DNA from: an uncultured Arachnia sp.
GTDB lineage: Bacteria > Actinomycetota > Actinomycetes > Propionibacteriales > Propionibacteriaceae
NCBI GenBank assembly: GCA_947493995.1
Contig: CANLTJ010000008.1
Location: 62,001 to 126,000 of the forward strand
Length of the DNA: 64,000 nucleotides
Direction: 5' to 3'
How positions within the stretch are numbered: position 1 is the stretch's first letter; each line of letters opens with the position of its first letter. A program made the position numbers and the translations under genes. This document shows positions 1-64,000 of this stretch, piece after piece. The notes beneath the pieces are model-generated. The model searched no databases. It had not been told where the DNA came from and saw only the letters and a program-made list of their open reading frames with translations.

Positions 1-2447
1 CAGCCGAGGCGGCGGTAGCCCGCCGTGAGCAGCCGGTCACGGACGTAATCCATCGTGTCGGCATACTGCGTGAAGACAACCACCGACGAGTACGTGTTCA
101 GCGCCTCGGTCACGTCCGCGACGAGTTTGCTGGCCTTGCTGTCCTCGCCGGTGATGCTGTCCAAATCTTGGAGGAATGACTTTAGTTCGACTATCTCGTC
201 GCGAAGTCGATCGGCCATCGTGTCGAACACCTCCGGCTCGAACAGCGAGCCCTCGACATCTATGTTGTCGTCGTCGGTGAGAAGCTCAGCGAGGTTCTTT
301 CCATCCTCCAGCACACTCAGTCGACGGCGAAGAGACCGTTTGATCGCTTCGAACGACGAGGTCAGTCGGCGGCGATAGACGGTCATGATGAACCCGAGCG
401 CCTGATTGCCCGCCTCGGCCATGTAAGCGTTGTAGTGGCGGCGGATGTACTCCTCGATCCGCTCATACAAGCGTCGCTCGTTCGGTTGCAGAGGGATGAA
501 CTCGTCTTTGACGTGGCGATACGGGATGACCACATCGTCAGGGATGATCCCCGCTGCCTGGTACTCGCGCATGGTCTTTCGTGTGTTGCGGAAGACACGA
601 TCCCGCATCGGAGTGTGGCGACGGAGCCACTTGTCCATCCACTCGGAGGTCTCGTTCGGGAACTTGGCCTTCAGGTCGGCGCTCGGCGGGTTCCCGGCTA
701 GAGCCGTGACCACGTACGCTCCCGTCCAGCCGAGTGCGTCGTCGATCTCCCGTTCGAGGTCAGCGTCCCGCTCGGCCTGTGGGTCGGCGAAGTAGTCCTC
801 CAACATCGCGCACAACAGGTCCCAGTGCCGGTGCATCGGGTCGATTGCGAGCAGCTTGAAGTACCGAATGAAGTCGTCGGCGCTGACGCCCCACCGACCC
901 TTGAGCCCGAGCAGGGAGATCAAGTCCCAGGCTTCATGTGGGTTCATCTGCATCGGTGTTGCCGTGGCGAGGTACAGCGCCCGCCACATCTCCTTGTCGC
1001 GCATCTCTTGAAGTAGCGCCAGCAATGAGTTCGGAGTGTCGGTCGGCTTGGAGCCGCGTCGCCGGGCGTGATGAGCCTCGTCAACCAGGACAACGTCCCA
1101 TGGTCCGGCGTCGAGTATCTGCCGCCGGCGGTCGCGACGGCGAGCAAGGTGCGACGAAGCGAGCACGATGGGGAACGCGGACCACGGATTCGCGTTCGGA
1201 TCGACCGGGATCGGCGCATCGCAGCGATCTACGAAAGCACCCTTGTCGAAGCGTGCCACATCGAGGTTCATCTTCTCGTGGAGTTCCTCTTGCCACTGCT
1301 TCATCACGGAGGCGGGGACGAGCAGCAGCGCCTTCTTCGCCCGGCCTGATGTGAAGAGTTCGCGGAGGACCATGCCCGCTTCCACAGTCTTGCCGAGCCC
1401 AACCTCATCGGCGAGCAGGTAGCCGCGCGGGTAGGTGCTCACGACACGGCTGATGAGCTCCGCTTGGTGCGGGAGAGGCTGCGCCCATGCCGATCCGACG
1501 CCCGTCCAGGGCGATGCGGTGGGTGCATCGCGCAGTGCGACGAGCTCGTCCCATGCTGCCTCGACATCGAACTCCTCGGTGTCCTCTCCGGACGAGGTCG
1601 GCGTCTCCAGAGGTGGCAAGACAACGCCGGGTGGAAGCGGCGGTGTCTCGGGGGCCTGCTCGATGAGGTGCTTCCGCACTGCCGACGGCAGGTCTATGAC
1701 TGCCCATCCTGCATCAGCGTTGTCGGTCCAGTGCTTTTCGAAGTCGAGCACCTTGTGGACACCCAGGTAGTCCCAGATCGGCACATTCCAGGATGGGTAG
1801 GCGTCGAACGTCTCATGGTTCCTCGCCCAGGCCGTCACCGACGAGTTGTTCGATCCGTTGAAGGCGACTCGATTCCCGTACCGATCCGCGAAGATGCCGT
1901 ACTTGGTGTGGAAGTAGCGTCCCGACTGTAGGTGCGTCAGCAGCTCACCGTCTTCTCCCCTTGGGACACCGACGCGAATCTCAAGCCTGTCCGTGGCGAC
2001 CATCCACGCGAGCACGCTCAGATGTTCGCTCTGAACGATCCACGCCCCGGCAAGGCCCGGGTCGGCGAGCAGCCTTTCCGCCACTACGTCGTCGAGCGGC
2101 TTGCCCTCGATGACGGCGTCCACGTCTCGCTGCGCGAGCTGCGCCCCAACGATTAGGCGCATCTTCCCGCCGTTCGCGAGGAAGTGGGCCGTGCCCTGTG
2201 CTGCGTACTGAAGCTCGGACGCTGACCAGTAGCCTACGGCTCTGTCGTAGGTCACCGCCCGAGACAGCAACGGAAGATAGAACGTCTCGAAAGGGTGGTC
2301 ATCCGGCGAGTAGGTTGCTCCGAGATCAACAGATTGGAACGAATCCGGCGACGAAATAGAGTCGCCCGAGAACAGCTCAGGACTCGCCGGTCCGCCAGGT
2401 GGCGCCGGCGATCCAGGTGATAGAGCGTCGCTGTCGTCCGGGGTCAT
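1..2447 (-). CDS. PLD-like/SNF2-family helicase of a DISARM/Hma-like defence operon (partial, runs off window start)
   Basis: Minus-strand frame opens with ATG at 2447 (MTPDDSDALSPG...) and stays open to position 1. Translation includes HTKYGIFADRYGNRVAFNGSNNSS (PLD-like HxK...N), LLADEVGLGKTVEAGMVLREL (Walker A) and VVLVDEAHHARRR (DEAH). Confidence 0.85.
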   Translation of the reverse strand, partial: MTPDDSDALSPGSPAPPGGPASPELFSGDSISSPDSFQSVDLGATYSPDDHPFETFYLPLLSRAVTYDRAVGYWSASELQYAAQGTAHFLANGGKMRLIVGAQLAQRDVDAVIEGKPLDDVVAERLLADPGLAGAWIVQSEHLSVLAWMVATDRLEIRVGVPRGEDGELLTHLQSGRYFHTKYGIFADRYGNRVAFNGSNNSSVTAWARNHETFDAYPSWNVPIWDYLGVHKVLDFEKHWTDNADAGWAVIDLPSAVRKHLIEQAPETPPLPPGVVLPPLETPTSSGEDTEEFDVEAAWDELVALRDAPTASPWTGVGSAWAQPLPHQAELISRVVSTYPRGYLLADEVGLGKTVEAGMVLRELFTSGRAKKALLLVPASVMKQWQEELHEKMNLDVARFDKGAFVDRCDAPIPVDPNANPWSAFPIVLASSHLARRRDRRRQILDAGPWDVVLVDEAHHARRRGSKPTDTPNSLLALLQEMRDKEMWRALYLATATPMQMNPHEAWDLISLLGLKGRWGVSADDFIRYFKLLAIDPMHRHWDLLCAMLEDYFADPQAERDADLEREIDDALGWTGAYVVTALAGNPPSADLKAKFPNETSEWMDKWLRRHTPMRDRVFRNTRKTMREYQAAGIIPDDVVIPYRHVKDEFIPLQPNERRLYERIEEYIRRHYNAYMAEAGNQALGFIMTVYRRRLTSSFEAIKRSLRRRLSVLEDGKNLAELLTDDDNIDVEGSLFEPEVFDTMADRLRDEIVELKSFLQDLDSITGEDSKASKLVADVTEALNTYSSVVVFTQYADTMDYVRDRLLTAGYRRLG

Positions 2448-2448
2448 G

Positions 2449-5355
2449 TCACTCCACGTCGAACAGCGTGTTCTCATTGGGGTCTATCGGTGCGGCCATC
2501 TCCTCCGCCTCCGGTAGAACCACATCATCGAAGTAGAGGGTGCAGAGTGTGTCGATGAGCCCAGCCTCCGGCACCACCCAAGCACCTTTGACCTTGGTAC
2601 GTGGGATCGCGTTCGCCAGACCTTGCAGGGTGGAAATGAACCCGGCGTCGCTGGTGTAACCATGGCGATCGAGGAACCGCTTTGCAGCCTGCTGGCCGTC
2701 CACCTCGGCGATGTAGAGCGCAGTGTCAACAGCGTCGATGACGAACTCGAACGACGACGCTTCCGGCGTTACACCAGGCAGTCCAGAGTCTGCTTCCCGA
2801 CGTAGTCGTTCCTTGGGTGTCAGGAGTTTGACCTTGCCAGATGCCTTCGAGACGATCTTCGCGCGTTCCAGCTCATCGACGTCCAACCCGCCTACTGCGA
2901 GGGCGAGTAGGCGTGCTGTGTCGAAGGGGAACTCACGCGCACCGAACGTGTCCCACGCCAAGAGAACAAAGTCGGTGAGGCCATCCACCTTTGCGGCCTG
3001 TCCGACGAGGCGGGAACGGCGAAGGTCCACGATCTCCTCGCGCGCCAGAGCCAGTGCGTCTTCGGGTCGGAGCAACTGGTCTCGTCCATCAGCGTCTGGA
3101 GTCGACGAGTAGACGGGCCAGTTCTGTGAGATCACGGACAGCGTTGGGCCGTACGTCGAGAGGAGAAGGTCAACGCCGTCAATCCCATCATGTTGGAATC
3201 GCGTGGCGGCTTCGCGTGCCGCTTGGCGGATGTCGTACTCGATGTCATCGAGATAGACGTTGTGATAGTCATCGCGGTCGGCGCGCTTTCGACAGACCAG
3301 CATGATCGTCGAAGCGGCAGAGTTCATGTTGGCTTGATGGAGCGAGACCTCGGCTTCTGTGTTCACCGGCCAAGATGTTTCGATGGTGAAGCCGGCCTGA
3401 AGAAGGCCCATACCCAGGGTGTCCCATGCTTCGGCGCGCTTGTGGGTAAACATGACGGACAGGACGCCGTCCTCAGCGAGAACCCGCCGCGATTCGGAGA
3501 AGATGGATGTCATCTTCGTCTCATAGTCCAGGTCGGCGAGTGCCTTCTTCCGCTTCCCCATCATCGCGAACCGGGCGGGATTGGCGACTGCCTCGTTGTC
3601 CTTGTCAGTGAGGTCATCGTGGAAGTAGTCCGGTACGAGCCGCCCAAGCGTTCTCTTCTCCCAGACGTAGAAGTAATCAGCGAGTTCGGCGTACATCACG
3701 TTGTCGTAGTACGGCGGGTCCATGCAGATGTGAGTCACAGAGCCATCAGCGAGCGTGAGACTCGCTGCGCTGCCTTGGGTGACAGTGACCTGGCGCTCAA
3801 GGCGCTCGGTCTTGCCCAGCTCCGCGGCACCGGTCTCATCTAGGAGGCGCGCGATCCCGCCGTATGCGTCCTCCAACTGGTCGAGACACCATGAGTACAG
3901 CGCCGTGGCACCCTCGAACTCTGCGAACGTCCACTTGAAAGCGAAGTCGTGTCGGTCGAAGACGCTCCTCATCTTCTGCCGTGACACGTCCCAGGACGAG
4001 AGGCGCGAGTTCCAGTTGAGCGCCTTGCCCTGCATAAGCGCCAACTCGAACAGAACATCTTCTGCTCCCGCGCCGAGCTCGTTTCGCACTTCGGGGATCA
4101 GCCGGGCGAACTCCTCGCCGAACGTGCCATGGACCAGCGCCTGCCTGGGCGTATAGAAGTCGATCCAGCGTTCGAGACCGTAGTTCTTCGGGCGGAGGTC
4201 GTTGCCGTCGGGGAAATCCTCGGTGGGAAGGATACCGCTCGAAAGCCATGCATCCTTGACCTGACAAAAATGGCGACCCGCTGCGTCAAGTGCTTCGCGG
4301 TCGCGCTCGTTCGGCGCCCTGAATGTGCGCTCGCCTGACGGCTTGCGAACGGCGACAGCGTAAAGGACTTGCGTCATCTGGCCGTTCTGGGCCGCCTCTT
4401 TGATGTAGTTCCCCTCGATAACCAGGTTGTCGTATGGAGAGACCGCTTTGCCCCGCGCCATAGTGCCGGCGCTGGCATCAAGCTTGTCTACGGCCCGGCC
4501 GAGCGTGACCTCGAAGCGTGGCTCCCGTAGCTCCGTCCCGTCGATAGACGTGACCATTCGGACTGCGGCCTCCTTGCCCGCTGTCTTGCGGAGCCACTTG
4601 TCCGTAAGAAGTGGCACGAGCTGACCCGTACGCGGGCATGGAACAGCGTTTGCGAACAAGTAAGTTGCGACAACCTCGCCCTCGCCGCTCGGGAAGAACT
4701 CCTTTAGGCGCTTCTCCACGCGATTGACGAGAATGCCGCCCCACTTCTTGATTTCGGGTACCAGGTCGAGACCCCGGGTTGCAGGTATCTCGACGCCTGC
4801 CTTCAGCACACTGGCCGCGACTCCGTTGAGGTCGTTCGCAACGACAGGTAGCCCCAGTCGACTCGCAGCCCACGGGATTGAACCTCCACCCGCAGTGGGG
4901 TCAGCGACTACGGGCAGTGCGCCCCAAGTGCGACGAAGGAGAGCGTGCAGGAGATCAATGTCGTTCCTCGGGATCGCGTTACGGAAAGCCTGGCGGTATG
5001 TGTAGGGATTCGCCACCCGGACGCCGCTAGCAACCGCCGCATCGTAGATCCGTCGAGCGGAGATCGGATCACCCCAGATTCCTACAAGGCGGAGCAACCA
5101 ACCTCGGTATGCAGATTCGGTGCGTACTTCCGGCGCGTCCGGGAACGATTGGGCCAGCTCTTCGGTCCATGCCGGCATGACGCCAGCGAGTGCGACAGCG
5201 GCAGAGGCCACAAGGGGTCGACGAGCCCACCAGATGTGAAGGAACGAGAGCGGTGGTAGGGCGGAGGCCGCTCCGCGCTCTCGCCGCGACTCGATTCCGA
5301 GTTCTGCGACGGGTAGCCAGTCCTCGATGAGGACCCGTGGTCTTGAAGTAGTCAC
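2449..5355 (-). CDS. DUF1156-type DNA methyltransferase (anti-phage associated)
   Basis: 968 aa. N-terminus LIEDWLPVAELGIESRRERG..LPPLSFLHIWWARRPL is DUF1156-like; DPTAGGGSIPWAA and MDPPYYDNVMYAELADYFYVW are methylase motifs. Confidence 0.88.
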   Translation of the reverse strand: MTTSRPRVLIEDWLPVAELGIESRRERGAASALPPLSFLHIWWARRPLVASAAVALAGVMPAWTEELAQSFPDAPEVRTESAYRGWLLRLVGIWGDPISARRIYDAAVASGVRVANPYTYRQAFRNAIPRNDIDLLHALLRRTWGALPVVADPTAGGGSIPWAASRLGLPVVANDLNGVAASVLKAGVEIPATRGLDLVPEIKKWGGILVNRVEKRLKEFFPSGEGEVVATYLFANAVPCPRTGQLVPLLTDKWLRKTAGKEAAVRMVTSIDGTELREPRFEVTLGRAVDKLDASAGTMARGKAVSPYDNLVIEGNYIKEAAQNGQMTQVLYAVAVRKPSGERTFRAPNERDREALDAAGRHFCQVKDAWLSSGILPTEDFPDGNDLRPKNYGLERWIDFYTPRQALVHGTFGEEFARLIPEVRNELGAGAEDVLFELALMQGKALNWNSRLSSWDVSRQKMRSVFDRHDFAFKWTFAEFEGATALYSWCLDQLEDAYGGIARLLDETGAAELGKTERLERQVTVTQGSAASLTLADGSVTHICMDPPYYDNVMYAELADYFYVWEKRTLGRLVPDYFHDDLTDKDNEAVANPARFAMMGKRKKALADLDYETKMTSIFSESRRVLAEDGVLSVMFTHKRAEAWDTLGMGLLQAGFTIETSWPVNTEAEVSLHQANMNSAASTIMLVCRKRADRDDYHNVYLDDIEYDIRQAAREAATRFQHDGIDGVDLLLSTYGPTLSVISQNWPVYSSTPDADGRDQLLRPEDALALAREEIVDLRRSRLVGQAAKVDGLTDFVLLAWDTFGAREFPFDTARLLALAVGGLDVDELERAKIVSKASGKVKLLTPKERLRREADSGLPGVTPEASSFEFVIDAVDTALYIAEVDGQQAAKRFLDRHGYTSDAGFISTLQGLANAIPRTKVKGAWVVPEAGLIDTLCTLYFDDVVLPEAEEMAAPIDPNENTLFDVE

Positions 5356-5364
5356 GTCGTGTCC

Positions 5365-5835
5365 TTAGTCGGCGAGGAGGGTTCGGAGTGCCTTGCGGGC
5401 GCGGTTGCCATCGAGTCCCATGCACTTGGAGTACCAGTAGTAGGTCTCTTCGACGCTCATGGCATTGATTCCGGCGACAAGCGCCCGAACTCGCTCATGC
5501 TTGGCAATGGGCTGTGTCGCGAGCAACACCAGCCCCAGACGGACTCCCTCGGCTTCGCCAAGGCGGATGGGCGCTTTGCGTTTGAAGGCCAGCACGCTCG
5601 GCTGGTGGCCTGCTTTGCGAACCGCGACGAAAAGCGCATCGACCACACGGCCGGCCTGAACGGGCGTCGCGATGCTTACGGGAGTGGTCATTGCGCCGCC
5701 GTTCTCCCCAAATGTCTCCTCAAGGGTCACACCAAACGTCTCGCCTCGACCCGGCGTCACGACCAGTCGGAACCCTCGGACCCCTTCCACGAGCGCGAGA
5801 TGGGATGCGGGGCGGAACCGCTTGACGGCGCTCAC
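5365..5835 (-). CDS. small conserved protein between DUF499 and DUF1156 genes (possibly DUF7680-like)
   Basis: GTG start at 5835 overlaps the DUF499 stop (GTGA). Translation VSAVKRFRPASHLALVEGVRGFRLVVTPGRGETFGV...RKALRTLLAD, 156 aa. Confidence 0.7.
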   Translation of the reverse strand: MSAVKRFRPASHLALVEGVRGFRLVVTPGRGETFGVTLEETFGENGGAMTTPVSIATPVQAGRVVDALFVAVRKAGHQPSVLAFKRKAPIRLGEAEGVRLGLVLLATQPIAKHERVRALVAGINAMSVEETYYWYSKCMGLDGNRARKALRTLLAD

Positions 5836-8800
5836 TTGGTCACCTCGGCCGTCATGGTGGTGCTCTTCATGCCGAGGTTCTTGACGACGGTGTGAATCTG
5901 GCCGAACTGAGCATCGGTGATGTCCAGAGCGGGGGCGAAACGGAAGACGAGGGTGACCTCGCCCGCGACCTTGTTCGCTCCGGCGATGGCCTTCTTCACA
6001 TGGTTGTACGCGGACTGGAAGTCTTGACGGTCGGCGGTGCCCTGGAACTGGACTCCGCCAGTGACTCCCTTGAACTCGGCGCGGATCGTCGCACGAACGG
6101 TGATGTTCTGCTTCTGCAACATGCCAAGCGCTGCCACGGCGAGGTCGATGTCGCTGGTGCCGGATGCTTCGTCGGCGGTCACCTTCAACGTCATCGTGCT
6201 CACGGTCGGCACCGTAAAGTCCGAAATCTGATCGAGAAGGCTCTGCATTGCCGCGCCGCCAGGGCCAGCTGCGTTGAAGGTTTTCGAGTTCGGGGTGCGG
6301 GTCGGCACCTCGATCTCCTGCGCATCGGCTGCTTCCCGACTGAGGATGCGCAGGCCGTCGAGCCCCTTGTCCTTGATCGCGGATGGCGACAGCGCCCGGA
6401 CGCCTGGTGCGGGCTCTGCATCGAGCACAACGAACCACTTGTAGTCGCTGGCTTGTACCGCAGTGGCGAGCAGCTCGAGGACGTCCGTCTTGGTGGGCTC
6501 ACCGCCGCACTGGGCTTCGAGGCGCGAGCGTATCTCGGCTCCGGTGAGGTCATCGTTCGTGATGACGGCACGCAAGTCGGTCTGGGTCGGCTTGCGAACG
6601 AGTAGACCTCGTGACTGTGCTTCGGAAGCAGTCATCACCTCGGCGTCAGGTTTCATCTCGGGCGAGAACCCGGCCATCGTGCTTGCCGTGTAAGTCTTCC
6701 CCGTGCCTGCGTCGTAGTAGACCCAGTTCTCGTTCTTCACGCCGTTGACGATCGCTTCGCGAATCAGGTTTGGGTTGCGGACGATCTGGATCGTGTGGTC
6801 TGTCCAGAAGTAGTCGGCGATCGAGCGTGTGGTGGCGGAGTTTGCAGCGTGCCAGGTCTTCGACCGGAGGTACGAGGCAGTGAACGGACTGCTCCGAATC
6901 TTGTCCTCGTCTTCGAGCAAACTCAATACCGCTGAGGTCGCATTCTTCGTGTCCCCTTGCGCCTGAGCCGGGAGCTCACGGTGGCGGAGGTACCCGGTCG
7001 CCTTGTCCCCAGAGGGAAAGTAGATGTGCTTGTAGCAGCGGGTCACCGCGATACGGGCGTTGAGCGTGGCTTCCTTGTTGTAGACCTCGACCTTCTTGCG
7101 CACCTCGTCGCTGAACTGTGCGAGCCGAGCGGCGTCGCTGGCGAGGTTGTTGGATGCAATCAAAGCTCGTGCTCGGTCTTTCAGCACCTCGATTTGCTCT
7201 TCATCGGGGACTGCAAACACCACAGCATTGCGGTAGGTCCGCGGGCTGCCGACGGAGCCGACCTTGTCCAGCATTTCAACGACTGCGGAAGGTGGCTGCT
7301 CTGCGCTCTTCTGCGTGACAGCCACGACGTTGTAGTCAAGTACGACCACTCGTAGCCCGGCTTCGTCGTGAACCTCGGCGGGACCCGACGGGAAGTGCAC
7401 AGCTTTGGCGCCACCATCGTTGGCGAACGCGTTGCGGATGAGAGTGTCGACCATCGCCGCAACAGCAGTATTGGCGACGTTGCGCTTCTCGGTCTCGATG
7501 ATGGCGTTGACGTTCGGCTCGATGTTGAAGCGCCACCGCCCCCCGTCGAACGATAGATGCCAGAAGACTTTCTCGGATTCCGTGAGTGCTTTCTCGAAGA
7601 TGGCGGTGTCTTCGCCTGGGCGGAGCGTGCCGACGATCCAGTCGTTGCGGCCTGCTCCTGCGGTCGCCACCATTTCAAGCGAATGTGTGAATACGGTGCG
7701 TGCGACGCGGGTGGTGTAGGCAGGTTTGCCAGGAAAGACATCCGCGTCCACCGCTGCGGAGTGCGACTGTTTGCCTGCGAAGTCTCCCTCGGCCACAGAC
7801 GCGTACTCGGACCGTCCGAGACCATCCGTGAGGTGGTTCAGCACCGGGTCGTTGTCGTAGTCGATGTCACCAACGTTGATGATCGCGGTGTCATCATTCG
7901 TCGCGTAGATGTGTGCCACAACCTCAGCCAGCAACTTCAACGCGCCTCTTGCTCGCTGGAATCGTGTGATGTTGCCAAGGCGCTTGTCCAGGACACGGAC
8001 GAGCTCGGGGTGGAACGGGTACGTCTTGGTGACCAGCTCGCCGTAGGTCGCAGGATGTTCGGCACCGCCCGCCAACTGCTCGGTCTTGCCGAGTGTCTCG
8101 TACAGGTCTCGGTAGGCGTCACCAGCAGCGGTCGCGGCAGTTTGATCGACAGAGGCAAAGATGCGCTTCTTGAGGATTTCGCCGATCTCGTTGTCGTCGG
8201 CAGGGCGGATCACCGCGGACGGTTGCACGGCGCGGGTCAGTACGTCCCCAGTCTCTTCCGCTGCCTTGACGGAGGCGGCGTTCGCCGCGTCGGCCCGTTC
8301 TTTCTCGTCGCCGGTGAGGTCGCTGATCTCGGTGGTCTCTGCACCGAAGGCGTTGGTGGTGGCAGCCAGGGTGATGATGACTGAGACTCGATTGGTCGGG
8401 TCAGACGCTACTTCGAACAGGTTCCCCAGGAACACCGGGATCGCGCGGGCCATGCGGCGCACGTCCTCGCTGCCCGAGGAGGACACCGCTCGCAGGTACT
8501 TGGCGATCTCGTCCACGATGACGATCGTTGGCCTGCCGCCGAACACCGCCTTGAGGGTGCCTGTTCCCGGCGCCGTGCGCTCGGCGTCATTGGCAGCCAT
8601 CGCCGAGAAGGCGTTGTCACCGATCTGAGCGGCCATCTCGCCCCACAGCGTGTAGGTGCGGTGGCCATCGGTGTCGACACCGGCGGTGGGGTCGAGAGCA
8701 TCGCCGACGAGCGCTGCAACCTGAACAGCGCCGTCCGGAAGCAGGTTTGGGTCGATGAACTCTGCGATGTTGGCGGGTCGAGCCCCGCCGGCAAGGTGGT

Positions 8801-9110
8801 AGACCGCTGTGAGGCCGTGGGTCTTGCCGCCGCCAAAGGAGGTGGTGGGTCGCAAGACCCCGTTCTCTCCCGCCACGCCTTTCGCCCCAGTGATACGACC
8901 GAAGGTCTTGGTGAGAAGGGTCTTCAACCCGGAAGTCGGGTAGGTCTGCGCGAAGAAGGCCTCGGCGTCGCCGTACACCGGGTAGTGCTCGGCGTCACGT
9001 ACAACCTTGTCGAGCTGTGCAGCGAAGTGGTTGTCGGCGAGACCGCCCTGCAGCACGTCGTCTCGCGGCACGCAAGAGGTGCGCAGCGGGATCAAGCTCA
9101 AGTCGCTCAT
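5832..9110 (-). CDS. DUF499-type ATPase (anti-phage associated)
   Basis: 1092 aa. TSFGGGKTHGLTAVYHLA (P-loop) and PTIVIVDEIAKYLRAV (Walker B) are typical of DUF499; genetic context with DUF1156 and helicase. Confidence 0.88.
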   Translation of the reverse strand: MSDLSLIPLRTSCVPRDDVLQGGLADNHFAAQLDKVVRDAEHYPVYGDAEAFFAQTYPTSGLKTLLTKTFGRITGAKGVAGENGVLRPTTSFGGGKTHGLTAVYHLAGGARPANIAEFIDPNLLPDGAVQVAALVGDALDPTAGVDTDGHRTYTLWGEMAAQIGDNAFSAMAANDAERTAPGTGTLKAVFGGRPTIVIVDEIAKYLRAVSSSGSEDVRRMARAIPVFLGNLFEVASDPTNRVSVIITLAATTNAFGAETTEISDLTGDEKERADAANAASVKAAEETGDVLTRAVQPSAVIRPADDNEIGEILKKRIFASVDQTAATAAGDAYRDLYETLGKTEQLAGGAEHPATYGELVTKTYPFHPELVRVLDKRLGNITRFQRARGALKLLAEVVAHIYATNDDTAIINVGDIDYDNDPVLNHLTDGLGRSEYASVAEGDFAGKQSHSAAVDADVFPGKPAYTTRVARTVFTHSLEMVATAGAGRNDWIVGTLRPGEDTAIFEKALTESEKVFWHLSFDGGRWRFNIEPNVNAIIETEKRNVANTAVAAMVDTLIRNAFANDGGAKAVHFPSGPAEVHDEAGLRVVVLDYNVVAVTQKSAEQPPSAVVEMLDKVGSVGSPRTYRNAVVFAVPDEEQIEVLKDRARALIASNNLASDAARLAQFSDEVRKKVEVYNKEATLNARIAVTRCYKHIYFPSGDKATGYLRHRELPAQAQGDTKNATSAVLSLLEDEDKIRSSPFTASYLRSKTWHAANSATTRSIADYFWTDHTIQIVRNPNLIREAIVNGVKNENWVYYDAGTGKTYTASTMAGFSPEMKPDAEVMTASEAQSRGLLVRKPTQTDLRAVITNDDLTGAEIRSRLEAQCGGEPTKTDVLELLATAVQASDYKWFVVLDAEPAPGVRALSPSAIKDKGLDGLRILSREAADAQEIEVPTRTPNSKTFNAAGPGGAAMQSLLDQISDFTVPTVSTMTLKVTADEASGTSDIDLAVAALGMLQKQNITVRATIRAEFKGVTGGVQFQGTADRQDFQSAYNHVKKAIAGANKVAGEVTLVFRFAPALDITDAQFGQIHTVVKNLGMKSTTMTAEVTK

Positions 9111-9169
9111 ATGTCTTCCTTCTCAAACCAGCCACAAGCGGAGGAGCGCGCGCTTCGCGACCTCGCGCG

Positions 9170-9358
9170 TCATTTGTCCCCCTCCGATGCAGCGTGGCCG
9201 TTTCGTACCCAGTCATCCACTTCGCTGGCATGGAACTTCCAGAGGCGCCCGACCTTGTGCGCGGGCATGGCCTTCTCGGCGATCCAGGTGTAGACGGTGT
9301 CTTTGGTGATCCCAAGGTGGGCGGCGATGTCGTCGGCAGACAGCCAAGGCTCAGCCAC
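9170..9358 (-). CDS. helix-turn-helix (excisionase/AlpA/MerR-like) DNA-binding protein
   Basis: MAEPWLSADDIAAHLGITKDTVYTWIAEKAMPAHKVGRLWKFHASEVDDWVRNG: classic HTH_17 pattern. Confidence 0.85.
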   Translation of the reverse strand: MAEPWLSADDIAAHLGITKDTVYTWIAEKAMPAHKVGRLWKFHASEVDDWVRNGHAASEGDK

Positions 9359-9452
9359 GTTGGTCCTCCCTCGCTCCTTGGCCAGTCAGGCCAGCGGTCG
9401 CGAGCCTACCGGAGAGGCGCCGTTTGAGTTGGGTTTTTGCGGGCGTGGTGGG

Positions 9453-9713
9453 TCAAGGCGGGTCGCGTCGGGCCGAGAGCCACGTGGTCACTGCCTTCGG
9501 CCACCGGTCGGGGTCGGTGTTCCAGCAGAGGGTGTGGCTGGCGTCGAAGGTCTCTAGTTCGACCATGTCCGGGAGGCCGTCTCGGCGTGCCTGTGAGAGC
9601 TGGATCGACTCAAAGCCGTCTCGGGCGCCGTAGAGGATTGGGATCGATGTGCTGAGCTCTGCGGCTCGGGGTCGATCTTCAATCGAAGGAGCGAGGTGGG
9701 ATGCGGCCGACAA
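9453..9713 (-). pseudogene. C-terminal fragment of an alpha/beta hydrolase
   Basis: STSIPILYGARDGFESIQLSQARRDGLPDMVELETFDASHTLCWNTDPDRWPKAVTTWLS resembles the C-terminal Asp/His part of an alpha/beta hydrolase; the N-terminal part is not present upstream. Confidence 0.5.
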
Positions 9714-10342
9714 CCCGACGGAGCATCTGGATTATCCGAAGACTTCGAGCAGCAAAACTCGGTGAAGCGGCGAGCCTGTCGGCAGGTACTCAGCGGGAAT
9801 GTCGGTTTCACCGCCAATGGTCCGTCGCTTGCGCAGGCGTTTCCGGGTGTGAAGCGGGTTGGGAAGTAGGACCTTCTAGGCTGGGCACTCACCTCCGTTG
9901 CCGTGGCACTGGCCGTGGCCGAGGACCGTGTGCGCGAACTCGTGCAGGACTAAGACTGTTGGCGGTGCAGTGCGAAGTCGCGGGAAGCGTGGAGCACAAA
10001 GTCGCCGATGGCGAGACCTGCCAGACCGCGCAGATGCCGGCGTGTGTCGAGGTGGACGAGGTCGACGATGCGGAGCGTGCGGAGGCTGACTTGGATCCCG
10101 CGGAGGAGATCGTGGCGGGTGGAGGCGTTGCGGAACTGGAGGCCCGTGACGACCACCGATACGGAGTCAATGCGTCGTTCCTTGGAGAGGACCGGCATGG
10201 CAAGCCCTGTGGATAAGCGATCGCACCTGTGAATAACTGGAAGTGTGCTAATCCGGACGCCCATAGTGATTAGTAGGTGACAGCGGTGTACCTGGTGGGT
10301 GCCGTCTCCTTTGGGGACGTGGACCGAGCCGAGGGGAATGCG

Positions 10343-11422
10343 ATGGCGGAGGCAAAGAGCGATAGGGCCGTGCGGGAGGCGAAGCTCGACGAGCTGCACG
10401 AGAAGCTGACCGGGGCGGTCGAGTCGCTGGTCTCGGGTGACGACTGGCGGCAGGCACTGGCCTTCGCGGCGCGGTTCCGGTCGCGGTCGTTCAACAACAC
10501 GATGCTGATCTGGGTGCAGCACGAGGCCGCGTTCGAGGCGGGACGCGTACCCGAGCCCTTCCCGACTCTGGTTGCCGGGTACCGGCAGTGGCAGGGGCTG
10601 GGGCGGCAGGTGATGAAGGGCCAGTCGGGGTACATGATCTTCGCGCCCGTGACGGGCCGGTTCGCCTCGTCCAATCCTGCCGATCCGACCTCCTGGCGCC
10701 GCTTAGGGCCGCGAGAGAAGCCGAAGGCCGGCGAGATGGTGCGCTCGCGGATGGTCGGCGCGCGGCCGGCCTACGTGTGGGACGCCTCGCAGACCGACGG
10801 CGAACCACTGCCGGTGCCGCCCGCTCCGACGCTGCTGGAAGGCGAAGCACAGCCGGGGTTGTGGGAGGGGCTGGCCGGGCAGATTCGCGGCACGGGGTTC
10901 GAGGTGCTGCGGGTGCCGCACGAGGGGATGATCTCCGGCGCGAACGGCATGACCGACTACGAGGCGCGCACGGTCGCGGTTCGGGAGAACATGGACCCTG
11001 CCGCGCAGGTCAAGACGCTCGCGCACGAGCTGGCGCACGTGGTGATGCACGATCCCGACGACGAGGAGGCGCGGCAGCATCGCGGCATCCGCGAGGTCGA
11101 AGCCGAGTCGGTCGCGCTGATGATCGGTGCCGCGCACGGCATGGACACCGCCGGGTACACGATCCCGTACGTCTCGACCTGGGCCGCGCGCGTGGACGGC
11201 CAAGAGCCCGTCCAGGTGGTGCAGGCCACCGGCGAGCGAGTGCGGAAGACCGCGCTGGCAATCCTCGACCAGCTCGACACGCTTCAAGTCGGCGACGGCA
11301 CCCCTCCCGGCCTCGAACGCGACACGCCCAACCCGCGCACCTTCCGCACGGCTGCGCCTGCGGTGGAGACCGATCGTCCGCGTAGTTCGCCGGTGCCAGC
11401 TCTGGCGGGGCGGGGGCTGTGA
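10343..11422 (+). CDS. ArdC-like ssDNA-binding / ImmA-IrrE-type metallopeptidase (antirestriction-like)
   Basis: AARFRSRSFNNTMLIWVQ...YRQWQGLGRQVMKGQSGYMIFAPV is ArdC-N-like; HELAHVVMHD is an HExxH metallopeptidase motif. ATG at 10343 chosen; an upstream start at 10277 is possible. Confidence 0.78.
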   Translation: MAEAKSDRAVREAKLDELHEKLTGAVESLVSGDDWRQALAFAARFRSRSFNNTMLIWVQHEAAFEAGRVPEPFPTLVAGYRQWQGLGRQVMKGQSGYMIFAPVTGRFASSNPADPTSWRRLGPREKPKAGEMVRSRMVGARPAYVWDASQTDGEPLPVPPAPTLLEGEAQPGLWEGLAGQIRGTGFEVLRVPHEGMISGANGMTDYEARTVAVRENMDPAAQVKTLAHELAHVVMHDPDDEEARQHRGIREVEAESVALMIGAAHGMDTAGYTIPYVSTWAARVDGQEPVQVVQATGERVRKTALAILDQLDTLQVGDGTPPGLERDTPNPRTFRTAAPAVETDRPRSSPVPALAGRGL

Positions 11423-12351
11423 TGCCTGAGCCATTCGATGTCCTTGCCGCGCTCATCCGCGTTGATGGTTCACCGAGCCTGGCGGTGGCGGCGCGGAGTC
11501 TCGCGGCGGCTGGCGTGCCCGTGTTCCCGTGCGTGGTCGAGGGGAAGCGTCCGCTGACCCGTCGTGGGTTCCTCGACGCGAGCAGCGACCCGGAACAGGT
11601 TGCGGCATGGTGGTCGCGCACACCGAACGCGAACATCGGCACCCCGACCGGAGCTCCATCGGGCGTGGTCGTCGTCGATGTCGATGTCCACGGCGACCAC
11701 GACGGTCGCGCGACGTACCAGCGGGCCACCGACGCGGGGCTCGTCGATGGAGCGGGGCTGCTGGTGCGCACACCCACCGGCGGCGCGCACATCTACTTCC
11801 CGGCGACCCCGGGCAAGGAGCAGCGGTCGTGGCAGGCAGCCGCCGTGGGAATCGACTTCCGGGGCGACGGCGGCTACATCGTCGCTCCGCCTTCCCGACG
11901 AGTCATCGACGGGAACATCCGCCGCTACGAGGTCGCCGACATCGCCGCGCACTCGGTCAGCCCGGTTGATGCAGCCCGGCTGCGGGACTTCCTCGACCCG
12001 CGCCCCGTCGCTCCACCACGCGCGAGCAGCGGCTCGATGGAGGTGGATGCTGAGCGGTTGGCGGCGTGGGTCGCCGGGCGGGGTGAGGGCGAGCGAAACC
12101 GGGGCCTGTTCTGGGCCGCCTGCCGCCTCGCCGAGAACGGCGTCTCACCCGCCGACGCGCTCGATGCACTGGGGGCTGCGGCACAGTCGGCGGGTCTGGG
12201 TGATCGCGAGATCACCACGACCGTACGCTCGGCCTACCGAGCCACCCAGCCCGCACCCGAGGCCACGTCAGACGACCGAACCCAGAGCACGAGTCGATGG
12301 TTCGGCCGCATGCACCCACCGTCCGCAGCCTTGGGGAGGGCAGAGCTGTGA
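11422..12351 (+). CDS. bifunctional DNA primase/polymerase (Prim-Pol)
   Basis: SLAAAGVPVFPCVVEGKRPLTRRGF...NIGTPTGAPSGVVVVDVDVH..GGAHIYFPATPGKEQRS..GIDFRGDGGYIVAPPS. Confidence 0.85.
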   Translation: MPEPFDVLAALIRVDGSPSLAVAARSLAAAGVPVFPCVVEGKRPLTRRGFLDASSDPEQVAAWWSRTPNANIGTPTGAPSGVVVVDVDVHGDHDGRATYQRATDAGLVDGAGLLVRTPTGGAHIYFPATPGKEQRSWQAAAVGIDFRGDGGYIVAPPSRRVIDGNIRRYEVADIAAHSVSPVDAARLRDFLDPRPVAPPRASSGSMEVDAERLAAWVAGRGEGERNRGLFWAACRLAENGVSPADALDALGAAAQSAGLGDREITTTVRSAYRATQPAPEATSDDRTQSTSRWFGRMHPPSAALGRAEL

Positions 12352-13031
12352 GGCGTGAATCGGACGGGCGGCGCTGGGCCGCGATGACGGCGGTCGCGGG
12401 GACGGTGTTCATCGCCGCCGGGGCGTTCTGGCTCTCGTTCACGTCGCTGGCCGATCTGGCAGCTCGCTCCGGGATCGGTGCGGGGCAGGCGTGGGCGTGG
12501 CCGCTGATCGTGGACGGCATCATCGTCGTCGCCACGGTCGCCGTCGTCGCCCTCGCTGGGCAGCGCTCAGCCTGGTACCCGTGGGCGCTGCTGGTCGGCG
12601 GCGCGCTCGTGTCGGTTACGGCGAACGCCATTCACGCCGTCGTCGCCGCAGACGCCGACGTTCCCAGGATGCTCGCGGCCTCGGTCGCCGCCGTGCCGCC
12701 CGTCGTTCTGCTGGCCATCACGCACCTGACCGTGATCCTCACCCGCACCACCGACCCCCATGCGGAACCTACCGCCGCCGACTCGTTCTCAACGGCGACT
12801 GCGGAGACGATGCCAGCCCTGCCATCTGGCGAGGCAGAGCCGACCCGTCGCGACGACGGCGTGGCGGATCGGCGGGCGCTGGGGTGGGAGCTGCGCGAGG
12901 CGGGCTGGTCGAACAAGCAAATCGCCCGCGAACTCGGGGTGCATCCCTCAACGGTGGGCCGCTGGTTCGCCGTCGCGCACCTCACTGACACCACCGACGC
13001 CGCCGACGAGCGGGAGGAGACGACCCCATGA
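12348..13031 (+). CDS. DUF2637-like membrane protein with C-terminal HTH
   Basis: Four hydrophobic segments (AAMTAVAGTVFIAAGAFWLSFTSLADLAARSGI..) plus GWSNKQIARELGVHPSTVGRWF. GTG start overlaps previous stop (GTGA). Confidence 0.7.
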   Translation: MRRESDGRRWAAMTAVAGTVFIAAGAFWLSFTSLADLAARSGIGAGQAWAWPLIVDGIIVVATVAVVALAGQRSAWYPWALLVGGALVSVTANAIHAVVAADADVPRMLAASVAAVPPVVLLAITHLTVILTRTTDPHAEPTAADSFSTATAETMPALPSGEAEPTRRDDGVADRRALGWELREAGWSNKQIARELGVHPSTVGRWFAVAHLTDTTDAADEREETTP

Positions 13032-13432
13032 ACACCACTGAGAACCCCCAGCGCAACGATCTCGCGAGGCCCGATCCCGCGCGGCTGGTGCCCGATGAGC
13101 CGCGGGATAGCCCCGAGTCGGTCGAAGTGACGAGCACGCCGGAGGCCGTGCGGGCCGCGCAGGTCGCCCGCGACGACAAGCAGCACGCGCTCGTTCGCGG
13201 GCGCGGCGTGGAGTGGGTGCGCCCCACCGACCTGATCGCCCGTCACTCGGCACACGCGGCCGGCCGCGGTCTCGACTTCCAAGCGGAGCTCGCTCGCCGC
13301 ACCCGCACCCCCATCGGTGCCGGAGTCCGGCGGCTCGGAGACCGCGCCCGGCGGCTGCCGCCGATCTCGGCGTTCGGGCGCAGCACCGCGCCCTCGTCGC
13401 AGGTGTCCCGCTCCGGGGTCTCGATGAGTTGA
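13028..13432 (+). CDS. hypothetical ICE protein
   Basis: ATG overlaps preceding stop; 134 aa, in the ICE operon. Confidence 0.5.
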   Translation: MNTTENPQRNDLARPDPARLVPDEPRDSPESVEVTSTPEAVRAAQVARDDKQHALVRGRGVEWVRPTDLIARHSAHAAGRGLDFQAELARRTRTPIGAGVRRLGDRARRLPPISAFGRSTAPSSQVSRSGVSMS

Positions 13433-13525
13433 CGGCGGCGACAGGTCATGGCTGCGACGGCATCGGCATGCAGGACGCACTCGTGGGAGCGAGTGCGCAC
13501 CTGTCTGCCAGGAGGTGCCGACACC

Positions 13526-14425
13526 ATGACCACACCAACCAACACCACCAGCCCCGGCAACGACCGGACGACGGCGTTTGGTGCTGAGGACTTCACCACC
13601 GGCGAGGGCCTGCGCGCCCTGCTCAATCGCCTCGCCGAGGGCGGCGAGGATGCCTGGGTTCACGACCCGGTGGCACGCGACCTGATGGAGTTCGCCGCCG
13701 ACAAGTACCGCGCTCTCGCGAGGAAGCACAAGCTCGACACCTGGGAAGCAGTCACGGCGGCGTTCGACGCGATGCAGTACCGCTCGACCCGCGAGGCCAA
13801 CGATCCGTGGGCGATCATCACCCACGCCGTGCGGATCACCTGCGTCTACGAGGAACGCGCCCAAGGGCTGCTCTGCTCGGTGCACCAGGCCCGCCGCGCA
13901 CACGTCTCGGCGTTCCACGACCCCGAACGGTTCTCCGAACGCGACACCGCACTGGCCGACTACCATCCCGCGTTCCACACCACCGACCTGCGTCCCAGCG
14001 ACCTCGAACCGGAGCCGCGCGACGAACTCGGGTCAGCGCAGGCGTGCATGTCCGCTGGATCGGCGGCCGAGGACGCTATCGCGATGTTGTGCCTGCTCGA
14101 CTGGCCCACCGACACGGCGAGGGCCGCTGTCGAGCACGTCTGCGGCGCGTTGATGAAGGCCGGCACACGCCAGTCCGCCTACGAGGCACTGCGCCGCGAC
14201 CGACACGCGCGGGCACTGCTCGACCTGCCGCGCCGCTCCTGGGCCGCGCTGCTGAAAGCGCTCCTCGGGAACCCGCACCCGGCCTACGTGGCCACCAGCA
14301 GCGGTCGCGGCATCCTGCTCCGGCTCCTGCTGGGCGAGACCCTCGACTTGCTGCTCCGCGACGACGATCTGATCCTTGCGCTCGCACTGGCCGCTCCGAG
14401 TGGTGGAGGCGGTGAGTCGTCGTGA
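13526..14425 (+). CDS. conserved ICE hypothetical protein
   Basis: MTTPTNTTSPGNDRTTAFGAEDFTTGEGLRALL...; SD-like AGGAGG upstream. Confidence 0.65.
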   Translation: MTTPTNTTSPGNDRTTAFGAEDFTTGEGLRALLNRLAEGGEDAWVHDPVARDLMEFAADKYRALARKHKLDTWEAVTAAFDAMQYRSTREANDPWAIITHAVRITCVYEERAQGLLCSVHQARRAHVSAFHDPERFSERDTALADYHPAFHTTDLRPSDLEPEPRDELGSAQACMSAGSAAEDAIAMLCLLDWPTDTARAAVEHVCGALMKAGTRQSAYEALRRDRHARALLDLPRRSWAALLKALLGNPHPAYVATSSGRGILLRLLLGETLDLLLRDDDLILALALAAPSGGGGESS

Positions 14426-15423
14426 CCGAGCCACAGATCGGCAGCATCCAGCTCGACCGCACCGTCGATTCGATCCTCGTCGGCACCCGGCACCGCGCCG
14501 ACCTCGGAGACATCGACGCCCTCGCCGCGTCCATCGACCGCGACGGACTGCTGCAACCCGTCACGATCACCATCGACGGCGTGCTCGTGTGCGGGGCACG
14601 ACGCCTGGCCGCGATCAAGAAGCTCGGCTGGCGCACCGTCAACGTCTGGGTGCGCAGCGGCCTGTCCGACCGGCTCGGGCAGCTCCTCGCCGAGCAGGAC
14701 GACAACATGCTCCACAAGCCCTACACCCAGCTCGAAGCCGCCGGCCTCTACCGCGAGCTCAAGCAGGTCATGGCCGAAGACGCCGCCCGACGCAAGAGCG
14801 CTACCCAGTTCAGCAGCGAGAACCAGCCGGGAAACGACGGTGCGGGAAAATTTCCCGCACCGTCAGACACCCCGCGCGGACGAGCCGACGAGCAAGCCGC
14901 CGCGATGATCCCCGGCGGCGCGTCGTACAAGACCCTCGACAAGATCGGCTACCTCGAAGACATCACCAACAACCCCGCCCAGCCTGAAGCTCTGCGCGCG
15001 GAAGCTGCCGCAGGGCTGGACCGGATCGAGGCCGGCGACCCGGTGCATCCGATCTACCAAGCGATCCGCGACGCCGACACCACCGCACGGGAGCGGCGCG
15101 AGGCCGAACTCCACGCCCGCGCTGAAGCAGCCGTGGCCCACGCGAAGGCGATCAAGAAAGGCAAGCGCACCCCACCCCGTCCGTTGCCACTCGCCACCGA
15201 TGACGGCCAGCCCGTCCGCTACCCGCTGCGCGCGTTCGTCCAGACCTGGGGCGAGCTGACGAACTGGTGGACCCACTACGACGCCGACACCCTCGCCGCC
15301 GAGCTGACCGACGAGCAGTTCGAGAACTTCCTCGCCACCACCGAAGGCACCGCCCGGTTCGCTGACACACTCCGAGCCGCCCGCGAGGGCGCGGCGGAGC
15401 GGCCACGACTCCGCGCCCTCTGA
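14422..15423 (+). CDS. ParB/Spo0J-like nuclease-domain protein
   Basis: SILVGTRHRADLGDIDALAASIDRDGLLQPVTITIDGVLVCGARRLAAIKKLGWRTVNVWV: ParB N-terminal domain. Confidence 0.85.
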   Translation: MTEPQIGSIQLDRTVDSILVGTRHRADLGDIDALAASIDRDGLLQPVTITIDGVLVCGARRLAAIKKLGWRTVNVWVRSGLSDRLGQLLAEQDDNMLHKPYTQLEAAGLYRELKQVMAEDAARRKSATQFSSENQPGNDGAGKFPAPSDTPRGRADEQAAAMIPGGASYKTLDKIGYLEDITNNPAQPEALRAEAAAGLDRIEAGDPVHPIYQAIRDADTTARERREAELHARAEAAVAHAKAIKKGKRTPPRPLPLATDDGQPVRYPLRAFVQTWGELTNWWTHYDADTLAAELTDEQFENFLATTEGTARFADTLRAAREGAAERPRLRAL

Positions 15424-15459
15424 CCACGGGCACAGGTGCCGAGTGCGCACCTGCTCGGC

Positions 15460-16152
15460 ATGAGCCCTGCGCCTGCTGATCCTCGGAACCGCCGCCGACT
15501 CGTCGCCCTCATTGCCGCCGGCATCGTCCTGCTGCTCCTGGCCGGCGTCGGCGTCTACGGACTCCTCACCGGCCCCCGCAGCAACACCAGCCCCGATCCA
15601 GACTCGGAGCCCGGCTTGGTCACGACGGCACCCCCGACCGTGGCCCCGAGCACGCCTCGGCCACCGCAGGTTCCAGTGGTCCCGCGTTCGGCCAGTCCCG
15701 TGACCTTCGCGCATGGCGTCGCTGCCACGCTGTTCGCCTGGGACACCGCTTCGGGGCTGTGGCCGCTGGACTACACCTCGGCGATCCTCGCGGTCGGTGA
15801 CCCCAGCCGGGACGAGCAAGCAGGGCTGGCCTCCGACGTAGCCGCGTACCTACCGACCCGGGACGCCTGGATCGAGCTGCGGCAATATGCCACCCGCCAG
15901 CACCTCACCATCGACACCGCGTACGTCCCCGACGCCTGGGCCGACGCCGTAGCGCAGGCACGACCGGGGCAGCTCGCAGCTGGCACGACGGCCGTGACGA
16001 TCGAGGGCTCTCGCCACCGTGCCGGGGTCTGGAACGGGCAGCCGGTCACCAGCGAGCATCCGGTCGCGTTCACCGTGTTCGTCGTCTGCGCCCCGACCTA
16101 TCCGACCTGCCATCTGCTGCGGCTGTCGCAGCTCGACAACCCGCTGCGCTGA
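15460..16152 (+). CDS. single-TM conjugation-associated hypothetical protein
   Basis: MSPAPADPRNRRRLVALIAAGIVLLLLAGVGVYGLLTG then a Pro/Thr-rich linker. Confidence 0.6.
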   Translation: MSPAPADPRNRRRLVALIAAGIVLLLLAGVGVYGLLTGPRSNTSPDPDSEPGLVTTAPPTVAPSTPRPPQVPVVPRSASPVTFAHGVAATLFAWDTASGLWPLDYTSAILAVGDPSRDEQAGLASDVAAYLPTRDAWIELRQYATRQHLTIDTAYVPDAWADAVAQARPGQLAAGTTAVTIEGSRHRAGVWNGQPVTSEHPVAFTVFVVCAPTYPTCHLLRLSQLDNPLR

Positions 16153-16165
16153 AGGGGTTGGCGTC

Positions 16166-17779
16166 GTGTTCCGCAAAGCCGCCATCGCAGCCCTGGCCCT
16201 GCTGTTCTTCGCACCCGCCGCAGCACTCCTCGGGGTCGGGGTGCTGATGAACCCTGCCGCTGCCTACTGCGCCACCCCTGCCGGAACGGTGAACCTTGGC
16301 CCGATCCCGGACTCGCTCACCGTCACCACCGCGAACGGCGAGACCTTCACGCTGAATCGTCAGCAGCTCACGCACGCGGCAACGATCATCTCCGTCGGCA
16401 ACGGCATCACCGACGTGGGCAAGCCGGGAATCAAGATCGCGCTGATGGCCGCGCTCACCGAGTCCACGCTGCGGATGCTCACCAACACCGGCACCTACCC
16501 GGAGTCGGCGAACTACCCGAACGACGGAAACGGTGGCGACCACGACTCCCTCGGCCTGTTCCAGATGCGCCCGCAGTCCGGGTGGGGGTCGGTCGCAGAG
16601 TTGATGGACCCGCAGTATCAGGCGCGAGCGTTCTTCGGCGGGCCGACCGGCCCGAACTACCCCTCGCCGCGTGGCCTGCTCGACGTCCCCGGCTGGCAAC
16701 AGATGGACCCCGGCGAAGCCGCCCAAGCCGTCGAAGTGTCCGCCTACCCTGACCGCTACCGCAACTACGCGCCCGTGGCCGACAGCATCCTCGCCACCCT
16801 CACCAACGGCGGCAGCGCTGCTGCTGGTGGCGTTGGTGGCCCGGCGATTTCGTCGTCGCGGGTGGTGTTCCCGCTGCCCGAGGGCACCTGGGTGCTGACC
16901 TCGCCGTTCGGGATGCGGGTGCACCCGATCACGGGCGAACGGAAGATGCACACCGGCACCGACTTCGCAGCCTCCGACAGTACGGCGATCCTCGCCGCCG
17001 CTGACGGCGCCGTGACCGTCGCGGAGTTCTCCGGCGGGTACGGCGGACTCATCGTCATCGAGCACACCATCGATGGCAAGACCCTGGCGACCGCGTACGC
17101 GCACATGTGGCAGAGCGGCATCCATGTCCGCGCCGGGGACCGCGTGAGCGCGGGGCAACACATCGGCGATGTCGGCTCCTCGGGCATGAGCACCGGCGCA
17201 CATCTGCACTTCGAGGTGAGGCTCGGCGGCACCAACGGCGAGGCCATCGACGCCGCCGCCTGGCTCAACGAGCATGGTGCCGCGAACCTGCCGACGGCGA
17301 CCAGCGGATCACCCGCCGCCTGCAACAACACCACTGCGGGCACGCCGACCGGTGTCGATGGAGCCCCCGACCGGCTCGTCGACGATCCCACCAGCTCGGG
17401 CAAGATCACCGCCCGCATGCTCCACCTCTACCAGCAGACCCTCGCCGCGTTCCCCGACACCGGCTGGGGCTGCTACTCACCGCGCCCCGGCACCAAGTCC
17501 GAGCATCCACTCGGCAGGGCGTGCGACATCACCTTCGGCAACCGGATCGGTCAGCGACCCACCCCGGTACAGCTCGACGCCGGCTGGAAGGTCACCAACT
17601 GGATGAAGGACAACGCCGACGTGCTCGGCGTCGAGTACCTGATCTGGCAAGGCCAAATCTGGTCCCTCGCCCGCGACACAGAGGGGTGGCGACCCTACAA
17701 AGGCGGGGGCATGCACGACCCCGTCTCCATCACCGGAGGCCACTTCGACCACCTCCACGTCACAGTCAAGGCAAACTAG
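16166..17779 (+). CDS. M23 family metallopeptidase of the conjugation apparatus
   Basis: GTG at 16166. SPFGMRVHPITGERKMHTGTDFAAS..TAYAHMWQ..DRVSAGQHIGDVGSSGMSTGAHLHFEVRL: M23 HxxxD/HxH. Confidence 0.88.
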   Translation: MFRKAAIAALALLFFAPAAALLGVGVLMNPAAAYCATPAGTVNLGPIPDSLTVTTANGETFTLNRQQLTHAATIISVGNGITDVGKPGIKIALMAALTESTLRMLTNTGTYPESANYPNDGNGGDHDSLGLFQMRPQSGWGSVAELMDPQYQARAFFGGPTGPNYPSPRGLLDVPGWQQMDPGEAAQAVEVSAYPDRYRNYAPVADSILATLTNGGSAAAGGVGGPAISSSRVVFPLPEGTWVLTSPFGMRVHPITGERKMHTGTDFAASDSTAILAAADGAVTVAEFSGGYGGLIVIEHTIDGKTLATAYAHMWQSGIHVRAGDRVSAGQHIGDVGSSGMSTGAHLHFEVRLGGTNGEAIDAAAWLNEHGAANLPTATSGSPAACNNTTAGTPTGVDGAPDRLVDDPTSSGKITARMLHLYQQTLAAFPDTGWGCYSPRPGTKSEHPLGRACDITFGNRIGQRPTPVQLDAGWKVTNWMKDNADVLGVEYLIWQGQIWSLARDTEGWRPYKGGGMHDPVSITGGHFDHLHVTVKAN

Positions 17780-17785
17780 CGATTA

Positions 17786-17941
17786 TTACATTAGATGTAA
17801 TCGCTAGCGGCCGGGATCAAGCGGATTCCCTGGTCAGGCAAGGGTATCAGTGGACCGCGACGAGAGCCGCGGAAGCAGCTCCTGGCCATGGGAAACGCAG
17901 TGCTGCTTACATTAGATGTACTTTTCTTACATTAGATGTAA
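17786..17941. repeat. three copies of the palindrome TTACATTAGATGTAA upstream of the tyrosine recombinase
   Basis: TTACATTAGATGTAA at 17786-17800; TTACATTAGATGTA at 17907-17920 and TTACATTAGATGTAA at 17927-17941, the last two spaced exactly 20 bp. Confidence 0.9.
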
Positions 17942-17951
17942 GACTGTCGGG

Positions 17952-19076
17952 GTGGACTTTGAGGACGGGAACCGGCCTGGATCGGTGACGGCGCTGCGGC
18001 CGGGCAACGTGGCGTTGCTGCGTCCGGCGGAGCAGGTCTTCGATGACATGCTCACCGGCTGGTCGGCGCAGCAGTCGTCGCGGATGCTGAACCCGAAGAC
18101 GATCCAGGCACGGCTGGCGCAGGTACGCCGGTTCGCCGGGTTCTGCGGGAACCTGCCGTGGGAGTGGACGCCGGCCGACGTCGAGGAGTGGACGACCGAG
18201 CTGGTTTCCGGCGACAAGCCGTGCTCGCACGGCACGATCCGCTCCTATCAGAACGCTGTCGCGTTGTTCTGCTACTTCCTCACCGACTGCCGCTACGGGT
18301 GGATCGAGCGGTGCGAGGAGCTGTTCGGCACGCACCCGGTGCAGGTCTGCCATGAGTGGAATACCGCGATTCACACTGGCGATCACGAGGCACGCCCGGC
18401 GGTGCGACCCCTGTCGCGGAGCGAGGTGCAGACCTTCTTCGACTACGCCGATGATCGCGTCGACCGGGCCCGCACGCGGGGGAAGAAGGGCTGGAAGTCG
18501 GTGTTCCGCGACGCGACGCTGTTCAAGATGATCTACGCCTTCGGGCTGCGCCGTCGCGAGGTCGGGATGCTGGACCTGCACGACTTCACCCGCAACCCGA
18601 CCGCGACCGAGTTCGGCCGGTTCGGGGTCTGCAATGTCCGCTGGGCCAAGGCCAGCCGCGGTTCCCAACCCCGGCGGCGGGCGGTGCTGGCGGTGTTCGA
18701 CTGGACCCGCCCGGTGATCGAGGAGTACGTCACCGATGTGCTGCCTCTGTTCGACGTCGCTGATGCCGCAATGCTCCGGCCGACCGAACGACAGTCACGG
18801 ATCACGGGCAGCTACATCGGGATGCGATTCGCCGAGTACCGCGACGACCTCGGCTTCGACGTCGCGCTGCACCCGCACTGTCTGCGGCACTCGTATGTGA
18901 CGCATCTGATCGAGGACGGCTTCGACCCGCTGTTCGTCCAGCAGCAGGTCGGGCACCGGTGGGGCTCGACCACCGCCCTCTACACCGGCGTGTCCGGTGA
19001 CTACCGCAACCGCACCCTGCGTCGCGCCCTGGACGCGGCGTTCGTCCCGCCCGCTATCGAGGAAAGCTGGAGCTGA
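17952..19076 (+). CDS. tyrosine recombinase/integrase
   Basis: FGLRRREVGMLDL, HPHCLRHSYVTHLIEDGFDPLFVQQQVGHRWGSTTALYTGV: R..HxxR..H..Y. GTG 17952 preferred; alternative ATG 17916 lies inside a repeat. Confidence 0.85.
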   Translation: MDFEDGNRPGSVTALRPGNVALLRPAEQVFDDMLTGWSAQQSSRMLNPKTIQARLAQVRRFAGFCGNLPWEWTPADVEEWTTELVSGDKPCSHGTIRSYQNAVALFCYFLTDCRYGWIERCEELFGTHPVQVCHEWNTAIHTGDHEARPAVRPLSRSEVQTFFDYADDRVDRARTRGKKGWKSVFRDATLFKMIYAFGLRRREVGMLDLHDFTRNPTATEFGRFGVCNVRWAKASRGSQPRRRAVLAVFDWTRPVIEEYVTDVLPLFDVADAAMLRPTERQSRITGSYIGMRFAEYRDDLGFDVALHPHCLRHSYVTHLIEDGFDPLFVQQQVGHRWGSTTALYTGVSGDYRNRTLRRALDAAFVPPAIEESWS

Positions 19077-19414
19077 TGACGAAAACCGTCGCCTACCACT
19101 GGCACCTGCGCAAGGTGATGAACGAGCACGGCATGAACGCCACCACCGATCTGGTGCCATTGTTGGCCGAGCGGGGCGTGGTGATGACCTCCACCCAGGT
19201 CTACCGGATCGTGGTCGGCGAGCCCGAGCGGTTGAACATGCGGCTACTCGCCGCGCTCTGCGACATCTTCGACGTCACCCCGAACGACCTGATCGAGCCC
19301 TACGTCGCCACCAACTCGCGACGCGGACGCAAGACCGGCACCACCGGCGCCACGCCGTCGAAGCCGAGCAAGAGCCGTCCAACCCGTGCTGTGATCAAGC
19401 CTGCCGGGGACTGA
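19076..19414 (+). CDS. XRE-family regulator
   Basis: MNATTDLVPLLAERGVVMTSTQVYRIVVGEPERLNMRLLAALCDIFDVTPNDLIEPY: Cro/C1-type HTH. ATG overlaps the preceding TGA. Confidence 0.8.
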   Translation: MTKTVAYHWHLRKVMNEHGMNATTDLVPLLAERGVVMTSTQVYRIVVGEPERLNMRLLAALCDIFDVTPNDLIEPYVATNSRRGRKTGTTGATPSKPSKSRPTRAVIKPAGD

Positions 19415-19423
19415 CCGGCCGGG

Positions 19424-21087
19424 ATGGCGAACACGATCATCCACGGCACCTGTTTCCGCTGCGGACGGATGAAGAACCTGCGCTGGAACCACACCCTGGA
19501 CCGAGGCGAATGCCGGGCCTGCCGCGCCCGCCGCTCACAGCAAGACACCTGCACCGGCTGCGGGAAACAGCGCCGGGTCAACGCCCGAACCGGCGATGGT
19601 GGCGCGGTCTGCGTGACCTGCTACGCCCGCACCCGCACCGCCAACGATGCCTGCGACGAATGCGGCAGCATCGGCCCGCTGGCCACCCGAGCCGGCGGCA
19701 AGGGCGACGGGTCGCGGAACCTGTGCCCGCGGTGCTACCGCAACCCCAGGCGGACCTGCGGCATCTGCGGACGGCTCAAACGGGTCGCGCTGAAAGCCAC
19801 CGGCGCCGCCCCGGATGTCTGCCCGACCTGCTACCAAGCGCCGGTCACCGACTGCTCGGTCTGCGGCCAGCAGGCGCTCGGCCGCCGGACCACGAACCAC
19901 GGCCGGCCACGCTGCTTCGCCTGCCAAGCCGCCCAGCAGATCGACGCCGCACTCACCAGTCCCGACGGCACGATCCGCCACGAGCTCAAACCCGTCCGCG
20001 ACGCCCTGACCGAACTCCACCAACCCCGATCGCTGCTGACCAACTGGCACAATCTGTCCAGCCTGCACCTGCTGACCGACATCGCCCAAGGCCAGGTTGA
20101 CCTGTCGCACGATGCTCTCGACGCCCGGCCGCAGGTGTTCTCGGTGACCTACCTGCGGGCCATGCTCGTCGCTGCCCGAGCGCTCCCACCACGCGATGAG
20201 AACGCCGCCCGACTGCGCCGCCACGCTGCCGAAGCCGTCACCGACATCACCGACCCCGAACTGCGCGGCGTGCTGTCCCGCTACGCCCGCTGGCACATCG
20301 TCGGCCGCGCCAAGACCGACCGCCACGGCCACCTCACCGCACACGTCGCGGCACGCTGCCGCAGCGACATCGACACCGCCCACGCCTTCCTCGACTACCT
20401 CACCGGTCTTGGCCATGACCTCGATGACTGCCCGCAAACCTGCGTCGACGCCTGGCTCACCACGAGCCGCAGCGCACGCCTGAGCTTCGTCCGCTGGCTC
20501 AAACGAGGCGGCTACCTTCCCCAGGCGCGACTACCCGATCCCGTCGCGCAGAAGGACCCCAGCCACGACATCGATCCCGAAAGCCAACTTGTCCTCACTC
20601 GCCGACTCCTGTACGACCCGGACAGCGCCAGCGTCGAGGACCGCGCCGCAGCCTGCCTGATCCTGCTCTACGCCCAGCCCGCCGCGAAGATCGCCGCCTC
20701 ACCACCGATGACATCGAGTTCCGCGACGGCGACACCTACCTCGCCCTCGGCCCCGAACCCCTGCTGCTCATCCCGCCCCTGGACGCCCTGATCACGGCGC
20801 TGCCAGTCGCCAAGCCGTTTGGCACCGCGAGCACTCTGGCCGATACCCGGTGGCTGTTCACCGGCAAGAACTCCGGCACCCACCTGCACCCGACCTCCCT
20901 GATGCACCGGATGAACCGGCGCGGCATCGTCACCCGCGCCAGCCGGAACACCGCGCTGTTGCACCTAGCCTCCACGACGCCGCCCGCCGTGTTCGCCACC
21001 CTCATCGGCATCCACGTCAACACCGCCACCCGGTGGGCCGCACTCACCGGCTCGGCCTGGAACAGCTACACCACCCTGCCGCGCTGA
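19424..21087 (+). pseudogene. zinc-ribbon recombinase-like protein, frameshifted near 20,697
   Basis: Multiple CxxC pairs (CFRCGRMK, CRACRARR, CTGCGKQ, CDECGS, CPRCYR, CGICGRLK, CPTCYQ, CSVCGQQ, CFACQA). Frame 1 ends at 20791; adding one base at ~20,697 restores ILLYAQPAAKIAALTTDDIEFRDGDTYLALGPEPLLLIPPLDALITAL...LTGSAWNSYTTLPR* to 21087. Confidence 0.75.
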
Positions 21088-21251
21088 CAAACGATTATCA
21101 CCCGACTCGCCGAGGTCGGCAGACCCTCTGGAGCCTCACCCGACGCATCTGCCAGCCGTGAACGCTCGATTCGTTGCACACCGCCCGCAGCTCTGACGCG
21201 AGAGCTATTCCGTGACTTCGAACATCGGACCCTGCTGGTGCGAGTCGGTGC

Positions 21252-21833
21252 TCAGTTTGCAGGCAGTCGCATGACGATTCGGTGGATTCCGCCAAGCTTT
21301 GATCGGGTGTCGGAGACCTTTTCGAACCCTGCGCGCTCGAACATGGACCGGAGCCCCGGGTAGGTGTAGATCGCGTCGACCTTCTGTGCGGTGTCGAGTG
21401 GGTACGCCTCGATGGCTTGTGCGCCGTTGTCACGCGCGAATGTCACTGCTCCGTCGATGAGCTGCTGCCCGATACCCTGCCGCCGCTGTCCGGCGCGTGT
21501 GCGCAAGCAGAAGATCGACCACGGTTCGACATCATCCGTCCTGGGAAAGACGTCCGCGTTTTGGAGGTCGGCGACCTCGCTTCGTGGGGCGACACCGGCC
21601 CAGCCGATCACCTCTCCGTCGGCGTAGGCGAGGATACCCGGGGCCGGTGTGCGTCCGCACATCTCGAACACGAGTTCCTGTCGTTGCTGGGCGTCGAGTT
21701 TCGATGCGGCCTGGGGGCCTAGACGGTAGGTCAGGCACCAGCAGGTGATGGCATCGGGGCGGCGTTTGGGACCGAGCATGCGCGTGAGGTCGTCGAAGAC
21801 TGCTTGGGTGGCCGGCCGGAATTGCAGGCTCAT
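21252..21833 (-). CDS. GNAT-family N-acetyltransferase
   Basis: FCLRTRAGQRRQGIGQQLIDGAVTFARDNGAQAIEAYPL: GNAT motif A. Confidence 0.75.
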   Translation of the reverse strand: MSLQFRPATQAVFDDLTRMLGPKRRPDAITCWCLTYRLGPQAASKLDAQQRQELVFEMCGRTPAPGILAYADGEVIGWAGVAPRSEVADLQNADVFPRTDDVEPWSIFCLRTRAGQRRQGIGQQLIDGAVTFARDNGAQAIEAYPLDTAQKVDAIYTYPGLRSMFERAGFEKVSDTRSKLGGIHRIVMRLPAN

Positions 21834-22183
21834 GGCGTCAACGGGGTCAGGACGCCGATCTGCCACCCGGCAGGACCGTTCAGAAGCTGGTAGACGTAGC
21901 GCTCCTGCGCCTCTCCGGTGTACGACCAGGTGACGTCGACCCAGACGCTGTGGTCGGTCTGCGCGATGATCGTCAGCCGAGGCTCCGCCTCGGTGATGCC
22001 GTCGTAGCCGGACCAGTTGCTTGCGAAGAAGTCCCGGGTCTGCACCTTGTCGCTGACCGCGATGGACTGACCCGGGAATGCGATGAGCGCCGGTACCGCG
22101 TAGATGTCGGCGATGACGTCCGCATCACGATCCAGCAGCGCCCGCGCGTAACGCGTGAAGAATTCGTGGACCAGCTGCTCCAT
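21830..22183 (-). CDS. SnoaL-like/DUF4440-type protein
   Basis: EFFTRYARALLDRDADVIADIYAVPALIAFPGQSIAVSDKVQTRDFF: SnoaL-like fold pattern; stop overlaps GNAT start. Confidence 0.6.
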   Translation of the reverse strand: MEQLVHEFFTRYARALLDRDADVIADIYAVPALIAFPGQSIAVSDKVQTRDFFASNWSGYDGITEAEPRLTIIAQTDHSVWVDVTWSYTGEAQERYVYQLLNGPAGWQIGVLTPLTP

Positions 22184-22258
22184 GATTGCCTTCCCTTCCT
22201 GCTCCCTCCAATGTAAGCCTAATCGCCGACACGCCGGTGACGGTGTTTAAGATCGATC

Positions 22259-22645
22259 ATGGACGATCGACACGCGCGCGCCGCCGCATCCCGCGACGGG
22301 CACCTGGCCCTGCTCCGGGTCGAGCGGCAACAGCAGCTCCTTGAACTCCTCGATCACTCGGGCACGCTGACGACGAGCGAACTCGCCACGCGCCTCGGCG
22401 TATCCGTCCGCACTGTTGAGCGCGACATTGAACGCCTCCGTGACGTGGGAGTGCCGTTCATCACCCGTCCCGGACGCACCGGCGGGATCGCCTTTGACCC
22501 ACCGCACCCCACCGCGAGCATCGAGTTCGACACGACAGAGATCGCGGCGATCATCTCCGCCATGGCGATCGTCGGAGCCAACTCCAGTCCATCGGCCGCG
22601 TCTGCCACTGCCAAACTCACCGCCGCACTCCGACCCGAGAGCTGA
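22259..22645 (+). CDS. short DeoR/WYL-type HTH regulator (probably C-terminally truncated)
   Basis: QQLLELLDHSGTLTTSELATRLGVSVRTVERDIERLRDVGVPFITRPGRTGGIAF; divergent from the SnoaL/GNAT pair; family members are usually longer. Confidence 0.65.
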   Translation: MDDRHARAAASRDGHLALLRVERQQQLLELLDHSGTLTTSELATRLGVSVRTVERDIERLRDVGVPFITRPGRTGGIAFDPPHPTASIEFDTTEIAAIISAMAIVGANSSPSAASATAKLTAALRPES

Positions 22646-22754
22646 ACGGGCCCGACTCGAAACGTCATCCCCGCTCTCCGGTCAGGCCAAGGGAGGCTCC
22701 GCCCACCTCACGGGCATGGATTTCGAACGCTGCGAATACTTGCCTACGCCGGTT

Positions 22755-22923
22755 AACTAGCAATTATTACGTTAGATATAGTCACTGCGCCCGGGATTAC
22801 GTGGTTCCTTGGTCAGGCAAGGGTATTAGCGGACGCCTTATCTAAATCCACATCGCCACGGCGACCTGCTGGGACGAACTGACCGGTTCCGCCTGGAACA
22901 ACTACGCCATCAACCGCCGCTGA
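22755..22923 (+). mobile_element. internally deleted relic of a second recombinase element
   Basis: 22755-22834 matches 17774-17855 (aactagc.attattac.ttagat.ta...ggtcaggcaagggtat.ag.ggac). It is followed by the reading IATATCWDELTGSAWNNYAINRR*, matching the 3' end of the zinc-ribbon gene (VNTATRWAALTGSAWNSYTTLPR*). Confidence 0.75.
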
Positions 22924-22944
22924 CGAAGCGCGGCACGGTTAGGC

Positions 22945-23145
22945 CTATACCGCTACACGCAACGGTGCCCAGCCGAACGGAACTGCGGTTAGCCGCGCCC
23001 GCTCCTGAGCGGTACGACGAGACCAACCCTGAGCGGCCTCTGCTGCCCCCTCAACAGGGACTTGAACCACACGGAATCCCACGTCATCAAGTTCGACTCC
23101 CGAGCGAAGGGCAGCAACTGCGGCAGTAAAGGTACTATCACTCAA
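22945..23145 (-). CDS. small hypothetical protein
   Basis: MSDSTFTAAVAALRSGVELDDVGFRVVQVPVEGAAEAAQGWSRRTAQERARLTAVPFGWAPLRVAV; overlaps the stop of the upstream small ORF. Confidence 0.5.
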   Translation of the reverse strand: MSDSTFTAAVAALRSGVELDDVGFRVVQVPVEGAAEAAQGWSRRTAQERARLTAVPFGWAPLRVAV

Positions 23146-23437
23146 CGATGACGTGTTGGGCTAGGAATGTTGCCGCTTTCAACGTCAATTGTGGTTCCGC
23201 GCGTCGGAATAGGCGTATTGCTGCCACCTTGTCGGTGGTCGGGTGCTTCTCAAGTTGTTCTTTGGCCCAGGCCATGGCCGGAGCCGGCGGTTGGCCGGCA
23301 GAATTGGGATCGCCACCGAAAAGGTCGCGCAACCGCTGCCGGGGGTCTTCTTTGTCGCCAAAGACCTTGGCGCTGCCGATTGACTGAGCCACGAGAACCA
23401 TCCTCCGATCGAACCTGGGCGACTGCACGAACCACAC
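23138..23437 (-). CDS. small hypothetical protein
   Basis: MVLVAQSIGSAKVFGDKEDPRQRLRDLFGGDPNSAGQPP...; internal ATG near 23401 is an alternative start. Confidence 0.5.
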   Translation of the reverse strand: MWFVQSPRFDRRMVLVAQSIGSAKVFGDKEDPRQRLRDLFGGDPNSAGQPPAPAMAWAKEQLEKHPTTDKVAAIRLFRRAEPQLTLKAATFLAQHVIVE

Positions 23438-23656
23438 TATCGCTACCGGCGATCAAACTAAGCCTCGGCCCGCTCTTCGCTGTCCGGCAGATTGTCCCGA
23501 ACTGTCGGCTCCAACCGGTCCCAATGCCGAGCCTTCGGCGAGCCCACACCTGCCGCCGTTGGGAGCCGGTCCGCGACGGCATCAAGCAGGACACGCGACC
23601 TACGATGATCCACGTTCGCGTCACAGTGCGCGGCCCGGCTGCGCACCTGGCAGGTA

Positions 23657-23701
23657 TGGATTTCGAGCACTTCGAATACTTGCGTCCGCCGATCGGGTGA
23701 T
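23657..23701 (+). promoter_or_regulatory. 14-aa leader peptide ORF MDFEHFEYLRPPIG upstream of DUF6112-like gene
   Basis: ATG..TGA of 15 codons; conserved copy MDFERCEYLPTPVN* at 22716-22760 has the same length and codon-aligned similarity. Confidence 0.6.
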
Positions 23702-23706
23702 CGACC

Positions 23707-23973
23707 ATGGGTGTCTTCCCCGACTTCGACGGGCTCGGCGGCATCGGCGACCTCCGCGCCGTGGTCGGCGCGCTCCTGACTTTCGTCCTCATCATCGCCG
23801 TCCTCATGCTCATCGTCTCCGCGATCGTCTGGGCGATCGCGACGGCCCACGGCAACTACGCGACCGCCAGCAAAGGCCGCATCGGTGTCCTCGTCTCCGT
23901 CGGCGCGGCCGTCCTCGCCGGAGGCGGCGTGGCCTGGATGAACTGGCTACTCACAGTCGGTTCAAGTTTGTAG
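23707..23973 (+). CDS. DUF6112-like small conjugation membrane protein (copy 1)
   Basis: Two TM segments; LRAVVGALLTFVLIIAVLMLIVSAIVWAIATAHGNYATASKGRIGVLVSVGAAVLAGG is a paralogue of 25019-25339. Confidence 0.75.
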   Translation: MGVFPDFDGLGGIGDLRAVVGALLTFVLIIAVLMLIVSAIVWAIATAHGNYATASKGRIGVLVSVGAAVLAGGGVAWMNWLLTVGSSL

Positions 23974-23987
23974 CTGGGGCTTCGCGG

Positions 23988-24854
23988 TCATCGGTCCGAC
24001 TCCTCCGCGTCGGCGCTCGCTGTCTCGCACTGGTCGAGCAGGCGCGCCAGGTAACTGTATGCCGCGAGGCGCTCCATCGCTTCCTGCTCGGACAGTTCGG
24101 TGCGCGTGTGCGTCGTCACGTTGCGGACCGTGAGGTTCAGACCAGTGGCCAGCGCGTTGAGGGCCTTAGCGAGCGGTTCAAGACCACCGCGCATGCTCTT
24201 CACCGTCTTGTCATCCGACCCTCCCGGCCAGGTGAGCTTCGGCTTGCCCGGTTCAGGAGCGCCCGGCGATAACGTCTGCTGCCAGAAGACCGTGTCATCG
24301 ACATCGTTCCGGCCGAGACGTTCCTTCCAGTGGACCGTGAGGCCTTCGGCTGCTTCACGAACTGCAACTCGGTACTGATGCGTCGTCCAATGGGCGGAAG
24401 CACCAGCCCAGACCACGGGGTGAAACTGTGCGGGAGCGAAGGTCGGAAGGTCAGAGTCCGTACGTGACTCGGCGTCGACGATCATCGCGTCGAGCCTGCC
24501 CTTGACGGTGGCAGTAGTAGTCCGAATATCCCGAGGCGCGATGGGGGCCTTGGGTGCAGACATGAATGACCAGTTGGCGATTGGGTCGATCGCTCCGAGA
24601 CCCGCGATCCCAATGTAGGCACCGGTCACTGACACTGCGCTCGCTGCCAGGCCAGCAGCCTCCGCGACACCGAGTTCGAGACGTTGGACCTCGCTCTGAT
24701 CCTGGCCTTCCTTTGTCCACACAGTAGGAAAGAGGCCGCGCGCCGACATGTGATCCGACTCAACCTGAGTGCTCATCCAGGCGTCGAAGGCTTCCTCGAA
24801 CTTCTCAACGGCGGCGCGCAATCGCTGGAGGTAATCCACCCCGTACTGACTCAT
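23988..24854 (-). CDS. TIGR02391/ymh-like protein
   Basis: FHPVVWAGASAHWTTHQYRVAVREAAEGLTVHWKERLGRND...; opposite strand inside the transfer module. Confidence 0.55.
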   Translation of the reverse strand: MSQYGVDYLQRLRAAVEKFEEAFDAWMSTQVESDHMSARGLFPTVWTKEGQDQSEVQRLELGVAEAAGLAASAVSVTGAYIGIAGLGAIDPIANWSFMSAPKAPIAPRDIRTTTATVKGRLDAMIVDAESRTDSDLPTFAPAQFHPVVWAGASAHWTTHQYRVAVREAAEGLTVHWKERLGRNDVDDTVFWQQTLSPGAPEPGKPKLTWPGGSDDKTVKSMRGGLEPLAKALNALATGLNLTVRNVTTHTRTELSEQEAMERLAAYSYLARLLDQCETASADAEESDR

Positions 24855-25018
24855 GTTCCAGCAACCTCTCGATTCGGCGGTCCCGTGCGGGCGAGCGACG
24901 CACAGATACTCCAAGGCTACGGGCGGCCACCGACGGGGATGGCGACGAGCGCGCACCTGTCGCGTGTACCCCGTCTGCGAGTCCGCGGGCGGGCCGCCCG
25001 CCGCCAAGGAGACCTACC

Positions 25019-25339
25019 GTGTTCCATCTTTTCGCCAACGTCATGTCCGCGCCGCTGCTGGTGCCGATGGACATCAACATCGACCCCAACACCAACGGCC
25101 TGCCGGGGATCAACCAGCTGCGCACCATCGTCGGCGCGGTGATGACCATCGGCCTGATCCTCAGCGTGCTCGCGCTGATCGTGTCCGCGATCGTGTGGGG
25201 CTTCGGCGCGAACTCCTCCAACCCGCACCTCGCCTCGCGCGGGAAGATCGGCGTTCTCGTCTGCTGCGGCGCGGCGGTGATCTGCGGCGCGAGCGTGACG
25301 CTCATCAACTTCTTCTGGAACGTCGGCCAGTCCGTCTGA
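25019..25339 (+). CDS. DUF6112-like small conjugation membrane protein (copy 2)
   Basis: INQLRTIVGAVMTIGLILSVLALIVSAIVWGFGANSSNPHLASRGKIGVLVCCGAAVICGASV. Confidence 0.78.
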   Translation: MFHLFANVMSAPLLVPMDINIDPNTNGLPGINQLRTIVGAVMTIGLILSVLALIVSAIVWGFGANSSNPHLASRGKIGVLVCCGAAVICGASVTLINFFWNVGQSV

Positions 25340-25363
25340 CCCGACTGTCGTCCTCGAGAGCTG

Positions 25364-26746
25364 GTGTTCGTGATGGGCGTGTGCGACGTTCCAGTGATCT
25401 CCTCGGTCTGCGATGCCGTCGGCGAAGGGGCCGCGTCTCTGGTCGCGGCCCCGTTCGACTGGCTCGCCCAGGCGATGGGTGCCGCCGCCGGGTGGCTGTT
25501 CGAGGCGGTCTGGTCGGTCTTCGACACCACGACACTGGTAGACGTCACCAAGCCCGGCTACATCGCTGTCTACAACCTGCTGTTCGGCATCGCGGTCTTC
25601 GTGATGCTGATCTTCTTCTGCCTCCAACTCATCACGGGACTGATCCGACGCGACCCCACCGCCCTCACCCGAGCCGCGCTCGGTCTGGCAAAGTCCGTCC
25701 TCGGGTCGTTTGTGGTCATTACGCTCACTGCGCTGCTGCTCGAAGTCGTGGATCAACTGTGCATCGGGATCGTGCAGGCCGCCGGAGAGACCACCGAGTC
25801 GATGGGCGACAAGATCGCGCTCCTAGCCGCAGGCCTGGTCGGCATCAATATCGCCGCACCCGGCGTCGGTGCCGTCATCACGATCTTCATGGCAGGACTC
25901 GCGATCACCGCCGCCGCGATTGTGTGGCTCTCCCTCCTCGTCAGGAAGGCACTCCTCCTGGTCGCGGTCGTGTTCGCGCCGCTCGCCTTCTCGGGTGCCT
26001 CGTGGGATGCCTCGCGCGGGTGGATCGGGAAGTGGGTGATGTTCGTCGTCGCCCTGATCTGCTCAAAGCTCGTGCTCGTCGTGATGTTCCTCGTCGCGAT
26101 CACCCAGGTCTCCGCACCGATCGACGCCGACCTCGCCTCGGTCAGCGATCCCATCGCGGGGAGCGTGCTGATGGCGACGGCCGCATTCGCCCCATATCTC
26201 ACGTACAAGTTCATCGCGTTCGTCGGGTTCGACATGTACCACGCGATCGGCTCCGAGCAGGACGCCAAGAGCGCACTCAACCGCCCGATCCCCGTACCCA
26301 CCAAGCCGCAAGGCGGCGGCGACCCGAAGAAAGTGCTCGACGGGACCAGCAGCAGCGGAAACGCGGGCGGAGGCTCCGGTGGAGGAAGTAGCGCTCCGCC
26401 ACCGCCAAAGACCTCGGCACCGGCACCCGCCGCGGGCGGCGGGGGCGCAGCCGGCGGTAGAGCCGCAGCAGGCGAGAGCGGCGCAGCCGCAGCCGGTCCC
26501 GTGGCCGCTGGGGTCGTGGTCGGGGCGAGTGTCGCCAAGGGTGCAGCGACCGCCGGGCCGAAGGCCGGAACCGCGCTGGGAGCCCAGGGCGAGCACGCCG
26601 CCGACGCCGCAGCGCAGACACCGCCACCGCCCGCAGCCTCACCTGCGGCACCGCCATCAAGCCCGGCACCACGACCGCCGAGCACCGACCCGTCACCGCC
26701 ACCGAAGCAGCCCCCGCCGCCCGCGCCACGCCCACCGAAGGAGTAG
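25364..26746 (+). CDS. TrbL/VirB6-like conjugal transfer membrane protein
   Basis: Many TM segments (LLFGIAVFVMLIFFCLQLITGLIRRDPTALTRAALGLAKSVLGSFVVITLTALLLEV) plus Pro/Ala-rich tail. Confidence 0.75.
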   Translation: MFVMGVCDVPVISSVCDAVGEGAASLVAAPFDWLAQAMGAAAGWLFEAVWSVFDTTTLVDVTKPGYIAVYNLLFGIAVFVMLIFFCLQLITGLIRRDPTALTRAALGLAKSVLGSFVVITLTALLLEVVDQLCIGIVQAAGETTESMGDKIALLAAGLVGINIAAPGVGAVITIFMAGLAITAAAIVWLSLLVRKALLLVAVVFAPLAFSGASWDASRGWIGKWVMFVVALICSKLVLVVMFLVAITQVSAPIDADLASVSDPIAGSVLMATAAFAPYLTYKFIAFVGFDMYHAIGSEQDAKSALNRPIPVPTKPQGGGDPKKVLDGTSSSGNAGGGSGGGSSAPPPPKTSAPAPAAGGGGAAGGRAAAGESGAAAAGPVAAGVVVGASVAKGAATAGPKAGTALGAQGEHAADAAAQTPPPPAASPAAPPSSPAPRPPSTDPSPPPKQPPPPAPRPPKE

Positions 26747-26749
26747 ACG

Positions 26750-28219
26750 ATGAGCAGCACGAACAACGACCGGCCCACCGCGGGCGAACTCGTGCCGGTG
26801 AAGTTCTCCCGCCTCACCCGCCGCGGTGTCCTCCTCGGCCTGTCGCTGACCCAGCTCATCACGCTCGCCATCGGCGGAGCCACGCTCATCGGAGCGTTCT
26901 ACGCCGGCGGCGGGATGCTGCTCGCCTACACCGCCCCCATCTGGGTACTGGCCGCCGCGCTGACCTGGATACCGATCGCAAGCCGGCCCATCGTGGAGTG
27001 GCTTCCCATCGCCTGCTGGTGGCTGTGGCGCACCACCGGCGGGCAGTTGGTGTACCGGCGCAGGATCGTCGTCCCGCGCCCCGTCGGAACCCTCGCACTG
27101 CCCGGCGACATGGCCCGACTACGCGAGTACACCGACCCCGACACCAGCGCAGGGATGATCCACGACCCCCACGCCGCCACCTTGACCGTCGTGTGCGAAG
27201 TCACCCATCCCGCGTTCGTGCTCCTCGATCCCGGCGAACAGGAACGCCGCGTCAGCTCCTGGGGCCGCGTCCTGGCCACCGTCTGCCGCTCCGGGCGAAT
27301 CGCCACTCTTCAGGTCTTGGAGCGCACGCTGCCGGACTCTGGCACCGGACTGGCCGAATGGTGGGCCACCCACGGCACCCCGGACGGATCATGGGCGGCG
27401 GACACCTACGCAGAACTCATCGACCGTGCCGGACCCGCCGGCGAACGCCACGCCACCACTCTCTCGATGTCACTGGACATGAAGACCAGTGCCCGTCAGA
27501 TCAGGACCGCCGGCGGCGGGATACGCGGGGCCGCCGCCGTGCTGCGCCAAGAGATGAACACCCTCGTCGCCGCGCTCCGCTCCGCCGACCTCTCGCCCTC
27601 GGGATGGCTAACACCAGGGCAGATCGCAGTGATGCTGCGCTCCGCCTACGACCCCGCCATCGCCGCCACCCTGGAACGCCACGGGAGGCTCGGCCAGTCC
27701 CTCGCGACCGCCGGGCCGGTTGCAGTCACCGAGACCTGGGGCAAGCTGCGAACCGACTCCGCTCACCACGCAGTGCTCTGGGTCAGCGAGTGGCCGCGGT
27801 CACTGGTGTATCCGGGGTTCCTGTCGCCCGTGTTGCTGTCCACCGGCATCCAGCGGTCGTTCTCGCTGATCTGCACCCCGATGCGCTCCGATGCCGCTGC
27901 CCGCGACATCCGCAAGAAGAAGGTCGAGCACATCTCCGACCAGGCCCAGCGCGCGAAGATCGGCCAGATCGAAGACGCATCCCAGACCGCCGAATACCAC
28001 GACGTGCTCCAACAAGAAGCCGACCTCACCGCCGGACACGGCATCCTCCGCTACACCGGCCTCATCGCCGTCTCCGCACCCACCGTCGAAGAACTCGACG
28101 CCGCCGTCGCCGCGATTGAGCAGGCCGCGATCCAAGCCTCGTGCGAGACCCGGTTGCTCGTCGGCCAGCAAGCAGCCGCGTTCACAGCCGCCGCGCTTCC
28201 GCTCTGCCGGCGCGTGTGA
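26750..28219 (+). CDS. SCO6880-family conjugation protein
   Basis: VPVKFSRLTRRGVLLGLSLTQLITLAIGGATL..WKRTTGG-like region (WWLWRTTGGQLVYRRRI), two N-terminal TMs. Confidence 0.8.
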   Translation: MSSTNNDRPTAGELVPVKFSRLTRRGVLLGLSLTQLITLAIGGATLIGAFYAGGGMLLAYTAPIWVLAAALTWIPIASRPIVEWLPIACWWLWRTTGGQLVYRRRIVVPRPVGTLALPGDMARLREYTDPDTSAGMIHDPHAATLTVVCEVTHPAFVLLDPGEQERRVSSWGRVLATVCRSGRIATLQVLERTLPDSGTGLAEWWATHGTPDGSWAADTYAELIDRAGPAGERHATTLSMSLDMKTSARQIRTAGGGIRGAAAVLRQEMNTLVAALRSADLSPSGWLTPGQIAVMLRSAYDPAIAATLERHGRLGQSLATAGPVAVTETWGKLRTDSAHHAVLWVSEWPRSLVYPGFLSPVLLSTGIQRSFSLICTPMRSDAAARDIRKKKVEHISDQAQRAKIGQIEDASQTAEYHDVLQQEADLTAGHGILRYTGLIAVSAPTVEELDAAVAAIEQAAIQASCETRLLVGQQAAAFTAAALPLCRRV

Positions 28220-28295
28220 CCGCACCCACCGCTGGGCAACGATCGTCGGCATCGACTTGGGGTGGATGCCGGGTGAAGTGCGAGAGACTGGGGGC

Positions 28296-29156
28296 GTGAG
28301 CGAGATCAACTTTGCCCGGTACCGGGCCTATGTCGACGCACGGGTCGAGGCGAACAACGCCATGATCGCGCTCCTTGCAGGCTCTCGGCTGGCCGCGCAC
28401 AGTCTCCAGCTGCACAGCGGGTCTCCTCATCAGCTCCCCGGACTTTTTCCGGCAGTGAGCGACATTGACCGTTTCAACCTGTTACCGGATCGAGCTTCGC
28501 AGCTCCTACTCGACGCCGATGCGCACCTCGCAGCCGTGGCGATTCCGTACGCACTGGCTGTCTATGAGGCTTTCGTTAAAGATGCAATCACCATGCTGGG
28601 CGACGCAGGCTACGCAGTGTCACAGGCTTGGGGTGCCTTGAATGCGGGGCGCATGCACAAGACCTTCTTCGACGCGGCTGGCGTCGCGGAACCAGCTGAT
28701 GTGATCCCTCTCTTCCACGTGTTGCGTTGTGTTCGGAATGCCCAGATTCACCACGCCGGCCAGGTGACAACTGAAGTGACCGAGGTACTGGACTCCTTGA
28801 CTGATGCGCAGCGCGAGCGATGGGAGCGACTGACGATGGCTCCGCTCGATTCGATGATGAGGGACGGAAAGCTGCACTTCACAATCGGCCATTTGATCGC
28901 TGCGTTTGCGGTCACGAAGGAGGGTGCACGGCGACTCAACGAGGTTCTGGGGCAGAAACTGAGCAGAGAGACCTGGGCCGGGATCGCCGTCGTCGACTTC
29001 GCCGAATCTGCTGAGCACCCGCGCAACAGCAGGCAGTGGAAGCGTGGACTCTTGGGGTTCGCGCGATTCCATTACCTTGGGGGGCTAAGTCTGAGCGCGG
29101 AAGAACTCGAACTCGCGGCACGACAGTCGGGCTACTGGACGGCGACATCGTGGTGA
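28296..29156 (+). CDS. HEPN-like protein (candidate RNase/defence cargo)
   Basis: YALAVYEAFVKDAITML...VIPLFHVLRCVRNAQIHHAG: RNxxxH HEPN signature. GTG 28296 chosen; ATG 28266 alternative. Confidence 0.55.
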   Translation: MSEINFARYRAYVDARVEANNAMIALLAGSRLAAHSLQLHSGSPHQLPGLFPAVSDIDRFNLLPDRASQLLLDADAHLAAVAIPYALAVYEAFVKDAITMLGDAGYAVSQAWGALNAGRMHKTFFDAAGVAEPADVIPLFHVLRCVRNAQIHHAGQVTTEVTEVLDSLTDAQRERWERLTMAPLDSMMRDGKLHFTIGHLIAAFAVTKEGARRLNEVLGQKLSRETWAGIAVVDFAESAEHPRNSRQWKRGLLGFARFHYLGGLSLSAEELELAARQSGYWTATSW

Positions 29157-29169
29157 AAAGAACACGGGG

Positions 29170-29263
29170 GCTCTGTACCCATTGAGCTACATCCGGCTTT
29201 GCCGGAGCCAGGAGTCGAACCTGGGTCTCCACTGTTTTTGTGCGAATTGAGGTTGTGACCCTC
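29170..29263 (-). other. tRNA-like elements in circularly permuted order
   Basis: Minus-strand order: anticodon-arm-like GAGGGTCACAACCTC (29249-29263), T arm CCAGG-TTCGACT-CCTGG (29208-29224), 3' acceptor CTCCGGC (29201-29207), AAA, 5' acceptor GCCGGA(T)G (29190-29197), D arm GTAGCTCAATGGGTACAGAGC (29170-29190). Confidence 0.6.
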
Positions 29264-29353
29264 TAGCCCATGAGTGGCATCCGCTATGTAAGAAGACACT
29301 CTACCACGGACTTGGGTGCGCACCTCCTCGTCACACGGCACCAGGAGGTCACC

Positions 29354-30184
29354 ATGCCCACGTTCTTCGATTCGACTGCTGACGCCGCCGAGGCATCCGA
29401 GGCGCTGCGGGGGCTGGCCCACGCGAGCCGGGGTTTCGATCAGCCCGCCGAGATGTACGGGGTGATCGGTGATCTGTCCTCGGGGATGCGCTCGCTGCGG
29501 CAGGCGCTCGACCAGATCGCCGATGTTCATGAGCGGAAGGCCGCTCACGCGTTCAACGACGCTGGCGACCACGAGGCGGGAGTGCGCGACGCGCTCGCCA
29601 CTGCGGAGGAGTTGCGTCAGGCTGCGAACCTCGTCGACCGGGCGTACGACCGGCTCGCGGAAGGCTTCATCGCCGCCGGGCGGATCGCCTGGCATCCTGA
29701 GCCCGCCGTCGAGGAGTCCGCGCCGTCGCGGTGGGTCAGCGTGGTGTTCCTCCAGGGCGAGGAGGCCGACCGGCCGTTGCGTATCCTCGGCGAACTGGGG
29801 CATGTCGATGCGGTGGACTTCCTCGCGCAGTGGGACTACGGCGACGAGACCACGCAGGCCGCGCTGGAGAACGGGTACGTCTACGACGAACCCGGCGAGG
29901 GCACCAACGACCGGGTGGCGCTCTCGGGCGACTACGCGCTCGTCGTCAACCCGCACGTCGGCTACGTCTCGCTGCTGCGCCGCTACACCGAACCGGAGGC
30001 CGAGCTCCCGGATACCGAACAAGTCACGTCCGAGCCGGTGCAGGGTGGGCCGGAGTTGCTGGTGTCGTACTCGTCGCCGGGCGCTCCGGAGCGGGCCGAG
30101 CTGCCGACGGCGAAGCGGGATGGGTCGTGGTTCGAGCCGGCGAAGATCACGGCGGTCAAGCAGTCGCGGGGGCTGGTGCTGTGA
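29354..30184 (+). CDS. conserved ICE hypothetical protein
   Basis: MPTFFDSTADAAEASEALRGLAHASRGF...; strong SD AGGAGGT. Confidence 0.65.
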   Translation: MPTFFDSTADAAEASEALRGLAHASRGFDQPAEMYGVIGDLSSGMRSLRQALDQIADVHERKAAHAFNDAGDHEAGVRDALATAEELRQAANLVDRAYDRLAEGFIAAGRIAWHPEPAVEESAPSRWVSVVFLQGEEADRPLRILGELGHVDAVDFLAQWDYGDETTQAALENGYVYDEPGEGTNDRVALSGDYALVVNPHVGYVSLLRRYTEPEAELPDTEQVTSEPVQGGPELLVSYSSPGAPERAELPTAKRDGSWFEPAKITAVKQSRGLVL

Positions 30185-31665
30185 CCGAGGATCGTGCGCG
30201 GCTGCACACCGCCGTTCTGGTGGCACCGTCGAAGGAGCGGCGGAAGCTCCGCAAGCAGCGCCGCAAAGCCGAGGCCAGGCTCCACGCCGAGCAGCGGAAG
30301 ACGGCGCTTGCCGCCGCGAAGGCGAAGGCTGAGGTGGAACGTGCCGAGCGTCGCGCGACTGTCTACCTGCCGAGGGCCGGCGAGCCCGGTGCTGCGCGGC
30401 TGCGTACTCCGGGCCGGTTCCATCTGACGCGGCATCAGGACACGTCGGCGACGTTGGCGGGCGCGTACCCGTTCGTCGCCGAGGGCGGTCTCGGTGCCGA
30501 TGGCGTGTTCGTCGGCCAAGACCTCTACTCGGGCGGGAGCTTCGTCTACGACCCGTGGGTGCTCTACGCGCGCGGCATCATCACCGCACCCAACGTGGTG
30601 CTGGCCGGGATCGTCGGCTCCGGCAAATCCTCGCTGGCCAAGTCCCTCTACACGCGGTCGCTACCGTTCGGGCGGCGCGTATACGTGCCCGGCGATCCAA
30701 AGGGCGAACACACCGCCGTCGCCAACGCCGTCGGCGGACGCGCCATCGTCCTCGGCCACGGCCTCAACACTCGCCTGAATCCACTCGACGAAGGCCGCCG
30801 CCCCAGCGGCCTCTCGGACGAGCAATGGGCCTCGACCGTCGCCGCGCGACGCCGTGACCTGATCGGCGCACTCGCGGAGACCGTGCTCGCGCGCGGCTTG
30901 TCGCCGTTGGAGCACACGGCGATCGACATCGCCCTGACCCAGACCGTGCGGGAGAACGACGTGCCGATCCTGCCGATGGTCGTTGACCGCATCCTCGCCC
31001 CGAGCGCGGATGCCGACGGCAGACTGGCCGAGGACGGCAGGCTCGTCGGGCACGCGCTGCGCCGCCTCGTCGCCGGTGACCTGGCCGGGCTGTTCGACGG
31101 ACCTTCAACGGTCGCATTCGACCCATCGTTGCCGATGATCTCACTCGACCTCTCACGGGTCACCGAGAACTCGACACTCATCTCGGTGTTGATGACCTGC
31201 TCGTCGGCGTGGATGGAGTCCGCGCTGCTCGACCCGAACGGCGGGCAGCGGTGGGTGATCTACGACGAGGCCTGGCGGCTCATGTCCCATCCCGCACTGC
31301 TGCGGCGAATGGATGCGCACTGGCGACTCGCCAGGCACTACGGGATCGCGAACATGCTGATCTTCCACAAGCTCACCGACCTCGACAACGTGGGCGACCA
31401 AGGCTCCGCCATGCGCTCCCTGGCCAACTCACTGCTCGCGAACGCCGAGACGCGGATCGTGTACCGGCAAGAGTCCGACCAGCTCGGGCCGACCGCAACC
31501 GCCCTCGGTCTGACCGGGACGGAGCAGCAGCTCTTGCCGAACCTCGGCGTCGGACAAGGCCTGTGGCGGATCAAGGCCAGGAGCTTCGTCTGCCAACACC
31601 AGCTCCACCCCGACGAACTCGCCCTGTTCGACACCAGCAGCCGCGCTGCGGGAGGCCACCAATGA
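30181..31665 (+). CDS. VirB4/TraC-like conjugation ATPase
   Basis: VVLAGIVGSGKSSLAKSLYTR (Walker A), QRWVIYDEAWRLM (Walker B), GIANMLIFHKLTDL. GTG overlaps the preceding TGA. Confidence 0.85.
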   Translation: MTEDRARLHTAVLVAPSKERRKLRKQRRKAEARLHAEQRKTALAAAKAKAEVERAERRATVYLPRAGEPGAARLRTPGRFHLTRHQDTSATLAGAYPFVAEGGLGADGVFVGQDLYSGGSFVYDPWVLYARGIITAPNVVLAGIVGSGKSSLAKSLYTRSLPFGRRVYVPGDPKGEHTAVANAVGGRAIVLGHGLNTRLNPLDEGRRPSGLSDEQWASTVAARRRDLIGALAETVLARGLSPLEHTAIDIALTQTVRENDVPILPMVVDRILAPSADADGRLAEDGRLVGHALRRLVAGDLAGLFDGPSTVAFDPSLPMISLDLSRVTENSTLISVLMTCSSAWMESALLDPNGGQRWVIYDEAWRLMSHPALLRRMDAHWRLARHYGIANMLIFHKLTDLDNVGDQGSAMRSLANSLLANAETRIVYRQESDQLGPTATALGLTGTEQQLLPNLGVGQGLWRIKARSFVCQHQLHPDELALFDTSSRAAGGHQ

Positions 31666-32210
31666 ACCTCACCAGCCCACGCCGATCTACCCCGAACGAC
31701 GAAGATGCGATAGCTCCCGTTGAGTTGCCGCACGTCCTCGTCACCGTCGCAGAAGACGGCACCCTCACCGCGACGGTCGATGGAACACCGTTCGAGGCAC
31801 AGGAGACGACCGAGTGGACGCGGGCGACGTTCGGGACGCTCATGGATGCCATCACCAAGGACCGCACCATCGCAGTCCGGGTCGAGGTGCGCGAGAGCGA
31901 CGGCAGCGTCTTCACCGACATCCTCCGCACCCGGAAGCCACGACGGGCAGCGGCCCCGCCCGAGACCCCGGCACCAGAGTCACGTCGAAGTCGCCACGCC
32001 CGACGGATGCCGCGCTTGGCTGAGGTCACCGCAGGCGGGTTCGTGCCCGGCGAGGATGTCGCCGTCGCGACGATCGTCTCCCACACCGACGTCACCGGAA
32101 CCGGGGAGGCCCGTGCACTGATCGACCTCGACGAGCTACCCGACGGCACACACGAGGTGATCCTGTTCGGGCACATCTCGGGCACGCTCGCGGTGCGGCG
32201 GCTGACATGA
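31662..32210 (+). CDS. ICE hypothetical protein
   Basis: MNLTSPRRSTPNDEDAIAPVELPHVLVTVAEDGTLTATVDG...; overlaps both neighbours. Confidence 0.6.
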   Translation: MNLTSPRRSTPNDEDAIAPVELPHVLVTVAEDGTLTATVDGTPFEAQETTEWTRATFGTLMDAITKDRTIAVRVEVRESDGSVFTDILRTRKPRRAAAPPETPAPESRRSRHARRMPRLAEVTAGGFVPGEDVAVATIVSHTDVTGTGEARALIDLDELPDGTHEVILFGHISGTLAVRRLT

Positions 32211-33985
32211 ACCAGCGGCAGGCCGGTGGTATGGGCGACGAGCTCACCAACGCCGCCCTGATTGGCCTGATCGGCACGTTCGGGATCGCTCTCGTCCTCC
32301 GCGTCGCTGGTAGCGTCGCCGCGTTCCTCACAGGTACACCGCAGCCCGAAGCTGGCGTAGCGGCGGGGCTCGCCGTGCTGTTCAACCCCGGCGACCCTGC
32401 GACCGCGCTCGGTGCCGACGGGCTCAACCCAGTCGTCTACTGGCTCGTAAGCACGGCACTGCTCGGCGGACTCGCCGCCGGGATCGTCTGGGTCTGGATA
32501 GTGCTACGGCGACACACGCGGAAGACCGAGACCGACCCGCACCGACTCGCGGGGGTCGCGACCAGCCACGAGGTTAAGACCGCCGCCGCCGCGAAGGCGC
32601 TACTGCACCGCGCGGCCACGCTGCGGCCCTCCTTGAAGTCGCCCGAATCGCAGGATGTCGGCTACCTGCTCGGTGCCAGTCGTGGCACGAAGGTCTGGGC
32701 ATCGGTCGAAGACTCGATTCTGCTGATCGGCCCGCCCCGCTCAGGCAAGGGCCTGCACGTCGTCATCAACGCGATCCTCGACGCACCCGGCGCGGTCGTC
32801 ACGACCAGCACGAGGCCCGACAACCTTACCGCGACCCTCCGCGCCCGACGCCGCAAAGGCGGGCCCGTCGCCGTGTTCGACCCCCAGCACCTCGCCGAAG
32901 GCATCCCCGCAGGGCTGCGCTGGTCACCCATTCGCGGCTGCGACGACCCGCTGACCGCGATGATCCGCGCCAACGGACTCGCCGCCGCTACCGGCCTCAG
33001 CGCCGGCGGGGTCGAGTCTGGAGGGTTCTGGGAGGGCAAGACCCGCACCGCACTCCAGTCGCTGCTGCACGCGGCCGCGCTGGACGGCCGCCAGCCTGCC
33101 GAGCTGTTCAGGTGGACCCTCGACCCCAGCGCCGCGTCCGAAGCCGTCGCGATCCTCAACTCCCACCCGAACGCGGCGATGGGCTGGGACGACTCCCTTG
33201 GCGCGATGATCGACGCCGACCCCAAGACCCGCGACAGCATTTGGCAAGGCGTCTCCCTTGCACTCGCCGCACTGGCCGACCCGCGCGTGCTCGATGCCGT
33301 CACGCCAGGCCCGCACGAGCACTTCGACCCCGAGACCTTCCTCACCGAGCAAGGCACCCTCTACCTGCTCGCCACCGGTGCCGGAGCCGGAGCCTCCGCA
33401 TCGCTGGTCGCGGCGTTCGTTGAAGACCTCATCGAAACCGCGCGACGGCTCGCCGCCCGCTCACCCGGAGCGCGGCTCGACCCACCACTGTTGCTCGCAC
33501 TCGACGAGATCGGGAACCTCGCCCCTCTGCCGTCACTGCCGACGCTCATGGCCGAAGGCGGTGGCACTGGGATCACGACCATGCCGGTCTTGCAGTCCCT
33601 CGCCCAGGCTCGCGATCGGTGGAGCGAGCACCAGGCCGGAGCGATCTGGGACGCCAGCATCGTCAAGATCATCCTCGGCGGCGCATCGAACAGCCGCGAC
33701 CTCCAAGACCTCTCCACGCTCATCGGCGAACGCGACGAGTACACCGACAGCGTGACCCTCGGCGACCACGGCACCCGCTCCAACCAGCGCTCCATCCGCC
33801 GTGTCCCGATCCTGCCGCCAGACCGCATCCGCACCCTGCCCTTCGGCACCGGCATCACGATGCTGCGCTCCGCGCCACCCATCGTCACCGATCTGCGCGC
33901 CTGGCCCACCCGGCCCGACGCCGCGCAACTCCGCAGCGACCGCGACGAACTCGAAGCGCTTCTGCGCCACCGTCCCGCCTCCTGA
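32207..33985 (+). CDS. type IV coupling protein (VirD4/TraG/TraD-like)
   Basis: SILLIGPPRSGKGLHVVINAILDAPGAVVTTSTRPDN; LLLALDEIGNLAPLPSLPTLMAEGGGTGITTMPVLQSLAQAR. Confidence 0.88.
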   Translation: MNQRQAGGMGDELTNAALIGLIGTFGIALVLRVAGSVAAFLTGTPQPEAGVAAGLAVLFNPGDPATALGADGLNPVVYWLVSTALLGGLAAGIVWVWIVLRRHTRKTETDPHRLAGVATSHEVKTAAAAKALLHRAATLRPSLKSPESQDVGYLLGASRGTKVWASVEDSILLIGPPRSGKGLHVVINAILDAPGAVVTTSTRPDNLTATLRARRRKGGPVAVFDPQHLAEGIPAGLRWSPIRGCDDPLTAMIRANGLAAATGLSAGGVESGGFWEGKTRTALQSLLHAAALDGRQPAELFRWTLDPSAASEAVAILNSHPNAAMGWDDSLGAMIDADPKTRDSIWQGVSLALAALADPRVLDAVTPGPHEHFDPETFLTEQGTLYLLATGAGAGASASLVAAFVEDLIETARRLAARSPGARLDPPLLLALDEIGNLAPLPSLPTLMAEGGGTGITTMPVLQSLAQARDRWSEHQAGAIWDASIVKIILGGASNSRDLQDLSTLIGERDEYTDSVTLGDHGTRSNQRSIRRVPILPPDRIRTLPFGTGITMLRSAPPIVTDLRAWPTRPDAAQLRSDRDELEALLRHRPAS

Positions 33986-34065
33986 CGACGCTTGGAAGCT
34001 CCAGTGCACCTGCCTGACAGAGCGACCCACACGCAGTTGGTCGCCCGAGTCAGGAGGAGGCCATC

Positions 34066-34506
34066 ATGGCCATTCACACCCAGGAATCGCTGTCAGGCTT
34101 CATCGCTTCTGAGCCGTTGCTCACCGAGACTGCAAAGGGAGACGCCAGGTTCTTCGCCCGTATCGGCAAGGAGCACTTCCGCCGCGAGGACGACGGCTCG
34201 TTCACGCAGACCGAGACGACCTACCACCACTTGGTGATGTTCGGGCGTTCCGCTGAGCACGCGCACGCGAGCTTCGCCCAGGGCGACAACTTCGTCGCCG
34301 AGGGCTACACGCGGCCGGTCAACTACGAGCGCAACGGTCAGGCAATCGAGGGCGAAGAGTTCGTCGCCAAGAAGATCGGCCACGACGCCGCGCGAACCCG
34401 CTACGAGGTCGACCGGACGCCGCGCAATGGAGTGGGCCGGGACGCAGCAACGTACGAGCCGACGCAGCGAGCAGCGACCGCGGCGCACGCCCCGGTCAGC
34501 ATGTGA
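34066..34506 (+). CDS. ssb: single-stranded DNA-binding protein (Ssb-like)
   Basis: LSGFIASEPLLTETAKGDARFFARIGKEHF..YHHLVMFGRSAEHAHASFAQGDNFVAEGYTR. Confidence 0.75.
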   Translation: MAIHTQESLSGFIASEPLLTETAKGDARFFARIGKEHFRREDDGSFTQTETTYHHLVMFGRSAEHAHASFAQGDNFVAEGYTRPVNYERNGQAIEGEEFVAKKIGHDAARTRYEVDRTPRNGVGRDAATYEPTQRAATAAHAPVSM

Positions 34507-34525
34507 GTTCGGGAGTCGAAGCACC

Positions 34526-35083
34526 ATGAACGATCAGCATGAGATGGATGAGCCGGACGTCTTCGACGGACCGCCCCGCGTCACGAACGCGGACATGCCC
34601 GAACCGCCGCACCCCGTGAACTGGAACCTGCTGACGGCGCACGAGCTGGAGCAGGAATGGCTCGCGCTGAACCGGTGGGTTGACTGGCTGCGGCGCACCT
34701 ATGGCCTCCCGGTCGCGGTGGTGCCGCCGTTCTGGCACCACCACCCGGAGATGGTCTGGGAGCTGTCGGCGCTGCACCTGCATTGGCTCGCGGCCTACGA
34801 CCCCGAGCAGAACGCATCCGCGCCGCTCGGTTGGCACCGCGACTTCGCCGACGCTCGAGAGCGGCTTCGCTACTGGGTCACGGCCTGCGGTACTCGTGGG
34901 GACCGCGACCGCCCGACCCGGCAAGCTGCGTGGCCCGGTGAGGACCCGGCACCCACGATCCAGGACTTCACCTTCACCGACCGGGACGCCGAGTTCGTCG
35001 AGTTCGTCATCGCCCAAGTCCGCAAGCGCCAGGAGGCCGAAGACGAGTTCTACGCCGGCCTGGACGACGACGAAGCGCAGTAG
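34526..35083 (+). CDS. ICE hypothetical protein
   Basis: MNDQHEMDEPDVFDGPPRVTNADMPEPPHPVNWNLLTAHELEQEWLALNRWVDWLRRTYGLP. Confidence 0.65.
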   Translation: MNDQHEMDEPDVFDGPPRVTNADMPEPPHPVNWNLLTAHELEQEWLALNRWVDWLRRTYGLPVAVVPPFWHHHPEMVWELSALHLHWLAAYDPEQNASAPLGWHRDFADARERLRYWVTACGTRGDRDRPTRQAAWPGEDPAPTIQDFTFTDRDAEFVEFVIAQVRKRQEAEDEFYAGLDDDEAQ

Positions 35084-35087
35084 ACCG

Positions 35088-35315
35088 ATGAGCGGCTACG
35101 CCAAGAAGACCGACCGTCGCCCCTACGAGGAGCGGTCGTTCTCCGTCCGGGCCGTCCACCGCGAACGCGCCGACCTGCACAAGCTCGCCGAGGTTCTCAT
35201 CCGGCTGACATTGCAGGAGACCGGCGAGAGCCGCGCGGCCCGCGCGGCCGAGCGGGTGCCCGACACCTACCGGGCGGCGCCGGATGGCTTGGCCGCCTCT
35301 GAAGCCGCCCGGTAG
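35088..35315 (+). CDS. small ICE hypothetical protein
   Basis: MSGYAKKTDRRPYEERSFSVRAVHRERADLHKLAEVLIRLTLQETGE. Confidence 0.6.
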   Translation: MSGYAKKTDRRPYEERSFSVRAVHRERADLHKLAEVLIRLTLQETGESRAARAAERVPDTYRAAPDGLAASEAAR

Positions 35316-35328
35316 AATGAACTGTGCA

Positions 35329-35471
35329 AGCCTCGCGATGCGGGGTGTTGTGGCCTAAACCTCGCCGCTCGGCGGGCAACACGCACCGAGACCATCGGGT
35401 CTCGCCCTACAGCCTTCAACGGCTGCTCTCACGATCAACACCCCTCCCACCAACAGTGGGAGCGCGAGGCT
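35329..35471 (+). ncRNA. candidate structured RNA upstream of serine recombinase
   Basis: Pairings AGCCTCGCG(35329-35337)/CGCGAGGCT(35463-35471); GGGGTGTTG(35342-35350)/CAACACCCC(35436-35444); CGAGACC/GGTCTCG (35387-35404); CAGCC/GGCTG (35410-35425); CTCCCAC/GTGGGAG (35444-35462). Confidence 0.6.
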
Positions 35472-35496
35472 CGAACCGCGTGAGAGTGAGCCCCCG

Positions 35497-37380
35497 ATGA
35501 CCACCATTGCCGACGATCCGGCAGCCAGCCTCATCGACCCGCCCAAGACTGCGGCTGCCGCCGTGTCGTACCTGCGGGTCTCCACCCGCGAGCAGGCCGA
35601 GAAGGGCGGGACCGACGAAGGCTTCTCGATCCCTGCCCAGCGCGAAGCGACCCGGCGTAAAGCCGAACAGCTCGGCGCCGGCATCGTCGAGGAGTTCGTC
35701 GACGCGGGAGCCTCAGCCAAGTCGTCCGACCGGCCCGAGCTGATGCGGATGATCCAGTATGTCAAGGCCAACAAGGTCGCGTACTGCATCGTTCACAAGG
35801 TCGACCGGCTCGCCCGCAACCGCGCCGACGACGTGAGTATCCACCTCGCACTCCAACAGTGCGGGGTCATGCTCGTGTCTGCGTCCGAGAACATCGACGA
35901 GACCCCCTCCGGGATGCTGCTGCACGGCATCATGTCCACCATCGCCGAGTTCTACTCCCGCAACCTCGCCACCGAGGTCGCCAAGGGCATGAACCAGAAG
36001 GCCATCGGCGGCGGCACGAACGGGCGCGCGCCCATCGGCTACTTGAACGTCCGCAAGCGCGACGAGCTCGGGCGCGAAGTCCGCACCATCGAGCTCGATC
36101 CCGAGCGAGCACCGATGATCGAGTGGGCGTTCAAGGCGTACGCCTCGGGCAACTGGAGCGTCAGCCAACTCCACGACGAACTCACCTCGCGCGGGCTGCG
36201 CAGCCTGCCCACGCCGAAGAGGCCGGCGAAGCCTCTGGCGGTATCCACCATCCATCGGCTCCTGACCAACCCGTACTACAAGGGCGATGTCATCTACAGG
36301 GGCACCCGCTACAAGGGAAGCCACCCGGCACTCGTGCCAGCCGAGGTCTGGTACCAGGTACAGTCCGTGCTCACCGCGCACCAGTGCGCCGTCGAGGCAA
36401 CCCAAGTCCACGGCCACTACCTCAAAGGCACCATCCACTGCGGCCAGTGCGGCTCGCGGCTCATCGTCTCCAACGCGAAGAACCGCCACGGCAACGTCTA
36501 CTGCTACTTCGTGTGCTCCGGTCGGCACTCCAAGCGCACCGACTGCACACGCCAGGCGATGCTCATCGAAGACGTCGAGAAGCTCGTCGAGGACTACTAC
36601 ACCCGCGTCCAGATCACGCCCGCCCAGCAGGACGCCCTCGCGGGCATGCTCCACCACGAGTTCGACCGGCTCATGGCCGTCGAAACCGAGGAACTGGAAC
36701 GCCTCACCACGAACCGTGACCGGCTCGAAAGCGAGCAGGACCGCCTCATGCAAGCGCACTACGCCGACGCGATCCCGCTCTCCGTGCTCAAGCGCGAGCA
36801 GGACCGCATCGTCGCCGAACTCAACCAAGTGACCCGCCGCATCGACGCCCACTTCGGCGACTACGCCGACGCCCGAGCCCACCTCGACGACGCCCTCGGC
36901 CTACTCGCCAACTGCGCCGACATCTACACCCGCTGCGACGACACCAACCGGCGCCTGTGCAACCAGGCCTTCTTCACCAGGGTCTTCATCGACGAGGACA
37001 ACGAGCTGCGCGTCGAGCACAACCGGCCCTTCGAGATGCTCCTCGATCCGCAGGTCAACGCCAACGCCCTGACCTGGGCCGCAGACGCGAACAAGGCCCG
37101 AACCTCGACCAACGTTTCCGTTGGCAAGGGTTCGAGCCTTGTGCGTGCGGTGGAGCTAGGGGGATTCGAACCCCCGACCTTCTCATTGCGAACGAGACGC
37201 GCTACCAACTGCGCCATAGCCCCATGCTTGAACAGCGTAACGATGCTACCACCGGGCCGCGCCGGGCGTCGATTCGACCGCCCTGCTCCCTACTCCCCCA
37301 CGGCGCGGGTGTGGAGCTGGTGGACGTTGGTGCGGCCGGAGTCCTCCAGCTCGATCTCTTCCACGTCATTGTCCGGGTGA
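35497..37380 (+). CDS. large serine recombinase/integrase of the ICE
   Basis: SYLRVSTREQAEKGG...IVHKVDRLARN; zinc ribbon HCGQCGSRLIV...CSGRHSKRTDC; coiled-coil. C-terminal ~80 aa (VELGGFEPPTFSLRTRR...) come from the antisense tRNA region and flank. Confidence 0.85.
   Translation: MTTIADDPAASLIDPPKTAAAAVSYLRVSTREQAEKGGTDEGFSIPAQREATRRKAEQLGAGIVEEFVDAGASAKSSDRPELMRMIQYVKANKVAYCIVHKVDRLARNRADDVSIHLALQQCGVMLVSASENIDETPSGMLLHGIMSTIAEFYSRNLATEVAKGMNQKAIGGGTNGRAPIGYLNVRKRDELGREVRTIELDPERAPMIEWAFKAYASGNWSVSQLHDELTSRGLRSLPTPKRPAKPLAVSTIHRLLTNPYYKGDVIYRGTRYKGSHPALVPAEVWYQVQSVLTAHQCAVEATQVHGHYLKGTIHCGQCGSRLIVSNAKNRHGNVYCYFVCSGRHSKRTDCTRQAMLIEDVEKLVEDYYTRVQITPAQQDALAGMLHHEFDRLMAVETEELERLTTNRDRLESEQDRLMQAHYADAIPLSVLKREQDRIVAELNQVTRRIDAHFGDYADARAHLDDALGLLANCADIYTRCDDTNRRLCNQAFFTRVFIDEDNELRVEHNRPFEMLLDPQVNANALTWAADANKARTSTNVSVGKGSSLVRAVELGGFEPPTFSLRTRRATNCAIAPCLNSVTMLPPGRAGRRFDRPAPYSPTARVWSWWTLVRPESSSSISSTSLSG
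37093..37140. repeat. 48-bp imperfect dyad adjoining tRNA-Ala (candidate att half-sites or hairpin)
   Basis: AAGGCCCGAACCTCGACCAACGTT / TCCGTTGGCAAGGGTTCGAGCCTT; ~18 of 24 half-site positions complementary. Confidence 0.6.
37151..37223 (-). tRNA. tRNA-Ala (anticodon CGC)
   Basis: GGGGCTATGGCGCAGTTGGTAGCGCGTCTCGTTCGCAATGAGAAGGTCGGGGGTTCGAATCCCCCTAGCTCCA folds as a full cloverleaf; loop TTCGCAA. Confidence 0.92.
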
Positions 37381-38051
37381 TCCGCGGTCGGCACCACCGA
37401 CGAGGTGATGATGACGGGAGCGGACAGGTCGATGGTGCGCACGGTGCGCGGGACCAGCGGTTTGGAGACGTAGGTGGGGGCCGTGACGGGAATGGGATCC
37501 CACAGCGCGCCGCCATGGTGGGGGGCGCGGAGGTCCACGGAGATCTCGAGCGACTCCTCGTCGCGCCCGAGATCGATGGTGCAGGTGTCCTCCTCGCCGA
37601 AACCCTCCCGAACGCGCTCGGCCCTGGAGTCCAGCAACTCGTGCATGGTGCGGACACTGAACCGCGCGAAGACCAGGAATGCTGCCAGAAGTCCGACTGG
37701 AATGGCGATGGACCAGAACGGCACGACGCCTGCCACAGAGAGCCCGAAAAGAACGACGGAAGCAATGAGCAGCCCAACGGCGATGCGTCCCCGACGTCGC
37801 GCTGCCGCAGCGGCGCGCAGGCGCAGTTCCGTGAGTTCAGACTGTCTCGTCAATGGCGTTGACACCTCGACGGCGTCCGAGGTGTCCGACTGCTTCACCA
37901 CGTCGCGGTGCATAATGCGCATGGAGTCGGAGAACCGCGTCGTGGGATCGCCGTCGATCTCGTCCGGGGTCCTCCGGTGGTGGGCAAGCCAGGACAGCCC
38001 GAAGGCCAAACCGGCGGCGACGGCGACGAAGATGATGATTCCAGCTAGCAC
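37290..38051 (-). CDS. hypothetical membrane protein
   Basis: MLAGIIIFVAVAAGLAFGLSWLAHH... and VGLLIASVVLFGLSVAGVVPFWSIAIPVGLLAAFLVF. Confidence 0.65.
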   Translation of the reverse strand: MLAGIIIFVAVAAGLAFGLSWLAHHRRTPDEIDGDPTTRFSDSMRIMHRDVVKQSDTSDAVEVSTPLTRQSELTELRLRAAAAARRRGRIAVGLLIASVVLFGLSVAGVVPFWSIAIPVGLLAAFLVFARFSVRTMHELLDSRAERVREGFGEEDTCTIDLGRDEESLEISVDLRAPHHGGALWDPIPVTAPTYVSKPLVPRTVRTIDLSAPVIITSSVVPTADHPDNDVEEIELEDSGRTNVHQLHTRAVGE

Positions 38052-38140
38052 GAGACCTACTTAAACATCACCGATGTGATTTGGGGCTGCGACTCCCCGA
38101 GGGAACCTAGAACACCCACAAATTGAGTACAGATTCTTTG

Positions 38141-39499
38141 TCAGATCTCCTCAAGCGGCCAGCACAGCACATGCTCGCCTGCTCCGACGCGCTCGACGTC
38201 GGGACCCATGATGATGAGTGCATTGCTGCGGGAGAGTTCCGTCATGGCATGGGGGTCGGAGATCCGCTCCACCGTCGCGACGTTCGTGTCGGTGACAAGC
38301 TGCCCGCGCAGCAGGTGTGTGCGGCCGAGGACAGAACGCAGAGGAGTCCGCGTGATGGCGCGCAGCACGGTGCGATGTTCGCTGGCACCGGCCAGACGGC
38401 GAATGAGAGGCCGCACGAAGGCCTGGAATGACACGTAGGCGCTCACGGGGTTGCCGGGCAGCATGACCATCGGCACCCCCTCCTCTCCGATGAGCCCGAA
38501 GGTCTGGGTGCGCCCGGGTGACATGGCGACGTCGACGGAGTCCGTCCTACCCAGATCGGCCATGGCCGAGGCCACGGCTTCGTAGTCCTCGCGGCGTCCG
38601 GAGGTGGTGGAGATGAGCAGGTCCGCGCGGATCAGCTGATCGGTGATGGCGGCCCGGATCTCCTCGGGATCGCTGGAGTGGACGGCGACCCGAAACACCG
38701 TCGCCCCAGCCGCCCGTGCAGCGGCGGCGATCATGAATGAGTTGGAGTCGGTGTCCTCTCCGTGCTGGACCTGGCTGCCCGGCTCGACGAGTTCCTCGCC
38801 GGAACTCACCACCACGACCCGCGGGCGTGGCCGCACGAGCACGCGATCAATACCTGCGCTGGCCATCATGCCGATCGCCCGATCGTTCAGCGTGTCGCCC
38901 TCGCTGAGCAGTCGGGTCCCGACGGCGAGGTGTTCACCGGCTGCCCGGACGTAGTCGCCCTCCCCCACGAGATCGACCACGTTGACCGTGCCATCAGCGA
39001 CGGTGGCGAAGGCAGCCGGCAGAACCGCGGTTGCGCCGCGCGGCAGCACGTCGCCCACGCTGACCGACTGCGCAGAGCCGGCCGCGAGCCGTTCGGCGGC
39101 CTCCACGAGATCCAGCTCCCGGATGTCAGCATTCACCAGATCCGCCGCCACGACGGCGTAACCATCCACCTTCGCTGTGCTGTTGGGCGGCACGTTGATC
39201 ATGGAATCGATGTCCTCGCACATGACCTGGTTCCACGCCTCCAACAGTCCCATGCCGAAAGGCTTCAAGGGGGAGACCAGACTGAGGAGGTAATTGACGT
39301 GGTCGGCAACGCTGCGCAGACCGTTGGCGTCCAGGGCAGGAGCTTCCGGTAGCCCGGGTGCGGGTTCCTCCACTCGCGCTTCTGCTTCCGCTTCCGCCTC
39401 CGCCTCCGCGTCTACGTCGACTTCTTCTGCCACCGCCACCTCCTTCTCAGCGTCGGCTTCGACGAAGGGGGCGGACTTCTTGCGACCGAAAAGTGCCAT
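38141..39499 (-). CDS. moeA: molybdopterin molybdenumtransferase MoeA
   Basis: NSTAKVDGYAVVAADL, GDVLPRGATAVLP, RVVVVSSGEELVEPG, MSPGRTQTFGLI, MLPGNPVSAYVSFQAFVRP. Confidence 0.9.
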   Translation of the reverse strand: MALFGRKKSAPFVEADAEKEVAVAEEVDVDAEAEAEAEAEARVEEPAPGLPEAPALDANGLRSVADHVNYLLSLVSPLKPFGMGLLEAWNQVMCEDIDSMINVPPNSTAKVDGYAVVAADLVNADIRELDLVEAAERLAAGSAQSVSVGDVLPRGATAVLPAAFATVADGTVNVVDLVGEGDYVRAAGEHLAVGTRLLSEGDTLNDRAIGMMASAGIDRVLVRPRPRVVVVSSGEELVEPGSQVQHGEDTDSNSFMIAAAARAAGATVFRVAVHSSDPEEIRAAITDQLIRADLLISTTSGRREDYEAVASAMADLGRTDSVDVAMSPGRTQTFGLIGEEGVPMVMLPGNPVSAYVSFQAFVRPLIRRLAGASEHRTVLRAITRTPLRSVLGRTHLLRGQLVTDTNVATVERISDPHAMTELSRSNALIIMGPDVERVGAGEHVLCWPLEEI

Positions 39500-39518
39500 G
39501 GCACCTACGATAGGACCC

Positions 39519-40136
39519 ATGCGGCCAGCAGACCCGAAGGACGCGCTGCGCCAAACCATTCAGAGCCGGCGACGGAAACTCGCGTCCGAGGAATGGTCCC
39601 GTGCGGACGCAGCCCGGACGGAGCTTCTGCTCTCAGCCCTGGGAGACCGCCCCGCGACGGTGGCGCTGTACGCCTCCCGCGCCAACGAACCGGGAACCCA
39701 CGAAGCCATCACGCAGCTGCACGAGGCCGGATGGCAGGTATTACTCCCTGTGCTCGGATCATCCCCGCGGTGGGCACCGTTTCGCGGTTGGCAGTTCATG
39801 CGCCGAGGTTGGGGAGAGATCCTTGAGCCGTCGGGGCCGGGTCGTGAGATCGCGGGCATCGTCCAGGCCGACGTCGTGGTGACGCCCTGCCTCGCGGTCG
39901 CCCTGGATGGCACGCGCCTGGGAACCGGCGGTGGATGGTACGACAGGGCGCTCCCACACCGACGTCCGGGGGTGCCGGTGTGGGCACTCGCCGGTGCAGA
40001 TGAGGTGTTCGATGCGCTGCCGGCCGAGCCGCACGACGTGCCGGTGGATCGGGTGATCACCGAGCTGGGGAGCCACGCTTGTGCTGAAGCCGCCGTGCCC
40101 GGCATTTCGGCGCAGCGGCATGGCGAACTATCATGA
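39519..40136 (+). CDS. 5-formyltetrahydrofolate cyclo-ligase
   Basis: TPCLAVALDGTRLGTGGGWYDRAL. Confidence 0.88.
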   Translation: MRPADPKDALRQTIQSRRRKLASEEWSRADAARTELLLSALGDRPATVALYASRANEPGTHEAITQLHEAGWQVLLPVLGSSPRWAPFRGWQFMRRGWGEILEPSGPGREIAGIVQADVVVTPCLAVALDGTRLGTGGGWYDRALPHRRPGVPVWALAGADEVFDALPAEPHDVPVDRVITELGSHACAEAAVPGISAQRHGELS

Positions 40137-40168
40137 TCGACGTCATCGACGGAGGTCCGAAAACACAC

Positions 40169-40477
40169 ATGCCCACATACCAGTACCGCTGCACAGAGTG
40201 CGGCAACGAACTTGAAGCCGTCCAGAAGTTCACGGATCCATCGTTGACAACCTGTCCCACCTGCGCTGGCGCTCTGCGCAAGGTGTTCGGCGCGGTCGGC
40301 GTGGTCTTCAAGGGCTCCGGCTTCTACTCCACTGACTCCCGCAAGAAATCCTCGGAAACCGCCTCCACCGGGGCCAAGAGCGACGCCAGCTCGACGAGCG
40401 CTGTTGCCTCGACGAACAATGCGTCGTCGGACTCCTCGAAGCCTGCTCCGGCCAAGAAGGCCGACGCCCCCGCCTGA
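40169..40477 (+). CDS. FmdB-family zinc ribbon protein
   Basis: MPTYQYRCTECGNELEAVQKFTDPSLTTCPTCAGALRKVFGAVGVVFKGSGFYSTD. Confidence 0.9.
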   Translation: MPTYQYRCTECGNELEAVQKFTDPSLTTCPTCAGALRKVFGAVGVVFKGSGFYSTDSRKKSSETASTGAKSDASSTSAVASTNNASSDSSKPAPAKKADAPA

Positions 40478-40536
40478 TTCGCGGAAAGCTGTGGAGAAGT
40501 GGGGATCCAGGCCCCCGGCTGCCGATCATATGGAGC

Positions 40537-41133
40537 ATGACGTGGTTCTTCCGCTCCATCAGTTGGCACCGCCGTAAGATCGCCGCCGTGCTCGCCGCCC
40601 TGGGCGCGTTCGCTCTCCTCACCCATTTCTCCGGGACTGCTGAGCCGTCGGGGGAAGTGGTGGTCGTCTCCCGTGACGTCAGCGCCGGAGCCGCTCTGAC
40701 TGCGGGTGACGTGTCGGTGGCGGCAGTGCCCGAAGCTCTCATCCCGACGGATGCGCTCACCGATCCCGCTGAGGCTGTGGGCAGCAGCGCAGCGGTCGCC
40801 CTGACCACCCACACCATCGTCCAGCCCGCGCTGCTGGTCTCGGGCGAACCCCCTCCGGAGGGGCGGGCTCTGGTACCCATCACCGTGCAGGACGCACAGC
40901 TCCGGGAGATTCTGTCCCCCGGCCTGCGAGTCGCGCTCGTCTCCTCCATGGGAGACGTTCCCGGCATCGTGACCGACGATGCCGTCATCCACACGATGCC
41001 GCAGGTGGCGTCGTCGTCGTTGGTGACCACATCTCAAGCTGCGCTTGTCCTCGTGGAGGTTGCGTCGGCGCTCGCACCCGAGGTCTCGATGCTCGGCCAG
41101 TCCGGCCAGCTCAGCATTTTCCTGAGCGGGTGA
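40537..41133 (+). CDS. SAF-domain (RcpC/CpaB-like) protein
   Basis: VVVSRDVSAGAALTAGDVSVAAVPEALIPTDALTDPAEAVGSSAAVAL. Confidence 0.75.
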   Translation: MTWFFRSISWHRRKIAAVLAALGAFALLTHFSGTAEPSGEVVVVSRDVSAGAALTAGDVSVAAVPEALIPTDALTDPAEAVGSSAAVALTTHTIVQPALLVSGEPPPEGRALVPITVQDAQLREILSPGLRVALVSSMGDVPGIVTDDAVIHTMPQVASSSLVTTSQAALVLVEVASALAPEVSMLGQSGQLSIFLSG

Positions 41134-41159
41134 AGGCCGGGCACTCGGCGATGCGCCGC

Positions 41160-41516
41160 TCAGCCCCAGTGGGGCGGACGATCCTGGGCGAGCCGTCGTT
41201 CCGCCTGGCCCCACGGGCGGCTACTCTGCACCGCAGGTTCCTGACCGGTCAGCCCCAACAGGTCGCGGACTTGGGCCAGCCTGGCGTCGAAACGGGCGAA
41301 CCCGAGTTCTCGTCGCGCCTCGAGCGCGACTGGGATTGGCCATGGTTGGCGGGTCGCCTGCCGTTGGCGGCGCAGATCGGCGAGGCGGGCGCGATCCCAG
41401 CCGAGCGTTGTCAGCTCCGCCAGCAGCGCCACCGAGTCGGAGGCCGTCAGTGGCAGCTCCTCCCCGGTCAGTGCCCGTCCCAGCTCCACGGGCTCACTGG
41501 CCAAGCGTCGTGCCAT
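41160..41516 (-). CDS. hypothetical protein downstream of galU
   Basis: MARRLASEPVELGRALTGEELPLTASDSVALLAELTTLGW...; start uncertain. Confidence 0.45.
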   Translation of the reverse strand: MARRLASEPVELGRALTGEELPLTASDSVALLAELTTLGWDRARLADLRRQRQATRQPWPIPVALEARRELGFARFDARLAQVRDLLGLTGQEPAVQSSRPWGQAERRLAQDRPPHWG

Positions 41517-42873
41517 CCTCGATGCGACGCGGTTCGCCCTCATCGGCCAGCTCGGCCGCACCGACGACGGTGACGTCGGAGCCGAAAGTCCAGTCGCCCC
41601 TGACCCTCAGACGTGTTGCCCCGCGCAGCGACGGCGCCTCCGGGATGCGCGCACTGAAGGCATCCACCTTCTTGTAGTAGCGCGAATCGAGGTCGATCTC
41701 CGGCGACGAGTCGCTCGTCGCCACCAGGCGCCCGTCCTCGCCCAAGTCGTAGACGTCCGAGCGCAACAGCAGCAGTTCGTTGGTGGTCTTGACCGGCTGG
41801 AAGCGGTCGCGCTCCACACAGATGGCGGTGGCGCCCTCGAACACCTCAATGGCGGCGCCCATGGCGCTCTCGATCTGGATGACGGGCGTGGACGAACTAT
41901 CAGCGGGATCCACCGTCTTCTCGTTGCGGATCATCGGCAGTCCGAGGACGGAGTCACGCTCCCGGAGCGTGTCCCGCAGCTTGCCCAGGTCGAACCACAG
42001 GTTGTTGGTGTGGAAGAACGGGTGGCGGTGCTCGTCGGTGAAGTACTCCATCTCCTCGGGGGCAGTCTGGGCCGTGTCGCGCAGGATCAGCTGGCCATCC
42101 GCCTTGCGGACCGCCAGGTGGCCACCCTTCTTGTCGTTGATGGTTCGGCGGCAGACCTCAGCTGCGTAGGGCGCCCCGGACTGAGCGAACCATCCCGCCA
42201 TCGTCGCGTTCGGTGCGGCGCCCAGGTTGTCGCCATTGGAGACGCAGGCGAACCGGAAGCCTGCATCGAGAAGCTTGTCCAGCACACCCGAGCCCTCCAG
42301 TGCGGGATACAGGTCGCCGTGGCCGGGAGGGCACCACTCAAGCGTCGGGTCGGCCTCCCAGGTGACCGGCATCAGGTCATCGGCACGCAGCTTGGGCTCT
42401 TGGTTCTGCATGAAGGACAGCGGAAGATCACCCACCGGCAGATCCTCGTACTGGCTCAGGTGGGAGAGCGTCTCCTCTTCGGTCCGGAAGGAGTTCATGA
42501 ACAGCAGCGGGACCCGTGCGTCCCAGGTCTCCCGGGCCGCCTTGACCTGGGCGACGATGAGGTCCAGGAAGTTCTTGCCGTCGCGTACTTCGAGGAGGGT
42601 CTTGGCCTTGTCGAGCCCCATGGACGTGCCGAGACCACCGTTGAGCTTGATCACGACGGTCTGCCCGATGGCGTCGCGGGCCACCTCGTCGTCGATCTGC
42701 ACGTCCTTCAGGAAGGGGACGTCGGTCATGGGAGAGATGGAGTCCTCGCGGATGAGCCCGGTCTCACCCGATTCCAGCAGCCGGTAGTAGTGGGAGAAGA
42801 CCTCGATGGCAGGCGTGGGGACACCCGCATCCTTCATCTTCCGGCGCGCAGCTTCCAGACCTGCCTCGGACAT
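41494..42873 (-). CDS. galU: UTP--glucose-1-phosphate uridylyltransferase
   Basis: VVIKLNGGLGTSMGLDKAKTLLEVRDGKNFLDLI...WCPPGHGDLYPAL; MSEAGLEAARRKM start at 42873. Confidence 0.85.
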   Translation of the reverse strand: MSEAGLEAARRKMKDAGVPTPAIEVFSHYYRLLESGETGLIREDSISPMTDVPFLKDVQIDDEVARDAIGQTVVIKLNGGLGTSMGLDKAKTLLEVRDGKNFLDLIVAQVKAARETWDARVPLLFMNSFRTEEETLSHLSQYEDLPVGDLPLSFMQNQEPKLRADDLMPVTWEADPTLEWCPPGHGDLYPALEGSGVLDKLLDAGFRFACVSNGDNLGAAPNATMAGWFAQSGAPYAAEVCRRTINDKKGGHLAVRKADGQLILRDTAQTAPEEMEYFTDEHRHPFFHTNNLWFDLGKLRDTLRERDSVLGLPMIRNEKTVDPADSSSTPVIQIESAMGAAIEVFEGATAICVERDRFQPVKTTNELLLLRSDVYDLGEDGRLVATSDSSPEIDLDSRYYKKVDAFSARIPEAPSLRGATRLRVRGDWTFGSDVTVVGAAELADEGEPRRIEDGTTLGQ

Positions 42874-42928
42874 ATCCGATCTCCCTTTCGTCGTGGCTTG
42901 TGCACCAATCCTAGTGGTGGCCGGTCCC

Positions 42929-43615
42929 TCAGGCGTCGGCTTCCTGCAGCGGGATGGCATCGCCCGAGTGGCGCGGGAATTCCCGGATGAGGCCGAGGAG
43001 GAGGTGAGCAACGCTGGCGTAGAAGCTGGTGTCAGCGTTGTCGATGACGTGGGTGCAGAAGTCCGGACCCCATACACCGAGATGCTGGGCGACGAACAGG
43101 CGCGCGGAGGACACGAACTGGCGGGCCTTCTCCGGCTCATCGTCCTCCAGGGCATTGAGTGCGGCCAGGCAGAGCTGCCCGACGAACGCCACCTCCAACC
43201 CGATGTGGTCATCCGGTTCGCGATTGAAGGCCGGCGCCTGCAGACCGTGATCTGCGTAGAACCGCCGTACCTGCATCGTCTCCGCCTCGAACGTCAGACC
43301 CTCCAGGCTGCGGTAGACGGATTCGTAGGGACAGGCATGCATGTGACCGGGCCCGACGAAGAGCGCATCGAAATCCTCGACGAGCGCCTCGGGCGACGCG
43401 GATTCCCGCACGGCGGCCTCCAGAAGCGCCACGCCGGTGCGGTGGGCATCACCTTCCAGCGGCCAGGAACCAGCCAACCCGGCGGTCCTCAGTCCCTCCA
43501 GCATCGACGCTGCAGCATCGCGGCGCAGCAGTGCATGGGACAGGAACGTGGTAGCCGCGGCCATCTGGTCCAGCCATTCCGGCGTCGCTGATCGCGCCCA
43601 ACCGGCGGAACTCAT
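42929..43615 (-). CDS. TorD/DmsD-like molybdoenzyme chaperone
   Basis: FDALFVGPGHMHACPYESVYRS...FYADHGLQAPAFNREPDDHIGLEVAFVGQL. Confidence 0.85.
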   Translation of the reverse strand: MSSAGWARSATPEWLDQMAAATTFLSHALLRRDAAASMLEGLRTAGLAGSWPLEGDAHRTGVALLEAAVRESASPEALVEDFDALFVGPGHMHACPYESVYRSLEGLTFEAETMQVRRFYADHGLQAPAFNREPDDHIGLEVAFVGQLCLAALNALEDDEPEKARQFVSSARLFVAQHLGVWGPDFCTHVIDNADTSFYASVAHLLLGLIREFPRHSGDAIPLQEADA

Positions 43616-44529
43616 ATGCCCAGCCTGACCATCGTCGCGTAGAACAACAGACGCCCGACGAACTCACCACCCAGCACCAGGACGAAGGCTGCGACGGTGG
43701 TCACCGACATCAGGCGCCCCAGAGCCCGATCCCCGGCCATCCGGAACAACAGGAACCCCAGAGCGATGACGCCAGCAAAAATGAGAATGTTCTCCGCAGC
43801 GGACAGCAGCGAGTACTGACCACCCAGCAACTCCAACGTTGCCAGAGCCTGCGGTGACCCCTCGGTGCCGAGGTACGCGAGGTATGCCGGCTCACCGATG
43901 AACTTCAGTCCGAGCGCCAGAATGGCACCGAAAGCGATGCCCTGCACCGTGTGCCTGATCAGGGCGCGAGCAGCCGGGTCCGGTTCGCCGCCGCGCCGCC
44001 GTCGAATGTAGGACGCCACCACAAGTGCAGCGGCCACAGCCACGCCGCCCAGCAGGAAGGTGGTGATGTAGAAGCGGACGGGAGTTGCCCAAGTGGCCCA
44101 CGCCGGAACGGTGCGCAGCGAATACACCTGCGAAATCGCATACACCAGAGCGAGACCCAGAACCGCCGTGACAACGGCAAGCGCCTGACGCAGCCGGTGG
44201 CTACCGAATCTGAACCACTGCAGAACGGCGAAGAGCGCGCCAGCCCCGGCGAAGAGCATGCCCAGCAGAATCTCTCGCGACAGCCAGGACGTCTGCAGGT
44301 GGAGCAACGCATTGGCCGCCTTCAGCGGGCTGCCCAGGTGCAGCGTGGACGCAGCCAGGCCAAACACCAACAGCGGACCGATGGCATACAGCGCAGGCAT
44401 CGTCACCTTCTCCAGCGTGCGCTGGGGCTTGTTCCAGTTCACGACGTTGATGACGCCCAGCACGACGAAAGAGCCCACCGACATCTGGGCGGCAATGGTG
44501 AAGATCACCAGCGGTAGTTCTTCCCACAT
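43612..44529 (-). CDS. dmsC: DmsC-like membrane anchor subunit
   Basis: MWEELPLVIFTIAAQMSVGSFVVLG...LHLGSPLKAANALLHLQTSWLSREILL. Confidence 0.88.
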   Translation of the reverse strand: MWEELPLVIFTIAAQMSVGSFVVLGVINVVNWNKPQRTLEKVTMPALYAIGPLLVFGLAASTLHLGSPLKAANALLHLQTSWLSREILLGMLFAGAGALFAVLQWFRFGSHRLRQALAVVTAVLGLALVYAISQVYSLRTVPAWATWATPVRFYITTFLLGGVAVAAALVVASYIRRRRGGEPDPAARALIRHTVQGIAFGAILALGLKFIGEPAYLAYLGTEGSPQALATLELLGGQYSLLSAAENILIFAGVIALGFLLFRMAGDRALGRLMSVTTVAAFVLVLGGEFVGRLLFYATMVRLGI

Positions 44530-44530
44530 C

Positions 44531-45157
44531 TCAGATGTCCTCCAGGTTCGCTATGCGGCCCGCGTTCGAGCCACTGGGCTCTGCCATCTCGTGGGGCTCT
44601 ACCACCAGGTTCGGTTGCGTGACGGACGCATGTGGCAGCGGCGCGATGGAGGCTTGGTCTCCGTACTTCTCCCGTAGATCGACGATCTCGCCGAAGTCCA
44701 GCGCCCTGCTGGGGCAGGAGGCGACGCAGGCTGGGGTGCCGCCCACCTCGATCCGGTCGGCACAGAAATCGCACTTGGTCATGACCCCCTTCTCGGGGTT
44801 GAACTGGGGTGCGCTGTAGGGGCAGGCCATCTCGCAGTAGCGGCAGCCGATGCACAGCTCCGGATCCACCGAGACGATGCCGTTGGCGCCCTTGTGCATC
44901 GCCTGGGTGGGGCAGACCGTCGCGCAGATGGGATCGTCGCAGTGATTGCAGGAGATGGAGGAGTAGTAGGTGAACACCGTGTTGCTGGCGGTGTTCGTGG
45001 CCTCGTCCTCCACCCAGGCCCCACCGGAGTATTCGGCGACGCGGCGCCAGTTCACACCGACGGGCAGGTCGTGTTTGTCCTTGCAGGCAATCTGGCACGC
45101 CTTGCACCCGGTGCACAGGCTCTGATCGAAGTAGAAACCCAGCTGGTTGTATTCCAT
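44531..45157 (-). CDS. dmsB: DmsB-like iron-sulfur subunit
   Basis: QLGFYFDQSLCTGCKACQIACKDKHDLPVGVNWRRV; four ferredoxin-type Cys clusters. Confidence 0.9.
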   Translation of the reverse strand: MEYNQLGFYFDQSLCTGCKACQIACKDKHDLPVGVNWRRVAEYSGGAWVEDEATNTASNTVFTYYSSISCNHCDDPICATVCPTQAMHKGANGIVSVDPELCIGCRYCEMACPYSAPQFNPEKGVMTKCDFCADRIEVGGTPACVASCPSRALDFGEIVDLREKYGDQASIAPLPHASVTQPNLVVEPHEMAEPSGSNAGRIANLEDI

Positions 45158-45162
45158 TGCTC

Positions 45163-47625
45163 TCACACCTTCTCGATCTGGGCCAGCGTCGAATGCTGCC
45201 CGTTGCCCTTGGCATAGGCGGTGGTCTGGTGGCTCGTCAGCGTGTTCACGGAGCCGCCGACATCGACGCCACCGGGCTTCTCCGCCTTGTACCACGCCCC
45301 CTGGGGGACGGATGAGACGCCCGGAAGGATCCGGTTCGTCACGTAGGCGGGCAGCCGGATCTCGCCGTAGTCATTGAACACACGGCAGAGGTCGCCCTCC
45401 TGGATGTCGCGACGTTTGGCGTCGAGACTGTTGACCCAGACCCGCTGCGGGTGCGCCTCCTTCAACCAGGGGCTGTTGCCGTAGGAGCTGTGGGTGCGCT
45501 GCTTGTAGTGGTGACCGATCACCTGGATGGGGTACTGGGTCTGCAATGGATCGCCGGGCAGTTCCCGGGTACGACGGTAGATGGGCAGCGGATCGATCCA
45601 CTGGTCGTCGTCGTAGTTCCAGTCCTGGCTCATCTCGTGCAGGTTGGAACTCCAAATCTCGATCTTGCCCGACGGGGTTCCCAACGCGTTGGCGACAGGG
45701 TCGTCCCTGAAGTCCTTGAGCGCGATGACCGGCTCAAGCTGCTTGCGGAAGACACCCATCTCCTTCAGTTCGTCATAGCTGGGGAGCTCGGGGATGTTCG
45801 CGCGGCTCTCGTCGAGGATCCAGCGCACCCACTCCTCCTGGGTACGTCCTTCGGTGAACTCGTCCTTGACGCCCAGCTTCTCGGCGATGCCGCTGAGCTG
45901 TTCGTAGACGGGCATCGAGTCGTACAACGGTTCGATGGCCTTGTCCGTGAAGATGGTGTAGCCCATGTTGCCGGCGCTGCCCTGGCTGGCCAGGTCCACC
46001 TGCTCCGCCGTGGAGGCATCCGGCAGGACGATGTCGGCATAGCGCGCGGAGACCGACATCTGGTTGTCGATGACCACGATCATCTCCACGAGGCTGTCGT
46101 CGGAGAGCAGCTCGACGGTCTTATTGATGTCGCCGTGCTGATTGACCAGCGAGTTGGACCCGTAGTTCCAGATGAACTTGATGTTGGAGTTCAGGGTGAC
46201 ATCGTTGGTCACGTTGGCATTCGAGTTCAGGTCCGCCAGGTCCCGGACACCGTCCTTGTAGGTCCAGCCCTTGCCGTGGGTGATGGCCTCGGGCCACTGG
46301 TAGTAGGAGATGACGGGACGGACGGGGTTCTCGAGGACTGGGAAGCCGGCCATCGGGAGCCGCGCGGATCCCTCTCGCGCGCCCGTGCCGCCACCGGGTA
46401 TGCCCACCTGCCCGATCATGTTGGACAGCAGCATGGGAGCACGCGCCTGGCTCTCCCCATTGGAATGCCGCTGAATCCCCCACCCGGCGTTGATGGCACA
46501 CGGCTTGGTGGTGGCGATCTCCCGGGCCAGGGAGCGAATCCGATCAGCCGGGAGCCCCGTGATGGCCGCTGCCCACTCGGGAGTCTTCTCCTCACCGTCC
46601 TCACCGAGGCCCATGATGTAGCTCTTGTACGAGGCATTCGCCGGGGCACCCTCGGGCATGTGCTCCTCGTCGAATCCGCTGCAATAGGTGTCCAGAAACT
46701 CCTGATCCTGCAGCCCTTCGGTGATCATGACGTGCGCCATGCCTGCCACCAACGCAAGGTCCGTGCCTGGGCGGATCGGGACCCATTCGTCGGCGAGGTT
46801 CATGACGGTGTCGCTCTGTCGCGGGTCGATGACGATGACCTTGTGACCGGACTCCCGCTTGGCCTGCTGGGTGACGAACACCTCGCCGCCGCCGCTCATG
46901 CGCGTCTCGTGCGGGTTGTTGCCGAACATCACCACCAGCTTGGAGTTGCGGGTGTCGTCGTTGCTGTTGGAACTGACGTAGCTGCCGTAATGGAAATCGA
47001 CGGCCGCCTCGATGTTGCCAGCGCTGTAGTCGTTGTAGTGGTCGAGATAGCCGCCGATGCAGTTCATGAGGCGGGAGACGGCGGTGGCTCGCGGCGGCCA
47101 GCTCTTGGCGACGACGGCACCCAGCACACCCGTTCCGTAGTTCAGGTAGATCGATTCATTGCCGTACTCGGCGATGAGCTCCTGCAGCTTGTCGGCGATG
47201 AGGGTGAAGGCCTCGTCCCACGAGATCTCGGCCCATTTCTCCTCGCCCCGGGCGCCCACGCGCTTCAGCGGCTTCTTCAGGCGTTCCGGGGAGTAGATGC
47301 GCTGCCGGATGGAGCGCCCCCGAACGCAGGCACGGATCTGCTGGTCACCGATGTCGTTGCTGCCGCGGTCATCAGGATCCACCCTGACCACTTGACCGTC
47401 AGCGACCACGAGTTGCAGCGGGCAGCGGGAGCCGCAGTTGACGTTGCACGAACTCCAGACGCTCCTGCCCGTCGCCTCCGGCGTGATGTTGTCCTTCGGC
47501 TGCAGGCCGCAGGAACCGAGCCCCATCACGCCGACGGAGCCGCCCGCCACAGCGCTCCACTGCATGAATCGTCTCCGCGAAACCGGCGCCTCAACCACTT
47601 CATCGACAATGCTGGACTCAACCAT
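45163..47625 (-). CDS. dmsA: DMSO reductase-like molybdopterin oxidoreductase subunit A
   Basis: Tat-like SRRRFMQWSAVAGGSVGV; CNVNCGSRCPLQLVV; WDEAFTLIADKLQELIAEYG. Confidence 0.88.
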   Translation of the reverse strand: MVESSIVDEVVEAPVSRRRFMQWSAVAGGSVGVMGLGSCGLQPKDNITPEATGRSVWSSCNVNCGSRCPLQLVVADGQVVRVDPDDRGSNDIGDQQIRACVRGRSIRQRIYSPERLKKPLKRVGARGEEKWAEISWDEAFTLIADKLQELIAEYGNESIYLNYGTGVLGAVVAKSWPPRATAVSRLMNCIGGYLDHYNDYSAGNIEAAVDFHYGSYVSSNSNDDTRNSKLVVMFGNNPHETRMSGGGEVFVTQQAKRESGHKVIVIDPRQSDTVMNLADEWVPIRPGTDLALVAGMAHVMITEGLQDQEFLDTYCSGFDEEHMPEGAPANASYKSYIMGLGEDGEEKTPEWAAAITGLPADRIRSLAREIATTKPCAINAGWGIQRHSNGESQARAPMLLSNMIGQVGIPGGGTGAREGSARLPMAGFPVLENPVRPVISYYQWPEAITHGKGWTYKDGVRDLADLNSNANVTNDVTLNSNIKFIWNYGSNSLVNQHGDINKTVELLSDDSLVEMIVVIDNQMSVSARYADIVLPDASTAEQVDLASQGSAGNMGYTIFTDKAIEPLYDSMPVYEQLSGIAEKLGVKDEFTEGRTQEEWVRWILDESRANIPELPSYDELKEMGVFRKQLEPVIALKDFRDDPVANALGTPSGKIEIWSSNLHEMSQDWNYDDDQWIDPLPIYRRTRELPGDPLQTQYPIQVIGHHYKQRTHSSYGNSPWLKEAHPQRVWVNSLDAKRRDIQEGDLCRVFNDYGEIRLPAYVTNRILPGVSSVPQGAWYKAEKPGGVDVGGSVNTLTSHQTTAYAKGNGQHSTLAQIEKV

Positions 47626-47797
47626 GAGCTGTCCTCTCCGGGGGCGCTGACAAGCAACGCCTCCATTCTACGACGACGGGTAGGAGAGAGAATGTCCGGG
47701 TCGGTATACCGCTCATCGGAGTGGAGGCGTACATTGTCGAGCACAGCGGCCACCCCGCCGTCCCGCTACAGATCCTCCAGCGTCAGGAGCGTGACAC

Positions 47798-48718
47798 ATG
47801 GCTGACTCCCCCGTCCCGGCGACGCAGCGGGAGGACCACTTCTTCCTCGCCATGCAGCGCTGGCTGTCCCGCAACGAGGTGACGGCAGTCACGCTTGCCT
47901 GCCACGCTGCAACGTCGCTCCCCCTGGGGGTGAAGCGACGTCCCGCCGTCGAAACACCCGGATGCCTGCAGGAGTTGCCGCTGTACCGACTCGTGGACCT
48001 CTACCTCGCGGGCGTGCGGGATGTTGCCGTCCATCTGGGTGACTGCTGTCGGGACAGCGTTGCCGACGTGGAGGTGCTTTCGTCGTGGCAGTCGCGATTG
48101 GGCGACCTCCTGCAATACAGCGCCATAGACGCGAAGCCAGCCCGCACCTGGACCTGGTCCCTCTCCCCCACGCGGATACCCGTGGATCGCAGGGGGCTTC
48201 TCGGCCTGGGCCGCTCCGAGCCCCCGTGGCCCGACCACAACGCCGGCTCGGACGAAGAGTCGCGACTGATCGCGAGTCTTCGCGCCGCTGGCATCACCAC
48301 CATCGAGGAACCTCCGCCTGGCCTCTCGTTGCTGGCGTCGGGCTGCACCGCCTGTGGCGTGTGTGTGGCGGCGTGCCCGCACGACGCCCTGGCGTTGTTC
48401 GTCGACGGCTCGCAGACTTCGCTGGAGCATCGTCCGGATCTCTGTCGTGGTGAACAACAGTGCGTCGCCTTGTGTCCCGTCGACGCACTCAGCACCGAGG
48501 GGCCGTCAACATGGCAGAGCGTCCTTGAGGGTTCACCGCAGGCCCTCGCCACACTCGAGACGTCGGACTGCGAACGTTGCCAGACCCGGTTCCCGGCCGC
48601 CTCAGGTCAGCGGTGGTGCGAGCCCTGCCGCATCCGCCGCAGCGACCCCTTCGGTTCCCATCTCCCCGCCGCCGCTGTCGCGCTGATGCGCTCCCGCGGT
48701 CACGAACGGTCACAGTGA
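47798..48718 (+). CDS. 4Fe-4S dicluster protein
   Basis: CTACGVCVAACPHDAL, CRGEQQCVALCPVDAL and CERCQTRF...RWCEPC. Confidence 0.75.
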   Translation: MADSPVPATQREDHFFLAMQRWLSRNEVTAVTLACHAATSLPLGVKRRPAVETPGCLQELPLYRLVDLYLAGVRDVAVHLGDCCRDSVADVEVLSSWQSRLGDLLQYSAIDAKPARTWTWSLSPTRIPVDRRGLLGLGRSEPPWPDHNAGSDEESRLIASLRAAGITTIEEPPPGLSLLASGCTACGVCVAACPHDALALFVDGSQTSLEHRPDLCRGEQQCVALCPVDALSTEGPSTWQSVLEGSPQALATLETSDCERCQTRFPAASGQRWCEPCRIRRSDPFGSHLPAAAVALMRSRGHERSQ

Positions 48719-48768
48719 CCGCAGAGGAACAGAATTTCGTACAGGACACTGATGGGTACTGTGGAGTC

Positions 48769-49248
48769 ATGTCCAGTCCCCGCGCCGCCCACGTCATCAC
48801 GGTCTCTGACCGCGTGGCAGCCGGTGACCGCACGGACGCCTCCGGACCGCTGGCCGTCTCCATGTTGGAGGCCGCTGGCTACACCACGGCCAGCTCCTGC
48901 GTGCCCGACGGCGTGGTCACCGTCGAAGGGGCACTGCGGGCCGCGCTGGACACGGACGCACGACTCATCATCACCACCGGCGGCACCGGGGTGTCACCCC
49001 GCGACCAGACACCCGAGGCCACCGCGGAGGTGGTGGACCGGCTGCTGCCCGGCATTCCCGAGATGTTCCGCGCCGGGGGCCTGAAGAAGTCGCCGCATGC
49101 CGCCCTCACCCGAGGTTTGACTGGCGTGACCGGGCGCTCCCTCGTCGTGAACCTGCCAGGGAGCCCCAAGGCCGTGACCGAATCCCTTGAAGTGCTGCTG
49201 CCCCTGGTGCCCCACATCCTTGACCAACTCGACGGAGGCGACCACTGA
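48769..49248 (+). CDS. MoaB/MogA-family molybdenum cofactor protein
   Basis: HVITVSDRVAAGDRTDASGPLAVSMLEAAGY..LIITTGGTGVSPRDQTPEAT. Confidence 0.9.
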   Translation: MSSPRAAHVITVSDRVAAGDRTDASGPLAVSMLEAAGYTTASSCVPDGVVTVEGALRAALDTDARLIITTGGTGVSPRDQTPEATAEVVDRLLPGIPEMFRAGGLKKSPHAALTRGLTGVTGRSLVVNLPGSPKAVTESLEVLLPLVPHILDQLDGGDH

Positions 49249-49691
49249 TGCCCGTGATGCGAGCCGGTGTCACCACCGATGCCCTGGACGTCGACGAACT
49301 CCGCCGGGCGGTGGAAACCCCCACGGCCGGAGCGGTGACGTGTTTCGTCGGACAGATCCGGGACCACGACCCTGAGGCCGACGGCGCCGTCACCGGCATC
49401 GACTACACGCACCATCCCGACGCCGACAAGCTCATCGGCGCCATCATCGCCCGCGTCCTGGATCGGCTGGATCCCGATCAGAGGGCGAGCGTGTCCGCCA
49501 TGCACCGCGTCGGGCACCTCGACGTGGGTGACCTGGCGTTGGTGGTCTGCGTGGCCACCGCCCACCGCCGCGCATCCTTCGACATCTGCGAGGCCGTCGT
49601 CGAAGCCATCAAGGCAGAACTGCCCATCTGGAAACAGCAGTTCGAAGCGACCGGCCGCCAGGTGTGGTCCAACCTGGGAGTGAACTCGTGA
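49248..49691 (+). CDS. moaE: molybdopterin synthase catalytic subunit MoaE
   Basis: VTCFVGQIRDHDPEADGAVTGIDYTHHPDA..HRVGHLDVGDLALVVCVATAHRRASF. Confidence 0.9.
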   Translation: MPVMRAGVTTDALDVDELRRAVETPTAGAVTCFVGQIRDHDPEADGAVTGIDYTHHPDADKLIGAIIARVLDRLDPDQRASVSAMHRVGHLDVGDLALVVCVATAHRRASFDICEAVVEAIKAELPIWKQQFEATGRQVWSNLGVNS

Positions 49692-50674
49692 GTGGCCTCG
49701 TCGACGGCTTCGGCCGGGTGCACCGCGATCTGCGCATCTCCCTGACCGATCACTGCAATCTGCGCTGCACCTACTGCATGCCCGCCGAGGGGGTGCCCTG
49801 GCTGCCCCGCAACACCCTGCTCTCCGCCACGGAACTGATGCGCATCGTCGAGATCGCCGTCGCGGAGGGCGTCACTGAGGTTCGCCTCACCGGTGGCGAG
49901 CCCTTGCTGCGGCCGGACGTGGTGGACATCATCGCTGCGATCCACAGCATCGAGAACCCGCCGGAAATCTCGATCACCACCAACGGCATCATGCTCCCGC
50001 GACTCGCCGACCGGCTCGCGGAGGCCGGGTTGGCGAGGGTCAACATCTCTCTGGACACGCTCGACCGGGCCCGCTTCAAGGAACTCACCCGTCGCGACCG
50101 CTTGGGCGATGTGCTGGACGGCATCGACGCCGCGAAGGCCGCCGGGATGACACCGGTGAAGATCAACAGCGTCCTGATGCGGGGCATCAACGACCACGAA
50201 GCGCCCGCACTGCTCCGTTGGGCCATGGAGAACGACCTGGAGTTGCGCTTCATCGAACAGATGCCACTGGACGCCGGACATACCTGGAGCCGCGAGGGCA
50301 TGGTCACGGCCGCAGAAATTCTCGAGACGCTACGGACCGAACACGAGCTGGAGCCCATCGCGGGCCGCGGCGCCGCCCCTGCGGAGCGCTTCCTCGTCGA
50401 CGGCGGCCCCCACACCGTCGGCATCATCGCCTCGGTCACCATGCCGTTCTGCGGCGCCTGCGACCGTCTGCGCCTCACCGCCGACGGCCAACTGCGCTCC
50501 TGCCTGTTCTCCTCCACCGAATCCGATCTGCGCGAACCGCTGCGCTCCGGGGCCAGCGACGAGGAAGTTGCCGCGATCCTGCACCGCTGCCTCGCAGGCA
50601 AACTCGCGGGCCACGGCATCAACGAGCCCGGCTTCCTACAGCCTCCGCGCCCCATGAGCGCCATCGGCGGCTGA
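49688..50674 (+). CDS. moaA: GTP 3',8-cyclase MoaA
   Basis: DLRISLTDHCNLRCTYCMPAEGVPWLP; C-terminal CGACDRLRLTADGQLRSCLF. Confidence 0.93.
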   Translation: MSGLVDGFGRVHRDLRISLTDHCNLRCTYCMPAEGVPWLPRNTLLSATELMRIVEIAVAEGVTEVRLTGGEPLLRPDVVDIIAAIHSIENPPEISITTNGIMLPRLADRLAEAGLARVNISLDTLDRARFKELTRRDRLGDVLDGIDAAKAAGMTPVKINSVLMRGINDHEAPALLRWAMENDLELRFIEQMPLDAGHTWSREGMVTAAEILETLRTEHELEPIAGRGAAPAERFLVDGGPHTVGIIASVTMPFCGACDRLRLTADGQLRSCLFSSTESDLREPLRSGASDEEVAAILHRCLAGKLAGHGINEPGFLQPPRPMSAIGG

Positions 50675-50688
50675 ACCACGAAGGGGAC

Positions 50689-50728
50689 GTGGCCGTTCGT
50701 GGTTGGTAGTCCAACCACAAACGGCCAC
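50689..50728 (+). terminator. strong hairpin downstream of moaA
   Basis: GTGGCCGTTCGTGGTTGG-TAGT-CCAACCACAAACGGCCAC, 17/18 paired; no T tract. Confidence 0.55.
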
Positions 50729-50773
50729 AACCCCAACTTGCCTCCAGCAGGGAGATGCATGCATAATGCAAGC

Positions 50774-51004
50774 ATGCCCAACGTTTTGGTTCGCGGTTTG
50801 CCCGATGACGTTCACGCTGCCCTGCAGCACAAGGCCGAGCAACGCCACCAATCGCTCCAGCAGTACTTGACCACTGAACTCCGCCGGTTGGCTGAACGGC
50901 GACAGATCAGCGACGTACTGGACGAGGTCGAACAACGCCGCGGTGGGCGCGTCGGATTCGAGCAGGCAAGCCGAGACCTCGACGAGGAGCGGACCCGCGG
51001 GTGA
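50774..51004 (+). CDS. FitA/VapB-like RHH antitoxin
   Basis: MPNVLVRGLPDDVHAALQHKAEQRHQSLQQYLTTELRRLAERR. Confidence 0.8.
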   Translation: MPNVLVRGLPDDVHAALQHKAEQRHQSLQQYLTTELRRLAERRQISDVLDEVEQRRGGRVGFEQASRDLDEERTRG

Positions 51005-51396
51005 TCGTCGTGGATGCGTCCGTGCTGGCGAATGCACTCGGCGACGACGGCGAAGACGGACTCACCGCCCGTCAGGCGCTCCGCACCGCGGACGGCATCA
51101 CCGCGCCGGATCTTGTTGACGTCGAGACAGTGGCTGTTCTGCGCAAGCGCTGGTTGCGGGGCACACTGTCCACGCAGCGTTTCGAGGCTGCCGTCGAAGA
51201 CCTGGAGCAACTCGACTTCGAGCGGGTTCCGACACTTCGGCTACTGCGTCGCGCCTTCGAGCTTCGGTCCAACGTCACGGCCTACGACGCAACCTACGTC
51301 GCCCTTGCCGAGGCTCTGAGATGTGAGCTACTGACCGGGGACGGACGCCTCGCTGTCGCGACCGGGCCTCAATGCGTCATCCGTGTTCTCCCCTGA
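51001..51396 (+). CDS. VapC-like PIN-domain toxin
   Basis: IVVDASVLANALGDDG..LTAYDATYVALAEAL-type PIN pattern (VTAYDATYVALAEALRCELLTGDGRLA). Confidence 0.85.
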   Translation: MIVVDASVLANALGDDGEDGLTARQALRTADGITAPDLVDVETVAVLRKRWLRGTLSTQRFEAAVEDLEQLDFERVPTLRLLRRAFELRSNVTAYDATYVALAEALRCELLTGDGRLAVATGPQCVIRVLP

Positions 51397-51405
51397 TAGC
51401 CGGGC

Positions 51406-52551
51406 TCAGCTGAGGACGATGGGCAACTGTTGATAGCCGCCGATCGGTGACACCGCACGCTCCGGCTTCTCCTCGGGATGCAGTTCGATGGCGTTGACCG
51501 AGCCGACGAGTGCCCGGAGCGCGATGCGGAGTTCGATCGTCGCCAGCAGCCGGCCCGGGCACACATGTCTGCCGATGCCGTACACGAGATTCTTCTCGGC
51601 ATGCGCCTCTGGCTTGAAGGCATCCCGATCAAAGACCTCTTCATCACGGTTGGCAGAGGTCCAGTGGAGTTTGACCCGAGCTCCGACGGGGATCTCCTGG
51701 CCCGCCACCGTCACGGGGCAGGTGGTGATGCGGCGGTTGGACAGGAACGGATCGTCGATGCGCAGGATCTCGTCGATGATGGCATCCACCTCCGCATCGG
51801 AGCCGACGCGCACCCGCTCAACGAGGCCAGGATTCCGAGCCAGATACTCCAGGAGCACACCAACGCAGAGAGCAATCGAGCCAAGGTCCCCGCCGGTCCA
51901 GTTCCGAAGAAGGGAGACGAGCTCCTCCTCGGTCAGCGGCCGTCCATCCACTTCGTCCCGACAGAGGCGGGTGGTGACATCATCCGGCGCGTCGGCGCCA
52001 GCGGCACGCCGAGGAGCGACCATGGACACAACAATCGCGTCGAACTTCTCCGCCACGTCCGCCATTCGCTCGTGATCCCCGGAACGGGTGGCCGCTTGAT
52101 TCTCCGCCATCCACTGCAGCAACTGCGGCTCCAGCTCAGACGGCCAGCCCAGCCATGCGCACTGGGCGCGCACCGCGAACACGGCGCCGACGTCGTGGAC
52201 GGCGTCGAGAACCTCCCCGCGCGGAAGCTCTGCCACCAAACGGGAGGCGACATCTTCGAAGGCGGGAATGAAGGGGGTCAGCTCGTCTTCGGTGAGATAG
52301 CGATCGATGACCTGCCGGAACCGGGTGTGCTCCTCGCCGTCCAGACCGTTGGGAACCTGCAGGTATCTCGACACCGCACTGGAGAACGTCTCGTCGTCGA
52401 GGGCGGCAGCCACCACATCCGCGTGTCGCAGCAACACCCACTCCCCTGCCACGTTGCGGACGATGTCATGCTTGGCGCGCAGCTCGTCGGTGTATTCGCG
52501 TAGGTCTCGTCCGGCGGGGGAAACGTCGTCGGGCATGTGATCTGTCACGCT
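51406..52551 (-). CDS. cytochrome P450
   Basis: Heme-binding YGIGRHVCPGRLLATIELRIAL; GGDLGSIALCVG I-helix-like region. Confidence 0.88.
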   Translation of the reverse strand, partial: SVTDHMPDDVSPAGRDLREYTDELRAKHDIVRNVAGEWVLLRHADVVAAALDDETFSSAVSRYLQVPNGLDGEEHTRFRQVIDRYLTEDELTPFIPAFEDVASRLVAELPRGEVLDAVHDVGAVFAVRAQCAWLGWPSELEPQLLQWMAENQAATRSGDHERMADVAEKFDAIVVSMVAPRRAAGADAPDDVTTRLCRDEVDGRPLTEEELVSLLRNWTGGDLGSIALCVGVLLEYLARNPGLVERVRVGSDAEVDAIIDEILRIDDPFLSNRRITTCPVTVAGQEIPVGARVKLHWTSANRDEEVFDRDAFKPEAHAEKNLVYGIGRHVCPGRLLATIELRIALRALVGSVNAIELHPEEKPERAVSPIGGYQQLPIVLS

Positions 52552-52679
52552 GACTCCTGTCCATTTCTTCTTGCGACGCCGGGGTCGCACGAGGTCCGTT
52601 CTGACGAGGCTAACGGCCCGCCGGAGCCAATTCCTGGCCTCGCGAATATCTACAGGCTCAGTGTGGTTCAGTTTCTCCC

Positions 52680-55600
52680 ATGGCGAACACAGTCACAGCT
52701 GACTCTCCGGCAGAACAGGCACTACTGAAACTCGGCCAATTCTTCACCCGCTGGGAGGAGACCGACGACGGCCGCGCCGTTTTCCGGGAAGGTGGCAGGG
52801 GAGGAGATGCCTTCTACCGCGACCGCTGGGCCCACGACAAGGTGGTGCGCTCCACGCACGGCGTGAACTGCACCGGCTCCTGCTCCTGGAAGGTCTACGT
52901 CAAGGACGGCCTGATCACGTGGGAGGCCCAGCAGACCGACTACCCGTCAGCTGGCGATGACCGCCCCGACTACGAACCCCGCGGCTGCCCACGCGGCGCC
53001 GCCTTCTCCTGGTACACCTACTCCCCCACACGCGTGCGCTACCCCTACGGGCGCGCCGTGCTGATCGAGATGTACCGGGACGCCAAGGAACGTCTCGGCG
53101 ATCCCGTGCTCGCATTCGCCGACGTGACCCAGGACCCGGAACGTCGTCGTCGCTACCAGAAGGCCCGCGGCAAGGGTGGCTTGGTCCGCATCGAATGGGA
53201 CGAGGCGCTGGAGATCGCAGCCGCCTCCTACATCCACACCATCAAGACCCACGGACCTGACCGGCTCGTGTCGTTCTCCCCCATCCCCGCCATGTCCATG
53301 GTGAGCCACGCCATCGGCACCCGCTTCACCCACCTGCTGGGCGGGGCGATGACGTCGTTCTACGACTGGTACGCCGACCTGCCCGTGGCCAGCCCACAAG
53401 TGTTTGGCGACCAGACCGACGTGCCCGAGTCCGGCGACTGGTGGGACGCCACCTACCTCATGATGTGGGGCTCCAACGTCCCCGTCACTCGCACACCCGA
53501 TGCGCACTGGATGGCGGAGGTTCGCTACCGCGGCACGAAGATCGTCACCGTCGCCCCCGACTATGCGGACAACGTCAAGTTCGCCGACGACTGGCTCCCC
53601 GCCCAGGCCGGCACCGATGCTGCGCTGGCGATGGCCATGGGGCACGTCATCCTCAAGGAGAACTTCGTCGACAAGTCGGTGGAATTCTTCGACGACTACG
53701 TCAAGAGCTACACCGATCTCGGCATGCTGCTGCGCGTCGAGGAGCACCCCGACGGCCACGGCCTCACAGCGTCCAAGTTCCTGACCGCTGCCGATCTCGA
53801 CGAGTTCAAGGACGCCGAGGATCCCGGATTCAAGACCATCATGTGGGACAAGGCCACCAACAGCGCCGTCGTCCCGAACGGGTCCATGGGGTTCCGCTAC
53901 AGCGAGTCCGGAAAGGGAGAGTGGAACCTGGATCTGGCAGACATCGAGCCGACGCTGAGTCTGGCCGATGTCGAGGGCAGCCAGCCCACGGAAATCGCGC
54001 TCCCCTGTTTCGAGGACCCCCGTGGCGCCGGCTCGATCCTGCAGCGCGGCGTTCCGACGATGCGCGTCGGCGGGCACCTGGTCACCACCGTGTTCGATCT
54101 CATGCTCGCCCAGTACGGCGTGGAGCGCCCCGGGATGCCGGGCGTGTGGCCAGCCGGCTACGACGACCCGAGCGTCCCCTACACCCCCGCCTGGCAGGCC
54201 GAGATCACCTCGGTTCCCGCCGAGGTGTGCACCCGCACCGCGCGCGAGTTCGCGAGCAACAGCGCCGAGTCCCGCGGCCGCACCATGATCATTATCGGTG
54301 CCGGCATCTGCCACTGGTACCACGCTGATGCCACGTACCGCTCCATCATGAGCCTACTGATGATGACCGGCTGCATCGGCCGCAACGGCGGCGGCTGGGC
54401 CCACTACGTCGGGCAGGAGAAGTGCCGCCCCATGACGGGTTGGTTCAACCTCGCCAACGCCATGGACTGGTCGCGTCCCCCGCGCACGATGATCGGCACG
54501 GCCTACTGGTACATGCACACCGACCAGTGGCGCACCGACGGCTTCTCCGCCGATGCCATCACCTCGCCGCTGTCGCTGGGCAACCTCGACGGCGTCCACA
54601 ACGCGGATGCGATCGCGAAATCGAACCGTCTCGGCTGGATGCCCTTCTACCCGCAGTTTGACCGGAACCCGCTCGATCTCGCCGACGAGGCCGCTGCCGC
54701 CGTCGAGGCGGGTGACGCCCCGGATGTCGGCACCTACGTGGCGCGCCTCCTGAAGGAGGGGTCGCTGCATTCAGCCGTCGAGGATGTCGATGCGCCCGAG
54801 AACTGGCCGCGCACGATGATGTTGTGGCGCTCCAACCTGTTCGGCTCCTCCGCAAAGGGCGCCGAGTACTTCTCGAAGCACCTGCTGGGTACGCACTCGA
54901 ACCTGATGCCGAATCAGCACGGCATCGATGAACGCCCGTCGCTCGTGAAGTTCCGCGAGGATGAGGTGGAGGGCAAGCTCGATCTACTGATCAGCGCCGA
55001 CTTCCGCATGACGTCCACCACGCTGCTCTCCGACATCGTCTTCCCGGCCGCCACCTGGTACGAGAAGTACGACCTCTCCAGCACGGACATGCACCCCTAC
55101 GTGCACGCGTTCACTCCCGCCATCGACCCGCCCTGGCAGGCGCGCTCCGACTTCACGATCTTCGTGCAGCTGGCGGAGCGCATCAGCGAGTTCGCCGCGA
55201 CCCACCTCGGCGTCCGCAAGGACATCGTGGCCACGGCACTCCAGCACGACACCCCGGCTCAGGTGAAGAACCCGGGCGGCCGTGCTGCCGACTGGCTCGG
55301 CACCGACATCGAGGCCGTCCCCGGCACAAACATGCCCGCCCTGGCGGTGGTGGAACGCGACTACACCGCCATCGCCCAGAAGCTCACCTCCGTCGGCCCG
55401 CTGGCGGATCGGCTGGGCTTCACCGTCAAGAACATCACCTACGACGTCACGGAGGCCGCCGCCCAGCTCGGGGAGATCAACGGACGCGTCACCGGCGGCG
55501 TGGCCGACGGCAGACCGACGATCCACAAGGATGACCTGTTCGCCGAGGCCGTCCTGATGTTCTCCGGCACCACCAACGGCGCGCTCGCCACCCAGGGCTT

Positions 55601-56390
55601 CCGTGACCTGGAGGCCAAGACCGGCCGACAACTCGCAGACCTGTCCGAGGACGAGGAACACCACCGCATCACGTTCGCCGACACCCAGGCCGCCCCGCAG
55701 CCCGTCATCACCTCCCCGGAGTGGTCGGGCTCCGAGAAGGGCGGGCGACGCTACGCCGCCTTCACCATCAATGTGGAGCGCCTCAAGCCGTGGCACACCC
55801 TGAGCGGCCGCATGCACTTCTACCTGGATCACGACTGGCTCATCGACGCCGGCGAGCAGCTGCCCATCTACCGGCCACCGCTCAATATGGTGCGCGGCTT
55901 CGGTGAACCCGAGTTGGGTCCCAACGGGGAGAAGGCCATCACGCTGCGCTACCTCACGGTGCACAACAAGTGGTCCATCCACTCCGAGTACCAGGACAAC
56001 CTGCTGATGCTCTCGCTCGGTCGCGGCGGACCGCAGGCCTGGCTGTCGGAGGAGGACGCCAAGTCCATCCAGGTGCGTGACAACGACTGGATCGAATGCA
56101 CCAACGCCAACGGTGTCTTCGTGGCGCGCGCCGTGGTGTCACACAAGATGCCGCCGGGCATCGCCTACATCCAGCACGCCCAGGAGCGCACCATCGACGT
56201 GCCGAAGTCCGAGGCCACCGGCATGCGAGGCGGCATTCACAACTCGGTGACGCGCATCATGCTCAAACCCACACACTTGATCGGCGGGTACGCCCACCTG
56301 GCGTACGCGTTCAACTATCTCGGACCGACGGGCGTGCAGCGAGACATCGTCTCCACCATCCGTCGCCGCAGCCAGGAGGTGACGTACTGA
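52680..56390 (+). CDS. narG: respiratory nitrate reductase alpha subunit
   Basis: [28 protein letters not shown], NarG-typical; 1236 aa. Confidence 0.97.
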   Translation: [1236 protein letters not shown]

Positions 56391-58012
56391 TGCGAGTCAT
56401 GGCACAAGTTGCGATGGTGATGAACCTCGACAAGTGCATCGGCTGCCACACCTGTTCCGTCACGTGCAAACAGGCGTGGACGAACAGGGCCGGCACCGAG
56501 TACGTGTGGTTCAACAATGTGGAGACCCGGCCTGGGCAGGGCTACCCACGCCGCTACGAGGACCAGGAGCAGTGGAGGGGCGGCTGGGTTCGCACCAAGA
56601 CGGGCGGTCTGCGGCTGAAGAGCGGTGGCCGGTTCCAGAAACTGCTGTCCATCTTCGCCTCCCCCGTCCAGCCCGAGCTCAACGACTACTACGAGCCGTG
56701 GACCTACGACTACGAGAACCTCGTCTCCGCGCCTCTCAGCGACGACTTCCCCGTCGCCCGCCCCAAGTCGCTGATCACCGGTGAGGACACCAAGATCGAG
56801 TGGTCGGCCAACTGGGACGACTCCTTGGGTGGCAGTGCCGAATCGCTGGCCAAGGATCCGATCCTGCAGAAGCTCCGCGATGAGTCTGCCGAGAAGATCA
56901 AGCGTGAGTACGAGAAGTCCTTCATGTTCTTCCTCCCGCGCATCTGCGAGCACTGCCTCAACCCGTCCTGCATGGCGTCCTGCCCGTCAGGCGCCATCTA
57001 CAAGCGGACCGAGGACGGCATCGTACTCGTTGACCAGGACAAGTGCCGCGGTTGGCGCCAGTGCATCACCGGGTGCCCGTACAAGAAGATGTACTTCAAT
57101 CACCGCTCCGGCAAGGCCGAGAAGTGCCACTTCTGCTACCCCCGCCTCGAGGTTGGGCTGCCGACGGTGTGCTCCGAGACGTGCGTCGGCCGGCTGCGCT
57201 ACATCGGCATCATCCTCTACGACGCCGACGCCGTCACCAAGGCCGCCGCCGTCAAGGACGAACAGCAGCTGTACCAGTCACAACTCGACATCATGCTCGA
57301 CCCACACGACCCCGACGTCATCGCCGGGGCCAAGGCTGGCGACATCCCGGATGAATGGATCGATGCAGCACAGCGCTCGCCGGTGTACGCACTGATCAAG
57401 CACTTCAAGGTGGCACTGCCGCTTCACCCGGAGTACCGCACGATGCCGATGGTCTGGTACATCCCGCCGCTGAGCCCCGTCGTCGATCTCCTGCGCGAAC
57501 AGGGCCACGATGCCGAGGCCCCGGGCAACCTCTTCGGCGCCATCGATGCCCTCCGTATCCCGGTGGAATACCTCGCGGAACTCTTCACGGCCGGCGACAC
57601 CGCCGTCGTGACGCTGGTGCTGCAGAAGCTCGCCGCGATGCGTTCCTACATGCGAGGCGTGACACTGCGCAATGAGCGCGACGAGACACTGGCCGAGGCC
57701 GTCGGCATGACCGGCAAGGCCATGGAACAGATGTACCGGCTGCTGGCCATCGCCAAGTACGACGAGCGCTACGTGATCCCGAAAGCCCACTACGACCAGG
57801 CCCACAACCTGGAGGAAATGGGTTGCTCGCTGGAAGAACCCGGCGGCCCCGGCATGGGTCAGTCAGGCCCCTTCGGAGAGGCATCCGGCGGTCCGGTACC
57901 CGTGTCCATCGAGAGCTTCTCGAACCTGAGAGACCGCGCGAATGCCGACACAGCAGCCACCTCCGAGTCGTTGCGGGACCGCACCGGTGAACGCAACTGG
58001 GATGGGAACTGA
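56390..58012 (+). CDS. narH: respiratory nitrate reductase beta subunit
   Basis: MVMNLDKCIGCHTCSVTCKQAWTNRAGTEYVWFNNVETRPGQGYPRRYEDQEQW. Confidence 0.97.
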   Translation: MRVMAQVAMVMNLDKCIGCHTCSVTCKQAWTNRAGTEYVWFNNVETRPGQGYPRRYEDQEQWRGGWVRTKTGGLRLKSGGRFQKLLSIFASPVQPELNDYYEPWTYDYENLVSAPLSDDFPVARPKSLITGEDTKIEWSANWDDSLGGSAESLAKDPILQKLRDESAEKIKREYEKSFMFFLPRICEHCLNPSCMASCPSGAIYKRTEDGIVLVDQDKCRGWRQCITGCPYKKMYFNHRSGKAEKCHFCYPRLEVGLPTVCSETCVGRLRYIGIILYDADAVTKAAAVKDEQQLYQSQLDIMLDPHDPDVIAGAKAGDIPDEWIDAAQRSPVYALIKHFKVALPLHPEYRTMPMVWYIPPLSPVVDLLREQGHDAEAPGNLFGAIDALRIPVEYLAELFTAGDTAVVTLVLQKLAAMRSYMRGVTLRNERDETLAEAVGMTGKAMEQMYRLLAIAKYDERYVIPKAHYDQAHNLEEMGCSLEEPGGPGMGQSGPFGEASGGPVPVSIESFSNLRDRANADTAATSESLRDRTGERNWDGN

Positions 58013-58013
58013 T

Positions 58014-58625
58014 ATGAGTCAGCGCGCCGTCGTCTACCAGGCCGCCAACCTGCTGCTTTGCTATCCCACGCAGGAATTGGTGGGTCAGGTCGACATGCTC
58101 CGCGAGGCCCTTGCCGGAACCGGGCTCGACGAGCATTTCACCCCGTGGCTGGACCAGCTCACCTCCCGGCCCCTGTATGAACTCCAATCGGACTACATCC
58201 AGGAGTTCGACCTCTCCAGGCGACACAGCCTGCACCTGAGTTACTGGTCCGCCGGCGACACCCGTCGGCGCGGCATGGAGCTGCTGGGATTCAAGCAGGC
58301 GTTCCGCGCCAGTGGCGTCGATCTCACGGGCAACGCTGAGCTCCCCGACTATCTGCCCGCCATTCTGGAGTTCGCAGCGTGTATCGACGAAGACGCCGGC
58401 TACGCGCTCCTGCAACAACACCGGGCCGAGATCGAAATGCTGCGGCTCAGCATGATCGACGACGAACTGGTGCAGGCAGGGGTGCTCACCGCCGTGTGCG
58501 CGACACTGCCCGGCGCCTCACCGGTCACCCGCGACGATGCACGAGCGATGCTCAAATCCACCGAGAATCCTGAAACCGTCGGGCTGCAATTCCTGACCCT
58601 GCTCCCCACCCGCACCGGAGGCTGA
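58014..58625 (+). CDS. narJ: nitrate reductase chaperone
   Basis: LLLCYPTQELV...LPDYLPAILEFAACID; NarJ/TorD family in nar operon. Confidence 0.92.
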   Translation: MSQRAVVYQAANLLLCYPTQELVGQVDMLREALAGTGLDEHFTPWLDQLTSRPLYELQSDYIQEFDLSRRHSLHLSYWSAGDTRRRGMELLGFKQAFRASGVDLTGNAELPDYLPAILEFAACIDEDAGYALLQQHRAEIEMLRLSMIDDELVQAGVLTAVCATLPGASPVTRDDARAMLKSTENPETVGLQFLTLLPTRTGG

Positions 58626-58626
58626 C

Positions 58627-59397
58627 ATGGACGTATTCCTGTGGGGCGTGTTGCCCTACCTGACGGCGCTCATCTTGATCGGAGGACTGGTCTGGCGCTA
58701 CAAGTACGACCAGTTCGGCTGGACCACCCGCTCCACGCAGCTGTACGAGTCCAAAATGCTCCGTATCGCCTCCCCCATGTTCCACTACGCACTGTTCGTG
58801 GTGCTGGGCGGCCACCTCGTGGGACTGTTCATTCCCAAACGGTGGACCGACGCCATCGGCATCTCCCAGGAGGCGTACCACTGGACCGCGCTCACGCTCG
58901 GCACCATCGCCGGTGTGGCCACACTCGTCGGCATCGGCATGCTGATCTACCGCCGACGCACCACCGGTCCTGTCTTCATGGCCACCACGAAGAACGACAA
59001 GGCCATGTATCTGGTGCTCGTTGGGGCGCTGGTGCTCGGCATCTGGGCGACGCTGACCGGCGACACCACCGCAACCGGGGAAGAACACAACTACCGCGAG
59101 ACCGTCTCCATCTGGTTCCGGTCGCTGTTCATCTTCCAGCCCAACGTGTCAGCCATGGCCGCTGCCACCATTCAGTTCAAGATCCACATCCTCGTGGCCT
59201 TCCTGCTGTTCGCCACCATCCCCTTCACCCGGTTGGTCCACGCCTTCACCGTTCCCGTTCACTTCCTGTTCCGCCCCTACATGGTCTACCGGTCGCGGCC
59301 GAGCAGTGATGAGAGCACCCGCACACACGGCCGCGGTTGGGACAAGATCGGCACGCCGGACCGGGCCAAAAAGGGCGACGACGTCTACAAGCCCTGA
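58627..59397 (+). CDS. narI: respiratory nitrate reductase gamma subunit
   Basis: LWGVLPYLTALILIGGLVWRYKYDQFGWTTRSTQLYE; b-type cytochrome TM protein. Confidence 0.95.
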   Translation: MDVFLWGVLPYLTALILIGGLVWRYKYDQFGWTTRSTQLYESKMLRIASPMFHYALFVVLGGHLVGLFIPKRWTDAIGISQEAYHWTALTLGTIAGVATLVGIGMLIYRRRTTGPVFMATTKNDKAMYLVLVGALVLGIWATLTGDTTATGEEHNYRETVSIWFRSLFIFQPNVSAMAAATIQFKIHILVAFLLFATIPFTRLVHAFTVPVHFLFRPYMVYRSRPSSDESTRTHGRGWDKIGTPDRAKKGDDVYKP

Positions 59398-59438
59398 TCC
59401 ATCCCGCACATCATCCGTCCTTCAGAGAGAGCACTTAC

Positions 59439-60830
59439 GTGAGCAGCACGACCCGATCCGGAAAAGAATGGTTGACCTCCTGGAATCCGGAGGACGAGGA
59501 AAGCTGGGACAAGAAGTTGGCGTGGGCCACCCTGTGGATCACCACCTTCACCCTCACCATGTGCTTCATCACGTGGTTCCTGCCCAGCGCTCTCATCCCG
59601 CAGCTGAACGCCATCGGCTATGACTTCACCCAGTCGCAGTTGTACTGGATGGCATCCATGCCGGGTCTCGCCGCAGGGCTGCTGCGTCTGGTGTGGATGG
59701 TGCTTCCCCCCATTCTGGGAACCCGGAAGCTGGTGACGCTCACCACGTTGCTGTTGGTGTTCCCGCTGCTCGGCTGGGGCGTGCGTGTCATCGAACCGAC
59801 GGCCCCCTACTGGGAGCTGATGGTGCTGTCCTTCCTCGCCGGCATTGGTGGCGGAGCGTTCTCCGGTTTCATGCCGTCGACGTCGTACTTCTTCCCCAAG
59901 AGACTCCAAGGCGTGGCCCTGGGTCTGCAGGGTGGGCTGGGCAACTTCGGTGTGTCCATCGTGCAGTTGCTCACGCCGTGGCTGATCGGTTTCTCGATGC
60001 TGGGCTTCCTGGGCAGCAGCCAGACGCTGGTGCAGGCCGGGAGGGAGAACCGTGAGGTTTGGTACCAGAACGCGGCGTTCATCTGGATCCCGATCGTCAT
60101 TCTCGGCGCCATCCTGGCGTGGACCATGCTCAAGTCGGTCCCGGTCACCGCCAACATCCGTCAGCAGTTCGACATCTTCAAGAACCAGGACACCTGGTGG
60201 ATGACGCTGCTCTACATCATGACCTTCGGCACCTTCTCCGGGCTGGCCGCCCAGTTCGGCCTGTTGATGAACAACCTCTACGGCGCCGGCAATGACGCGA
60301 TCGTCTCCGGCACGGGCGTCACGGCAGAGGTGTTGGTGGACGGGTACAGCCTGCCCGTCGCCTCAGCGTTCGTGTTCCTCGGGCCCCTGGTCGGAGCGGG
60401 TGCCCGCGTGGTCTTCTCGCCGCTTACCGACCGCTGGGGCGGGGCCATCTGGACGCTCATCTCCGGCATCGGGATCGTGGTCTCGATCGCGTTCACCATG
60501 ACGGCCCTGGTCCCCGACACCTCATCCGCCGCTACCCTCGACGCCGGGTTCGACCGGTTCCTCTGGGGCATGCTGGCCATCTTCCTGTTCTCCGGCATCG
60601 GCAACGCCTCCACGTTCAAACAGATGCCGATGATCTTCGAGCGCCGTCAGGCGGGTGGTGTCATCGGCTGGACGGCGGCCATCGCCGCGTTCGGTCCGTT
60701 CTTCTTCGGTCTCGGTCTGGCCTTCGTCGGCGTGTTTACCTTCTACGCCATCGGCCTCGTCTGGGCGCTCATGTGCATTGGTATCACGTGGTGGCGCTAC
60801 GCCCGCCCCGGAGCGCCCAAACCTTCCTAG
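59439..60830 (+). CDS. narK: NarK-family nitrate/nitrite MFS transporter
   Basis: FLAGIGGGAFSGFMPSTSYFFPKRLQGVALGLQGGLGNFGVSIVQ. GTG start 59439. Confidence 0.92.
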   Translation: MSSTTRSGKEWLTSWNPEDEESWDKKLAWATLWITTFTLTMCFITWFLPSALIPQLNAIGYDFTQSQLYWMASMPGLAAGLLRLVWMVLPPILGTRKLVTLTTLLLVFPLLGWGVRVIEPTAPYWELMVLSFLAGIGGGAFSGFMPSTSYFFPKRLQGVALGLQGGLGNFGVSIVQLLTPWLIGFSMLGFLGSSQTLVQAGRENREVWYQNAAFIWIPIVILGAILAWTMLKSVPVTANIRQQFDIFKNQDTWWMTLLYIMTFGTFSGLAAQFGLLMNNLYGAGNDAIVSGTGVTAEVLVDGYSLPVASAFVFLGPLVGAGARVVFSPLTDRWGGAIWTLISGIGIVVSIAFTMTALVPDTSSAATLDAGFDRFLWGMLAIFLFSGIGNASTFKQMPMIFERRQAGGVIGWTAAIAAFGPFFFGLGLAFVGVFTFYAIGLVWALMCIGITWWRYARPGAPKPS

Positions 60831-60882
60831 CCAACCCTTTGGAGCCGTTGTACCATGGCCTTACTCAATGTAAGGAGGAATC

Positions 60883-61128
60883 ATGGCGACGGCCACGGTT
60901 ACAAGCAAGGGTCAGGTGACCATTCCGGTCGAGGTACGGGCGGATCTTGGACTTCATCCCGGGTCCCGGCTGGTCTTCCTACCCACCGGCACCGGCCGCT
61001 ACGAAGTTCATGCGGAGTCCGGGTCGATACGCGAACTCAAGGGGGCCGTCCCCTCTCCGCAGAATCCGGTCTCCCTGGAGGACATGGACGCGGCAATCGC
61101 AGGCGGGGCGGGAGCCTCCGGACCGTGA
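60883..61128 (+). CDS. AbrB/MazE-type antitoxin
   Basis: MATATVTSKGQVTIPVEVRADLGLHPGSRLVF. Confidence 0.88.
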   Translation: MATATVTSKGQVTIPVEVRADLGLHPGSRLVFLPTGTGRYEVHAESGSIRELKGAVPSPQNPVSLEDMDAAIAGGAGASGP

Positions 61129-61523
61129 TTGGACTCGACACGAATGTCGTGGTTCGGTACCTGGTTCAAGACGATCCTGAGCAGTCGCCTTTGGCAACCG
61201 AGCTGATCGAAGGGTTGAGCGAGACTGAGCCAGGTTTCCTCAGCCTTGTCACCGTGGTCGAGGTCTACTGGGTACTACGCCGCGCTTACACAGTGGACGT
61301 TGACGTGTGCCGCGCTCTGATAGAGGGATTGTTGACAGCACGAGAACTCAGAGTCGATCAACATTCGATTGTGCAAGCTGCGTTGACGGCCACCCGCGGG
61401 GGAAGTGACTTTGCTGACGCCGTCATTGCCGAACTGGGTCGAGCAGCTGGCTGTGGGCACACATGCACTTTTGATCGCCGAGCCGCGGCACATGACGGGA
61501 TGCAACTCCTCGAACAACGCTGA
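61125..61523 (+). CDS. VapC-like PIN-domain toxin
   Basis: VIGLDTNVVVRYLVQDDPEQSPLATELIEGL...GGSDFADAVIAELGRAAGCGHTCTFD; GTG overlaps antitoxin stop. Confidence 0.87.
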   Translation: MIGLDTNVVVRYLVQDDPEQSPLATELIEGLSETEPGFLSLVTVVEVYWVLRRAYTVDVDVCRALIEGLLTARELRVDQHSIVQAALTATRGGSDFADAVIAELGRAAGCGHTCTFDRRAAAHDGMQLLEQR

Positions 61524-61663
61524 CGGCACCCGAAACGTCTCGGCCAACCCCTCGCCCGGAAGCGGAGTGCACTCCTGATTGGTGCTCCTACCATGAGTGT
61601 CCTTTGCCCATGATTTGTCCTCCGTCTACGTTGCTGGCCGTTCGGCGCCGTTCGATGGCGGTA

Positions 61664-64000
61664 TCAGTCGTCCGTCACCTCCACCATGCCGTGGGCGCCG
61701 CGCTCGGCGTCGACCATGACATGGCTGACCACCGGATAGTGGCCCGCCTCCGGGAACTCGAGCTCCACAAAACCGCCCTGGGCGACGTGCAGGCCCAGGG
61801 CCTGCGAGCCACCGTCGGTGGTGCCGAAGGCGTCCACGCCGTCCTTGAGCTGGTAGCCGCCCTCGAAGTACACGGTGTCGAACTGGCCGCCCACGATGTG
61901 GAAGGCGCTCGGACGGTTGGGGCCCACATCGAGCACCCAGAACCGGACGCGTTCGCCAACCCTTGCCCGGAACATCTCCTGGTCGTACTGGTTGGCGACG
62001 CCGTTGAACACCACCTTGTCCGGCTCCTCCGCCATGACGGCATCGGCATTCACCTCGGTGGCGTCCTCGGCGGAGGTGCCGCCCTCGCCCAGGAACACCT
62101 CGGACTGGACGACGACGTACTCCCTGTCCACCTCGGGAAGGTCCGGCGGATCGATGATCACGGCACCGTGCATGCCGGCCGCAATGTGGGAACTCATGGG
62201 AGCCGTCGAGCAGTGGTACATCCAGATGCCGGCCCGCTCCGCGGTGAAGGTGTAGGTCAGTGACTCACCGGGCGCGATCGTGCGCATCGGTTCGTCGGGC
62301 GCCAGAGCTCCGGCGTGGAAGTCGATGGAGTGGCCGATGGTGCCGTCGTTGATGAGCGTGATCTCGAACACATCGCCCACCTTGCCCCGCAGCGTCGGGC
62401 CGACACTCTCGCCGTTGAAGGTCCACCGCTGCTGCCAGAGACCCGGCCCTACTTCGAGCGGCTCCTCGGTGACACGCAGTTCCACCTCGTGAACGCGCTC
62501 ATCGGAGGCCGGAGCGAGCACCGGATCCACCACGCCGGCGATGGGGGGCGCCTCGGACGGCATCTCGCCGTGGTCGGCGGGCGAGAGCTCACTCGTTGGC
62601 TCCGGTGTGGTCTCGTCGCCACCTCTGACGATGATGTCAAGGGTCATTCCCATCTGGCGGTGGCCCACGACGGTGCACCAGCCCTCAATCGAGGACTGGA
62701 CCGGTCCGAGATCCAGTTCGGCCCGCTCCCCTGCCCGGAGTCGCGAGGTGCGCTGATCGCCCACGGCCAGATCGTGGAGGGTTGTGGTGTCCTCATTGAT
62801 CAGTTCGATGATGAGCCGATCGCCCCGCTCCACCTCGATACGGCTGGGCGTGAAGATCATGCCGTTGGCCACCACCTCGACGCGTACGGTCTCACCGGTC
62901 ACCACCGGGTCAGCAGAGTCGGCAGGAGCGCTCGCCAGGCCGACGGCACCGGGGTCGATGCCCACACCGACGCTGACGGCCAACGCCAACGCTGCCACCC
63001 CCGCCATGAGACCGGCCCCGCTGAATGCCCCGGCGCGTTCTGCTGAGCCAGCCGGTTCCCCTGCAGCAGCACGGCGCTTCTCACGCATCGCTGCCCGGAT
63101 TCCACCCACCATCAACGGCAGGAACGAGGCCAGCGCCACGAGCACGAGGCTGGAAACCGTCACTCTGGCCCAGCTGGGGATGGGTGCCAGCCAGAGCAGC
63201 AGCCCGCCGTTGATCACGACGAGACGCGACGTGGCAAACCGGTCGAACCAGGCAGCTCCCGCACGCACCACCCGGGGTCCGCCTCCCACCATCGAGGGCA
63301 GGAGGTAGGACAAGGCACCCGTGACGAGTTGCACCAGGAAGCCCACCACCCAGATGGAGGCCAGAATCGGATAGCCACTTGCCACCTCGACGTCGGAGGA
63401 GACCAGCACGTGCACGGCCGTTGCAATCAGCGCGACGACCGCCCACACGCAGCCTGACAGAATCGATGCGGAGGCGAATTCCTGCGGGGGCTTCTTGCGC
63501 AGGGGCGCCACCAGAGAGCGACCCCACCACAACAAAGCAAGTGCATAGACGACAATCCCGGCCACCGCAACGCCTCGCACCGCGAGGAGCGAGCCCGCCA
63601 CCACCACGACCACGCCACCGAGCAGCACCGGCAGCGCCTGCCGGGCGAGCTTTTCCGCACCGTCGTCCATGCGGGTGCGCAGCACCGTGGGCCAGAACGT
63701 GACAAGGGTGCCCACCACTGTCAGGCCGATCCAGCCGAGCAGGTTGACCATGGTGTGCGCGACGAGGAGACTGGCGTGCCAGCGGTCGTCGAGTCCGAAC
63801 GCCAGCGCTGCCCCGAAACCGGCGCCAACCGGCAGGCAGCATGCGGCGGCCACGTAGTAGCGGATGCAGATCCGGAACCGTCCCGGAAGAGCGCGGCGTA
63901 GATCTGAAACCAACTGCACCGCATGCCACACGACAGCCACCGACACCAGCGTCGCGCCCACGACCACAAGCCACCACAGCGTGGTGGGGACACCGACGAA
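61664..64000 (-). CDS. nirK: copper-containing nitrite reductase with N-terminal membrane and cupredoxin domains (partial)
   Basis: SIDFHAGALAPDEPMRTIAPGESLTYTFTAERAGIWMYHCSTAPMSSHIAAGMHGAVII is NirK-like; N-terminal ~10 TM segments; frame open to window end. Confidence 0.85.
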   Translation of the reverse strand, partial: FVGVPTTLWWLVVVGATLVSVAVVWHAVQLVSDLRRALPGRFRICIRYYVAAACCLPVGAGFGAALAFGLDDRWHASLLVAHTMVNLLGWIGLTVVGTLVTFWPTVLRTRMDDGAEKLARQALPVLLGGVVVVVAGSLLAVRGVAVAGIVVYALALLWWGRSLVAPLRKKPPQEFASASILSGCVWAVVALIATAVHVLVSSDVEVASGYPILASIWVVGFLVQLVTGALSYLLPSMVGGGPRVVRAGAAWFDRFATSRLVVINGGLLLWLAPIPSWARVTVSSLVLVALASFLPLMVGGIRAAMREKRRAAAGEPAGSAERAGAFSGAGLMAGVAALALAVSVGVGIDPGAVGLASAPADSADPVVTGETVRVEVVANGMIFTPSRIEVERGDRLIIELINEDTTTLHDLAVGDQRTSRLRAGERAELDLGPVQSSIEGWCTVVGHRQMGMTLDIIVRGGDETTPEPTSELSPADHGEMPSEAPPIAGVVDPVLAPASDERVHEVELRVTEEPLEVGPGLWQQRWTFNGESVGPTLRGKVGDVFEITLINDGTIGHSIDFHAGALAPDEPMRTIAPGESLTYTFTAERAGIWMYHCSTAPMSSHIAAGMHGAVIIDPPDLPEVDREYVVVQSEVFLGEGGTSAEDATEVNADAVMAEEPDKVVFNGVANQYDQEMFRARVGERVRFWVLDVGPNRPSAFHIVGGQFDTVYFEGGYQLKDGVDAFGTTDGGSQALGLHVAQGGFVELEFPEAGHYPVVSHVMVDAERGAHGMVEVTDD

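Follow-up and report, generated by a model that had tools for sequence, protein, structure and literature searches.

A putative element-private promoter in the transfer region of an actinobacterial conjugative element and a candidate sigma-like reader

Little is known about the control of transfer in actinobacterial conjugative elements of the T4SS type. The window, a 64-kb stretch of DNA analyzed here in full, contains such an element. An SCO6880-family VirB4-like protein, DUF6112 and a VirD4-like coupling protein are all present, and the element is an actinobacterial SCO6880/DUF6112-type T4SS element. A short sequence recurs in the leaders of its genes, which raises the question of what this sequence does and which factor reads it. 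The preliminary description regarded it as a cis-regulatory element (operator, promoter or RNA regulator) acting across the whole element. Six copies had been listed, preceding the genes that start at 13526, 15460, 23707, 25019, 29354 and 34066, and all six were found again within a base or two. The features of the transfer region outside the cargo edge are as follows.

12965..12990, + strand: possible promoter for the gene starting at 13028 (17.8 bits; conserved in 18 unique loci)
13485..13510, + strand: putative promoter copy of the sigma-like gene (exact pattern, 20.5 bits; predicted start 13510)
13526..14425, + strand: core gene for the proposed sigma-like factor, with its own promoter copy (homologue in the 44 related loci that include this region)
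14422..15423, + strand: ParB-like gene (PHROGs ParB-like, 9.7e-20; Pfam ParB_N weak), whose first 4 bases are shared with the sigma-like gene
15435..15460, + strand: putative promoter copy (21.1 bits; predicted to be leaderless, with the start on the first base of the ATG, 15460)
15460..16152, + strand: conserved gene whose product has a hydrophobic segment at the N terminus (homologues in 43 loci), heading an operon with an M23 peptidase gene
24941..24966, + strand: putative promoter copy for 25019 (16.0 bits; predicted start 24966)
25019..25339, + strand: second DUF6112 gene (Pfam PF19607, 2.9e-23), heading an operon with SCO6881- and SCO6880-family genes (NCBIfam NF047967, NF042935)
29308..29333, + strand: putative promoter copy for 29354 (18.1 bits; predicted start 29333)
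29354..30184, + strand: conserved gene (homologues in 78 loci), heading an operon with a VirB4-like ATPase (30181-31665; NCBIfam VirB4-like) and the VirD4-like coupling protein (32207-33985; Pfam TraG-D_C)
33994..34019, + strand: putative promoter copy for 34066 (24.1 bits; predicted start 34019)
34066..34506, + strand: single-strand-binding protein gene (Pfam SSB, 2.2e-6)

The alignment of 147 de-duplicated leaders gave the full motif GG-N8-GYGCACCTG-N3-G-N-YR. Counted from the predicted start, Y(-1)R(+1), GG occupies -25/-24 and GYGCACCTG occupies -15 to -7, with an A at -11; information is confined to about -26 to +5. The conservation is 86/78% for GG, 97% for G-15, 98% for Y-14, 88% for G-13 and 97% for C-12, and the initiator is conserved at 95% (Y-1) and 94% (R+1). 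Since the ACCT core served to collect the instances, its 100% conservation is partly by construction, while that of GG, GYG and YR is not. A -35 element 16-18 bases upstream of the -10 position is absent, the segment from -71 to -27 carrying no information, and the usual -10 sequence TANNNT is also absent from the motif.

In two leader groups the conserved YR is the start codon itself (35 of 42 leaders). ATG is found exactly at +1 in 22 of the 25 de-duplicated leaders of 15460, and among 17 leaders of 23707 from cargo-bearing loci, 12 have ATG and one has GTG at this position (13/17). Because of this coincidence, the YR behaves as a transcription start, and the corresponding mRNAs would be leaderless. 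The motif is read here as a promoter lacking a -35 box, with starts predicted from sequence, because its conservation spans about -26 to +5, the leaderless ATG lies at the predicted start, the strand bias is strict, and no shared RNA structure is required as an explanation. This supports the proposal of a cis-regulatory element and reduces its three options to a promoter.

A frequency equal to the GC-rich background had been named as a result that would refute the proposal. The bare 11-mer with up to two mismatches does equal the background (47 matches in the window versus 46.9 expected) and shows no enrichment there, so the claim of enrichment rests on the extended pattern, which is above background. 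The exact GCGCACCTG is present 4 times in the window versus 1.6 expected. The comparatively derived GGN8GYGCACCTN6YR is present 5 times versus 0.22 expected; none of 100 shuffles reached 5 matches, and all 5 are on the + strand in leaders of the element. A weight matrix built from 105 sites, all of them taken from diverged elements, and applied with a threshold of at least 13 bits, detected 8 sites in the window, all on the + strand and inside the element, with the A of ACCT at 12979, 13499, 15449, 22705, 23645, 24955, 29322 and 34008. With the same matrix and threshold, the minus strand of the window has no site and simulated windows have 0 to 2. A degenerate copy suspected at 22701 is among the 8 sites, at 16.1 bits. 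Another, considered possible near 10286, is present and weak with this matrix:

10276..10301, + strand: weak copy before an ArdC-like gene (10.3 bits)

The ArdC-like homologue in a distant locus (L138) is preceded by a site of 19.4 bits. The site at 12965..12990 is ambiguous as a promoter for 13028, because it is inside the 3' end of the gene starting at 12381 and its bases also encode a conserved Ala-His-Leu.

The preliminary description had also made its proposal dependent on conservation in related ICEs, and this is observed. In 80 related elements, the GCACCT core precedes nearly every operon-head gene and almost no internal genes. It is found within 100 bases upstream of 13526 in 15 of 16 loci, of 15460 in 36 of 42, of 25019 in 45 of 51, of 29354 in 60 of 78 and of 34066 in 53 of 56, and upstream of most internal coupled genes in only 0-3 of 38-79 loci. 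Over the 80 loci, sites of at least 14 bits number 317 in the forward and 23 in the reverse orientation, and of the 299 forward sites that reach 15 bits, about 95% directly precede conserved genes. Together with the enrichment of the full motif, this conservation supports a cis-regulatory element used across the whole element. The motif is also specific to it: in a pattern search of the window's own genome, no gene front outside the element uses the promoter, and the 9 off-element matches show no excess over a reversed-pattern control and sit in long open frames. The same promoter recurs in elements whose hosts represent many families, including some outside the window's order.

Distant elements with homologues of 13526 also have sites at the same gene fronts. 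In 19 SCO6880-type elements without 13526, sites are not above background; the transfer genes of these elements are also more diverged, and this co-occurrence is confounded by ancestry. One element (G230) keeps two sites while 13526 is absent, which is explained by truncation of its upstream half. No distant relatives were found in viral contigs.

The most likely reader of the promoter is the product of 13526, proposed to be a very divergent sigma-like protein encoded by the element. It has no sequence match in Pfam, NCBIfam, PHROGs or PDB, and no match of 13526 or its relatives to the sigma70 region 2 or 4 families was found in Pfam, NCBIfam or PHROGs. A profile-profile comparison with sigma factors gave no similarity but had little power, the query alignment being narrow and the sigma set badly extracted from loci that were not oriented. 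The N-terminal domain is modeled by AlphaFold2 with pLDDT 90, and three Foldseek searches point to a resemblance to sigma region 2, with best E-values of 0.2 to 1.1, none individually significant. Against PDB, sigma factors account for about 45 of 50 among the matches listed for the full model and about 30 of 50 among those listed for the N-terminal domain alone. Against BFVD, phage sigma factors are at the top (best probability 0.93). The C-terminal domain is not recognized as region 4. Among the core proteins tested, 13526 is the only one with a sigma-like fold prediction.

The preferred reading, with a probability of roughly 0.7, is that a promoter private to the element is read by the divergent sigma-like product of 13526, which switches the transfer operons together. 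The promoter would be restricted to this family of conjugative elements of the T4SS type, and every operon in the transfer region would be driven by a copy of its own. For 15460, and likewise for the ORF at the cargo edge ahead of 23707, the A of the ATG would be the first transcribed base and the mRNA leaderless; the other operons would have a 5' UTR after the predicted start. The N-terminal domain of the 13526 product may melt the CACCTG region, and its C-terminal helical domain may contact DNA further upstream, perhaps at GG. Since 13526 has the same promoter, its expression could form a positive-feedback switch that turns on all transfer operons together. The motif itself, its positions, strand bias, restriction to the element, conservation and leaderless geometry are direct observations; initiation at these sites, recognition by the 13526 product and the switch are inferred from them.

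The cargo edge has its own set of features.

22691..22716, + strand: diverged promoter copy (16.1 bits), followed by ATG and a leader-like ORF
23631..23656, + strand: putative promoter copy at the downstream edge of the cargo (18.6 bits; ATG of a short ORF at +1)
23656..23700, + strand: short, predicted leaderless ORF MDFEHFEYLRPPIG, with 6 bases between its stop and the ATG of 23707
23707..23973, + strand: DUF6112 gene for a small membrane protein of the transfer system (Pfam PF19607, 8.7e-45)

The site before 23707 is present in 17 of 21 loci with cargo versus 0 of 43 without, and is seen only where cargo lies between 23707 and the peptidase gene. The short ORF probably restores translational coupling. 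The diverged copy at 22691..22716 is left behind beside a Tn554-like remnant. A boundary signal of cargo insertion was rejected as the main idea, as the site also occurs without inserted cargo; in leaders of 29354 without cargo, it lies soon after the upstream stop codon.

A promoter of the same geometry could instead be read by a host sigma factor, either an alternative one or the housekeeping one with an activator, or by the ParB-like or HTH protein of the element, or could need one of these two as activator, 13526 being otherwise employed. In favor of this, 13526 is linked to the site only indirectly, the ParB-like gene 14422 overlaps 13526, the product of 12381 carries an HTH, and the host genome has genes for about a dozen sigma70-family proteins. 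This explanation is nevertheless considered unlikely. The promoter is kept across many host families, yet is unused at gene fronts of its own genome outside the element, it has neither the usual -10 TANNNT nor a -35, and only 13526 among the tested core proteins has a sigma-like fold prediction.

An operator for a repressor or activator of the element, beside a poorly recognizable promoter, is quite improbable. ParB-like regulators of transfer genes exist in plasmids, and a KorB-like action of the ParB-like protein would be an example; the GTGCAC and GTGCGCAC cores are partly palindromic. However, the matrix is asymmetric and the site keeps one orientation (317 forward versus 23 reverse sites), in place of the dyad symmetry and free orientation of a palindromic operator. 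The distance to the start codon is exact in leaderless genes, and the separate promoter needed nearby is hard to place, as nothing else is conserved within 60 bases. Less probable still is a site acting at the RNA level, through a processive antitermination leader with an ops-like pause, a small-RNA target or translational control. Antitermination is used in other conjugative elements, namely canT of Tn916 and conAn of pLS20 (PMC11658703). Here, the site sits in operon leaders, several of which form hairpins downstream, and the variable positions of the 147-leader alignment are mostly C/T or A/G. Conservation stops a few bases past the YR, however, and RNA pairing and an ops-like pause were set aside for this reason. 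The gene groups share no downstream structure, the conserved GG would be outside the transcript in leaderless genes, and initiation accounts better for the exact distance to the ATG. Rfam families are absent from the window except for a tRNA.

If the promoter reading with 13526 as its reader is right, a single promoter pattern is enough to predict, throughout an element family, where the transfer operons and many of the start sites lie; it also serves as a marker for finding the elements and the cargo genes drawn into the regulon, and points to a new family of divergent sigma-like proteins. A promoter specificity of its own would account for the ability of one element to function in many host families without relying on their regulators. 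A literature search found no paper on an ICE-encoded sigma factor for transfer genes, and an element-encoded divergent sigma factor with its own regulon is likely to be new. A more specific version is offered tentatively, at somewhat less than even odds: a sigma family unrecognizable by sequence, encoded by a core gene, would read a -24/-12 promoter convergent with that of sigma54 and lacking a -35 box, and would constitute a self-reinforcing transfer switch. It would cover the element family in several families of Actinobacteria and beyond the order of the window, some mRNAs being leaderless.

The promoter resembles the -24/-12 promoters of sigma54 (RpoN) in having GG at -25/-24 and GC at -13/-12, separated by the same 10 bases, and in lacking a -35 box. 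It differs in having GYGCACCTG where these have TTGCW, and the candidate reader is not RpoN-like. RpoN (PF04552) is absent from the window's own genome and was found in 4 control genomes, and a sigma54 system was therefore rejected. The N-terminal domain, as predicted, may resemble region 2 of alternative and phage factors of the sigma70 family (SigI, RpoS, WhiG, T4 gp55 and others), and the A at -11 and the YR initiator are also similar to sigma70-family promoters. Promoters of the gp55 type also lack a -35 box. However, 13526 has no detectable sequence similarity to this family, and GG at -25/-24 replaces the -35 element.

Conjugative transposons of Clostridioides difficile carry sigma-like proteins, and the study describing them asked whether these act on promoters inside the element (PMC3158075), a question on which the present element would bear. 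Those proteins are encoded by accessory genes and were recognized by their HTH for -35 (PMC3158075), whereas 13526 belongs to the core genes and comes with a defined set of putative promoters in the transfer region. In the SetCD regulon of SXT/R391, one element-encoded master regulator likewise serves several transfer operons (PMC4344509). SetCD are activators (PMC4344509), while here a dedicated promoter and a proposed sigma-like factor would take this role.

The GCACCT-core sequence ahead of the operon-head genes of the conjugative element is probably a promoter (probability about 0.88), judging from its sequence features and distribution. All six copies in leaders of ICE genes, which the preliminary description had proposed as an element-wide cis-regulatory element, were found where it placed them. 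The bare 11-mer with at most two mismatches occurs 47 times in the window versus 46.9 times in shuffled sequence, and thus the initial impression of recurrence could have been chance. The extended pattern GGN8GYGCACCTN6YR has 5 window matches versus 0.22 expected. When a matrix was trained on 105 sites taken solely from diverged elements, leaving out the window and its near relatives, it recognized 8 sites in the window, all on the + strand and all inside the element. One high-scoring site, at 12965-12990, lies within the 3' end of a DUF2637/HTH gene and 49 bases ahead of 13028. It is kept in the unique loci seen, and may be a promoter or a by-product of conserved Ala-His-Leu codons.

The more telling test was the comparison with related elements. 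Related loci were collected with the SCO6880-family protein (26750-28219) as query against a single genome of each species, which yielded 80 loci from many actinobacterial genera with 80 to 100% identity in this protein. Window genes were mapped onto these loci, and GCACCT was looked for within 100 bases upstream of the homologues.

Loci with GCACCT upstream of the homologue of each window gene (named by its start)
Genes at operon fronts
13526, proposed sigma-like protein: 15 of 16
15460: 36 of 42
25019, DUF6112: 45 of 51
29354: 60 of 78
34066, SSB: 53 of 56
Genes directly behind their neighbour (examples)
25364: 0 of 67
16166: 0 of 39
30181, VirB4-like ATPase: 1 of 77
26750, SCO6880 family: 2 of 79

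Conservation in related ICEs is borne out by a clear split: operon-front genes carry GCACCT, whereas it is almost missing upstream of directly following genes. Outside the motif, the leaders of related loci are very dissimilar. Over the 80 loci, sites of at least 14 bits number 317 forward versus 23 reverse, and of the 299 forward sites reaching 15 bits or more, about 95% are immediately upstream of conserved genes.

In 147 de-duplicated leaders, information is confined to about -26 to +5 of a conserved pyrimidine-purine step, with the consensus GG at -25/-24, GYGCACCTG at -15 to -7, G at -3, Y at -1, and R at +1; no conserved -35 box was seen in this set. The leaders were gathered via the ACCT core, and its conservation is partly by construction, while GG, GYG, and YR were unselected. 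R is the A of ATG in 22 of 25 leaders of 15460, and ATG or GTG begins at R in 13 of 17 leaders of 23707 with cargo. Leaderless mRNAs are common in Actinobacteria, and a promoter yielding them would be expected to show the constant core-to-ATG spacing and the junctional Y|R seen here.

The DUF6112 genes 23707-23973 and 25019-25339 are paralogues, usually near each other in related elements; in the window, other DNA is inserted between them. A Tn554-like three-gene set (17780-21087) lies behind the M23 peptidase gene. Another element of this kind has apparently left a remnant at 22740-22925, where the left-end sequence recurs together with the third gene's 3' end. Each insertion is located at the 3' end of either the peptidase gene or the short leader ORF. 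Usually 23707 is coupled to the upstream peptidase gene, and the site is present in none of 43 such loci; where other DNA separates the two genes (21 loci), it is present in 17. Of the remaining four, one is a paralogue assigned by mistake, and three carry ACCT in a weaker version, with ATG at or beside that position. Apart from a working promoter, little would account for the recurrence of the site wherever cargo splits the operon. In cargo-bearing loci, a short ORF begins at the predicted promoter and stops just upstream of 23707, an arrangement that would re-establish translational coupling. In the related locus L083, a short ORF (MTQHSASAFTLRPTPPYDIEGR...) outside the core set follows a 23-bit site at 13846 whose +1 coincides exactly with an ATG; the ORF is possibly a cargo gene captured by the regulon.

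The extended pattern has 14 matches in the host genome, 5 in the element and 9 elsewhere. Because the latter do not exceed the reversed-pattern control (11) and all 9 fall in long open frames, the promoter looks private to the element.

Given a promoter, its likeliest reader is the 13526 product, a fairly probable assignment. The gene is among the core genes common to site-bearing elements, its homologue is found in related loci that hold the region, and its own copy of the site suggests positive autoregulation: the product would bind and initiate at the site and feed back on its own gene. The product matched no family, a profile comparison with sigma factors (a weak test) gave no link, and its sequence does not place it in the sigma70 family, although its fold might. 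AlphaFold2 modeled the full length poorly (pLDDT 57) and the N-domain confidently (pLDDT 90). Among the Foldseek matches listed, sigma factors account for about 45 of 50 with the full model and about 30 of 50 with the N-domain (SigH, sigmaA domain 2, RpoS region 2, SigI1, WhiG, sigma32, SigE, and T4 gp55 included), and a viral library returned phage sigma factors (best probability 0.93); no E-value is significant alone. The sigma-like reading comes from the agreement of searches in two libraries, and the PDB matches are not mutually independent since sigma factors are homologous.

A profile search of 397 genomes of the phylum recognized five distant 13526 homologues (41 to 51% identical). In four of these loci (L134, L136, L137, and L138) the site lies behind the homologue of 14422 (ParB-like), at the place of the 15460 gene, and five fronts in L138 carry sites, among them the front of the ArdC-like gene; in L135, the fifth locus, sites occur at other operon heads. 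Sites are not above background in 19 SCO6880-type elements without 13526, but the transfer genes of these elements are also more distantly related, and the co-occurrence is thus confounded by ancestry. A truncated element, G230, retains two sites.

Two further features were noticed.
35325-35490 (+): a strong predicted multi-branched RNA fold (-73.6 kcal/mol, z -3.4) of about 165 bases, which separates the large serine recombinase gene from the last small gene and has TAGAAT in front of it
37151-37223 (-): tRNA gene contained in the serine recombinase open frame (35497-37380), in its 3' part, perhaps marking the element end or attachment site
The former matched no Rfam family. A recognisable version occupies the equivalent position in 34 sequences, the window among them; it has unpaired stretches that do not vary, and in seven base pairs both partners have changed. 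Apparently this is a structured RNA not described before.

Sigma54 promoters share the GG-N10-GC geometry of the site, but RpoN is absent from the host genome, and a sigma54 system was rejected. No description of an ICE-encoded sigma factor for transfer genes was found in the literature searched. Elements of C. difficile carry sigma-like accessory genes, and whether these act on the element was left as a question (PMC3158075). Tn916 uses antitermination (PMC11658703), and SXT uses the SetCD activators (PMC4344509).
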